Source: Sphagnum magellanicum (taxonomy: Eukaryota > Streptophyta > Sphagnopsida > Sphagnales > Sphagnaceae). From it: DNA of 64,000 nt. Shown here piece after piece: positions 1-64,000 of the stretch (position 1 is the stretch's first letter; each line of letters opens with the position of its first letter). Position numbers and translations under genes: made by a program. Location of the stretch: contig CM038916.1 in the NCBI GenBank assembly GCA_021904315.1, positions 3,472,001 to 3,536,000 of the forward strand, in the 5' to 3' direction. A model generated the notes under the pieces. The model was not told where the DNA came from and did no database searches. It worked only from the letters and a program-made list of their open reading frames with translations.

Positions 1-697
1 GAATATGTGTTTCCAAGCTCTGCAATTGTGGGTATCACAAATGTCCAGCCAAGCATACATCAGTGCACACTCACTATGACAAGTGCATGAAATGGGAGTA
101 TGGAGCCAAGTTTCGAGAATGGCCAATGCCAAAGAGGTTTGTGAGGGTCCATCCTGCTCCTGCAAACTCAAATGCTCGATTGGATTGCAATACCACCTGT
201 ACTGATGATTTTGTGAAACACCCCTTTGGTCCACGTGAGTCGATGCGCCCTGTTCCCAGGGTTGAGATAATAGTCCAATGCAGTCAGACACAACTTACAG
301 TGTGGACTATTGGGACAAGTCCAAGAACATGCAACCAAGGAAAAAAATGGCTCCTCAAACTCACCATGGCAGTGGCAAGTTCTGTGGAGACACTACTTAC
401 AATGTGGATTTTGGGGATCGTGGTAAGGGTTCTCCAGTTGTAGTTGTCAAACATGGATGCAGTCTTGAATCCTCAGGAGCCAAATTCAATGGGGATACCA
501 CTTACCATGATGATTTCAGGAAGTGGAACTTACCCAAAAAGTATGTTCATGTCTCAAGAGATTCTGGAACCTCTGGACCTTTTGCTGGTGCAACCACTTA
601 CCAAACTGACTTCAAGGGTCAACCCATTGCCCAAAAATGCCCTGTTTTGGCTCATGGCAAACCTACATTTATCTGTGGAGATCATATGTGCTATTAG
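1..697 (+). pseudogene. SAXO: SAXO-like axonemal microtubule protein, copy A (5' cut by window, frameshifted)
   Basis: SAXO/STOP (FAM154) proteins bind and stabilise axonemal microtubules of cilia and flagella; in plants that means swimming sperm. The N-terminal cysteine cluster typical of the family is present (CVSKLCNCGYHKC, bases 6-44), followed by repeated modules of about 30-35 residues built on T-T-Y-x-x-D-(F/Y/L), for example TTYSVDYW, TTYNVDF, TTYHDDF and TTYQTDF. The reading frame runs to about base 270, then one base is missing compared with copies B and C; the remainder continues in the next frame (from 278) to the TAG at 695-697. The third base triplet of the cysteine motif encodes Ser where B and C have Cys. 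The frameshift separates the N-terminal cysteine region from four or more microtubule-binding modules, so this copy is probably dead. The start lies outside the window. Confidence 0.8.
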
Positions 698-2270
698 ATG
701 TAAAACATATGTTCATCTGCAGACATTCAAGTTTTAATACAAGTGATAACAATGTAGTGACATTATTCATTAAATGGGTTGTTTAGGGATCTGTGACTTC
801 TTTTTGCTGGCAAGACACCAAGTACCGCATTGGCTCCTATTAATTGCAGAAAAGTCAACCTTTCTTTTCTCATTTCCTTTTCACTCCCTGGAGATTTGCA
901 AGGGGAGATGGATTCAGTCAAGAGGGAGGAATTCTACAAGTAGAGCTACTACTGTTTAGTGGGTTTTGAAGGTAATATGACTGGCATTTCTGTTGTTGAC
1001 AACGCATGCAATGTCTTCAGAGATAGGAGGTCTTTCAAGATTTAAGGTGCAACATTGTGGTTTGCATTCTCCTCAACTCATGTGCAACTTCTTGCTTGCT
1101 TCCTTTAAGGTCTGGAACTTCCCTGCAGAGTGGTTTTTTTTCTTGTGTCACTCTCGGTTCCTGCCACGATGGGAAGAGGTTTGATTTGAAATCTTTCACC
1201 TCATGGGTGCAGGAATTGATTGAAATTGTCAGCCCATAAGATTTCTCTCTTCAAGCAAGCTGAACTGTGTAATATTTCATTGAAGTCTGTGGAATTTGGG
1301 TGGAAAATCTCAAGATGGGCTGTTCACAAATAGTTATAGAATGAACTGCAGTAGATGATGATGTCTATCCAGACAGGCGGCAGAAGTCTCAACCACCTAA
1401 AAAATGAGTAACTTCAATAGAAGAAATCAAATCAAAAGCATACAAGAGGTTTTGAATCTGCACACAGAAGAAACCTGAGGATAACGTTGCCATCTCAAAT
1501 CCAAGAATCACACCCGTGCCCAAGGGTAAGAATCTTCTTAGAAGTGATCTGAAACTCGATAATCAGACCAAAAACCGAACCTCACATCTTCCAAAGCGCC
1601 AGTACTGCGAATCTGAGAGCAGGAAAAATGACAGGAACAGGCGTAAAGATCCTATTCTGAAGCCAAAAAAGAGAGAAAACGTAAAATGGTCCAGTGAATT
1701 GCACCAAATCAGTATGAACTACTAAGGACATTCGGCGATTCAGATGGTGAAAACACACAAGCACGACAGAATCCAAAACCTCCAGTAAAAGAGAAGCACT
1801 GCGACATCAGAATCAGACCAGAACAAAGCGAAAAAAAAAAACATTCAAAGTTATTGTCAGCTTGGACAGGCATCGAAGAAAATCGAGTTCCAAAACCGCA
1901 AGATCAGACAATATCAGAGGGCACAAACACGAAGAGACAAGAAAAAAGAGCCCGATGATCTCCGACAATGCCACATCTCTGAAGCGAAACAGATAAAGCT
2001 AGAAAGTTACAACGGACGCAAACAGTAAATTTCTAGTCAAGAAAGGCAAGAAAGGAGACACAGAAAGCCTCCAAAAACTCACAATGTATCAGAAGAACAA
2101 AAGGGCGGAAACAGTTTCGTCTTATTATTCGTTTCCCTGAAAGCCCCTGCACCTTCGAGAAGAGAGAAAACAGAGGGATTTGTAAGCAAAATCGCGTTGC
2201 GAAGCTATAATACTCAAAACAGAGATAGAAGAGCACAAAAACAATCGAACACAAGTATTGAAAAGTTCAA
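698..2270. other. 3' flank of SAXO copy A; no supported gene
   Basis: The first 650 bases after the SAXO stop are conserved in all three units and are likely 3' UTR and flank. From about 1500 to 2260 the + strand is strongly A/G-rich and gives Lys/Arg/Ser-rich open stretches on + and hydrophobic ones on -. These stretches carry stops and differ between units by indels that ignore reading frame, so I do not call genes here. Confidence 0.5.
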
Positions 2271-2280
2271 ACAAGGAACA

Positions 2281-2597
2281 TGTCTAGCACCACACACCTG
2301 AAATTTGAATTGAATAAATTGCCACCGCACTTCGTTCGACTTCGACACAAATCAATCCTTGCTTGCTTGCTGCAGCTGCAATGGCGAAGAAGAAGAAAAC
2401 CAGAAGAAGCGGAAGAGGAGAGGCGAAGGCGATGGAAGTGCGATGGAAGTGCAGAGGACGTCGTCCCCCCTCTCTTCTGCCACCTTTTCCTCCAATTACT
2501 ACTAGTCTCTGCTGCCTTCATAAACGAAATGTCTTGGATTCGTCATCCATGGGGACACGTTATTCATCCAAGACGGTGGCCTCCGATTCTCATAATG
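2281..2597 (+). other. GC-rich exon-like block, possible orphan first exon
   Basis: The block is GC-rich against AT-rich neighbours. An ATG at 2381 opens a basic N-terminus (MAKKKKTRRSGRG) and the frame stays open to a good-looking splice donor, AAT|GTGAGTATC, at about 2596. No downstream exon could be matched before the AT-rich spacer. In unit B the same block is split by the LINE insertion. It may be the stranded first exon of a gene duplicated without its body, or simply transcribed leader sequence. Confidence 0.25.
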
Positions 2598-2670
2598 TGA
2601 GTATCTGTGTACTACTAAGCTATCTATCTATGAAAGAAGGAAGTTTGTTTGTTACTTTGAGATCTTGGGA

Positions 2671-2793
2671 ACCATAGTGTCTCTTCCCCCACTCTTGGTA
2701 CCATTGGAAAGCCATAGCATCTCTTGTGGTGCTCTTGGTACCATTGGAAAGCCATAGTATCTTTTGTCACACTGTTGGTACCATTGGAAAGCC
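2671..2793. repeat. 40-bp tandem repeat, about 3 copies
   Basis: TTGGTACCATTGGAAAGCC recurs at 2695, 2735 and 2775, a period of exactly 40, with a weaker partial copy just before. The intervening text follows ATAGCATCTCTTGTGG with a few changes. The same core also occurs singly near 4178, and the array is repeated in unit B at 13498-13622. Confidence 0.85.
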
Positions 2794-3177
2794 TTTGATG
2801 AGTAGGTGTGTCCGGAGTTGGTTTGATGCTGTTTTGACCTAAGGCGAAAGAAAGTCATAACCATGCATTTCTCAAATGCCCTGACCCTAGGTAACTTGAC
2901 ACACAGCACAAATCTATCTATAAACATAGGTGTTTGTTTTGTTTTTGTTTGGATGTGATCATGCGATAAGGTAGGATGCCGTATGATCATATCATTAAGC
3001 TTTATGTCATTTCTTAATATGGATCATAGGAGCTTTCAACATACAACTTGAGCTTTCACTTTCTGTTGTTGTGCATATCAATGATTATCAAAAAAAATTC
3101 TTATTCTTTCATATGGTTTTCAATAATATATAATTATTTATGTCAATGTCAAATTTAATTTGAATTAATATAATTAT

Positions 3178-3223
3178 CATGGGTACGAAAAGACACATGA
3201 TAATTTGTCTTTTTATATCCATG
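3178..3223. repeat. Hairpin-forming inverted repeat, unit A
   Basis: Two 18-base arms (CATGGGTACGAAAAGACA and TGTCTTTTTATATCCATG) surround a 10-base loop. Three of the 18 positions are not Watson-Crick pairs, and some of these can pair as G-U. The unit B version (14850-14895) has only one mismatch. A shorter palindrome, TCAAATTTAATTTGA, lies just upstream. Confidence 0.7.
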
Positions 3224-5187
3224 TTGGTAGTTAGAGAAAAGGGAGGTAATTATTAAGAAAAGTAAAATGAGGTAGTTATTTCTAAAAGAAAAAATTTGAT
3301 GTTTTACGGAAGACCATACATTAGGAATTACAATAAGCCCATTGAAGGGATGCTTATTAAGAATCGACTTTTAAACATTTAGAACAATTAAAACTTTTAT
3401 TCGTGACATAACATCACATATCCTTGTCACAGTTCTCTAAAATGCTTTTCATTCACTTTCGTACGTCATTAAGTCGATAGGCCATAAGCAATCATTTGCA
3501 AACATGAACACACTTCTGAAAAGCACACGCCCCATTAACATTTATTAGTGGAATTTATTTCCTTAAATGCACATAAAGCTCTCTTTGAAAGTGTCTCAAT
3601 GAGTGTTTATGACAATATTAGAGTTATCCGTAATGTCATGTCCTGTTGGGCCAGAGTTGCACCCCTCAATTGATGCTTCATGCCCTCATGGCTGTTGTCG
3701 GCAAAGTAATGAGATTTTACTAAATAAGGGTATGAAATACTGAGACTCAGGATTCAGTGCACGAGGCGCTAAATCATTTATAGCTTCAGTACACATTGCA
3801 GGAGCAGTGATTAGTTGAAGGCGTTCAGAAAAAGAAAGGACAGCGCAAAGTCAGTTTAGCACCCAATTTGCTGCTAAACTGAGTTTCATGCCCCGTTGAA
3901 GCCCAGGGTACCTGCTTGTAGTTCCTGTTTTATGAAATCTCATCCACTATGCGACCAAACGGGGGGTTCCGGTCCGTCTTTTCCTGACTTTATGGATAAC
4001 TTTAATGTCTGACTATATTACCATCTTCGTGTTTAAGTGGTCTCATCTCATGTGTCTAAGATTGTCCTAGAAAACCGATTCCGAACACCTTCCATAAGAC
4101 ATGTTATCGTAGCACGCAACAAAGTTAAAGCATCCTACCTTAACTCATAACCCTCCCAATCCATGGGTCCCTCTTCACTTTTGGTACCATTGGATAGTCC
4201 TCAACAAGGTAATTGCACATTTATTGTTTCAAAATGCTCAAATCAATGAAGCAAAAGTTATTGAATTTTAAATGATTTTTGTCTTTGAAAACCAATTTTT
4301 TTCTTAAATCATAATTTTTAATAAATGAATCCCATTTTGATTAGAATAATATTAGAACGCATGACCTTATAACAGGTTTAAAGAGGTTTGATATACTTGA
4401 ACCAATGGCACAAGAGCTTCCTGATGATTAATTAATTTTTAAAATCAAAGAAGACTTGTAAAATAAAACTTTAACATATTTAATTCTGCCTAAATCTGCT
4501 CAGGTGATTATGGTGCGCGGCGGCCAATTTGGCCACCAAGGTAGATTCTGCAAAAATACCTGCTTTAGTTTGGATCCCCTTCCTAAAACATCAGAGAGTG
4601 GCTTAGAGTGGCTTGGCTAAGGCTGATGATTCGAGCTCTGAGCATGCCCAAAGACTCACCAATGGACTTGCTGGGAGTTGGAATTGACCCTAACTGGCCC
4701 ACTATGGTGCATTCATAGACCACAACGCTCCGAAGTTCACATACACTAAAAGAATTTTATCAGTTCTATTGTTATTAATATTAATGTACCTTGTGTTGTT
4801 GCCCAAGTGTAAAACTAGTTACTGAACTAATTTTTCCTTTCAAAGCATTTTTTGTAATTTAATTAAATTTTTCATGTCAAAAAATTACTCAAAATTCAAT
4901 ATTTCTCACATCTTATGTCTAAATTTTTCCCCATTCACCTTCATTAAATCTTTACTCACAAAGGGCTTCCCACTAATACCAAGAGTGTGTCCAAACTCCC
5001 TTATAGTTTTAAGACAAGTACAGTCCAATATTTGCACTAGGAGAGATACCATATTAGTGAAGCACCTTTCCAAGACACCAAAGTCATGAAAAATTGTTAT
5101 GTACTTTTTAGTTTGAGAGTATTGGGAACTATGATTGTTTTTTGCATGCATGGCATAATGGAGACATCATATATAATAGATTTTTAA

Positions 5188-5217
5188 AATTATTATTATT
5201 GTTATTATTATTATTTC
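5188..5217. repeat. ATT trinucleotide microsatellite
   Basis: An interrupted run of ATT/GTT triplets. The unit B counterpart at about 16988-17020 has a longer and purer run, so the locus is length-variable between duplicates. Confidence 0.8.
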
Positions 5218-5952
5218 GGTATGTGCCAAGTAAAAGGACATCTAAGAGATACATAAGTCTTTTCACATTGGATGGACAAGGATTTTTTGGTTCTCTTTTC
5301 ATGAAATCAGATTTGGGTTGGGCTATTCTTGTTATCATTGAAGTCCTTTCTCTTGACCTAGCTGCACTGATATATTGAAGAGTCATGACACTTTCATTTT
5401 AGCCAACCTATATACCTTTGAAGAGTTAGAATTTTGGGCACAGGATAAGAAATAAAGTGTGACATCTACTATTTGAACACAACTTGGGAAACACATTACA
5501 AGAACATCATTTGGAACCATCAAAAAAACATTCTGAAAAATATATGTACACACATTGGGAACACCAGCAAGGTCGAAAATAGGTGGCCCCCATCCCCCAC
5601 CCTCCCTCTCCACCCACCCTTCCTCAAAAAACAAAAGGAGAGAAAACATTCTGAGAATCATATGTACACACATTGCGAACACCAGCAAGACCCAAAAGAG
5701 TAGCCCCAAGTGCCTCACCACCCTCGCTCAAGAGTCAAATAGTCATGAGGGTTTAGGGTTTAAGCCCTCCCCTAACCTAGTCTCTTGACCGTCAGCAGTC
5801 TCTTGCCCGAGGCCGAGGCTTCTTTCTTTGCTCATTACTACAGCGAGCACTTGTCTCCGCCCTCAATTGCTGCAAAGTCTGTGATCATTTCTCTTGTGAA
5901 CAGCACGATTTTAAGCACGAACATCTTATCTGTGAAGCTGCATTGATAACTG

Positions 5953-7104
5953 TTAACCTGCTCGATGGAACTTGGGCCAGCTCGCCAGAAGATCAGGAGG
6001 AATTTTGTAGTCCTTCTTCTCCAATCTCTCTAAGTGTTGTTGCACCATCTCCTTGGTGTACTGGCTAGGTGCGAAGTTTGTGATAGCATCCTCCCAGCCA
6101 TGGAAATGCAATGCTACCATGTCTACACATCTGGCTGCTTCTTCTTCTGTGGGATGCAAACCCAAGTAACGGTCTTCTTTCCTGATGATCCGGCTCCCAC
6201 CTGCTGCAGCACTCGACGCTGTGGTAGTGTAGCCAATGCGAGCTTCCCACTTTTTGCCACTGCTGTGCTTGCTTACTCCCTTGAAACGGGAAGTTCCGCG
6301 ACTGAAACAAACGGCATTCCTTCTGAAGGACCATATGTAGTCTCTGGTGTCCAGAGCTTCCAGCCTGGGGAATTCAGAAGCGTAGGCTCCAGGATCGTTG
6401 AAGTTAAGCTCGTACTTGTCGTTTTTCCTCAGCTTCAGCGCCACCAGGTCGTGTACCCTGACAGCTTCGTCCTCAGTCTCGTAGGCGCCCAAGTAAAGCT
6501 GTCCCTATCCTTGGTCTTTCCTCACCGGGTCCAGATCACCTAGCCATATGTGAGCCTCCCATAACTTGGACTTGGAATGCAAGCCGACGCCTTTGAAGAT
6601 GGACGTGGCCCTCTCCTGGGTGGATGGCACGTTGGGATACTTGCGCTTTTGGGGACGGGTCGTTTCCGCTGCTGCTGCTGCAGTGAGCTCGCAGCTCATA
6701 GTTCCTTTGACCATTCTCTTTGGTTTCTTGGAAACCGGAGGACCCGCTGCAATTTCAGAAGCACCTGTACTTCTGGTGGCCTGCTCTTTGAGATCAATTG
6801 GCCGGTCCATGCTGCCATCAATTCTTCGCTTTGATTTCTTGCGAGCATCTCGTTCAGCGCGACGTGGTAACCTCTCAGCTTGCACTCGAACTAGACTTCC
6901 AGGACGCATAAGCTGGTCATGAGATTCTGCAGGTCTAGGAGCTGCGGATGGCACTACTGGCTGCTGCTGTCGCTGATCTGCACGATCTTCACAAATGGTC
7001 CCGCGGATGCTGGGGGCTTTATCACTTGCAGCAGCCATTGCTTCGAGAACTTTAACAAGGTCGTTGTCATACTCATGATTCATGTCCACAAAGGTATCGG
7101 CCAT
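5953..7104 (-). pseudogene. Double AP2-domain transcription factor, copy A (nonsense codon in first AP2 domain)
   Basis: The reading frame starts at ATG 7104 (MADTFVDMNHEYD), 384 codons in all, and is colinear with intact copy B. It is interrupted by TAG at 6507-6505, where copy B has CAG, inside the first AP2 domain just before YLGAYETEDEA. The frame then continues open through the second AP2 domain (FKGVSKHSSGKKWEARIGY) to the stop at 5953. AP2-family factors with two AP2 domains bind DNA and regulate development; loss of most of domain 1 and all of domain 2 should abolish that. Unlike copy B this copy keeps 26 extra linker residues, including a basic KKPKR stretch and a short alanine run. 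It is probably a pseudogene unless the TAG is polymorphic. Confidence 0.85.
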
Positions 7105-7981
7105 TGTGATGATGAGAACCTTGAGACTAAAATCCACGCTTCTTGGAGCTGTTGCAGGTCTTAATATAATCTGCGCGAAAATTCGACTTGGGTCAGGGAA
7201 CTATATCGTAGAAGCTGCTCTCATATTCTTACTCAACATGTCGATAGAGCGTCACCATGGGTCTAAACTACTAGAGACCTTAATGAATGGAAATGAGCAA
7301 TTGCTCCTGACCCCAAAAAAAAACATACTCATGAGCGTTACAAAACCATCTCCGAGAAGCTCATGGGACAAGACCTGAATTCTCGACTCCATGACCGAGA
7401 GCTTCTTCATTGATAAGCGATGAAAAAACATGAGTATAAATATATATGCAGATGGATTAAATACCTTGAAACAGCTGATGATCAGTCCTCCAACCGTTGA
7501 TCGTGTCGAGAAGAAGCGGCGGCGCCAGCAGCACCAGCAGCACCTGGCGCTGGCGACGGCGTCGAAAACAACAACTTGCAAGATCGACTCTTACAACACA
7601 GTAGCGATGAAAGATTATAAAGAGAGAGTGGGCCCAAGAGAAAGTGTCCGCACAGGAAACACCTGAATTCTCTCCGTATGATTGCTCAGGGTTTTCTAAG
7701 GGAGACGAAGCTGGCTGACTAGCTAGCTGGCAGAGAGCATTGATTTTGCGGGCTCGCACAATATAATGACGCGCGATCTCAGCTCTACATAAAAAACAGT
7801 AAATGGGGAGGAAAAAATGGAAGGGGCCAGAGAGCGAGGGCCAGAGAGAGAGAGAGAGGAGGAGGAGGAGGAGGAGGAAGAAGCTTGGGGGAAGAGGAGG
7901 GAGACTGGAGGGTGGTGTGGGGAGAGGGGGGGAAGGGAAGGGAGGGTAGGGGAAGAGAGTCGGGGGGTGATATATATAGTC
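7105..7981 (-). promoter_or_regulatory. AP2 copy A promoter and 5' leader with CT tract
   Basis: On the - strand a TATATATA box lies at 7978-7971, followed by a leader of up to about 830 bases. The leader is strongly CT-rich: on + it reads as (GA)n then (GGA)n between 7840 and 7885. In-frame sequence upstream of the ATG is open for 11 codons but has only a GTG, so the ATG at 7104 is preferred. The same layout recurs in unit B with one TATA box at the same relative place. A leader intron cannot be excluded. Confidence 0.5.
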
Positions 7982-9730
7982 ACAGTGACATTCCCGGCGA
8001 CATCGCCGACCGATTCCAGCGTCGAAGGCCTCGAACAATGGTTTTTAGCCAGATTTGGCTACAAGCTAAATATGAATTTGAAATTTCGTACTCTCTTCCT
8101 AAAATTTTTGGCTACCTACTTGAACCGTGTATAGAAATATGGAGATTCTTCAAACTAAAATTTGGTCGAATTCTGGCTAATGAAAATCTGACAAAACACA
8201 CTTGATTTTTTGCACTTTTAAGTTTTTAATTTCGGCTTTGGGTATATGTAGTGAGGAATTAAAAAAAGGCTGCGCTCAAGACTAACTGTAGGGTTTTGGA
8301 GGCTCTTGAAACTGACTGTAGGTTTTGGTGTGTCTGTAGGTTTACATCAGCTCTGCACACACAAGTTTCTCTTAAGCAAGTTTTGCAGGTGTCATGAGGG
8401 CTCCCCTCATCCTCAAACACTAAACCCTAATTTTTTCTCTTTAATTTATGGGGAACTTGCAAAAATTAATTTTCTAAGGATCATGTTTGAACATGTGCCT
8501 TTATAATTGGCTAACAAGGGTCAAAGCTTTTTTTTTCCAGGAAAGTGAAGTCTCTGTGCAAATGGTCCATGTTTAGATCATAAGTTTTAATCATAAATTT
8601 GGAGTTGCTAATTTAGAAAGCAACTTTCAACATGAACAGTTTTTGAATGAATTGAAATTTACAGAGTTTTTTGAACATGTGGGTTGGGAGATAAAAGCTT
8701 GAATTGAAAGAGTCTAAGATGATCTCCTTCAAGTTCATGATTCTTAGTTATATTTTCCAAGCTGAACTTGTTCACCATCTCCAAATGTTTAATGACACCT
8801 AACTATTGTTCACCTAATTGGAAATTTAACCACCTTGTGATCACAAGACAAAATTTGAGTGTAAAATAAGGTGAGCAAGTTTTCATAACAACAAAATCTC
8901 GATTACCCAAGAACAAAATTAATTACTTTGGCTATGTTTTCTTCATTGCTCGCACCATAGTTTCTAGGTTCTTGAACAATAAAAAGGCATTAGACACTTG
9001 AAACTTGCTAGAGTTTTGTAGTGCAAACACAATAGGCATGTAGTGAAGACATGCCTAGATGCATGAGAACTCCATTGAAACACCATCATATGCCAATCCT
9101 GCACCTACACTGCTTGAAAGATTTGATAGTTAGTTACACAAGTTAAGTTAGATTGAATTGTAGATTTGACTTGCTTGTTTCCAATTGTGATTACTGCTTC
9201 CTTATGTGCCATGGGATCCACATCATGCCCAATGAATGTATGCAACTTTGGATGTCCTTTGATTATGTACATGACATGATCCAGTATCAAGTGCCTTTGG
9301 AGTTCATGTTTCTCAACAGTTTTAAGCCTAGCAGAAATGCTCATGATGGCTATGAAAGTGGATCAGAAGATGATACTCAAAAGATGGAATTTTGAGACAC
9401 TGTGTGTTAAAAAGTGCATGCTGCTCATGAGCAAAATTTCAGTAGACCACCAGCTCCTTCACCAAGGTGCTTGAGTTTGAACTTTGTTCTATTGTTGTCT
9501 TTGATTGTTCTAATGGATCGAGCAAAAGTAAATCTTGCCAATTTGCAACATGTCTATTTGCATGGATTCTTTTTCCACAATATAAAGCAAGTCACTTGTG
9601 TACATATTCATATTTGCACAGCAAGTCAGTCATTAGCACTGAGTTGGGATTTGACCATATGGAAATCAGATCATGTGTGTGTAATGTAGTCTGAGATGAA
9701 TTTACTGTTGCTGTAAGCTAATATGATGAC
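7982..9730. other. Shared upstream spacer between divergent AP2 copy A and SAXO copy B
   Basis: The AP2 gene runs leftward and the next SAXO gene runs rightward, so this 1.75-kb AT-rich spacer is the upstream region of both. Open frames here (for example 9153-9395) change mostly at amino-acid-altering positions between units, so they are not genes. No further element was recognised. Confidence 0.5.
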
Positions 9731-10477
9731 ATGTGGAATAAGTCTGGCTCTAGTTACCATGAATGTGGTCAGGCTGGAAGAATATGTGTTTGCAAGCTCT
9801 GCAATTGTGGGTATCACAAATGTCCAGCGAAGCATACATCAGTGCACACTCACTATGACAAGTGCACGAAATCGGAGTATGGAGCCAAGTTTCGAGAATG
9901 GCCAATGCCAAAGAGGTTTGTGAGGGACCATCCTGCTCCTGCAGACTCAAATGCTCGATTGGATTGCAACACCACCTACACTGATGATTTTGTCAAACAC
10001 CCCTTTGGTCCATGTGAGTCAATGCGCCCTGTTCCCAGGGTTGAGATAACAGGTCCAATGCAGTCAGACACAACTTACAGTGTGGACTATTGGGACAAGT
10101 CCAAGAACATGCAACCAAGGAAAAAAATGGCTCCTCAAACTCACCATGGCAGTGGCAAGTTCTCTTGAGACACTACTTACAATGTGGATCTTGTGGATTG
10201 TGTAAAGGGTTCTCCAGTTGTAGTTGTCAAACATGGATGCAGTCTTGGATCCACAGGAGCCAAATTCAATGGGGAGACCACTTACCATGATGATTTCAGG
10301 AAGTGGAACATACCCAAAAAGTATATTCATGTCTCAAGAGATTCTGGAACCTCTGGACCTTTTGCTGGTGCAACCACTTACCAAACTGACTTCAAGGGTC
10401 AACCCATTGCCCAAAAATGCCCTGTTTTGGCTCATGGCAAACCTACATTTATCTGTGGAGATCATATGTGCTATTAG
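9731..10477 (+). pseudogene. SAXO: SAXO-like axonemal microtubule protein, copy B (nonsense codon mid-gene)
   Basis: The 249-codon frame starts at ATG 9731 (MWNKSGSSYHECGQ). Residues about 19-33 are the cysteine cluster CVCKLCNCGYHKC expected at the N-terminus of SAXO proteins. About six Mn-type modules follow (SEYGAKFREWPMPKR; NTTYTDDF; DTTYSVDYW; DTTYNVD; ETTYHDDF; ATTYQTDF), and the protein ends CGDHMCY. A TGA at 10166-10168 replaces the TGT-GGA context seen in A and C (here TCT-TGA), cutting the product after 145 residues and removing half the modules. Animal SAXO proteins stabilise axonemal microtubules; a role in sperm flagella is inferred. It lies divergent from AP2 copy A and tandem with copies A and C. 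The true start could be in an upstream exon. Confidence 0.85.
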
Positions 10478-12178
10478 ATGTAAAACATATGTTCATCTGC
10501 AGACATTCAGGTTTTAATACAAGTGATAACAATGTAGTGACATTATTCATTAAATGGGTTGTTTAGGGATCTGTGACTTCTTTTTGCTGGCAAGACACCA
10601 AGTACCGCATTGGCTCCTATTAATTGCACAAAAGTCGAGCTTTCTTTTCTCATTTCCTTTTCACTTCCTGGAGATTTGCAAGGGGAGATGGATTAAGTCA
10701 AGAGGGAGGAATGCTACAAGTAGAGCTACTACTCTTTAGTGGGTTTCGAAGGTAATATGACTGGCATTTCTGTTGTTGACAACCCATGCAATGTCTTCAG
10801 AGATAGGAGGTCTCTCAAGATTCAAGGTTCAACATTCTGCTTTGCATGCTCCTCAACTCATGTGCAACTTCTTGCTTGCTCATTTTTATTATTCCTTCAA
10901 GGTCTGGAACTTCCCTGCAGAGTGGTTTTGTTTCTTGTGTCACTCTTGGTTCCTGCCACCATGGTAACAGGTTTGATTTGAAATCTTTCACCTCATGGGT
11001 GCAGGAATTGATTGAAATTGTCAGCCCATAAGATTTCTCTCTTCAAGCAAGCTGAACTGTGTAATATTTCATTGAAGTCTGTGGAATTTGGGTGGAAAAT
11101 CTCAAGATGGGCTGTTCATAAATAGTTATAGAATGAAGTGCAGTAGATGATGATGTCTATCCAGACAGGCGGCAGAAGTCTCAACCACCTAAAAAATGAG
11201 TAACTTCAATAGAAGAAATCAGATCAAAAGCATACAAGAGGTTTTGAATCTGCACACAGAAGAAACCTGAGGATAAAGTTGCCATCTCAAATCCAAGAAT
11301 CACACCCGTGCCCAAGGGTAGGAATCTTCTTAGAAGTGATCTGAAACTCGATAATCAGACCAAAAACCGAACCTCACATCTTCCAAAGCGCCAGTACTGC
11401 GAATCTGAGAGCAGGAAAAATGACAGAACAGGCGTAAAGATCCTATTCTGAAGCCATAAAAGAGAGAAAACGTAAAATGGTCCAGTGAATTGCAGCAAAT
11501 CAGTAGGAACTACTAAGGACATTCGGCGATTCAGATGGTGAAAACACACAAGCACGACAGAATCCAAAACCTCCAGTAAAAGAGAAGCACTGCGACATCA
11601 GACTCAGACCAGAACAAAGCGAAAAAAGAAAAACATTCAAAGTTATTGTCAGCTTGGACAGGCATCGAAGAAAATCGAGTTCGAAAACCGCAAGATCAGA
11701 CAATGTCAGAGTGCACAAACACGAAGAGAGAAGAAAAAAGAGCCCGATAATCTCCGACACTGCCACATCTCTGAAGCGAAACAGACAAAGCCAGAAAGTT
11801 ACAACTGACGCAAACAGTAAATTTCTAGTCAACAAAAGCAAGAAAGGAGACAGAAAGCCTCCAAAAACTCACAATGTATCAGAAGAATAAAAAGGCGGAA
11901 ACAGTTTCGTCTTATTATTCGTTTCCCTGAAAGCCCCTGCACGTTCGAGAAGAGAGAAAACAGAGGGATCTGAAAGCAAAATCACGTTGCGAAGCTACAA
12001 TACTCAAAACAGATAGAAGAGCACAAAAACAATCAAACACAAGTATTGAAAAGCTCAAACAAGGAACATGTCTAGCACTACACACCTGAAATTTGAATTG
12101 AATAAATTGCCACCTCACTTCGTTCGACTTCGACACAAATCAATCCTTGCTTACTTGCTGCAGCTGCAATGGCGAAGA
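10478..12178. other. 3' flank of SAXO copy B; no supported gene
   Basis: Homologous to 698-2398 of unit A. It has the same A/G-rich character from about 11290 on. Frames open in one unit are broken in the other, so no gene is called. Confidence 0.5.
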
Positions 12179-12197
12179 AGAAGAAAGCCAGAAGAAG

Positions 12198-13082
12198 AAA
12201 CCCCGAGAGGGGAGGGAGGCAGCAGCCCCATCAAACATTAAAGAAATCCAAGAAATACAAGGGGGCCAAGAAGCACCACACGATGGTGACACCATCAACC
12301 CCAAAGATGCCTAAGTGGCACCATTCCGCCTTAAAGGCTTGATCAATCCTATCTTGAATACTAGGGTCGCGGGAGGACCGAAGGGAATTAATGGCCTTCC
12401 AAGTGGCCATTCCAACCTCAACAGTAGCAACCCAGGCTTGTTGACGGATTTTCCTAGAGGAATACTGGTTATCAAAATGCTTCCGGCATCTCTCAGTCCA
12501 AAGAAAGTAGAGGATAAAACTGCGAAGGATGTCAAGCGGTTGTCTGATGTAGGAGAAGCCTCCTACATGGTACCCTTGGACTCCGGGAGGGTCATCTTCT
12601 CTTTCGAAGACAGTTTCACCAAGCAAGACGAAAGGCCAGGAAAAAATGATGTCATTAGGCGCTCCCCATTTTTGCCATATGTGATAGAAGGCCTCCCAAG
12701 CCCGTTTGGCGAGAGGACATTCAAGGAGACAATGTTGAGGGGATTCAGGGGCCTCCTCAGTGCAAACCTTGCACGTGGGGAGGATCCCCATGCATTGTAA
12801 CCATGTGCCAACTGGGAGACCCCGGTTTAAAGTGAGCCATATGAGAGTGCCGACCTTCCGCGGTCGGGCGTTATGCCAGATTCTGGCAATAACTTGTGTG
12901 ACGGTGGAGTTTTGCAAGTTTAACCTTTGAATGAAGGAGCAGATGTTGGCGCTCTGGGTGGGTTTCCTTGCATTTCGGTAACCCCGCTTTACTGAATAGC
13001 CGAAGAAAGGAGAGTCACCCATTTGTGAGGAGGCTTACCAGTGCCACTCTCCTGGGTCCCAGGGAAGCCCACCCAGAGCGCT
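12198..13082 (-). mobile_element. 5'-truncated LINE (non-LTR retrotransposon) insertion
   Basis: An 885-bp block absent from unit A is flanked by the 19-bp direct repeat AGAAGAAAGCCAGAAGAAG (12179-12197 and 13083-13101). Unit A has this site once (with one base change), uninterrupted, at about 2388-2406. A long target duplication and coding sequence for the C-terminal end of a LINE polyprotein identify a target-primed insertion, - strand oriented. No poly(A) tail is visible at the 3' end (near 12198). The 5' end (13063-13082) is an inverted copy of 12948-12967 (18 of 20 bases), suggesting rearrangement during insertion. Confidence 0.9.
12231..13022 (-). CDS. LINE ORF2 C-terminal fragment with zinc-binding reverse transcriptase-associated domain
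   Basis: A 263-codon open frame matches the zf-RVT type domain found after the reverse transcriptase in plant LINEs. Key features are IWHNARPRKVGTLIWLTLNR, then the cysteine/histidine cluster C-K-V-C-x7-PESPQHCLLECPLAKRAW, then a WxxFxxxW segment. It has no reverse transcriptase or endonuclease domain because of 5' truncation. The open frame suggests a recent insertion. Upstream of the ATG at 13022 there is an in-frame TAA near 13037, at the edge of the rearranged 5' end. No independent function is expected. Confidence 0.85.
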   Translation of the reverse strand: MGDSPFFGYSVKRGYRNARKPTQSANICSFIQRLNLQNSTVTQVIARIWHNARPRKVGTLIWLTLNRGLPVGTWLQCMGILPTCKVCTEEAPESPQHCLLECPLAKRAWEAFYHIWQKWGAPNDIIFSWPFVLLGETVFEREDDPPGVQGYHVGGFSYIRQPLDILRSFILYFLWTERCRKHFDNQYSSRKIRQQAWVATVEVGMATWKAINSLRSSRDPSIQDRIDQAFKAEWCHLGIFGVDGVTIVWCFLAPLYFLDFFNV

Positions 13083-13101
13083 AGAAGAAAGCCAGAAGAA
13101 G

Positions 13102-13300
13102 CGGAAGAGGAGAGACGAAGGCGATGGAAGTGCAGAGGACGTCGTCCCCCCTCTCTTCTGCGACCTTTTCCTCCAATTACTACTAGTCTCTGCTGCCTTC
13201 ATAAACGAACTGTATTGGATTCGTCATCCATGGAGACACATTATTCATCCAAGACGGTGGCCTCCGATTCTCATAATGTGAGTATCTGTGTATTACTAAG
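13102..13300 (+). other. Second half of the GC-rich exon-like block, unit B
   Basis: Continues the homology to 2407-2619 of unit A after the LINE. The candidate splice donor AAT|GTGAGTATC is retained near 13277. If this was an exon, the LINE now separates its start codon from its donor. Confidence 0.3.
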
Positions 13301-13450
13301 GTAGGTGTAAAGGAGCTGAAGGAGGGGTGGCAAGGCTTGAATTTAAATGAGATCCAGATTATTAACTTCATGTGATTCCTTGGTGGATGTGTAGCCATTC
13401 TTGGCTAATCTAGCTAGGAATCAAAAAAGAGAATCTGGTAATAACCTTAG
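13301..13450. mobile_element. Small 150-bp insert with short inverted ends, MITE-like
   Basis: Sequence present only in unit B, between homologous flanks that meet at about 2619/2620 in unit A. Including the flanking CTAAG, the ends read CTAAGGT and ACCTTAG, a 7-base inverted pair. A clean target duplication is not visible, so a non-autonomous DNA transposon is only one explanation; a deletion in unit A is another. Confidence 0.4.
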
Positions 13451-13497
13451 TCTATCTATGAAAGAAGGAAGTTTGTTTGTTATTTTGAGATCTCCTG

Positions 13498-13622
13498 AAC
13501 CATAGTGTCTCTTGCCCCACTCTTGGTACCATTGGAAAGCCATAGCATCTCTTGTGGTGCTCTTGGTACCATTGGAAAGCCATAGTATCTTTTGTCGCGC
13601 TCTTGGTACCATTGGAAAGCCT
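13498..13622. repeat. 40-bp tandem repeat, unit B copy
   Basis: Same TTGGTACCATTGGAAAGCC core as at 2671-2793, three times at a 40-base period, with the same flanking order. Confidence 0.85.
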
Positions 13623-13713
13623 TTGATGAGTAGATGTGTCCGGAGTTGGTTTGATGCTGTTTTGACCTAAGGCGAAAGAAAGTCATAACCATGCATTTCT
13701 CAAATGCCCTGAC

Positions 13714-14549
13714 TGTCGCAACCCCAGTTTGGCCAAGTGTGGGGGTGAAGCCCAACACTTGGAAAAGTTGGAGGTTGGGAGTTTTCCGGGACTCCCGAAT
13801 GTTCAGAGCTCGACAGCAAGGGGCAAAACACCTCGCATTGGGGTGTTCTTGAAGTCATTGAAAAGGTCTTGAAACGTAGATATCGAAAATGCCCTCGCAT
13901 TGGCAATTTGGACATCTGCAGCCCAAGTTATGGGCAAAAGAAGGGCCGAGAGTCAAACTGGCAGTTTGACTCCCGACCACTAAAAGTCGGGAATCGACCT
14001 CTTCCCGATGTCCGATTTGAGCGTGCGACATGGCGTTGGAAAGATCTCGACGAGGGCTACAACTTTGCTTCAGACCTCGTCGCGATCGGAGGTCAGGGCG
14101 AGAAGATATGACCTCCCAAAGTCCCGGGACTCCAACCGGGACGATTTCGGGACAATTTCGGGACTCCAACTTGGGAGTCCCGGGAATTTGTGCCATTTGG
14201 ATGTAGCCTCGGTGACGAGCTGCAGAGAATACTATATGGGGGAAGGTGGTGGCTTCCCCCGAGTCCGGGCCGTGGTGAATCTTGTGTGTCCAAGTGCCCG
14301 TGGCAAGTCCCAACACCAAAGGGTGTCCCGAATGCTAAACTAACCTCGTGGGGTTGGTTTTTTTTTTGGATGCAGAATCACACAAGCTAAGCTAGTCCCT
14401 CTTCCTAGTCTAATCCCGGGGCTCTCAATTCGACCCTCTACCCCTTTCTAGAGTTGGAAGTCGGGAGCGTGCTACCAAGTTCAACTTTCCGCAACTTGAC
14501 TTTGTGAAACCCTCAAATGTGTTTCACCCCGTGACTTGGGAGCGCGTCA
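13714..14549 (+). mobile_element. Solo LTR, 836 bp, with perfect 5-bp target duplication
   Basis: The block begins TGTCGCAACCCC and ends GAGCGCGTCA, the canonical TG...CA termini of an LTR. It is flanked by CTGAC on both sides (13709-13713 and 14550-14554). Unit A has the empty site with a single CTGAC near 2880. No internal retroelement sequence is present, so it is best read as a solo LTR left by recombination between two LTRs. A diverged copy in the opposite orientation lies at 54399-55217. Open frames inside it are not genes. Confidence 0.9.
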
Positions 14550-14849
14550 CTGACCCTAGGTGATAACTTGACACACAGCACAAATCTATCTATTAACATA
14601 GGTGTTTGTTTTGTTTTTGTTTGGATGTGATCATGGGATAAGGTAGGATGCCTTATGATCATATTGTTAAGCTTTATGTCATTTCTTAACATGAATCGTA
14701 GGAGCTTTCAACATACAACTTGAGCTTTCACTTTCTGTTGTTGTGCATATCCATGATTATCAAAAAAGATTCTTATTCTTTCATATGGTTTTCAATAATA
14801 TATAATTATTTATATCAATGTCAAATTTAATTTGAATTAATATAATTAT

Positions 14850-14895
14850 CATGGATATGAAAAGACACATGATAATTTGTCTTTTCATACCCATG
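14850..14895. repeat. Hairpin-forming inverted repeat, unit B
   Basis: Arms CATGGATATGAAAAGACA and TGTCTTTTCATACCCATG pair at 17 of 18 positions around a 10-base loop. It is the duplicate of 3178-3223. Confidence 0.75.
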
Positions 14896-15350
14896 TTGGT
14901 AGTTAGAGAAAAGGGAGGTAATTATTAAGAAAAAAAATGAGGTAGTTATTTCGAAAAGAAAAAATTTGATGTTTTAGGGAAGACCATACATTAGGAATTA
15001 CAATCAGCCCATTGAAGAGATGCTTATTAATAATCGACTTTAAACATTTATAACAATTAAAACTTTTCTTTGTCACATAACATCACATATCCTTGTCACA
15101 ATTCTCTAAAATGCCTTTCAATCACTTTCGTACGGCATTAAGTCAATAGGCCATAAGCAATCATTTGAAAATATGAACACACTTCTCAAAAGCACACACC
15201 CCACTATCATTTATTAGTGAAATTTATTTCCTTAAATGCACATAAAGCTCTCTTTGAAAGTGTCTCAATGAGTGTTTATGACAATATTAGAGATATCCGT
15301 AAGGTCATGTCCTCTTGGGCCAGAGTTGCACCCCTCAATTGATGCTTCAT

Positions 15351-15618
15351 CCCCTCATGGCTGTTGTCGGCAAAGTAATGAGATTTTACTAAATAAGGGT
15401 ATGAAATACTGAGACTCAGGATTCAGTGCACGAGGAGCCAAAACATTTATAGCTACAGTACACATGGCAGGAGCAGTGATTAGTCCCCTCATGGCTGTTG
15501 TCGGCAAAGTAATGAGATTTACTAAATAACGGTATGAAATACTGAGACTCAGGATTAAGTGCACGAGGCGCTAAATCATTTATAGCTTCAGTACACATTG
15601 CAGGAGCAGTGATTAGTC
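15351..15618. repeat. 134-bp tandem duplication, two copies
   Basis: The stretch starting CCCCTCATGGCTGTTGTCGG occurs at 15351 and again at 15485. Unit A has it once (near 3683), so the second copy arose after the segmental duplication. Confidence 0.85.
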
Positions 15619-17763
15619 GAAGGCGTTCAGAAAAAGAAAGGACAGGGCAAAGTCAGTTTAGCACCCAAATTGCTGCTAAACTGAGTTTCATGCCCCGTTG
15701 AAGCCAAGGCCACCTGCTTTTAGTTCCCGTTTTTTGAAATCTCATCCACTATGCGACCAAACAGGGGGGTTCCGGTCCGTCTTTTCCTGACTTTACGGAT
15801 AACTTTAATGTCTAACTATATTATCACCTTCGTGTTTAAGTGGTCCCCTCTCAGCTGTCTAAAATTCTCCTAGAAAACTGATTGGGAACACCTTCCATAA
15901 GACATGTTATCGTAGCACGCAACAAAGTTAAAGCATCCTACCTTAACTCATAACCCTCCCAATCCATGGGTCCCTCTTCACTTTTGGTACCATTGGAAAA
16001 TCCTCGACAAGGTAGTTGCACATTTATTGTTTCAAAATGCTCAAATCAATGAAGCAAAAGTTATTGAATTTTAAATGATTTTTGTCTTTGAAAACACATT
16101 CTTTTCTTAAATCATAAATTTTTAATAAATGAATCCCATTTTGATTAGAATAATATTAGAACGCATGATCTTATAATAGGTTTAAAGAGGTTTCACATAC
16201 TTGAGCCAATGGCACAAGAGCTCACTAATGATTAATTAATTTTTAAAATCAAAGAAGACTCTTAAAATAAAACTTTAACATATTTAATTCTGCCTAAATC
16301 TGCTCAGGTGATTATGGTGCGCGGCAGCCAATTTGGCCACCAAGGTAGATTCTGCAAAAATACCTGCTTTAGTTTGGATCCCCTTCCTTAAAACATCAGA
16401 GAGTGGCTTAGAGTGGCTTGGCTAAGGCTGATGATTCGAGCTCTGAGCATGCCCGAAGACTCACCAATAGACTTCCTGGGAGTTGGAATTGACCCTAACT
16501 GGCCCACTATGGTGCATTTCATAGACCACAATGCTCCGAAGTTCACATACACTAAAAGAATTTTATCAGTTCTATTGTTATTAATATTAATGTACCTTGT
16601 GCTGTTGCCCAAGTGTAAAACTAGTTACTGAACTAATTTTTCCTTTCAAAACATTTTTTTTAATTTAATTAAATTTTTCATGACAAAAATTACTCAAAAT
16701 TCAATATTTCACATCTTAGGTCTAAATTTTTCCCCATTCACCTTCATTAAATCTTTACTCACAAAGGGCTTCCCACTAATACCAAGAGTGTGTCCAAACT
16801 CCCTTATAGTTTTAAGACAAGTACAGTCCAATATTTGCACTAGGAGAGATACCATATTAGTGAAGCACCTTTCCAAGACACCAAAGTCATGAAAAATTGT
16901 TATGTACTTTTTAGTTTGAGAGTATTGGGAACTATGATTGTTTTTTACATGCATGGCATAATGGAGACATCATATATAATAGATTTAAAATATTATTATT
17001 ATTATTATTATTATTATTATGATTTCCATATGTGCCAAGTAAAAGGACATCTAGGAGATACATAAGTGTTTTCACATTGGATGGACAAGGATTTTTTGGT
17101 TCTTTTTTCATGAAATCAGATTTGGGTTGGGCTATTCTTGTTATCATTGAAGTCCTTCCTCTTGACCTAGCTGCAATGATATATTGAAGAGTCACGACAC
17201 TTTCATTTTAGCCAACCTATATATACCTTTGAAGAGTTAGAATTTTGGGCAAAGGACGAGAAATAAAGTGTGACATCTACTATTTGAACGCAACTTGGGA
17301 AACACATTACAAGAACATCATTTGGAACCATCAAAAAAACATTCTGAAAAATAAATGTACACACATTGGGAACACCAGCAAGGTCCAAAATAGGTGGCCC
17401 CCATCCCCCACTCTCCCTCTCCACCCACCCTTCCTCAAAAAACAAAAGCAGAAAAAACATTCTGAGAATCATATGTACACACATTGCGAACACCAGCAAG
17501 ACCCAAAAGAGTAGCCCCAAGTGCCTCACCACCCTCCCTCAAGAGTCAAATAGTCATTAGGGTTTAGGGTTTAAGCCCTCCCCTAACCTAGTCTCTTGAC
17601 CGTCAGCAGTCTCTTGCCCGAGTCCGAGGCTTCTTTCTTTGCTCATTACTACAGCGAGCACTTGTCTCCGCCCTCAATTGCTGCAAAGTCTGTGATCATT
17701 TCTCTTGTGAACAGCATGATCTTAAGCACAGACATCTTATCTGTGAAGCTGCATTGATACCTG

Positions 17764-18837
17764 TTAACCTGCTCGATGGAACTTGGGCCAGCTCGCCAGA
17801 AGATCAGGAGGAATTTTGTAGTCCTTCTTCTCCAATCTCTCTAAGTGTTGTTGCACCATCTCCTTGGTGTACTGGCTAGGTGCGAAGTTTGTGATAGCAT
17901 CCTCCCAGCCATGGAAATGCAATGCTACCATGTCTACACATCTGGCTGCTTCTTCTTCTGTGGGATGCAAACCCAAGTAACGGTCTTCTTTCTTGATGAT
18001 CCGGCTCCCACCTCCTGCAGCACTCGACGCTGTGGTAGTGTAGCCAATGCGAGCTTCCCACTTTTTGCCACTGCTGTGCTTGCTTACTCCCTTGAAACGG
18101 GAAGTTCCGCGACTGAAACAAACGGCATTCCTTCTGAAGGACCATATGAAGTCTCTGGTGTCCAGAGCTTCCAGCCTGGGGAATTCAGAAGCGTAGGCTC
18201 CAGGATCGTTGAAGTTAAGCTCGTACTTGTCGTTTTTCCTCAGCTTCAGCGCCACCAGGTCGTGTACCCTGACAGCTTCGTCCTCAGTCTCGTAGGCGCC
18301 CAAGTAAAGCTGTCCCTGTCCTTGGTCTTTCCTCACCGGGTCCAGATCACCTAGCCATATGTGAGCCTCCCATAACTTGGACTTGGAATGCAAGCCGACG
18401 CCTTTGAAGATGGAGGTGGCCCTCTCCTGGGTGGATGGCACGTTGGGATACTTGCGCTTTAGGGAACGGGCCGTTTCCGCTGCAATTTCAGAAGCGCCTG
18501 TACTTCTGGTGGCCTGCTCTTTGACATCAATTGGCCGGTCCATGCTGCCATCAATTCTTCGCTTTGATTTCTTGCGAGCATCTCGTTCAGCGCGACGTGG
18601 TAACCTCTCAGCTTGCACTCGAACTAGACTTCCAGGACGCATAAGCTGGTCATGAGATTCTGCAGGTCTAGGAGCTGCGGATGGCTCTACTGGCTGCTGC
18701 TGTTGCTGATCTGCACGATCTTCACAAATGGTCCCGCGGATGCTGGCGGCTTTATCACTTGCATCACCAATTGCTTCGAGAACGTTAACAAGGTCGTTGT
18801 CATACTCGTGATTCATGTCCACAAAGGTATCGGCCAT
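17764..18837 (-). CDS. Double AP2-domain transcription factor, copy B (intact)
   Basis: A 357-residue protein starts at ATG 18837; the frame is open a little further upstream but only with GTG. Two AP2 domains lie at residues about 143-210 (IFKGVGLHSKSKLWEAHIWL ... YLGAYETEDEA ... ALKLRKNDKYELNF) and about 246-318 (RFKGVSKHSSGKKWEARIGY ... YLGLHPTEEEA ... ALHFHGWEDAITNF), joined by a linker like that of the AP2/AINTEGUMENTA class. The usual YRGV is FKGV in both, so this is a divergent member. A basic RKKSKRR at 88-94 may be the nuclear localisation signal, and a short glutamine run is at 44-48. It has 26 fewer linker residues than copy A through an in-frame 78-bp deletion. Its role is DNA binding and transcriptional regulation; targets are unknown. 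Confidence 0.85.
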   Translation of the reverse strand: MADTFVDMNHEYDNDLVNVLEAIGDASDKAASIRGTICEDRADQQQQQPVEPSAAPRPAESHDQLMRPGSLVRVQAERLPRRAERDARKKSKRRIDGSMDRPIDVKEQATRSTGASEIAAETARSLKRKYPNVPSTQERATSIFKGVGLHSKSKLWEAHIWLGDLDPVRKDQGQGQLYLGAYETEDEAVRVHDLVALKLRKNDKYELNFNDPGAYASEFPRLEALDTRDFIWSFRRNAVCFSRGTSRFKGVSKHSSGKKWEARIGYTTTASSAAGGGSRIIKKEDRYLGLHPTEEEAARCVDMVALHFHGWEDAITNFAPSQYTKEMVQQHLERLEKKDYKIPPDLLASWPKFHRAG

Positions 18838-19734
18838 TGTGATGATGAGAACCTTGAGACTAAAATCCACGCTTCTTGGAGCTGTTGCAGGTCTTAATAT
18901 AATCTGCGCGACAATTCGACTTGGGTCAGGGAACTATATCGTCGAAGCTGCTCTCATCTTCTTACACAACATATCGATAGAGCGTCACCATGGGTCTAAA
19001 CTACTATAGACCTTAATGAATGGAAATGAGCAATTGCTCCTGACCCCAAAAAAAAACATACTCATGAGCGTTACAAAACCATCTCCGAGAAGCTCATGGG
19101 ACAAGACCTGAATTCTCGACTCCATGACCGAGAGCTTCTTCATTGATAAGGGATGAAAAAACATGAGTATAAATATATATGCAGATGGATTAAATACCTT
19201 TAAACAGCTGATGATCAGTCCTGCAACCGTTGATCGTGTCGAGAAGAAGCGGCGGCGCCAGCAGCACCAGCAGCACCAGCAGCACCTGGCGCTGGCGACG
19301 GCGTCGAAAACAACAACTTGCAAGATCGACTCTTACAACACAGTAGCGATGAAAGATTATAAAGAGAGAGTGGGCTCAAGAGAAAATGTCCGCACAGGAA
19401 ACACCTGAATTCTCTCCGTATGATTGCTCAGGGTTTACTAAGGGAGACGAAGCTGGCTGACTAGCTAGCTGGCAGAGAGCATTGATTTTGCGGGCTCGCA
19501 CAATATAATGACGCGCGATCTCAGCTCTACATAAAAAATAGAAAATGGGGAGGAAAAAATGGAAGAGGCCAGAGAGCGAGAGCCAGAGAGAGAGAGAGAG
19601 AGGAGGAGGAGGAGGAGGAGGAGGAGGAAGAAGCTTGGGGGAAGAGGAGGAAGACTGGAGGGTGGTGTGGGGAGAGGGGGGGAAGGGAAGGGAAGGGAGG
19701 GTAGGGGAAGAGAGTCGGGGGGTGATATATATAG
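18838..19734 (-). promoter_or_regulatory. AP2 copy B promoter and 5' leader with CT tract
   Basis: TATATATA on the - strand at about 19733-19725, followed by a CT-rich leader (GA/GGA repeats on + at about 19587-19630, slightly longer than in unit A). A CAGCAGCAC repeat on + near 19258-19285 is also expanded relative to unit A. Same arrangement as at 7105-7981. Confidence 0.5.
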
Positions 19735-21484
19735 TCACAGTGACATTCCCGGCGACATCGCCGACCGATTCCAGCGTCGAAGGCCTCGAACAATGTTTTT
19801 TAGCCACATTTGGCTACAAGCTAAATATGAATTTGAAATTTCGTACTCTCTTCCTAAAATTTTTGGCTACCTACTTGAACCGTGTATAGAAATATGGAGA
19901 TTTTTTAAACTAAAATTTGGTCGAATTCTGGCTATTGAAAATCTGACAAAACACACTTGATTTTTTGCACTTTTAAGTTTTTAATTTCGGCTTTGGGTAT
20001 ATGTAGTGAGCAATTAAAAAAAGGCTGCGCTCAAGACTAACTGTAGGGTTTTGGAGGCTCTTGAAACTGACTGTAGGTTTTGGTGTGTCTGTAGGTTTAC
20101 ATCAGCTCTGCACACACAAGTTTCTCTTAGCAAGTTTTGCAGGTGTCATGAGGGCTCCCCTCATCCTCAAACACTAAACCCTAATTTTTTCTCTTTAATT
20201 TATGGGGAACTTGCAAAAATTAATTTTCTAAGGATCCTGTTTGAACATGTGCCTTTATAATTGGCTAACAAGGGTCAAAGCTTTTTTTTTCCAGGAAAGT
20301 GAAGTCTCTGTGCAAATGGTCCATGTTTAGATCATAAGTTTTAATCATAAATTTGGAGTTGCTAATTCAGAAAGCAACTTGCAACATGAACAGTTTTTGA
20401 ATGAATTGAAATTTACAGAGTTTTTTGAACATGTGGGTTGGGAGATAAAAGCTTGAATTGAAAGAGTCTAAGATGATCTCCTTCGAGTTCATGATTCCTA
20501 GTTATATTTTCCAAGCTGAACTTGTTCACCATCTCCACATGTTTAATGACACCTAACTATTGTTCACCTAATTGGAAATTTAAACACCTTGTGATCACAA
20601 GACAAAATTTGAGTGTAAAATAAGGTGAGCAAGTTTTCATAACAACAAAATCTCGATTACCCAAGAACAAAATTAATTACTTTGGCTATGTTTTCTTCAT
20701 TGCTCGCACCATAGTTTCTAGGTTCTTGAACAATAAAAAGGCATTAGACACTTGAAACTTGCTAGAGTTTTGTAGTGCAAACACAATAGGCATGTAGTGA
20801 AGACATGCCTAGATGCATGAGAACTCCATTGAAACACCATCATATGCCAATCCTGCACCTACACTGCTTGAAAGATTTGATAGTTAGTTACACAAGTTAA
20901 GTTAGATTGAATTGTAGATTTGACTTGCTTGTTTCCAATTGTGATTACTGCTTCCTTATGTGCCATGGGATCCACATCATGCCCAATGAATGTATGCAAC
21001 TTTGGATGTCCTTTGATTATGTACTTGACATGATCCAGCATCAAGTGCCTTTGGGGTTCATGTTTCTCAACAGTTTTAAGCCTAACAGAAATGCTGATGA
21101 TGGCTATGAAAGTGGATCAGAAGATGATACTCAAAAGATGGAATTTTGAGACATTGTATGTTAAAAAGTGCATGCTGCTCATCAGCAAAATGTCAGTAGA
21201 CCACCAGCTCCTTCACCAAGGTGCTTGAGTTTGAACTTTGTTCTATTGTTGTCTTTGATTGTTCTAATGGATCGAGCAAAAGTAAATCTTGCCAATTTGC
21301 AACATGTCTATTTGCATGGATTTTTTTTCCACAATATAAAGCAAGTCACTGGTGTACAGATTCGTATTTGCACAGCAAGTCAGTCATTAGCACTGAGTTG
21401 GGATTTGACCATATGGAAATCAAATCATGTGTGTGTAATGTAGTCTGAGATGAATTTACTGTTGCTGTAAGCTAATATGATGAC
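19735..21484. other. Shared upstream spacer between divergent AP2 copy B and SAXO copy C
   Basis: Near-identical to 7982-9730. No gene is supported. If it works as a two-way promoter, both flanking genes would share it. Confidence 0.5.
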
Positions 21485-22231
21485 ATGTGGAATAAGTCTG
21501 GCTCTAATTACCATGAATGTGGTCAGGCTGGAAGAATATGTGTTTGCAAGCTCTGCAATTGTGGGTATCACAAATGTCCAGCGAAGCATACATCAGTGCA
21601 CACTCACTATGACAAGTGCACGAAATCGGAGTATGGAGCCAAGTTTCGAGAATGGCCAATGCCAAAGAGGTTTGTGAGGGACCGTCCTGCTCCTGCAGAC
21701 TCAAATACTTGATTGGATTGCAACACCACCTACACTGATGATTTTGTCAAACACCCCTTTGGTCCATGTGAGTCAATGCGCCCTGTTCCCAGGGTTGAGA
21801 TAACAGGTCCAATGCAGTCAGACACAACTTACAGTGTGGACTATTGGGACAAGTCCAAGAACATGCAACCAAGGAAAAAAATGGCTCCTCAAACTCACCA
21901 TGGCAGTGGCAAGTTCTGTGGAGACACTACTTACAATGTGGATCTTGTGGATTGTGTAAAGGGTTCTCCAGTTGTAGTTGTCAAACATGGATGCAGTCTT
22001 GGATCCTCAGGACCCAAATTCAATGGGGATACCACTTACCATGATGATTTCAGGAAGTGGAACATACCCAAAAAGTATGTTCATGTCTCAAGAGATTCTG
22101 GAACCTCTGGACCTTTTGCTGGTGCAACCACTTACCAAACTGACTTCAAGGGTCAACCCATTGCCCAAAAATGCCCTGTTTTGGCTCATGGCAAACCTAC
22201 ATTTATCTGTGGAGATCATATGTGCTATTAG
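21485..22231 (+). pseudogene. SAXO: SAXO-like axonemal microtubule protein, copy C (early nonsense codon)
   Basis: Same 249-codon layout as copy B, with start ATG 21485, cysteine cluster CVCKLCNCGYHKC and the full series of T-T-Y modules. A TGA at 21710-21712 stands where B reads CGA (a C-to-T change in a CpG), ending the product after 75 residues, before nearly all modules. The rest of the frame is open to the TAG at 22229-22231, and it retains the TGT-GGA context lost in copy B. It is the last and truncated unit of the array. Reinitiation at a downstream ATG could give a fragment without the cysteine cluster, but loss of function is more likely. Confidence 0.85.
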
Positions 22232-22901
22232 ATGTAAAACATATGTTCATCTGCAGACATTCAGGTTTTAATACAAGTGATAACAATGTAGTGACATTAT
22301 TCATTAAATGGGTTGTTTAGGGATCTGTGACTTCTTTTTGCTGGCAAGACACCAAGTACCGCATTGGCTCCTATTAATTGCACAAAAGTCGAGCTTTCTC
22401 TTCTCATTTCCTTTTCACTCCCTGGAGATTTGCAAGGGGAGATGGATTCAGTCAAGAGGGAGGAATGCTACAAGTAGAGCTACTACTCTTTAGTGGGTTT
22501 CGAAGGTAATATGACTGGCATTTCTGTTGTTGACAACCCATGCAATGTCTTCAGAGATAGGAGGTCCTTCAAGATTCAAGGTTCAACATTCTGCTTTGCA
22601 TTCTCCTCAACTCATGTGCAACTTCTTGCTTGCTCATTTTTATTATTCCTTCAAGGTCTGGAACTTCCCTGCAGAGTGGTTTTTTTTCTTGTGTCACTCT
22701 TGGTTCCTGCCACCATGGTAACAGGTTTCATTTGAAATCTTTCACCTCATGGGTGCAGAATTGATTGAAATTGTCAGCCCATAAGATTCTCTCTTCAAGC
22801 AAGCTGAACTGTGTAACATTTCATTGAAGTCTGTGGAATTTGGGTGGAAAATCTCAAGATGGGCTGTTTTCACAAATAGTTATAGAATGAACTGCAGTAG
22901 A
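21534..22901. repeat. Tandem segmental duplication, unit C (truncated)
   Basis: Homology to units A and B stops abruptly after GCAGTAGA at 22901; B continues TGATGATGTC and C continues ATCGATC. This marks the right boundary of the array. C therefore has SAXO plus about 670 bp of 3' flank and no AP2 gene. Confidence 0.85.
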
Positions 22902-25900
22902 ATCGATCAAATCTCCATGACAAGGCAACATAAAAGTTGAGTCAAAAAATTAGATGAAAAGCTTCAGCCAGTCTCCATCAAAGCAGGGCAAAAATCCACA
23001 TTTGGAGAAAGGACTTAATCGGGTATTGGTGTCCATTCAATTGCAAACACATCACCATTCCCATGATGTATTGTTTCTTTCAATCAATCACATTTTCTGT
23101 TCTCACTTGAGCTGCCATGTTACATTTTCATTGACTGGGAACTTTTTCTGGGAAGTAAGAATTTTGGTGTTGATGGGGACCAATTTTCCAACACTTTCTT
23201 ACTATGTATGTATCGTCATAGTCAAAAAAAAATTTCCTCAATTTTGTGATATCAAAAATTAGTTGAAGTTATACTAGATTTTTTTTAAATCCCAATTTTT
23301 TGCTAAAAAAATGAAAAAAATTTGTCAGAAAATAATCGCTGGATCTCATAGTGGGAAAAAAAAATTCATACCTGAGATTGATTGTTTCACTGCTCTAATT
23401 TGAATGATTGTTTGTGTACATACTAGCACGAAGTACGACTTGGTAATGGCAATAGCTAGGACAATTTATGGTATCAAAACATCAAATGAACGCTCATGAA
23501 GCTAAGGGTGAACTTATGTTGTTTGTGAAACTGCTTTCCACATGTTTGAAGAACAAATGCATTTGTTTTCCTTAGTCGTCTTCTTCAGAGCTTCAGTTCA
23601 TCCTCTAAGATTGATTAAATTTTCAGATTTTCAAATCAAGCATGGCACTCATAATTTCTCTTAATGTTAAAAATATTTCAGCATCTGAGACAAAAATGGG
23701 TGTCAAGTGTCAACTACAGGATCAGACTCTATGTATCTTTCAATGTGGAAATTATTTCAACAATGTTTTGGTGGCAGAGATGGGGTGGTGTCAACTCAGT
23801 CTGATCTCTTTGCCAATCACTACACGTTAGATGATGAAGCCTTTTGATCAAACACATGGCAAATCTCCACTCTTTTCTTCAGCCCAAATTCCCCCTTAAG
23901 TATTGTGAACTTGCAATTCTCATTTTCACACATTGAATTGATGTGTTTTTGGAATTATACAGAAAGCAACAGTCTCTTCATCTGCAGCAGCAGATTCACG
24001 ATAAAATTCTGAGTTTTCCTCCTTGTTTTGGAGTGCAGTCTAGAAGTTTGCTTCAAATTCCTTATTGTTGTTTCTGTCAGGCTCATGTTGTGATCTCTCA
24101 GTAAGTCTGTGGGGTGCAAATAAACACATCTTGTCTTCTTCCTTCCATGATGTAGTGATGTTGTGGTGATAGCTTGCATTATCACGTCAATACTTTGCAG
24201 TTTGGGGTTTATGAAAATTTCCACGATGGGGGACCAATTCAGGAGCATGAAACTGACACATCTGATCTTATAAAATTCGTCCATGATGGCTTGTCCATGC
24301 ATGTTGTTGCAGTACAGAGATCTGAGAAACAGGGAGTATACAAACATGGCTGATGCTGGTGGACAGGGTCAAGGACAAAGCAGGATAGACATAGAGGGTC
24401 ATGGAGGCACCAAATTCCTTGGCCACATCCTGCAACATACCACCTTCCACACAGTCTTCATTAGGGGTCTTGTTGGTGCAGGTGAGAGAAATTCCACATT
24501 AGGTTCCTGGCATCCTGGAATTCATTACTGTACAAACATCTGCAAGGGAATCAGATGTAGCATGGTCTAAGAAGTGTCAAGTTGAAGGTATGCATAATCT
24601 TGTGTTTGAGAATGATCAAGATTTGCAAGCATTTGATTCCTGTTTTGTTGCCACACAGGATTGCATTTGTTCATGTTTACGCATGAGCCATTTGCATCAA
24701 AACTGCAACTGATGACTTTCAAAGTGGAAGTGGGTAGTAGAGGAGGATCCAAGGTACCAATGGTGCCAACCAAGATGGACAAAGTGGTGCATCCGGAAGG
24801 TGCAACCAACTCTGTTTCAGCCAAATCTGACAATCCCCATACGGGCATAGTTTCTGGACACTCTGAAGGCTTAAAAAAGAAGCAATAAGAATTTCATTCA
24901 CTCAGCATCAAGTCCTGGTTTGCATTGACTAATGTGTATAGAAATCTCTGACACCTCCAAGGTTCCAACCTAGGTTTCAGATGGGAGATTGTACTGTATG
25001 ATCCAACATAACACTTGTAAAGGCGGCCATAAATGGAAATCTTCATGAGAAACTTTGCACGTTGTAACATTCTGCACCACAAAATGGTCCACCCCATGCT
25101 GATTATGTTGGGTAAGGCACCCAGCAACCCTGTTAGGGCAAGCTAGGAGATGCACCCAACATAATGGGCAAGGGCAAGACCATTCCAGGACATTAAGGTC
25201 TGGGTGTGGCAGATTCATCAATTACACAGAACCGCTCAACAGTGGGATGTGTAGAAAGCCAGAGCAATGGCAATCCAACACACACTAAGAACATGATATG
25301 TATTGAGAACAAATGCACAATCTCTGTAATTTTACTGCTGATGCCAAATATGATGATGAAATCATCTTCCCCAAATAGGACCAGTGATAGGGTTTTACCA
25401 TCTCTCATACCTTTGAAAAGTTCCTTGGCCATCTTGCTGCAAGTATAACACTTCAAGTCACAGTGACCTACAATATCCAAATTCTTATGTATAAAATTTC
25501 TGATGCTACTACCAAAGATCCTACTGCATGGAGACAAAAGGGACTCATTGTATAATGGCTCTGCACTGGATGGTAGGTTCAAACAAGGTCATGAAAGATC
25601 AGGTGATGAGAATTGTAACATGGTCAGGAAATTTCAATGCAAAAACAAAAGTGAGAAAAGAAGCAGCTTAAAGAGTATGACTAAGTCTCCAGCTGTCACC
25701 CACAAATTGGTTCCCAGTTGAAGTAAAGATTGTATCCCAAATCCTACATAGATGCAAAGTCTCTTCATTCTGGATAAATCAACACATCATCCATCTCATA
25801 AACATGTGCACTTACCTTGACATGAAGCACAGGTTATAAATCAATACCAATCGGTGTCCTTTTGGTGGGAAGTTCCCTGGCCATCTGGGTGGCAAGTATT

Positions 25901-26249
25901 ACCCTTCAAGGCACATTGACCTAGAATGTCAGTCCAAGTTCTTACATAACATGACTGATGTGTCGACACAAACCAAACCAACAGGTTGTCTTAAAGGACA
26001 GAATCTGCTGTCACTGCCAAATTTGATATTTTGTACTATGTTGCATAACAATCATCGTGTGCCACTTTACAATCTACCTATAGACCATTATGTTAGGGAC
26101 AGTGCATGCTGCCTCAGTTCATCCCTAGGGTTTGGCATACCAGCTGGCCTTCCCCTGGTGACTCATCAGAAGGCAAAATGGCACCCGAAGGGCTTAGTCT
26201 CTAGTACATAAAGCATTGGTGAGATGATGTCTTCCTTTTGCATGGACTA
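22902..26249. other. Unassigned region with decayed exon-like stretches
   Basis: AT-rich to about 23950, then of moderate GC. Several - strand open stretches (for example 25582-25193, 24848-24567, 24347-23955) have cysteine-containing, partly hydrophobic translations but do not join into a recognisable protein. About 90 bp around 25405-25500 is repeated with divergence at 25855-25950. These may be remnants of a cysteine-rich gene on the - strand. No confident gene. Confidence 0.35.
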
Positions 26250-28751
26250 CTAGCCACCAGGAGTCACCTTTATCACATATGGCAACTCTGGATTTCGCTC
26301 AGTAAGTCTAACATTGTTATTTGTGTTGTATCGATCCAAGTGTGTCATTGCAAGATTGACAAACATTAGGAGCTTGTAGTCCTGCATAAGGCATTTTATC
26401 TCATCTTGATGCAGCTCAGATGAAGGCAATCTACACAAGTACCTTCTCACTTTAAATACATAACCTGCAGCTTGACCTTCGCTCCAGACATTCCACTTGC
26501 CAGTGACTTTTGGCTCAAAAGTATCATCACATTGTGAAAGACTTTGCAGATCAATGCCACTTTGAGTACTGGACCCAGGCATCAACCTATTTGGCAAGCT
26601 GAATTTGAAGACTAAATCATTTTCTTGACAACGAGGGTGTACAATGAAACCTTGAATTTGCTTGATACCCCCAATTTCTTGGGTGTTTGCAATTGTAAGG
26701 TTTCCTCCCTGGGTTTCTGTAGCTTTGATATCAATTTGGCCTTGAACTCCAGAACCTGCAATACGAATTTGACCACCAGCACCACATGACTCTTCTTGGG
26801 CATATGACGTAGATGCCATCAGAGCCTTGTTGATTGTCGATTTTGTTTCAATCAAGCTGTCATCTTGAGCACTTGCAGATGAAGGCAGTAGTTGGGTTTG
26901 CCGGTCACTGCCTTTGAAAGAAATTTTGATATCATTTTGGTACCATGAAAAGAAATTTACACCACGCCGTTTTCGTCCACCATAAGTACCAAGATTGCAC
27001 TGTGTCTTAGTTGTGACAGTTATAAATTTCTTGCCAATACCCTCTTGTAAGAATTCAATCCCAATCACCGGCATGATAGTTGCTACTTGTCAGAATGGTG
27101 TCAGCTGAACCGGCTGTTTTGTATCAGGATCATGAAATGCACCTCCAGCTCCTGGAAATATAGACACTTTGAGTCTTCTATTTCTCATATCATTTGGTGC
27201 ACTTGAAGGATCAGGAGGCAGGCTCTTGTCATCATCTTCATCATCATCCATCTTTTCTTCTTGCCTTGTTAAGGATGGGGATTGTGAAAAATTTGGTCCT
27301 CCACCACTTGTTGATTGCTGAACTGATCCACTTGTTTAAGTGTTTGGAGATTTGGTTGATCCAGTTCCAGAAGTTTGTTTGGTAGTGGCACAAGTGCTTC
27401 CACACTTCAAATTTCTGTACTCATCCACTACCTTCCATACAAGAGGAAAAAACTGATCACTTTGTTCCTCTTTACAGTTTAGCGTTATGACATGAGTTTC
27501 AGGAAAATCTTTCAAGCTGACTCCAAATTTTCTTGAAAAATCTTCTGCTGTCAAACTCGTGCTTTTGACATGATCTCCTTGGAGCTTTGGCATCTTGACA
27601 GCAACAAGTTCAGAACTTTCAGAATTTTTGACTTGGCTGAACACCTTCTCCCAGGATCTTTTCCAATTATTTTCACTTAACTGCATGACTTCCACCTCAT
27701 ATCCACTTGTGACCTTGTCCCTTTCCAGGCCCACTCCTACCATCCTGCTCATGCATTGTGCATCTGAAAAGAGAAATTCGACACCTTCCACAACTTCTCT
27801 CGCAGCAACAAAAATAGAGTCACCCACAAATTCTGCATGAAACTCATGAAGGTTTGTACCAGCTGCTTCACCGTGTCTCTGTAAACCAATCAACATATGC
27901 TGCAAAGACTTAGATTTGACAAATACAAATATGAAGTGGGATGGTTATCACACATTTCCCCTTTACCTGCACCATTCATCCCCTATTTGGTAGCCCCCTA
28001 AATTGTAACATGTAAATTTTATGTAGGTTATGAGGTCATAAAATTTCAAGTCTTGCTAGACTCTAAACATGTGAAATAACATAAATCACAAGATCTTTAA
28101 AAAAAAAATTGGTTCTCACTAGCTCCCTAGATTCTAAAATTTGAAATATTACAAGGCACAAGGTCCTTAAACCCACCCGACCAATTTCAAGTAATGCCCA
28201 TTCCCTATATACTAAAAAGTGAAATTTCAGTATGGAATTTCCCTATATGATTCCTTTTTGCACTATTCCAGAAAAAACACAAAAGGTAGCAACCCCTAAT
28301 GCTTCAAATGCAACCAACCTTGGTGTGCAATTGATAACAGTTATTAGAAGTTTATTCTAATGTGTTCTCACTTTACATGAATCGATATTAGCTAGCTACA
28401 TTTTATTCTTCACTATGCAAATAATTTACAGGTACCTAAACCCTTGATTTACAAAATTATTATGCCTTTCTGCAAGCTCACCAATAGATAAACTTTGACA
28501 AAATGTTTTGGCTAATGAAGTTGGACGAAGCACAACACCATCCACCAAAAGCTCACGCTTCCATAAACCCTTGTCTGGGTTAATTTCTTTCATAGAAAAA
28601 GAGAAATTTGCATTTCCCCCTGAATCCATGATATTTATTTCCCCTGCATCATATTCAAACCAATTGCAGGTGGTGCGAGGATGTGGTTGGTGGGCACTTT
28701 AAGGACTTGTTGACAATGAGGTGCACCTTCAATGGTTATTGTCTTTTCCAT
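26250..28751 (-). pseudogene. Decayed gene of unknown family
   Basis: Exon 1 probably starts at ATG 28751 (MEKTITIEGAPHCQQVLKVP). The frame shifts by one base near 28675, after which CNWFEYDAGEINIMDSGGN continues to about 28430. A second long exon begins after a good acceptor (TCTTTGCAG) at about 27899 and stays in one frame to the stop at 26250, about 550 codons, except for TAA at 27338-27336 and TGA at 27092-27090. Between and after these stops the frame is clearly protein-like: an acidic MDDDEDDD stretch, a basic RKRR, and a glycine/glutamine-rich GAGGQIRIAGSGVQGQ segment. I recognise no domain. The exon 1-exon 2 junction phase is unresolved, so a further exon may exist. One frameshift and two stops point to a fairly recent pseudogene. 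Confidence 0.55.
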
Positions 28752-28781
28752 ATGATGACTGTCAAAAAAGAGCGAGCCAGG

Positions 28782-31700
28782 GGGAATTCACCTTCACATT
28801 GGGATCGTCGACAAAACTAGTGTCTGCAGGTTACTGATTTTCTTAGTACTCGGCTAAGTAGGTAATTAAAAAAATTTCTACTTTCATTTTCCCTTTTGTT
28901 TCCAATGTGTTCCCAATAACACCTTACTTTAATCCAATGTGCTTTGGCAAATGTTGCCCTCCTTTTAGCTGTATGCCTGAACCAAATGAGAAAGCTCAAC
29001 ATGGCCCCAATGTATTTTTCGGTTTTGCAGGGAGTGAAGGTGAAGGAGGGATTTTTCATTTTCTTCTTGTTCCCAATGTGTTCTTAGTGAGTTTTCATTG
29101 AGTTCCCATCATGTTAACATTATGTTCTCATCAAGTTCTCATAATGTTCCCAATGATTTTTCATGATGTTTTCAATATGTTCTTCAAGTTCTCATTGTAT
29201 TCCCTAACACATTCCCAAGAGCACCTCACTTTTATCCCATATGGTTTGGCAAATGTTGTCCTTCTTTCATTTATGTATATTATTAAGTAAGGTAATTTTT
29301 TTTGCTTTGTGACACTGAGATCTTTGAAACCGTCATGTTTTGGACTGCATTCTTAGTATCTTTGGAAAGCTATTGATGAGTCCTCCATTGGCTTGGTTTC
29401 ATAGTGTTTGGACTCATAATGTAAAAGTTATTACATATTGAATGATTTTTTCATTAAACATTAAATTTACATCAAAAACTAAATTTTTTAGAGGAATTCG
29501 AATGTGCCTTTGGTTTTGTTGGAAAGCTCTCAATGAGAAGATCTAATGGAATTTATTTTGTAAGTTTTGAACCTAAGATGCAAGAGATATTGAATTTTAA
29601 GTGATTTTCCCTCTCAAAATTCAAATAAAATTACAAAAAACTAGGTTATGGAAAGAAAAGTCAGGGGAGAACATGATCACACTTGCAGGTCTACCAATCA
29701 ATTCAAGGCTGATTTTTTTCATTTAACTCTTCAAAAATTGAATTTGTACCTTGCAAAATTAAGTTCATATTTTGAGTTTGCCCTATTTTGTAATGGGTTC
29801 ACACTTGTGCCAACAGCACATGCCACACTAGATGTGTGAATTGTGATAGATGTTTACACTTTCAATTGAAATATTTGCATTGGAAAACCATGGCATGGTG
29901 CTTGTGTATTTTACACATTATTGATTGAACCTTTTGAAGGATTTTGGACTCAAACAATGATCGGAAAGGTTTTCTAGGTTAGGTTTTTCTTTGTAAAAAT
30001 CTAAAAGAGCTGGGAGTTTTGTGGGTGTGCAGTAAAAATCCTTTTAATAGGAAGATAAGGCATGATAGACTGGTAATGAAGGAGCCATAAACAAAAGTAA
30101 GTCACAGTAGTGTGGCCTGTGTCGTTGCCCCAAGTGTGAGCCTATACAACACAAACGGGTTTGGAACCGAAACTATGTATGATTACTACATAGCTATGAA
30201 ACTTATGTTCTTGGTTGCAAAATTATTCTTTCACTTTTCAATTGTCTATGCAAGCCTCATCATTTTCCTACCATGAACTAAACACAAACAACACCAAAAC
30301 CAAAAGCCTTTCAAAACCAAAATTTCAATTCTAACAAACTTTGCATTCATATAATAACTTTGTACGAGTGAAGGTGTTTTTTAAGGTCACGAACACCCAC
30401 TTATATACCAACCAAAAAAAACTTAGTCAAGAAACTTTCTAAAGTTTATCCACCACATGGGTCCTCATGTGATTTCACAATAAATCAGAAGGAAACATAA
30501 TCACATGGTGCACACATGATTCCACAATAAATCACAAGGAAACATAATCACATGATGTATATGAATTCCACATAAGTCAATGCACCATGATCAAATTATG
30601 GAATCCTACCACTCAACTTACCTCTTTAAATAATTACTTAAATAATTGTGTAATTACATCAAATTACACATCAAGTTACAAGCCCATGTTAGAATATATA
30701 GGGTGAAATCAACATATGACATTGTTTACAAAATATATCCCATTTTTTAAGAATCAAGTATGAAACAAAATCATACTTGAATTGAATGGTAGACCTTCAA
30801 CTGTGAACATGTTTTCAACTAGGTTTTCTTTCCAAAACCTATTTTTTAGAAATTTATTTGAAGCTATAATGACAAAAATCACTAAAAATTCCATATCTAT
30901 AACATCCTAAGTCTAAAATCTCACAAAATAATGGGTCATTATTACAAGCATCACATATAGGGTTGGAACCATATTTAGGCATATTCTGACGAGTCGCATG
31001 CGACAAGTTCAACACGTTTTTGCACATAATGGTTGGTAACAACTATGCATGGTCATTAAAATTCTCATCAAGTACAAAAAAAATCGGTATCCATCATAAG
31101 GTTAATGTGACATGATTTTCACACTACATAGGCTAGTACAAGTCATATAAGTCCATTTCAACATTAAAGAATAGAGAACATCTCTTGGCAATTAACTTCA
31201 ATTCCAAAATTGACATTGGGTGCCGTTCTTTGAAAAGCCAACGACCAACTATTCAATTTGATTCAACCATCAGCTATAATGGTATAATGATAAGAACTGA
31301 AAACCCCATATATTTTTGGGTTGCTTCAATACGTTACAAATATGAGGAATTACGACTAAAGTTTGGTCTCCATTTCAAATACAAAATTTTCTATGTTATA
31401 ATATAGGCACTCAAAGGCCCCATTCAAGATCATCAAGGTACCCAGTGGAAAGGTGCCTGTGAAGGTGATGGATGATCAAACTTTTCTTTATTTGCAAAAC
31501 TTTTCCAAAGAGAAAAATTAAAAAATTAATATTTCGAAATTGAAGTGTTTTTGTAGGTTTTCAATGGCAAGAGAAACAAAGAATATGTGTTTTTCAGTGT
31601 GTAGCCAAAAATACACAAGGATGATTAAATATTTCAACTTCATATCTGATTTATGGTCAGATTTGGCCTGAATCTTCCTAAGGATGATTGTCAGGTTTCT

Positions 31701-34490
31701 TCCATCTTTGTACAGATGAATCTTAGTGTTTGTTTTACTGACGAATTTTTGCCAAAATTTGACCTATCCAAAGGATTCAAATGCAGGCGTAACCCATCAA
31801 AACACACAAATTGGAACCAAGAGTGGCAGTGGATGGTTTCCCACTCCAAGGTTTCCAAGCCCGGATTTAGAATCTAGAGTAGAATTATGAAAGCTTGGAA
31901 AACCATGGTGAAGAGGATTAAAGAGGTCCCATCACATCTTGTCGGGGAGATAGGTAGGCACGGAAATATTTGGTGGGCCTCTCAATTTATGGGAGCTTTG
32001 TGCGTGTGAAACACGGAAAGAGGGCATGTCAGACGAAAGAACTGGGCCCTCTGCCATGGAGCTTGACTTGGGGGTGCCAACAACTTAAAAGGCCAGGTCT
32101 GCCATTGCTTTGTGAAAATAAAAGAAAGAAGGCTGGGAGCTTTGTGAGTGTCAAACACAGAAAGAGGGCATGGCAGACAAAAGAAGTGGTAAGGAAGGAG
32201 CCATGCGCTTAACTCCATATGACAATATTTTGCCATAGCTCCGTCTTTGCAGGAACTGGTGAGCCACCAATTTTGCAGGTTTGCAGGGGAAGTAATTCGC
32301 ACAAAGATAATGATGGGTCAGCCAACTGCAGGCCAGTTTCCGCCGATTTGTTATACACAACTTTGGATACCTGACGGGCACAATTATTAGTTGAGACCAC
32401 AGTGATAGGTTCTGGGCAATTTCAGGACAAGCAGCCTCGTGAACCTAAATCAGAACCCACTACCAAAAACCTCCTGTCGGAAAACTCAAACAGTTCACCT
32501 TTCTGAAAGAATTTTTTTTGGAATTATTGAAGAAAATATTTTTGAACTATTGAATTGTTGAAGAAAATTTTAGTTCTCTAGGTAAATGGTTATTCTCAAT
32601 CATATTCTTAATAGAGGCATAATTTATGAAATAGGTCTTATGAATCTGTATAGTAAACAAAGTACCGATGAATTATTTCGCTCTATATCTTTTTTCCAAA
32701 TTAGAAAAGAGCCATACTCATGGAGACCATGAATGATTTTTCAAAATAATAAAAACCGTAGGTATGCCCACAATAATTCTGATCTTTGGTTTGGATCAGT
32801 GTTGTATGTGAGTCTGGATTAGGACTTAGACTTTGTGTATGTCTAAATGACGTAATGGACTTTTTATATTCTTTGTGTAAGGGATTAAGACCACCCGCTT
32901 ACATAAGTGTAAATGTATAAACTGAGACATGTAAGCATAATTGTTACACCTAATAAGTCATTTTTATGTTTTGTAAAATTTTGCAAGTGTAATTGTAAAA
33001 CTAATACACTTACACAATTTTAGATAGCTGTGTAAAACAATATAAATGCATACAACTTTATTTTGGGGGCAGGTGGTGGGGGGTTGCCTTCTTTTGGAAT
33101 TTATTTTGGTGGTAGGCCAATTAAAGTGACTTATTGCAAAACTAATTAAATAACTAAAACTTTGTGATGCAGAGTGACTAAATGAACTAATTAATATGAA
33201 TTGTTATAAGCACTTAAGCTCATGAAAAACGGTAGGAATGGAAATTTTGCTCAAGCAATGAGGTGGCACAACATGCACCCATGATTAATGTTTATAAAAA
33301 AAATCCTGATGTAGGTAGGGTGGAAAGAATTCCCATACAGTTTTAGATTGTTCTGGGGATACATTTTCAAAAACCTCTTAAAAGTTGTAACCAATAATTA
33401 TGAGTGTGAGTGTGGCTACATTTTCCTCAAACAACCAATTTATGGCCGTTTATTGACAAATTGTTTTTCAAAATAAGAAATTTGCAACAAAATAACCCCT
33501 TAATTTTAAAGAGTTTTCTTTAATGAAGTTTTTCCAAAAAAACATCACTGCCCATGATGCACCAAAGAATATGCACCCAAGATATTCTCCGAGGGCACCG
33601 CTATTTGCCGCCATAACCTTTGTCCAAAAGCATGGGCTTGTATTATATATAAGTTGGCTAGAGGAAAGCTCTTTTACAGTACTGGAAGAATAGTAAAATC
33701 TTTTATCTAGGGAGCATTAAAAGCAATAGAATTTTTAAAAAGAGGGGCCAAATCAAAGTGATCTGTTGCAACAAAAAAAACTAAGAGCTTTGAGATAGAT
33801 GCAGCCATAAGTAACTAATTTGGATTGCAAATTTAGGTGTAGTGTATAGACACTAAGGGTATATAATATCTAATGTGTACACTTTACACTTATATCCCCC
33901 AAAAGATTAATTACAAGTGGTGTGTATGATTTACACTTAGATAGGATTTACATCTATATAAAGTTATTGACAGTTACAGGCACAACATTGGTTTGGACAA
34001 AGAGTAAACAAAAGTTCAATTAGTTATTGAGTGCCAGTTTTTAGGAATTTTTTTTTTCAAAACTTGATGTAGTCTCTTATCTATGCTTTACCTTTTATGT
34101 TTCCAAGAACAATTATCCAAGTCAAATTTCCACCACTTGTGTTTATAGGAGATTGGACTCTTCCTTTTTTTGCCTCGTGGAGTTGTTCCAAGGAGATCTT
34201 GGAATAAGGTGTTAATATTGGATTTGCCTTTAATATATTTTAGTGGACTTGTGGGGATTCTAGATCCCTCTAGTATCTCTCTTAGATGGGTTATTTGGTA
34301 CATTCATATGGCATTTGATGGACATGGAAACAGATGCATCCCATTACAACAAGTCCTCGACTTCAACAAATTTTTACAAAACCATCATGTTACTAGTACA
34401 AATACACACACAAAGTGTACTTTGCATACTTATTCCTCAATTGTTGAAATTTCAGAAAATTGAAATTGAAATTGTCAAACCTCATCAGTT
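28782..34490. repeat. Segmental duplication 2, copy D
   Basis: Aligns with 38113-43310 at a shift of about 9320 on the left and 8770 on the right. The shift changes by about 540 bp because 30143-30684 is present only here. It is AT-rich with no supported gene; open frames are short and not conserved in frame. It contains the dispersed GGCAAATGTTG modules and the paired AAACACGGAAAGAG modules described below. Confidence 0.85.
31989..32195. repeat. Paired module around AAACACGGAAAGAGGGCATG (copy D)
   Basis: A 55-60-bp sequence starting GGGAGCTTTGTG occurs twice, at 31989 and 32125, separated by GGGCCCTCTGCC and a cysteine-coding-looking but non-genic spacer. The same doublet lies at 35939/36079 and 40762/40907. 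The block is more GC-rich and better conserved than its surroundings. Confidence 0.7.
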
Positions 34491-34497
34491 GTAAAGA

Positions 34498-34850
34498 GTT
34501 TAACCAGTAATAGATATAGGTTTTGTCAAAAAAGAGAAGTTTAGCCAAGAAAAGATATTGGTTTTGTCAAGAAAATAAGTTTAGCCAAAGAAGGTTATAG
34601 GTTTTGCCAATAGAAAAAAGTTTAACCAAAAAACATATATAAATTTTTTCAAGAGAAAAAAATTTAACCAAAAATCATATAAGTTTTGCCAAGAGATCAA
34701 AGTCTAACCAATAAAAAATATGATTTTTGTCAAGAAAAGAAAGTTTAGTTAAAAAGAGATATAAGTTTTGCAAAGACATAGAAATCTAATCAAGAATAGA
34801 CATAGGTTTAGCCAACAAGAGATATAGGTTTTGTCAAGAAAAGATAGAAA
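34498..34850. repeat. Degenerate minisatellite, units of about 40-50 bp
   Basis: Seven or eight imperfect units follow AGATATAGGTTTTGTCAAGA then AAAGTTTAGCCAAGA. It begins right where the homology between copies D and E ends, and copy E lacks it. Confidence 0.75.
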
Positions 34851-35142
34851 AGGTAGATAAGTGATTGGTTGTTAGTTGGTTTGATTCGGTTTAGGGTTTA
34901 GGCCAATAATTAAGTCAATAGAGTAGGTATGTTAGTAGGATAACTAGGTGGGAGGGTAGTATGGAGGATAAGGGTTGAGAAAAAATTGGCCCCAAAAGCA
35001 AGGTCAAAGGTCAGCAGGCAAAACAATTGACTGTGGTAGAACGTTGGTTAAAGCAGGGTAAAGAGATGGATGAAAAAAACAGCCCATCCTCTGGACAGAA
35101 CGGCCAACTGGTGCAGTCATGGAGGCTGGTTCACTCTGGCCG
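34851..35142. other. Spacer; nothing recognised
   Basis: Short spacer with a telomere-like double GGTTTAG (34884-34898). No gene or element recognised. Confidence 0.4.
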
Positions 35143-36438
35143 CAATTAACTTCAGTTGCAAAATTGACATTGGGTGCCTTTCTCTGTAAGGCCAATGACC
35201 GACTATTCAATTTAATTCAACCAGCACCTATAATGGTATCATGTCAAGAACTGAAAACTCTATTTTTTTTTGGGTTGCTTCTAAACATTACAAATATGGG
35301 GGCTTAACACTAAAGTGTTGTCTCCATTTCAAATACAAAATTTTCTATGTTAAAATATAGGCACTCAGAGGCCCCATTCAAGATCATCAAGGTACCCAGT
35401 GGAAAGGTCCCTGTGAAGGTGATGGATGATCAGACTTTTCTTTATTTGCAAAATTTTGCCAAAGAGAAAAAATTAAAAATAAATATTTAGAAAATGAAGT
35501 GTTTTTGTAGGTTTTCAATTGCCAGAAAAACAAAGAACATGTGTTTTTCAGTGTGTAGCCAAAAATACACAAGGATGATTAAATATTTCGACTTCATATC
35601 TGGTTTATGGTCAAATTTGGCCTAAATCTTCCTAAGGATGATTGTCACTTTCTTACATCTTTGTATGAATGAATCTTAGTGTTTGTTTTACTGGCGAATT
35701 TTTGCCAAAATTTGACCTATTCAAAGGATTCAAGTTGTGCATGTGTAACCCATCAAAACACACGAGAGTGGCAGTGGATGTTTTCCCACTCCAAGGTTTC
35801 CAAGCCCAGATTTAGAATCTCCAGTAGAATTATGAAAGCTTGGAAAAGTGTGCTGAAGAGTATTAAACAGGTTCCACCACATCTTGTGCAGGAGATTAGC
35901 TAGGCACAGAAATATTTGGTGGGACTCTCAATTTAGGGGAGCTTTGTGAGTATGAAACACGGAAAGAGGCATGGCAGACAAAAGAACTGGGCCCTCTGCC
36001 ATTGAGCTTGACTTGGGGGTGCCAACAGCTTAAAAAGGCTAGGTCTGCCGTTGTATTCTGAAAATAAAAGAAAAAAGGCTGGGAGCTTTGTGAGTGTCAA
36101 ACACGGAAAGAGGGCATGGCAGACAAAAGAATTGGTAAGGAAGGAGCCATGCGCTTAACTCCATATGACAATATTTCGCAACAGCTCCGTCCTTGCAGGA
36201 ACTGGTGAGCCACCAATTTTGCAGGTTTGCAGGGGCAGTAATTTGCACAAAGATAATGATGGCTGGGCCAACTGCAGGCCAGTTTCCGCTGATTTGTTGT
36301 ACACAACTTTGGATACCTGATGGGCACAATTATTAGTTGAAACCACAGTGACAGATTCTGGGCAATTTCAGGACAAGCAGCCTCGTGAACCTAAATCAGA
36401 ACCCACTACCAAAAACCTCCTGTCGGAAAACTCAAACA
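35143..36438. repeat. Segmental duplication 2, partial copy F
   Basis: Aligns with 31180-32495 of copy D and 39950-41260 of copy E, from CAATTAACTTCAGTTGC to GGAAAACTCAAACA. Both ends are sharp. It carries the paired AAACACGGAAAGAG module. Confidence 0.85.
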
Positions 36439-38112
36439 TTTCATAGGTTTCAGTTGAGTCAAGTTGAACCTTCTGGAGAGGTCCTAATTCAGGTTGTATA
36501 TTCTTAGATGGGGACGAATTTTAATGCCTTATAGTTTATATTACACTACAATTGCAAACCTCCAATCTTGAGCTGCATAGTCGGTAATTGGACCTGATTT
36601 CCAAATAGGATCAAGTTTGGATTTTTTTTAAGGAACTTGATCAGGAATGGCATTCAAGGTTCCATTGCTTGAATGACAAACCGATATTTCATCAATTAAA
36701 ATTGTTTTGTGGGAATCATTTCTCCCTAAACCAGACATTGATGGTTTGGACACTACAATTTGAAATCAAATTGCTTTTTTTCTTAATCTTTAGATAATGA
36801 AATTGTTGAAACCCAATATAGCCAGCCAGAAACATGCTGCTATATATAACCTATAAGTGAAATTTAAAAATATGAGAGTGGTAAAATCAAGTCTTTTTTT
36901 GAGATTTTCAATTGCCAACATGTGAGAAAAAATTGAAGGAAAATTATTGGATTTCTATTCATGGTTAAGTAGGTCACCAAACATTATCATGGAAGGATGT
37001 TTAATTTTTTTGCTTTCATATGTATCTAGTAGAAAAATATTTTGCTGAAACTTCCAATGAATGATTGCCACTTTGGCTACACCGCAAAGATTTCTTTTGA
37101 ATAGCTCTTGCCAGTAACATAAGTATATGCTATGTGGGTAAAGGGTAAGTGTTTCATAAAAAGATCTTCTACCTACCGAAGTCATGCCTCCTCCCACGAA
37201 GGAGGACCCCTGGGACTCTAGTGGCTTGTTGTAGTTAGACATTTTTTTCAGGCAATGAGGGGGCGCAGTGGGGGGGAAGGGCTGGGGGACATTTGTCATT
37301 GAGTAGTTGAAGTTTTAGAAATAATTAGACAATTACAGCCACTACTCGTCGAATCACTTAAGAAAATCAGAATTAGTATTGGGATTTGAAATCACATTGT
37401 ACTCAATTCCTGAAGTCATTATATAGGCCATGGAATTGAAATAGCTGATTGTTTAAGTATGCCCATCAAGAATAAACTTATTGTTCTATAGTTGAAGTGC
37501 AGAGTAATCTCTATAATATAAGGAGGTAGAAACACAGTCCGAACATTCATAAAAAGTAGGAATAATAGTGATGTCAGGCCAAGAAAACAAGTTTTATTGT
37601 TTAATGCATTTTCCAGCTAGGCAACACACACTCAAAGAATATGGGATTAATTTTTATGCACATGCACTCTTAAAAAGAAATTGGAAGTTTGATTTTGAGA
37701 ACAATATGTTGGAGTCGTTTGAGAAAAGAACCAAAATTGCAAGAATGAGTGCCGGGTTTTGAAATTACATTTTACTCAATTCCTGAAACAAATTTACATT
37801 GGGGGCATGGACATTGAGCAGGCCTTTTCCTACTGGCGAAATTTTTCCAAAAAGAGAAATTCTAAATTCTAAATTCTAAAATGAACTGCTTTTAAAGGTT
37901 TTTAATTGCCTGAAGTGAGCAAACAAGTAACAAAAGTTGCAATTTGCCCCCACTCACACAGGATTTGCGCTGGACAGAGCTTGATGAAGGGTGTTTAGTG
38001 TCTTGCCAATTTCAAGTACCTGATGGGCCATCGATGGAAACATTTATGGTTCAAGTCAAAGTAACCTAATTGAAATTAGTTCAAAGCAATGTTCACTACA
38101 TGTGAGTTGCAT
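36439..38112. other. AT-rich spacer with a diverged repeat
   Basis: 36450-36830 is a diverged direct copy of 44620-45150: shared words include CCAATCTTGAGCT, TTTCCAAATAGGATC and TTTAGATAATGAAA. The rest shows no gene or recognisable element. Confidence 0.5.
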
Positions 38113-41100
38113 TTCCCCCCCAATTCACATTGGGATCATGGTAAAAACCAGTGTTGGCAGGTTACTGCTTTTCTTAGTACCCGGCTAGGTAGGTTATTTT
38201 TAAAAAATTCTGGTTTCATTTTCCCTTTTGTTTCCAATGTGTTCCCAATAACACCTTACTTTCATCCCATATGCTTTGGCAAATGTTGTCTTCCTTTGAG
38301 CTGTATACTTGAGCCAAATGAGAAGGCTCACCATGGACCCAATGTCTTTTTTGGGTTTGCAGGGAGTGAAGGTGAAGGAGGGATTTTTCATTTTCCTATT
38401 GTTCCCAATGCGTTCTTAGTAAGTTCTCAATGAGTTCCCATGATGTTAACACTATATTCCCAATGATTTTTCATGATGTTCCTGATATATTCTTCAAGTT
38501 CCCATTGTATTCCCTAACACATTCCCAAGACCACCTCACTTTTATCCCATATGGTTTGACAAATGTTGCCCTTCTTTCATCCATCTATATTATTAAGGAA
38601 GTTTCATTCCCTTTGTGACACTGAGATCTTTGAAACCATCATGTTTTGAACTGCATTCTTCGTATCTTCAGAAAGCTATTGATGAGTAATGTGAGTTAGC
38701 TTGGTTTCCTAGTGCTTGGACTCACAATGTAACAGTTATTGCATATTGAATGATTTTCTCATTAAACATTAAATTAAATCAAAACAAAATTTTCTAGAGA
38801 AATTAGAATGTGCCTTTGGTTTTGTTGGAAAGCTCTCAATGAGAAGATCTAATTGGAATTTATTTTGTAAGTTTTGAACCTAAGATGCAAGCGATATTGA
38901 ATTTGAAGTGATTTTCCCCCTCAAAATTCAAATAAAATTACAAAAAACCAGGTTATGGAAAGAAAAATCAGTTGAGAACATGATCACACTTGCAGGTCTA
39001 CCAATCAATTCAAGGCCAATTTTTTTTCATATTTAACTCTTCAAAAATTAAAATCTGTACCTTGCAAAATTAGGTTCATATTTTGAGTTTGCCCTCTTTT
39101 GTAATGGGTTCACACTTGTGCCAACAGCACATGCCACACTAGATGTGTGAATTGTGATATATGTTTACACTTTCAATTGAAATATTTGCATTGGAAAACC
39201 ATGGCATGGTGCTTGTGTATTTTACACATTATTGATTGAACCCTCTGAAGGATTTTGAACTCAAACAATGATCGGAAAGGTTTTCTAGGTTAGGTTTTTC
39301 TTTGTAAAAATCTAAAAGAGCTGGGAGTTTTGTGGGTGTGCAGTAAAAATCTTTTTAATAGGAAGAGAGGGCATGACAGACTGGTAATGAAGGAGCCATA
39401 AGCAAAAGTAAGTCACAGTAGTGTGGCCTGTGCCGTTGCCCCAAGTGTGAGCCCATGTTACAATATAGAGTGAAATCAACTGTTTGCAAGATACATCCCA
39501 TTTTTGAAGAGTCAAGTTTGAAATCAAATCATACTTGAATTGAATGGTAGACCTTTTTGTGTGAACACGTTCTCAACTTGTTTTTCCTTCCAAAACCTAG
39601 TTTTAAAAGATTTATTTGAAGTTTTAGTGACAAAAATCACTGAAAATTCCATATCTCTCACATCCTAAGTCTAAGATCTCACAAAATAATGAGTAATTAT
39701 TACCAGCATCACATATAGTGTTGGAACTATATTTATGCATATTCTGACTAGCTGCATGAGACAAGTTCAACACGTTTTTGCACATAATGGTTAGTACCAA
39801 CTATGCATGGTCATTAAAGTTCTCATCAAGTACAAATATAAATCGGTATCACTCATAAGGTTATTGTGAGATGATTTTCATACTACATAGGCTAGTACAA
39901 GTCATAGAAAGTTTGTAAGTCCGTTCCAGCATTAAAGAATACAGAACATCTCTTGGCAATTAACTTCAGTTGCAAAATTGACATTGGGTGCTTTTCAGAG
40001 AAAGGCCAACGACCGACTATTCAACTTAATTCAACCAGCACCTATACTGGTATCATGGTAAAAACTGAAAACCCCATATTGTTTTGGGTCGCTTCTAAAC
40101 ATTACAAATATGGGGGCTTCAGACTAAAGTTTGGTCTCCATTTCAAATACGAAAATTTCTGTGGTAAAATATGGGCATTCAGAGGTCCCATTCAAGATGA
40201 TCAAGGTACCCAGTTGAAAGGTACCTGTGAAGGTGATAGATGACCAGACTTTTCTTTATTTGCAAAATTTGCCAAAGAGAAAAATTAAAAACATAATATT
40301 TAGAAAATGAAGTGTTTTTGAAGGTTTTCAATCGCAAGAGAAACAAAGAACATATGCTTTTCAGTGTGTAGCCAAAAATACACAAGGATGATTAATATTT
40401 GGACTTCATATCTGGTTTACGGTCAGATTTGGCCTAAACCTTCCTAAGGATGATTGTCAGGTTTCTTACATCTTTGTATGAATAAATCTTAGTGGTTGTT
40501 TTACTGGCAAATTTTTGCCAAAATTTGACCTATTGAGAGGATTCAAGTTGGGCAGGTGTATCCCATCAAAACACACAAATTGGAAAGAAGAGTGGCAGTG
40601 GATGTTTTCCCACTCCCAGGTTTCCAAGCCCGGATTTAGAATCTAGAGTAGAACTATGAAAGCTTGGAAAACCATGGTGAAGAGGATTAAAGAGGTCTCA
40701 CCACATCTTGTGGAGGAGATTAGGTAGGCACGTAAATATTTGGTTGGCCTCTCAATTTATGGGACCTTTCTGAGTGTAAAACACGGAAAGAGAGCATGGC
40801 AGACGAAAGAACTGGGCCCTCTGCCGTGGAGCTTGACTTGGGGGTGCCAACAGCTTAAAACGCCAGGTCTGCCGTTGTGTTCTGAAAATAAAAGAAAAAG
40901 AGGCTGGGAGCTTTGTGAGTGTGAAACACGGAAAGAGAGCATGGCAGACAAAAGAACTGGTAAGGAAGGAGCCATACGCTTAACTCCATATGACAATATT
41001 TTGCAACAGCTCCGTCCTTGGAGGAACTGGTGAGCCACCAACTTTGCAGGTTTGCAGGGGGTGTAATTTGCACAAAGATAATGATGGCTGCGCCAACTGC

Positions 41101-43310
41101 AGGGCAGTTTCGGCTGATTTGTTGTACACAACTTTAGATACCTGACGGGCACAATTATTAGTTGAGACCACAGTGATAGGTTCTGGGCAATTTCAGGACA
41201 AGCAGCCTGGTGAACCTAAATCAGAACCTACTAACAAAAACCTCCTGTCGGAAAACTCAAACAGTTCACCTTTCTGAAAGAATTTTTTTTGGAATTATAG
41301 AAGAAAATATTATTGAAGTATTGAATTGTTGAAGAAAATTTTAGTTCTCTAGATAAATGGTTATTCTGAATAATATTCTTAATAGAGGCATAATTTATGA
41401 AATAGGTCTTATGAATTCCTATACTCTATAGTAAACAAAGTAGCAATGAGCTATTTCGCTCCACATATTTTTTCCAAATTAGAAAAGAGCCATACCCATG
41501 GAGACCGTGAATGATTTTAAAAAATAATAAAAACCATAGGTGTGCCCACAATAATTCTGGGCTTTGGTTTGGATCAGTGTTGTAGGTGAGTATGGATTAG
41601 GACTTAGACTTTGTGTAAGTCTAAATGAAATAATGGACTTTTTATATACTTTGTGTAAGGGTATAAGGCCACCCGCTTACATAAGTGTAAACTTATAAAC
41701 TGAGACATGTAAGCATAATTGTTAAACCTAATAAGTCATTCTTATGTTTTGTAAAATTGTGCAAGTGTAAATGTAAAACTAATACACTTACACAATTTTA
41801 CATAGCTGTGTAAAACAATATAAATGCATACAACTTTATTTTGGGGGGAGGTGGTGGGGGTTTGCCTTTTTTTTGGAATTTATTTTGGTGATGGGTCAAT
41901 TAAAGTGGCTTATTGCAAAACTAATTAAGTAACTAAAGTTTTGGGATGCACCGTGACTAAATGAACTAATTAATATGAATTGTTATAAGCAATTAAGCTC
42001 ATGCAAAACAGTAGGAATGGAAATTTTGCTCAAGCAATGAGGTGGGGCAACATGCACCCATGATTAATGTTTTTAAAAAAAAATCCTGATGTAGGTAGGG
42101 CTAAGAGAATTCCCATACAGTTTTAGATTGTTCTGGGGATACATTTTCAAAAACCCCTTACAAGTTGTAATCAATAGTTATGAGTGTGAGTGTGGCTACA
42201 TTTTCCTCAAACAACCAATTTATGGCCGTTTATTGATGAATTGTTTTTCAAAATAAGAAATTTGCAACAAAATATTCCCTTAAAAAGAAAGTGCTTTCTT
42301 TTGGTGATTTTTTCCCAAAAAAAATTCACTGCCCATGATGCACCACAGGATATGAACCCAAGATATTCTCTGAGAGCATGATTGTTTGCACCCCGCCCCC
42401 CCCCCCAATAACCTTTGTCCAAAAGCATGGGCTTGTATTATATATAAGTGGGCTAGAGGAAAGCTCTTTTGCAGTACTGGAATAATAGTAAAATCTTTTA
42501 TCTAGGGAGCATTAAAAGTAATAGAATTTTTAAAAAGAGAGGCCAAATCAAAGTGATCCGTTGCAACAAAAAAAACTAAGAGCTTTGAGATGCACCCATA
42601 AGTAACTAATTTGGATTGCAAATTTAGGTGTAGTGTATAGACACTAAGGGTATATAATATCTAATATGTAAACTTTACACTTATATCTCCCAAAAGATTA
42701 ATTACAAGTGGTGTGTATGACTTACACTTACATAGGATTTACATGTATATAAAGTTACTAATAGTTACAGGCACAACATTGGCTTCGACAAAGACTAAAC
42801 AAAAGTTCAATTGGTTATCGAGCGCCATTTTTTAGGAAAATTTGTTTCCAAAACTTGATGAAGTATCTTATCTATGCTTTAGCTTTCATGTTTCCAAGCA
42901 ACAATTATCCAAAGTCAAATTTCCACCACTTGTGTTCATAGGAGATTGGACTCCTCCTTTTTTTGCCTCGTGGAGTTGTTCCAAGGAGATCTTAGGATAA
43001 GGTGTTAATATTGGATTTGCCTTTAATATAATTTAGTGGACTTGTGGGGATTCTAGATCCCTCTAGTATCTCTCTTAGATGGGTTATATGGTATATTCAT
43101 ATGGCATTTGATGGACATGGAGACATATGCATCCCATTACAACAAGTCCTGGACTTCAACAAATTTTTACAAAACCATCAGGTTACTATTACAAATACAC
43201 ACACAAAGTGTACTTTGCATACTTATTCCTCAATTGTTGAAATTTCAGAAAATTAAAATTGAAATTGACAAACCTCATTTTCTAAAATAAATAAATGGAA
43301 CATCAGTTGT
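38113..43310. repeat. Segmental duplication 2, copy E
   Basis: Direct copy of 28782-34490, lacking the 542-bp segment at 30143-30684. No supported gene. A run of C residues at about 42393-42406 is private to this copy. Confidence 0.85.
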
Positions 43311-45803
43311 AGGTACAATAGTTTTGAAAAACTCTCCGTAAGTACGGGTGCACTGGCTTGGTTTCATAGCATTTGGACTTGCAATGTAAGAATTTTTAAA
43401 TATTCAATGATTTTTCACTAAAAATTAAATTACATCATAACTAATAATTTCAGACAGATTGGTTTGTCCCTTTGATGTTGTTGGCAAGATCTTGATGAGC
43501 AGGATTTAATGGAATTTATTCCTTAAGTTCTGGACTTAGAATGTGGGAGGTATGGAAATTTGAGTGATTTTTATCACTCAAAATTCAAATAAATTATAAA
43601 AAACCAGGTAAATTTGGATGGAAAGATCAGTTGAAAACATGGTCACACTTTCAGGTCTACCATTCAATTCAACTATGACTTCCTTTCATATTTAACTCTT
43701 CGAAAATTGGATATATACCTTGCAAAACAATGTCCTATGTTGAGTTTCCTTATTTTGCAATCGGTTCACACTTGGGCCAATGGCACAGGCCACTCTAGTA
43801 TAGGTGAAAGGAGGACAAAATTTGCCAAAACATATGGGATGGAAGTGAGGTGCTACTAGGAATGTGTTGGGGAACATGTTGAAAACTTGGGAAACTTAAT
43901 GGGAGTTCATTGGGAACTTGATGAGAACACATTGGGAGCAAAGGGGAAAATGAAAAAGTCTTCTGGCACCCCCCTCAATTCAAAAGAAAAATAGTTGGGG
44001 CACTTAAATGCATGATACACCTTCTCATTGGTTGCATGTACTCTTTATTTTGAAAACTATTGGTCACCTGTTTTTGACATCAACTATTAGCCTTTCTAAG
44101 AGCATGGGTATGATTTAACATATATTGTTAATGTATACTATTGTTATTTATTTATTGTGCTTTCCATTACTTAGATGGTGTGCCTCCCAGGTTGAAATTT
44201 GTATTTTGCAATGAACCAATTTGATTAACCCATCACCAAAAAAACGGAAACTTGGCAAGCTCCCCAAAAATAAAGGTGTAATTTAAAAGCTAATGTTTCT
44301 TCCCTTTGTCCAGTTATGTAAGTGAGCAGGGAGAACTTTCGGCAAATAATATAAGATTAAGTGAATAGCTCAAAAGGAGGCATTCTATCCTTGTCTGTTG
44401 TCCACATGCAACAAATGTTTTTATAAATAAACTGAAAAAATCCCCCTTGCCAAGTGCCACACTCTAAACAAAACAGTTAAGTCCCCATGCATGCTCAGCA
44501 GCCAGCCCATCGATGGTTATATGTAATTCTTATTATCTAAAACTATTGCTTACCTTTTTTGGGCCTGGGCTAATACTCCAATCATAGATTGCAAGTAATT
44601 ATAATAATAAGTTTCTGGTTTGAAGGAGTCAAGTTTACGTATTTGGAAATGTCCTAGTCCAGGTTATATAGTTTTAGACAAGGGTTCAATTTTTAACAGT
44701 TTGTAGTTCATACAACACCAATACTGCCCAACCTTCAATACTCGTCCAATCTTGAGCTATGTTCTAGGTAGAATTGGACCCCATTTCCAAATAGGATCCA
44801 GTTTGGATTTTTTCTAAGGAACCTGATCAGACATGGCATTGGGGGTTCCATTGTCTGAATGATAAACTAAACCAGGGAACAATGGTTTAGGCCAGTGATT
44901 TTTTTTGGGGGCGGATTTTCGCAGTGTGGCTAGGCTAAGAATTTTTTGGGAAAAAATCGGATATTCTTTTCTCTTGTGTAAATTTGAGAAAGAAGCCCGA
45001 AAAAAAGGAAAAGATTGCCAAAGTTTTGAAACCACAAAAATTGAAAAAAACAAAAAACAAAAAAAACATTGGTTCAGACATTACCAATCAAAAACATATT
45101 TCATTTTTATCTTTAGATAATGAAACTGTTGAAATCCAATATCAACTGATGGTGGGGTTTTAAGTAGTTTCGTATTTCAAATTGATAATCGTGTGTTGGA
45201 TTTTCTATCTCTGCATCAAAGACAACCAGGGATGGTTTTTGTTAAATACCAAAGCTGGCCATAGTTATCTTCTTGAAGGTACAAATGCTTGGATATTCAG
45301 GCAGACAGAAGAAAAATAGTTCACCAGCATCAATTATGTATGTTTGTGCCCTGGCCATTTAGCCTAGGTGAAAATAGGTGGTCAACAATTTTGAAAATGA
45401 AAATAACATGCAACCAATGAGAAGGCACAACATGCAGTCAACAGCCCCAATGTTTCTCTTTCGGATTTCGGGGAGGAGTAGGACTGCAAGTTTCCCTTGT
45501 TCCCAATGTGTTCCCTAATATATTTCCAATAGCACCTCAGTTTTATCTGATATGATTTGGCAAATGTTGTCCTCCTTTCACCTATATAGATGTGCCAATT
45601 TACTGGAGAACTGTAATATTTCCAAATAGAACATTCAATTTTGAGGAGTCTCATTGCTTTCAGATTTTTTTTGTGATTATAGGCCAATCAAGTTGGCTCG
45701 TTGCAAAACAATGATAATAATAAATATACAATTTGAACTTGGGAGGTAGCCCCTCTAATTCATAGAGATCACACTATGTACCCTAAGGATGTCAATTCTC
45801 ACT
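43311..45803. other. AT-rich spacer with inverted and direct repeat fragments
   Basis: 43795-43970 is an inverted copy of sequence found at 29050-29280 (CACCTCAC-TTTATCCCATATG and GGCAAATGTTGTCCTCCTTT modules). A direct copy of the latter is at 45500-45595. 44620-45150 matches 36450-36830. No gene is supported. Confidence 0.5.
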
Positions 45804-45955
45804 GCTTGTGCAAAATGTGTTTTCCCGGAAAGCGGCTGCCAATGAAAAGAACCCACCCAGAAAATCTCTTCCAAGAAATGCTTGTGCAAAATGTGTTTTC
45901 CTGGGCAGCGGCTGCCAATGAAAGGAAACCACCCAGCAAATCTCTTCAAAGAAAT
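45804..45955 (+). repeat. 76-bp tandem duplication just upstream of the NB-LRR TATA-like box
   Basis: GCTTGTGCAAAATGTGTTTTC starts at 45804 and again at 45880, and similarity holds through AATCTCTTCAAAGAAATG. The two copies differ at several bases, including CCCGGAAAG versus CTGGGCAG. Confidence 0.85.
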
Positions 45956-45970
45956 GCGCGTAGAGAAGAG

Positions 45971-46100
45971 TTTAAATAGGAGAGACGACGTGGTTACTTA
46001 CTCACTTTTCACTCTACCTCCCTTCTCTTCTTTGCTTCTCTTTGCTGCAGTGTGACGGAGGGACGCTGCTGCACGCTGCAACGAAGTTCCACTAGTCTGC
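45971..46100 (+). promoter_or_regulatory. Candidate core promoter of the NB-LRR gene
   Basis: TTTAAATAG at 45971-45979 is followed some 25-60 bp later by a pyrimidine-rich start-like region (CTCACTTTTCACTCTACCTC). It lies about 1.95 kb before the NB-LRR start codon, so the transcript would have a long leader, probably with introns (for example donor CAG|GTAATATG at 47214). The assignment is by position only. Confidence 0.35.
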
Positions 46101-47953
46101 TCTTACTCCACAACCTTAATACTCCTCCAAGCTTCAAAGATTTGGGTGTGCACACTATATCTGTTCCTACTTATTCACACTGTCAGGCAGTCCATTCTGT
46201 TTTACTCACCTCGCGCTCTGCTTCTCCTCCTTGGACTTCAGCTCTGCATCCTGTCACCTGAAGGAGGAGTGGAGTGTTCAGTGTTGGCGGCAAGTGCTTC
46301 ATGGGATTCGCATTCCAATGAGAATTTCCACAATACGGAGTGCTTACTATAGTACTTTTTTCTTTTTTTTCGGGTGCCAGTCCCTCGTCTACGACCTGGG
46401 TAATATGCCTATGTAGTTCTATGAGCAGTGTGAGGTTGGGTAGCCAGGGGTGTTGGCAATATAGCATTTTCTCGTCTAGTCAGATGATTTATTACTGCAT
46501 GTTGTAACTGCGATCTAATGTCTTCTGAAGCAAGAGCAGTAGAAGTGTTGACGATAGGCGCTTCCTGTATTAAGGTTTTCATTCATGTGTTCTTCTTTAA
46601 GTCAACATACTGAACGCTTATTCAACATCCATTTCTTCTGTTCCCAGTTTGTCCTCGGGGTATGTCTTCATAGCTCTGTGACCAGTGTGTCCTAGTAGAT
46701 TTGTGAGTAGTGTGAGGTTCGAAACTGGGAACTGGTAATATACCGTTTGCAGCCCGACATGATTTAGGATGCATGCTAGTCTGAATAGGCTGCAATCTGT
46801 CTTTGAAGGAGGAGGGATAAATGTGTCATGACAAATGCCTGATAAGCTGGTTTTCATTCGAGTTGTTCTTATCAGGATATGTAGGGTTTTTCTAGTAGTG
46901 AAGTTGTTCTTTTCAGGCTATGGAGGGCTTCTCCACTATTCATTTTGTTTTGATGCCAGTCGGTCGTCGGCGTATACCTTCCAGTAGTTTTATGAGTTGT
47001 ATGAGGTTTAGTACTTGGGTAAGCGTAATCTGTCTTTTGTAGCAACATGATATACAACATGTTATACGTCTGACTACGTTGCAAAGTGCACAGGGCTTGA
47101 AGCGCGGCTTGGAGCAACTTGAACATGAAGTCAGAGGAGGTGGATGCGACTTGCGGGGGAAAAGGCGATCGAAAGCCATTTTGTGAACGGGAGGATCATG
47201 GCAAGCACATTCAGGTAATATGTGAATAAAATGTTCAGCGCCCAGGAGGTTTTGAGGGTCTTAGACTTTAATGGAATTACTGAACACCATTGATTTAATT
47301 TGTGTGAGAATTAGGTTCAGTACTTGATAATAAGTTTGCTTCCGATCAAAACAACGTCGATAGATGTAGTAGTAAGCTCTATGGGTTCAACGACGAGCAA
47401 GATTGATAGCTAAAGGTGCACTGGAGTTCTCTGTGAAAACATTCACAGATCGGGTAATTATATTTTTGATGTCTTGTTTTTAGTTTCCATCAGCAGTAGC
47501 CCTGGCAACACATGTCATGTTCTAGCTGGGGTGTTCGGACAATGACCGCGAGAACGACTAGGATATAGCTTGTTGTAAGTATTGCGCTCACTGCACTGTT
47601 CCATCCATTCAGCAATTTGAGTCACATGCCTGCTAACCATGCATGTGGAATCTCGAATTTTTGACAGGTTTTGGCTGCTCTGATGGAGAACATTCGATTG
47701 TAGCAAACTCGACGACCATGCGTCTTCAAGAGATTTTCAAATGCACTGGGAAGTGCATTAAAGCACTTCGATAACGAATTTGCTGCATCAACTTGTTGCC
47801 CATCGCCAGTGATTGTCTTTCGGAGAGAATCCAGCAAAGAAAAGTTTAGAGAGAAGGGGAACCTTCCGTTGGATCTAGTCTTGCACGTACTGAAGTGGAG
47901 CGTGCGCCCAAGCGCACATACAGTAGAGGCAATTGCGAAGAGAAAATTGCATT
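46101..47953 (+). other. NB-LRR upstream region / leader with three diverged repeats
   Basis: Three diverged direct copies of a module with TATGAGxxxTGTGAGGTT lie near 46378-46465, 46647-46750 and 46959-47045. A short open stretch from ATG 47125 (MKSEEVDATCGGKG) runs to a good donor at 47214 but could not be linked to a next exon. Small - strand open frames (47837-47622, 47706-47515) are not recognised. No confident separate gene. Confidence 0.4.
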
Positions 47954-50900
47954 ATGGTAGACCCCATGGCCATTTCCATTGCCGGCACGGTGGCTTCAAA
48001 GCTGTTGGAGCAAGTGATGGCGGCGACACAAATTGCCATAAGTTGCAACGAGTGCTGCAAGGTTCTTCATGCCCTTCTTAAGGAGTTGCAGCCCATTGTG
48101 GACCATGCCGTCCGCCAAATCTCGCAAAGCAATTTTGACAACACTTTTAAGAGCCCTCGGAGTGCAGTGCGTGAATGGTTGCGTCAATTAGAAGGCACGT
48201 TGGAGAGAGCAGAGCTGGAAGTGAACAAGTGCATCGAGCAACAGCCGGACCTCAATCCTTGGTCCAGATACAATACAGGCAAGAGAATCCTAGACGTGAC
48301 AGAGAGTGTGAAGAAGCTCTTACAGCAAGCAGGTTTAGTCGGGTTGGCTGTGACGTTCTCGGAATCCTCACGAGCCCAAAAAATGGAGAAGATGATGCAG
48401 GAGATTCATGAGATGATGAATGACCTCCGTGCTACTGCACTGCGAATTGAATTCGCAACTCACACACAAGAAATTCTTCAAGAGAGCAACGCAACAAGGA
48501 GTGCTCAAGGAAGGAATGCTCAAGGGATTACCAGTGCAATAAAATCTGCATTGCACAATCTTTTGCAAAATTTGTCACTTCGACCTAGTGACAACATGTC
48601 AAGGGTGGACACAGGAGCATCTTCGTCATCATCGTGCTCACGGGAGCTAATAGTGAATGAAGATGCCCACAAACTGGCAGACATCCAACAAGTGCCACAA
48701 CCTGTGTTCGGTTTGGACAATTTTACTATAAGATTGCAACAATCCATAACCTCCAGTAGCATTGATGCTGAACCTCGATGTGTTGGAGTTTCGGGCATGG
48801 GTGGTGCGGGAAAGACGCTTCTTGCCCAAATTGCCTACAATAGTACGGAGGTGCGTGAGCACTTTAAAGGAGGCGAGTTGATTTGGCTCACGGTGAGCCA
48901 AACTCCCAACATCAAAGGACTCTATGATAGCTTCTGTAGGCAGTTGGGTCTTGGGCCCATGAGTTTCGCACAACTGGAAGAGTACAAGACCAAGCTCTAC
49001 AACAAGTTTTTGAGGAGGAGGGTGTTCCTTGTTCTAGATGATGTTTGGAACAAAGGAGTTTTGGAGCAACTTGACTTGGCGAAGGGACAAGGTAGTGTCA
49101 CATTGGTGACCACTAGAAACCGGCCTGTGTTGGAGAAAGCTGGAGTGTCAGAGGAAGATGAAGTGCAGGTAGGTGTCCTTTCAAAGGAGGATAGCTGGAA
49201 GCTATTTTGTGTCCATGCGTTCCCTAGGGGACTTTCAAACATTCCTTCTCAAGTACCGGGAGTGGCTGAGTTGGTTGCTGAGGAGTGTAAAGGTCTTCCT
49301 TTGGCGCTCAAGGTCATCGGTGGATCAATGGTCGGAAAGACCATGCCTCCAGAATGGGAATTCCAACTGAACTGTTTACGGGAGTCACGTGAGTTACCGG
49401 AGCAGCAGGAGGAAGAAGCATTATTTGGTTGTCTCAAACTCAGCTATGACAATTTGGATGATGGCAGTCCCGTATGCAAGGAATGTTTTCTTGGTTTTGC
49501 TGCATTTCCTGAAGATCATGCGGTGCAGATGGAAAAGTTGATTCAATTGTGGAAAGCACAAGGATTGCTGGCTGATCCTACAAAAATGTTTGGGGATGAT
49601 CATACATTGTTTGCATACTATTTGGTGGGATTGTTGATAGCACGTTCAATGATTGAATTCAACAACTTTGATACATACAAAGTCCATGACGTGATGAGAG
49701 ATTTGGCTCTTCACATAATAAAAAGCCAAAATCCGATAACTTGTCTCTATCGACCAGGCAAAGAGTTGGAGGAATTTCCTACAGATTGGATCCAAACATA
49801 CGTGAAGAAGCCTTGTGAAGTTCGCAACCTTTCACTTTATGCAAATGAATTGACCACACTCAACGGTGTGACTTTCTCTGCACCTGAATTGGAGGTTTTA
49901 CTTCTTGCTTGTAATGAGCAGTTGGAGGCTATGCCAAAACAATTCTTGAAGGGCATTGAAAATCTCAAGCTTTTGGATGTAAGCGAATGTGGTAATCTAA
50001 TATCTTTGCCAAGAGAGATTGGGATGCTTAGGCAATTAACCCATCTTATCCTGCACCGTTGTGTGACATTAAAATCTTTGCCCAAAGAGGTTGGGAAACT
50101 TACACAATTGATCCATCTTGACCTTACAGGTTGTAAAAATTTAGTAAAACTACCAAAATCAATAGGGCATTTGCAAAGTTTACAGTGGCTTAGTTTGGAG
50201 TATTGTGATAATCTCAAGTACCTCCCTTCTACAATGAGTGACCTGAGATCCCTTCAATACCTCAACCTGCATGGTGAATCTTCTAATGGACTATGGGGTA
50301 AACCAAGTTGGAAGTTATGTGGCCAAGCATTTGCAATGGATATTTCCAAGTTGACTACGCTTACAGAACTCCATATATCTGGAAAGACTTGTGAGACTGT
50401 GGAGGTATGTGACGAACTATCGACGTTGGTAAGATTGGAGTCATTGCATATGTCTGGGTTTCGCAAATTGGAAACATTGCCAAATGCCATCCAATCAATG
50501 GTGCATCTTGAAGTATTTTCGATAGAGTGTTCCGGGATGAAAATTCTACCATCATGCATCACAATGTTTTCAAAACTCCAGGTGCTTAAATTGTATTATA
50601 TATCCTCCTTGGAAAGACTTCCAGCATTGAATACTCTCAAGTTGCTATCAACTTTAAACATTTTTAAGTCTACAGCAATGAAGAAGCTTCCAAATTCATT
50701 CACAGCATCAGATGCCTTTCCAAGTTTGGAAAAGTTGTATTGTTATGGTTGTGGATTAGTTGAGTTCCCAGAGGTGGAAGATGGTGCTATGCCCAAGTTG
50801 CAAATATTGAATTTAGAATGCAAATATATTAAGGACTTATCTGATACTTTGATCCACCTCAAAAATTTGAAGATAGTGCACATTTGCAAGGATAGATTTG

Positions 50901-50974
50901 ATGACTTGTGTGAGAAGTTCAAAAACACATGGCTTTCGGGGAAATTTAGTAAAAATTCACAAACATGGTTTTGA
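47954..50974 (+). CDS. RPW8-NB-ARC-LRR intracellular immune receptor (RNL type)
   Basis: An intronless 1006-residue protein starts at ATG 47954 (MVDPMAISIAG); the frame extends seven codons further but only with TTG. An RPW8-like helical domain (about 5-165, with LHALLKELQPIVDHA at 38-52) is followed by a serine-rich linker (about 222-229) and an NB-ARC domain: P-loop GMGGAGKT 281-288, kinase-2 VFLVLDDVW 357-365, TLVTTRNR 383-390, GLPLALKV 447-454, CFLGFAAFPED 511-521. The MHD position reads VHD (577-579). Leucine-rich repeats run from about 625 to 975 in a LxxLxxLxLxxCxxLxxLP pattern. NB-ARC proteins switch between ADP and ATP states; RPW8-type receptors act as helpers forming membrane channels in angiosperms. 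It acts in the cytoplasm and at membranes. All catalytic motifs are intact. Confidence 0.93.
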   Translation: MVDPMAISIAGTVASKLLEQVMAATQIAISCNECCKVLHALLKELQPIVDHAVRQISQSNFDNTFKSPRSAVREWLRQLEGTLERAELEVNKCIEQQPDLNPWSRYNTGKRILDVTESVKKLLQQAGLVGLAVTFSESSRAQKMEKMMQEIHEMMNDLRATALRIEFATHTQEILQESNATRSAQGRNAQGITSAIKSALHNLLQNLSLRPSDNMSRVDTGASSSSSCSRELIVNEDAHKLADIQQVPQPVFGLDNFTIRLQQSITSSSIDAEPRCVGVSGMGGAGKTLLAQIAYNSTEVREHFKGGELIWLTVSQTPNIKGLYDSFCRQLGLGPMSFAQLEEYKTKLYNKFLRRRVFLVLDDVWNKGVLEQLDLAKGQGSVTLVTTRNRPVLEKAGVSEEDEVQVGVLSKEDSWKLFCVHAFPRGLSNIPSQVPGVAELVAEECKGLPLALKVIGGSMVGKTMPPEWEFQLNCLRESRELPEQQEEEALFGCLKLSYDNLDDGSPVCKECFLGFAAFPEDHAVQMEKLIQLWKAQGLLADPTKMFGDDHTLFAYYLVGLLIARSMIEFNNFDTYKVHDVMRDLALHIIKSQNPITCLYRPGKELEEFPTDWIQTYVKKPCEVRNLSLYANELTTLNGVTFSAPELEVLLLACNEQLEAMPKQFLKGIENLKLLDVSECGNLISLPREIGMLRQLTHLILHRCVTLKSLPKEVGKLTQLIHLDLTGCKNLVKLPKSIGHLQSLQWLSLEYCDNLKYLPSTMSDLRSLQYLNLHGESSNGLWGKPSWKLCGQAFAMDISKLTTLTELHISGKTCETVEVCDELSTLVRLESLHMSGFRKLETLPNAIQSMVHLEVFSIECSGMKILPSCITMFSKLQVLKLYYISSLERLPALNTLKLLSTLNIFKSTAMKKLPNSFTASDAFPSLEKLYCYGCGLVEFPEVEDGAMPKLQILNLECKYIKDLSDTLIHLKNLKIVHICKDRFDDLCEKFKNTWLSGKFSKNSQTWF

Positions 50975-51551
50975 AATATCACAAATTTTATTTTTTTGTT
51001 TTGATTTCTTTGAAAGAAAATATGGAATTTTGTTGTAATGATGAATGAATTGTCAGTAAAATGGAGAACTATACACTTCTATAATGATTTCCATATCCAT
51101 ATTATTGTGTGAATTTTCTGTAATATCAAAATATAATGAAATGAATTTTAATCTTGTTTTTGGATTTTTCTACATTGTATTCTAAAATGCAAATTCTAGT
51201 TATACGAAATAATTATGAATTTGGTGTTTTAATGAACTATAAAATCAAGTGTGTTTAAAATCAAAACAAAAATTGTAAATATGTTTGTATTGTGGTGCAC
51301 ATATGTTATTACAGTAAAGTGGAATAATTTTACGAGAATTAAATACATTTCTACCATTTGGCGACCATCTTGTGAGATTTTATTTATTTGTAATAACAAG
51401 AAGGTTTTCTAAAATTTATGTTATAGTGTTGTAGATGGTAGTGTTCAAATGATAATCGTCAACTAGGCAATGTTGGAGTGAATGAAATTACAACAAAAAA
51501 AAAAACACAAGAATTGCAGATAGTTGGATGGACCTTACTTAAAAAGCAATC
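50975..51551 (+). other. NB-LRR 3' flank
   Basis: AT-rich 3' UTR and intergenic sequence with possible poly(A) signals (for example AATATAATGAAATGAA near 51128). No gene. Confidence 0.5.
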
Positions 51552-53540
51552 ATGATGAAATTTAATTTGGGAACTAATGTAAAACCACAGTTGGTGAAAA
51601 TTAATGCACAACTAAAAACAAGCAAGGTGTTAGAAATGGAACAATTGTTGAAGAAGTTCAAAAATGTTTTTGCATGGACATATAAAGATTTGAAAAGGAT
51701 TCCATTAAAGTTGGCACAACACAAAATTAAGTTGGACACCACTATACCACCAACACATCATGTCAAATATAGATTAAATCCAAATTATGCTACAACAATT
51801 AAATAAAATATAACCAAGTTTTAATAGTTAGATTCATTCAATCTATAGAGGAAGCTACATGGTTGTCACCCATAGTAGTAGTACCCAAGAAAAATGGCAA
51901 ATTAAGAATTTGTATAGATTTCGGAAAACTAACATTATATAAAAATCATGTTCATTACAACTAATCTATTTAGTTGTAATCTAGTTCTATCGAACATTTT
52001 CTAGTTACATCGGACAAGTTGCAATAGACACAATATTCTCATAGTGTAAATGTAACCACAAAGAGGGATCCATACCCATTACCTTTTACAAATGAAGTGC
52101 TAACCATAATAGTAGGGTATGAGGTATATTCTTTTTAGATGGATATTCAGAATATCATCAAATCTCTATAACATCAAAGGATAAACACAAAATTGCATTT
52201 GTTATAGAGTAGGGGGTTTTATATGGAAGGTGATGTCATTTGGAGTTTAAAATGGACCTCTAACATATCAAAAAGTTGTTACCAAAGCATTTAAAAAATA
52301 TTTGGACAATTTTATGAAGATATTTTTAGATGATTTTATAGTGAATAATGACATGGAAAGTCATCTGCAGAAGCTTAAACTATGTTTTCAAAAGTGTAAA
52401 GAATATGACATTAGTGTAAATCTAAACAAATGTGCATTTATGGTATTTTCAAGGATAATATTGGGTTTTATTATTTTAAAAGAATGGAAACTACCAAATC
52501 TAAATAAAATACAAGCAATGTTAAACAAACCACCACCTAAGAATCCATAGTAAATTCAAATATTCAATGGGATGGCACAATTTTATAAATATTTTATCAA
52601 AAACTTTGTTGCTATTATGGCACCTATCATTAAATTGACCAGAAAGACAAAAAAAATTCTTTAGACAAAAGAATGTTAAAATGCTTGAGAATTGATCAAA
52701 TAGAAGTATATTTAAACACCAATATTAATATCACAAAACTAGTAGGTGGAATTTCATGTTCATACATATGCATCTTTGTTAGCTATGGGAGTTATGTTGT
52801 TTCAAAATGTAATAAGGAAGAATGATCAACCAATAGTGTATGCTTCTAGGCTTATATGCTTCTGAGCACAACAAAAATATAACATAACAAAAAAAAAGGC
52901 TTTAGTAATGTTTTTTGCTTTACACAAGTTTAGACATTATTTGTTAGGCAATAAGTTTATCTTTTATGTAAATCTATGGCATTGGTTTATTTGGTCAACA
53001 AACCACAAGTTTTAAGGAAAATAGCTAGATGGTTATTATTGTTCCTAAAATATGATTTCATAGTAATGTATAAGCGAGGCAAAACTCATGTAGTTGTAAA
53101 TGCATTATCAAGACTACTAGATATTATAGAATCCACAGGTGTGCCGAATTAATCCACAAATGTAAGTATGTTTTACATAGAACCTAAATGGCTTAATGAT
53201 GGAAAAGAATTTTTGAAATTAAGACAAATTGAAGGTACATTATTCGTACAACAGAAGTAGAAATTGGTCAAGTGAGTACAACCATTCACATTGAAGAATG
53301 GTGAATTGAATAGAGTGAGCCAAGACAACAAATCACAAAGATGTTTGACAAGTACAGAAGCACATATGGTGATGAGAAAATTGCATGAAGGGCCATCAAG
53401 AGGACATTTTGCAACTAAAATAATGCAAAAGAAAATAGTTGATGTTGGATATTGGTGGCCAATTATGTATAGAGATGTGCATGATTACTTCAGATCTTGT
53501 GATGTAGAACATGAACGTGAGCAAGTGAACATGAACAAGT
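51552..53540 (+). mobile_element. Decayed Ty3/gypsy retrotransposon pol fragment
   Basis: Blocks of a gypsy polyprotein occur in the right order but different frames, with stops between. 51552-51806 is the segment before reverse transcriptase (FAWTYKDLKRIPLKLAQHKI). 51830-51950 is the start of reverse transcriptase (WLSPIVVVPKKNGKLRI). 52302-52550 has the catalytic-loop region (FLDDF) and thumb. 52740-53000 is RNase H (VEFHVHTYASLLA, with the expected Asp replaced by Tyr). 53291-53540 is the integrase zinc-binding region (LHEGPSRGHFATKI ... YWWPIMYRDVHDY). Gag, protease, integrase core and both LTRs are missing. It is inactive. Confidence 0.85.
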
Positions 53541-54398
53541 AAACAAAACCAATTTTTTTTTGGAATATTTTGTTAGCATCAAAAAAATATTGGAAGAATA
53601 TTCTTTGACACATGAGATAAAATATATCATGATGTGGAGAAATATTTTATCGTGTGTATATGGATGAATGATAATTATGAATGAAACATAATAATGGATG
53701 AAAATTAAAATGAATGAACAAAATAAAAAGGATGAAAAAATAAAATGAATGAACAAATAAAATGGATGAACACAACTTATTTACAACAAAGAGTTATGTG
53801 CTAATGTAAACTCTACCTCTTCACAACCAAAAGGTATATGTCAATTGAAACACTACTTGTTCATCTCCAAGAGGTATGTTCCCATTGGGAATTAAAAAAT
53901 ATGAGGCTACACATTCTCAATACCATTTCACATTATTTTGTTTTTGAATTCTAATCAAACCTTTTACATTTAAGATCATTCTTGCCATTTGAAGAAGAAA
54001 ATTACATTATTTCCCCCATCTCCACCCAAACTTACTAACTCCATCTTTTCTATGGCTACCATCAATTTGCAACTACTACACATCTATTTTACAATGGAAA
54101 AATGAAAATTTACAAAAATGGTCACACTAAACACCTTGGAAACTATGATTGTATACACATTAATCTCAAGCATATAAAATAGAATATGTGAAATGACAAC
54201 AAAACCTTTGGAATATCCAAGAGTTCCAACTTTGTTAGACCCCCTTAAGAATTTGCTAAAAATTAGAACATGGGGAACAAAATGGAAAAAGTAAATTGAC
54301 CAAAGGGCAACATGGTGATGGGCGAATGTGAAAATTGACAAAGAAAGTCTTACATTGCTCAAAAAAAATGTAAACACTCCAAAGGAGGATATGGAATA
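53541..54398. other. AT-rich spacer with short A-rich tandem repeats
   Basis: 53690-53775 consists of irregular repeats of AATGAATGAACAAAATAAAA type. No gene is supported. Confidence 0.5.
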
Positions 54399-55217
54399 TG
54401 ACGCATTCCCAAGTCCCTAGTTAGCTCCAAGTTGGGGCTAAGTCACTCAAGTTGCGGAAATACAGGGGACTCGGGGCACGCTCCTAGCTTCCAACACAAA
54501 AAGGGGTAAGAGGGGCTTGCTGAAAGCTTCGGGATTAGACTAGGAAGAGGGATAAGCTATTTAGTTATTCGGTCCTACATCTAAAACCAACCAATAAGTT
54601 AATTAATACTCATTCGGAACACTTTTGGTGTTGGGACAAGCCACGGGCAACCTTGGACTCACTTGATTCACCACGGCCCGAACTCCAGGGAAACCACCAC
54701 CTTCGCCCATATAGTATTCTCTGCGTCTCACCACCGCACTTGCATCCGAATGGCACTTTTTCCCGAGACTCCCAAATTGGAGTCCCGAAACTATCCCGGT
54801 TTGGATTCCTGAGACTTTGGGCGCTCATAACTTCTCGCCCCGACCTCAGATTGGGATGAGGTCTGAAGCAAACTTGTAGCCTTCGTCGAGATCTTTCCAA
54901 GGGTGTCACACTGCTCCTGCACACACCGGAATCAGGTCAATTCCCGACTTTTTATGGTTGGGAGTCAAACTACTAGTTTGATTCCCAACCCTTTTCCGCC
55001 CATAACTTGTGTTACATATGTCCAAATGGTTCATGCAAGGCCATTTTGGACATCTACACTTCAAAACCTTTCCAACGGTATAAATAACACCCCAATGCAA
55101 GGTGTTTTGACCCCTGCAATCGAACTCTGAAGTTTTGAGAGTCCCGGAGGACTCCTAAATCCCATTTTCGGGAGTGTGAGTGGCGACCTCACACTTCCTC
55201 AAAGTGGGGTTGTGACA
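54399..55217 (-). mobile_element. Solo LTR, inverted copy of the unit B LTR
   Basis: Read on the - strand it begins TGTCACAACCCC and ends ATGCGTCA, and it aligns along its length with 13714-14549. Flanking 5-mers are GAATA (54394-54398) and AAATA (55218-55222), which could be a target duplication with one change. It is more diverged than expected for a recent event, so probably older than the unit B insertion. Confidence 0.8.
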
Positions 55218-58200
55218 AAATACTACCACTAGGCAATATTTACACATGCCATGAATTTTTGTCAAGAACATACAAGTTTGAAAAAACTAATTCCAAAACA
55301 TTTTTTAATAAAAATTATTTATTACATGATTTGGCTTCCCTTGGCAACTTCCTATCAACAAAATTTATGAAACACAATAGACGACTTTATGCAACTTCGA
55401 ACAAACGAACTTGGGTGCCACAAGATTTAAGGAGTAAAATGTTAAAACAACCTTTGAATCACTGAATGATAGGTCCTGCCCTAAAACCATGAGATGTTTA
55501 CGATCGTTGGAAGAAAAGACGTCCAACAATTGAAACAAAAACCAAAATACCATTCTTTATAATAATTTTTAGTTCATTAAATGTTTTGATATGAATTAAG
55601 GCTAAAGTTGAACATAGATTTTGTTTTTTAAAGAATCCAAAAATTCTTGAAAAATTCTTAATTTTTAAAAATCCAAAGAATCCTAATACCCAGACTAAAT
55701 GATTGTATCCTCCAACCCAATGTTATTAACTCACGTATTTAATTGCCTTACTCAATGTTACCATTTCAATTGGTCTTTTGATAATCAACAACAAATAGAT
55801 TACTTATTACTAGTAAGCTATCACTTACAATTTTATGCATGAAATAAACATGACATTACATTCTATTTTGGACATAATTTCCAAGCTAATAGAATGACCA
55901 AGGCGAATTCCTCAAAACAACAGTTGATTTGACCCTTTACATAGACTATTAAAAATCAAGAAATGGGGCATTCTACAAAAGGACAAAGTGGGCAAATGGA
56001 AAAAACTAAAGAACAAATTATATATATTGCTGAGAAAAACCCAAGGCAAAACCCCCACTTAATAGAAATGGAAATAAAAAACTAAGCAAAAGAATGACCA
56101 ATGGTGTCCAATCTCAAAGAGATGAACTCCCAATACTCAACACGTTCTAAAACATCTTGCATTAATCAAACTCAACAAGGATATATATGTTATGAATGTT
56201 GAAATAAATAATCAATGATCAAATAATAAAATTTCAATGACTAGCCAACATAAATGTTCACAACCCACATAATAAGATGGACGTTAGAAAATGATAAATT
56301 CAAAATGAACAAGAACCTCTTCAAAGATTATATGTAATGAGAAAGAGGCACCATGGACACAAACTACATTTCATTACAAGCCTAGGTTTGGAACTATGAA
56401 AATGCTTACTAAAACTCCTCAAAACTTAAATCTATATCTAGTAATGGATCACAGACATATGAAAGCAATAGATGCAAACTACAGTGTCATAGTGGGATAT
56501 TGGGCATCAAGAAATAACATGCAAGAATACAAAGTTTATGTCATTGTGATATGAATCTTTGATTCGGTTTTTGTGAACAACTTGCGACAAGCTCTTAGAA
56601 ACAATCTATGGCCAGTTGAATTGACAAACCGCAATTACAATACTCATTTATTATGTCGAGCAAATTTCTATTGGGGACAAACAAAACATACCAATAGTCA
56701 TTGGTAGAAATGTCAAACAAGAAATGGCCAAAAAATGAAAGTGATTTAGAAGACAATGAATATGAGTTGCCTATTTTAAAATATGATGTAAACTAAGATG
56801 CGTTAGTAGAATAGAAAGAAAAAACACTAGAGCAAGAGGAGGAGGAGCCAAGAACACCATCACAATCAACATTTGAAGAAGGAGAAGATTTAAAAAATGA
56901 GGATGATGAATCTTTTGGGTCATGCAGTGGAATCATTGTTGATTTGTGGCATCAAACAAAAAGGGGGTTACCATCATATATCCAAGACTATAGCAACACA
57001 CACAAATGAGGAGTGTCAACAAGATTGTAAATATCCCATTTTTCATAAGAATTTGAAAATGTATGAAAAAAAACACATGACATTGTTGATAAGAAAAAGC
57101 TCGAATTGATTAAACTTTTTTTGCAATATTAACAGTTAGTAAAAAAAAACGATGAGTTTAAGAGATCAAGGAACATACTTGTATAGATGCTTGTACCGAA
57201 GAGTATTACACTCCTCCAAAGACACCAAAAATAGAAAGCGAAGGGGGTGTGGATATTGATGACATGAATGTGGAACAAAGGAAAAACAATTCCAAATTAA
57301 CTAAGATAGTCGTAGAAAGGATCAATGTGAAAACAAAAAAAGTTAAATATAAGAACATTGGGGAAGAAATACAATAACCAAGAGTCACAATTTCCATCCA
57401 TTGTTGAACCATCTAAAAGCGAAAGCAACATGGAAATTTGTAATTTGTTCCTTGAGGATTATGATGAATATGATGCAACAAAAAGATTTATTTAAGAGAT
57501 GAATTGCATTGAAAGATGAAAAATTGCAATGAAACAAGAAGTTATTAGAGTTATAAATTGTTATAGTGTTTTTTTAAAAATAATTTAAATGTGTGGAATT
57601 TTTTTCTAAATAACATAGTCAAAAGCAAATATGACTAAAATTTCTTCTTCACAACAAATAAGTGGGGGTCTAGTTGAGAATCCAATCCAAAATCCTATCT
57701 AAAGTCCAATTTATAGTATGGCGAATTAGTTGGTGTTTTGAATAAGGAAGGTGATTGTTAACCAAAACTATTTGTGAACCGATATTTTAACTAATAGTAA
57801 CTAAACCAGTGACATCTATTGAATTGATAGTGATAGTATAACCGATATTAACTAAATCGGTGGCACATGTTGAACTAATAACACATGTTGAACATTGAAT
57901 AGGTAGTTTATAAAACCTATAGTTAACATAATAAGTAGTTGGTAGAATAGGTAGTTTGCAAAACCTATAGTTGACAAAATAGGTCAACAATAGAAATTAC
58001 AGTTGATAAAAGGTACTTAACAAAATAGGTAGTAGATTTTGAAAATAATTATTGTTTATTACAATTTTACTAAATAGTTTTTATTAGTTGATTAAAACAA
58101 AAAGTTTCATTAACTAGTTATTATTTGGGTGATTTGTACAAAACATTTCAAAGTTCAAATTTAAAGTATAAAGGAGGAATGGTAGAACATGAGAGACATC

Positions 58201-60300
58201 AAATTTCGACTTTCCCTACTTACTTTATGAAATCCTTAATGTAAAAACTTTGAATTCTTATTACAATTTTGTATTTTCACTACAAGTTAGAATACCAATT
58301 AGCATTGAGTAGTTTGTACTTGTTTAGAATTTAGGAAAGGAGATTTGCATCAAGTAGAAGACTTTTGATGTTATTTTCATTTTGTGTTTTTTTTCATTGA
58401 AAACATAAAAGCATTTTTGTACTTCAACAAATTGAATACATGTTAATTTTAAAATTGTAAATAATTTTAGTTTTGTTAGCTTAAATGTACATGTTTGTTG
58501 TTTTAGAAACATGTTGCTAGAAAAAATCAAAAGTCGAACAACTTTAATGGGAATAAAAAAACACGCCAACAATGACCAATCTAACACGGTAAATATGAAT
58601 ATGCAAAGAATGGCCCTATGTTGGATTGAAAATGATAATGGTTGATTTTATACTTGTGGAAAATGTGTAGTGTTGTGTGAGTATGTGTTGCACATGTCTT
58701 GTGAAGATACATAAAATGACATACACAATGGAAAGAGAAAATCTAGGAATTATTTTCTAGTATCAACTAAGGTGCTTAAAAATATTGGTTGTTATTAACT
58801 AAAAGGCTCAAATTTAGTAAGATTTTTCATTATAAAAAATTTAATTAAATGCAATGTTCCAAAGCTCACGAAACACTAGTAATAACAATATGTGCAATTC
58901 CAATTATATTGGAAATACTAAGCATTGCAGCCTTGTAATGAAATTGATGGATACAATCAGGTAGCACATAGCTTTACTATCATAACTAAATAAGCGCAAT
59001 GATCACAAAAAGAACTATAATTGAAATAAGATTTTTGGGTTATGGTGCAATGCAATTTAGGTAGCTAGGTTGGGCTACAATCTTTGGTTGAGGGATTGAA
59101 AAAGGATGGTCGACATGATGGGCTAACCATGTCCTACTTAAGGCTTGAACAAGTTGAGCCACTTTAACACAACAAGTGGCAAATAACCACATTGACAACA
59201 AGAATTAAGTTTGCCATGAGCTAAGTTTTTCATTGCACAATAAATTAAAAAATCATCCTTTAAAGGTGTCTACTAACACCTTACTCCTCGCAATAATTAG
59301 AGATTGAAGAACTTGTTTTGAAAACCTTAATTTTCACCTTAAAATTGTCAAGTGCTTTCTTGAAATTGATTCCTAGAAAATGCACTTTCTTAGTGTTGGA
59401 AGCCACAACAATTTCATTGCTCTAATCAATAAGTTAGTGCATCTTGATTGTGACAAGCAAATTTTTTGGTTGCAACCTCTCCATCCATTGACACCTTGTG
59501 CAAAGTGCAACTCTTGACATTGGAGTTGTGGTCACAACTACACTTCTTACAATGTCTTTGTGCTAAACAATAAACAAATTTTTAAAAAATGATTTCACAA
59601 ATATGTTCATGAATAGAACATCTTTAAAAAACTTGAAAACAACTTGAAGACCAAGCTTGAAGACCATGGTTGAAGAAAGCTTAAATAGCTTTAAATTTTT
59701 TTGCAGAAAGCTTATTGATTACAGTTTGAAAAAAGCTTGAACAATTCATTGCAACTTCATTCACACTCAAGACGGCCTCTCACAATGGCTTTGTGTCAAC
59801 TTGCATTGCATTTGGGAAGAAAAATGTTGAAAAAACTGCAAACACTTGAAGAAAGCTCAAGCTTCATTTGGGCTTATTTGTCTCCACACCTTCATGTGAG
59901 CACAAGTGAAGAAGACACAGATTGGGGATCAAACTAGTTTTTGCATCAAAATTAGTGCAAAAACCAGTTTGACACCCAATTATTTTCCTTCATAAAGTTT
60001 TCATCCCTTGTTATTGTTCACTTCATCCCTTATCCAGCCTGAATTGGCCATTCTGGTCCCCAATGGCACCGACTTTATAGATAATTTTAATATGCAAGGA
60101 AAAAAAAAGAAAACAAAAAGGGAACCAAATGAGTTTTCTCACATAAATTGGTCCTGGGGAGAATTCCACCCCTATTTTTGGATCTACCTCACCTGCACCT
60201 TCAATGCCACTCATATTGTTCTTTTAAATCAATCCTCATCAAAATAAGATCTTGCGAATATTCTGAACTGATACCCAGTTTCGTGAAATTATACCCAATT
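55218..60300. other. AT-rich region without supported genes
   Basis: No coding region could be supported. Around 56540-57450 short glutamate-rich or charged open stretches (for example EQEEEEPRTPSQST) with stops in between may be retroelement gag remnants, but nothing diagnostic was seen. Short tandem repeats lie at 57780-58040. Confidence 0.45.
57898..58040. repeat. 48-bp tandem repeat, about 3 copies
   Basis: AATAGGTAGTTT(A/G)..AAAACCTATAGTT recurs at 57898 and 57946, with a degraded third unit from 57994. Just upstream, AACCGATATT-AACTAAA is also doubled (57778 and 57840). Confidence 0.75.
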
Positions 60301-60359
60301 TCACTCAGTTACACTCAAATTGGGGATGAAACAGGGACTAGAGGGTCAAACCAGGGCCC

Positions 60360-60860
60360 AAATTAGCAAGGAACTCGGGGGACGTTCCATCTTCCCAGAT
60401 CCCCTGCACTCTCTTCTCCAGAACGCTGGGTCAGTTTCTTGGCTTGGATTCCACGTAGTATTTCTTCCTGGAGTATTCATCGTTCCTGCAGCACTGCCGC
60501 CCAAATGCATTGCGCCAACTGCTGGTCGCCGTTCATCTTCAGCTGTTGTAAATCCTTCACCAGGCGCCTGTCCAGCGGTCGTCATATCCGTGGATTGCAG
60601 TTTTGTAGCAGCACAGGCACGCAAGCAGCATTGCCATCCTCTTGGCACCTGCCTCTTGCCACTGTTCTTCGCCCTGCAAGATCTGATTACTATTGTACAC
60701 AATCGCAGACTTCTCCAGGAGACAAGCGTTCGAGTCGAGCAGGTTCAATTTCCCCCACAATCCTCCGTTCTCGTTCTTTTCCTTTTTTGCCCTAATTTGC
60801 CGTGATAATCTCAAGATAATTGCAAGGTACTTGTCATCCAGAGAACATCATCACCAAGAG
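60360..60860 (+). promoter_or_regulatory. GC-rich upstream block, probable FHIT promoter/5' exon
   Basis: This block is markedly more GC-rich than its surroundings and lies about 0.7-1.2 kb before the FHIT start. Two overlapping frames are open (ATG 60320 and ATG 60439, the latter rich in Ser/Arg as in an organelle targeting peptide). A donor-like CAG|GTTCAA at 60741 or AAG|GTACTTG at about 60825 could splice to the acceptor just before 61585. The exon structure is unproven. Confidence 0.35.
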
Positions 60861-61584
60861 ATTTTATTTTGCAGCCCAGTTTGTATATACGGACAGAAAT
60901 TGGATGCTTGATGTAAGGATTAACATAGCAGAATGTCAGTTCATTCTCATTGCTGAGAACCCCATTTGGTGTCTGATGTGCAGTCAACCAGAAGGAATTT
61001 TAGGGTTTATGCACTTCTATCAACCCTGACATTGATCTGTGGGGGAGGGGGTGTGTGAGAAGGTTTTGCAAGGATTTCAGGAAATAAGAGTGACAGAATG
61101 AGTACCAGTAATGTCCCCCATTATGCTACACCACAGGTACAAATGTTCAGCCAGTTAGTTGCCTTTGGGTTTTCAATAGACTTGAGGAAAGAATTGGAAT
61201 TGCCATGGGGTTTTTGCATGCACTTTTTGCATTTTCTGGGCAGTAATGATCTAAATTGTTGCTCCTGTGACCAATTAATTGTATGGATGCACAATTTTGC
61301 ATGTTGGGAGAAATTGCACTACAGTAAAAGGATTTATACCCTAAATTGCTGTACAATGCATTTGAGATACTAGAATTGATCAGTATTTGCTTAGAAGTGA
61401 TCAGGTATTGCTGTGGCTTCAAGAATGATCTGTCACAAGTTCAATTCCAGGAACAGTTAAATTGCAGTGCATCCATCACATCCAAGGTTCCCAAATGATT
61501 CTTTGTCCTGGCCCCTTCAGTGTGAGAACAATGTTGTAAATTTTCTGCCTGCTGCTTCAAATTATTGTGGGTTTTGTTGGACAG

Positions 61585-62991
61585 ATGGACGAGATCTTCT
61601 ACTTTGGGAAGTTCAAGATAGATCCCAGCGAGGTGTTCTTAGTTACTGACCATTCATATGCATTTGTCAATCTGAAGCCTGTTGTCCCTGGTAAGTTCAT
61701 AACAACATGTGTTTTAATCAAGTCCTTATTTCTCTTTCTGTGTCTCTTCAGATGTTGTGATAATGTATAGTTTTGCATCCTATTTCAATCTCACTAGTAG
61801 TCCATATTTTCTTCTCTTGAATGCATGTACTTTATTTGTAACTCTCAACCAAGCTCTGTTGTGTTCGTGTACATGCAGGTCATATCCTTTTCTGGTGAAC
61901 CAGTTCTGGCTAGTTTTGTAAGACTGAACTTTTTCCACAATTCATCCATCCATATTTGAGAGCTTCAATCATTCTCTTCAAATATTTATGTGGGACCACA
62001 TGACTGGCCTTCCACGTCTCCTCAGGAGTAAAATTTTCATGGATGGCTTCAGGAATTGAGTTCCTTGACAAATGGATAACTGCTAGTTTTTCCTTAGCAC
62101 CTATAAATCTGTTGGACAATGAGTATATTATGAGTGACCTTCCTAGGGTCTACTGTTATATATTCTAATAAACCCCCCTAATGTGTAGTTTTCAGGCTTC
62201 TTAGACAGTTATGTTTTGCTAAATCAAAAAGATGAGATTAATGCCTTGACTACAATCAAACATGTGCTAGTGAGTTCTCGAAGAGTGGTGAACCGCTTTC
62301 TCGACCTTACTTCAGAGGAGGTATCTGACTTGTGGCTCACTGCAAAGTATGTTGGGCAGAAGCTTGAGCCCTTTTACAATGCTTCCTCTTTAACTTTCAC
62401 GATTCAGGTCTGTATGCACATCCCCTGTTGCCCTAGTTGCCAGGACCTGTAGTGAAGATGGGATTCACTAGTATGTGAGCATCAGGTTATGGGAGGAGGG
62501 CATATCTTCAAGATGCATGCTCACCACGATCTTATGGCCCTGCCATTGAAGAGGGATACTTGTTTTCCCATCCATACTTTGTATCACTGCAATGTTAGTC
62601 TGATCTTGTGTGTATAATCTGCTGACGTTGCAGGATGGCCCAAAAGCAGGACAGACTGTGCCTCATGTCCATGTGCACATTCTGCCAAGGAAGGATGGTG
62701 ACTTTGAAAACAATGACGAAATTTATGATGTGGTACTATCTTTTGGCTGTCACTTACATGCATTTCTTTAGTTCTGTTTATGATTATATCAGCACTTCCC
62801 TCTGCCCCTGCTTTGCTTCCCCCCTGTACAACCTTGAGAAATTGTTGAGAGAATTGAGTCATGTCTGTGGTGGTTAGATTGATGAGAAGGAGAAGGAGCT
62901 GGCAAAAAAGCTGAACTTGGACTTGGAACGTAAAGATCGAACTTTTGAAGAAATGGCCAATGAAGCTGCCAACCTCCGTGCTCTCTTCTGA
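61585..62991 (+). CDS. FHIT: FHIT, bis(5'-adenosyl)-triphosphatase (HIT family), four exons
   Basis: FHIT hydrolyses Ap3A and related dinucleotides using a histidine nucleophile. Exons are 61585-61690, 62196-62407, 62634-62732 and 62878-62991, with GT-AG introns of 505, 226 and 145 bp in phases 1, 0 and 0, giving 176 residues. Exon 1 has [18 protein letters not shown] and ends VNLKPVVP. Exon 2 has [13 protein letters not shown] and [14 protein letters not shown]. Exon 3 carries [18 protein letters not shown] with the HxHxHxx triad at about 117-121 (nucleophile His119). Exon 4 gives the C-terminal helix [19 protein letters not shown]. Compared with FHIT of animals and Arabidopsis there are 21 extra residues between PVVPG and HVLV at the exon 1-2 junction. 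The start ATG directly follows CAG, so an upstream exon adding an N-terminal extension is possible. Confidence 0.9.
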
Positions 62992-64000
62992 GGTCCCTCC
63001 ACACTCTCCAATGTCCTTGATTTCTTCTGAGCAACCTTCCTCTTTTCTGATGAACCATTACTTAAGACTATTTCATATCCCATTCCAGGCTCTCTTTCTT
63101 TCATAACTTACATAAAAAAACGGAAAATTGATGGGCTGTGTGGTATTGATATTGCTCTAAACTTTGGGAAACTAACATTGTTGGAACATTCATACTCAAT
63201 CCAAAATTGAAGACATTGATCATGACTTGATGACTTGGGGACTATATGCCATAAAATTCACACCTTTGTTGGGAGCATTTTGCTGGCTCCTTGATGCCCC
63301 TTCCGTATTGTCCTTCAAGTCAAAATATGATTATCCACCTACCCACAAACATAACATCCCTGCTTTTCATATGATTTGCATTCACACTGGTCACAAAGGA
63401 ATATCCACAATGACCACAAATGACCCAGCCTGTTGGTGAAATCCTAATTATGCTGACATAATATGCCTGTGAACATCCAATTAAGTCTTGATTCTTGACC
63501 ATATGAGCACGGATATTGATGTTGCATTTGGACCATAGTTGCAATGTAACATGTTACTGATAATAGTTGACATGTAGACTTGGAAGTAGTTGTGCATAAA
63601 GGGTGAAGCCATTGGTATTGGTGTTCAGGGTTAGGGCATTTAGGGCTTAAGATACTAGGGCTAATTGGAGAACATCACTAATGAAATGTAACTGTTCACT
63701 GCTTTTTTTAATACTTCTTGGTGTTCTACTCATGTATAAAGTTTCAGATATGTAACAGTATTGAATTTGAACCCTACAACAATTCCTGAGGAGCCTTGTA
63801 ATCTCTTGCTCTCGTCTATCTCTAATTCAAATCTTTCTGCCTACTTATGGGTCACAAGATCTTTACTGGTTCTTACATTTTACAAATGAAAGAACAGTTG
63901 GTTATCTCCAATGGTTCTCACAAACTGGATTATTGGATTTATTCTCCTGAAACAATGAAGTGTGCAATGTGCTCTCAAAATATTCTTCAATTTAACATCA
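62992..64000. other. FHIT 3' flank; no supported gene
   Basis: Likely 3' UTR then intergenic sequence. The open frames present are short and show no recognisable domain. Confidence 0.5.

Follow-up and report, generated by a model that had tools for sequence, protein, structure and literature searches.

Repeated pairing of a SAXO-like pseudogene and a double-AP2 gene in Sphagnum magellanicum is best explained by duplication of a single block

A block of DNA in which a short SAXO-like gene and a double-AP2 gene without introns lie in divergent orientation appears to have been copied repeatedly within one contig (C10) of the Sphagnum magellanicum assembly, and it is present also on a second (C11). 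We consider it very probable that the recurrent pairing of the two genes is a single juxtaposition which has been multiplied by segmental duplication, with the SAXO-like gene as a decaying passenger and the AP2 gene being homogenised among the copies. The stretch analysed here, referred to as the window, comprises 64,000 nucleotides (C10:3472001-3536000), and the search for further copies covered the whole assembly (438,994,042 bases in 31 contigs).

Layout of the tandem repeat

Comparison of the window with itself shows that positions 1-22901 form a direct tandem repeat (Table 1), in which the aligned pieces of the units are mostly 94-98% identical, a single 232-base piece being 91% identical. 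The first-pass annotation had described three units of both genes, in direct tandem and in opposite orientations. The direct tandem arrangement stands, as do the orientations, the SAXO-like gene lying on the plus strand and the double-AP2 gene on the minus strand. However, the window contains three SAXO-like copies and only two AP2 copies, because unit C ends past its SAXO copy; three complete SAXO plus AP2 units are thus ruled out. The natural pairs, AP2_A with SAXO_B and AP2_B with SAXO_C, are arranged head to head with about 2.6 kb between their members. SAXO_A has as its neighbour a truncated AP2 copy in inverted orientation, which lies 2.7 kb further left, beyond the window edge.

Compared with unit A, unit B has extra stretches of 904, 147, 841, 133 and 12 bases and lacks stretches of 78 and 11 bases. 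The two longest extra stretches correspond to insertions private to unit B. The retrotransposon fragment has at its ends a direct repeat of 18 bases or more, and the solo-LTR-like element has TG...CA ends with the 5-base direct repeat CTGAC on either side (both judged by eye). Within the 64-kb window, Rfam gave no matches at gathering scores.

Further along, the window holds another set of direct and inverted repeats (28793-43808; pieces 73-91% identical), inside which lie two open frames without a Pfam match. An open frame of 1007 amino acids (47951-50974, plus strand), free of introns, encodes an NB-ARC-LRR protein of the disease-resistance type; at the N-terminus it matches RPW8 weakly (22.6 bits against a cut-off of 30.4). 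Positions 51452-62989 (C10:3523452-3534989) are pieces of a further copy of the same block's far flank, matching sequence at 3.04 and 3.13 Mb; AP2 and SAXO matches are both absent from them.

Table 1. Repeat units, gene copies and insertions in the window (positions without contig name) and AP2 copies elsewhere in the assembly
Feature	Position	Strand	Remarks
Unit A	1-9779		continues past left window edge
Unit B	9780-21533		
Unit C	21534-22901		repeat ends at 22901, past SAXO_C
SAXO_A pseudogene	1-697	+	5' end 49 bases left of window; 1-base deletion after about 272
SAXO_B pseudogene	9731-10477	+	TGA at 10166-10168 (codon 146); paired head to head with AP2_A
SAXO_C pseudogene	21485-22231	+	TGA at 21710-21712 (codon 76); paired head to head with AP2_B
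AP2_A (right-way, winA)	5953-7104	-	single exon; TAG at 6505-6507 (codon 200), inside first AP2 domain
AP2_B (right-way, winB)	17764-18837	-	single exon, open, 357 aa; lacks 26 codons of copy A, in frame
Insertion private to unit B	12179-13082	-	non-LTR-type retrotransposon fragment, zf-RVT domain (3.5e-12); 904-base stretch
Insertion private to unit B	13714-14549		solo-LTR-like; 841-base stretch
Right-way AP2 copy 3020	C10:3020803		head-to-head pair with SAXO
Right-way AP2 copy 3056	C10:3056276		
Right-way AP2 copy 3142	C10:3142988		
Right-way AP2 copy 3152	C10:3152406		head-to-head pair with SAXO
Right-way AP2 copy C11	C11:2316413		head-to-head pair with SAXO
Inverted AP2 copy	C11:2322391-2323767		C-truncated
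Inverted AP2 copy	C10:3050778-3051923		C-truncated
Inverted AP2 copy	C10:3145446-3146585		C-truncated
Inverted AP2 copy	C10:3468095-3469216		C-truncated

Identity of the two genes

SAXO proteins are stabilizers of axonemal microtubules and kin to the STOP/MAP6 group. The SAXO-like reading given in the first-pass annotation is borne out by matches to proteins of known structure. SAXO_C, read with X at the stop, matches the SAXO1 chain 8ou0_D of the PDB (E=9.4e-10) and SPM1 (7miz, 2e-4), the portion following its stop gives E=7.5e-4 with 8glv_zj, a flagellar associated protein, and the open copy on C13 matches 8ou0_D at 1.7e-10, with several domain matches to this chain. What had gone unmentioned is that none of the three window copies is intact, the lesion being a different one in each, and that AP2_A too is interrupted by a stop. 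With SAXO1 the gene shares the N-terminal Cys motif C-x-C-x-x-C-x-C-G-x-H-x-C, aligning with 8ou0_D residues 8-113, and repeated TTY-x-x-D-F/Y units, which we take to be the microtubule-binding units known as Mn; the C13 frame contains five of these, or six counting a looser one (by eye). One Cys of the motif is changed to Ser in SAXO_A and one to Arg in the C11 copy. Unlike 8ou0_D, a chain of 477 residues, the gene has 248 codons, is broken in the window and scores below threshold in Pfam: where SAXO1-2 matched, it reached 17.2-22.9 bits (20-23 for two window readings) against a gathering score of 26.5, and it did not match the SAXO_A pieces, the SAXO_C pieces or the relative on C7.

The double-AP2 reading on the minus strand is likewise confirmed, by Pfam AP2 and by two-domain matches to WRI1. 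AP2_B aligns end to end with WRI1 (PDB 7wq5), linker and both domains included (E=1.3e-24), and its paired AP2 domains are joined by the conserved SFRR...FSRG linker of the two-AP2-domain class, to which ANT and PLT also belong. Different from WRI1, however, the second AP2 domain of AP2_B has 13 additional residues. The block copies score 33.8-34.7 bits with Pfam AP2, against a cut-off of 33.3, and a relative on C16 scores 27.4, below the cut-off.

PMC8831610 describes for AP2-family genes a 9-base microexon for VYLG within the first domain. Unlike the genes described there, AP2_B, the other open block copies and the C16 relative are single-exon at this site, the frame running through VYLG without flanking introns. 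Since the C16 relative too is one continuous frame, the intron loss probably predates these copies, and fresh retroposition of AP2 as their origin is rejected on the same ground. We therefore read the missing introns at VYLG as a probable intron loss, which would give no ground for excluding the gene from the AP2 family.

Copies of the block elsewhere in the assembly

The block is found in three clusters on C10 (3.0-3.5 Mb) and in one place on C11. Its pieces of more than 3 kb are 92.3-98.0% identical between places, and the repeats are therefore counted as one event multiplied. AP2_B matches 34 stretches of the assembly, including seven right-way copies, of which copy 3142 lacks the first 68 codons; more distant matches lie on C16, C4, C15 and C12, the C16 relative being open and 56% identical. 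SAXO has seven full-length places by DNA (five on C10, one each on C11 and C13) and one 3' piece on C10, and the C13 copy is an open frame. Among the matches listed (E<=0.001), none places AP2 on C13 or SAXO on C16. The list also has five remoter SAXO matches, four at 28-30% (C7, C9, C5 and C3) and one short (C11); the C7 relative is open, 303 amino acids long, and has kept the Cys motif. Four of the five are no more than about 400 kb away from the start of their contig (C3:13045, C9:44699, C5:331441 and C7:402549), and the short fifth lies at C11:4247671.

In five of the seven right-way AP2 copies a SAXO copy stands head to head at a distance of 2.6-3.2 kb. Of the remaining two, copy 3142 has been fused to the tail of SAXO through a deletion, and homology at copy 3056 stops short of SAXO. 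Both members are intact in neither of the two window pairs and in one of the five pairs in the assembly, that on C11. Homology between C13 and the block starts 293 bases before the SAXO start. In an unrooted tree built on 1.7 kb around SAXO, C13 sits among copies of the block, at distances of 1.5-4.2%, and the tree does not reveal which locus was the source. The idea of a mobile element with both genes as cargo was rejected, as the C13 junction letters show no target duplication by eye and the block ends vary between copies. Among the titles and abstract openings listed, no paper describing a SAXO-AP2 pair was found, which is weak evidence of absence.

Decay of the SAXO-like gene

All five full-length SAXO copies on C10 are broken. 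They diverge from each other like neutral DNA, without sign of protein-level constraint (pN 3.41%, pS 2.34%; coding 3.18%, flanks 3.26%), and SAXO_B and SAXO_C differ by ten amino-acid-changing or nonsense differences and by no silent one. Between C11 and C13, pN is 1.35%, pS 5.76% and flank divergence 4.16% (8/591 versus 9/156, Fisher p=0.003). Changes private to one copy show a corresponding pattern: the five C10 copies have 28 amino-acid-changing, three nonsense and two silent changes, whereas amino-acid-changing and silent changes number four and four in C11 and one and three in C13 (31:2 for C10 versus 5:7 for C11 and C13 together, p=0.0005). Given the kinship of the copies and possible exchange of sequence between them, the p values serve as guides.

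On these numbers SAXO looks to be under constraint at C13 and perhaps also at C11, where the stop codon is changed and a Cys of the N-terminal motif is lost; part of the C11-C13 signal could come from selection on the C11 copy. The C10 copies have diverged less from C13 in the coding region (2.3-3.1%) than in the flanks (3.8-5.4%), so that they too may have been constrained during part of their history. Of two shared frameshifts, one is common to the window copy A and copy 3156 and the other to copies 3156 and 3024, which points to exchange between these copies or to their common descent.

Similarity of the AP2 copies

Five of the seven right-way AP2 copies are open (winB, 3020, 3056, 3152 and C11). 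Over six copies, 3142 being left out, coding divergence is 1.36% against 3.20% in the flanks, about 2.4 times less, and this holds at both site classes (pN 1.34%, pS 1.46%, pooled over pairs). As the silent sites are as alike as the changing ones, gene conversion is the better reading, and the data point to it as the probable cause of the coding similarity. C10:3020800-3021954 and C10:3056273-3057427, which lie 35 kb apart, have no difference in 1155 coding positions and 84 differences in 3582 flanking positions (p=7e-11), the pattern expected of gene conversion with AP2 at its centre.

But might the AP2 gene itself be the reason why the blocks persist? Selection on AP2 dosage or sequence, with SAXO merely carried along, would agree with the finding that on C10 four of six right-way AP2 copies are open against none of five SAXO copies (p=0.06) and that segregating sites are fewer in the coding region (37/1071) than in the flanks (285/3530; p=3.5e-8). 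It would agree as well with the dN/dS of 0.43-0.45 for winA compared with 3020, 3056, 3152 and C11. However, pN and pS pooled over pairs are nearly equal, gene conversion accounts for the similarity no less well, and comparisons of winB with winA, 3020, 3056, 3152 and C11 give dN/dS of 1.26-2.3, mostly 1.3-2.3. Pairs involving 3142 give 0.28-0.63, so that single-pair values span 0.28-2.3 and constraint on AP2 may exist. As an account of why the blocks persist, we regard such selection as possible but unlikely.

The inverted AP2 copies

All four inverted AP2 copies are flanked by self-complementary arms derived from the first 68 AP2 codons. In the three on C10 the arms are 193-205 bases long and about 95% complementary, and in the copy on C11 they measure 321 bases at 98.4% and include part of the AP2 3' end. 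Arms of this kind could in principle yield a hairpin RNA that silences AP2. Then again, the four copies resemble one rearrangement copied along with the block, and the C10 arms have diverged by about 5%, so that we think a silencing role very unlikely. A wider scheme would have a working AP2-SAXO pair on C11 and, on C10, blocks that together with the inverted-repeat AP2 copies form a spreading self-silencing AP2 family dragging SAXO pseudogenes along; it appears to us less probable again.

Origin of the pairing

The first-pass annotation had left two options for the pairing, chance co-duplication or a linked developmental cassette. In the latter, one divergent regulatory region would serve both the AP2 factor and the sperm protein SAXO, with co-expression in antheridia. 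Such a cassette would account for the head-to-head order kept in most right-way AP2 copies and for the C11 pair, in which both frames are open. However, every copy of the pair belongs to one related block, and the copies are therefore not independent cases. Moreover, the SAXO copies on C10 are without exception broken and unconstrained among themselves, and open relatives of either gene exist on contigs without a match to the other (SAXO on C13, AP2 on C16). We hold the cassette to be highly improbable; it finds no support in the window and could apply at C11 only. The same observations favour co-duplication, the pair being found in the assembly solely inside copies of one block.

Barely credible, finally, is the suggestion that the stops and frameshifts are assembly errors in intact genes: both frameshifts are single-base deletions, which could in part be errors given the PacBio CLR reads named in the paper on the probable source assembly (PMC9946827), but either frameshift is common to two copies at the same column, three C10 SAXO copies have substitution stops at differing codons, and amino-acid-changing differences are in excess across the C10 copies.

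We thus return to segmental duplication of one block. Unequal crossing over and related exchange would have made the tandem units, and gene conversion would homogenise the AP2 copies, which may still act as transcription factors. SAXO would be a passenger whose decay on C10 is tolerated thanks to a functional copy elsewhere, most likely that on C13. A joint function of the pair would not be needed.

Conclusions

The arrangement resembles known tandem and segmental duplication clusters with unprocessed pseudogenes in its copies of a multi-gene block, its private transposon insertions, its differing lesions and its signs of gene conversion; the inverted AP2 copies are the only feature found that sets it apart. 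The AP2 copies offer a small natural case of similarity centred on one coding region. For annotation, the SAXO copies on C10 are best treated as pseudogenes, and the candidates for function are the copy on C13 and perhaps that on C11. More generally, the case shows that duplication of a block can give rise to a conspicuous recurring gene pair in a plant genome, while a passenger gene decays in each of the local copies.
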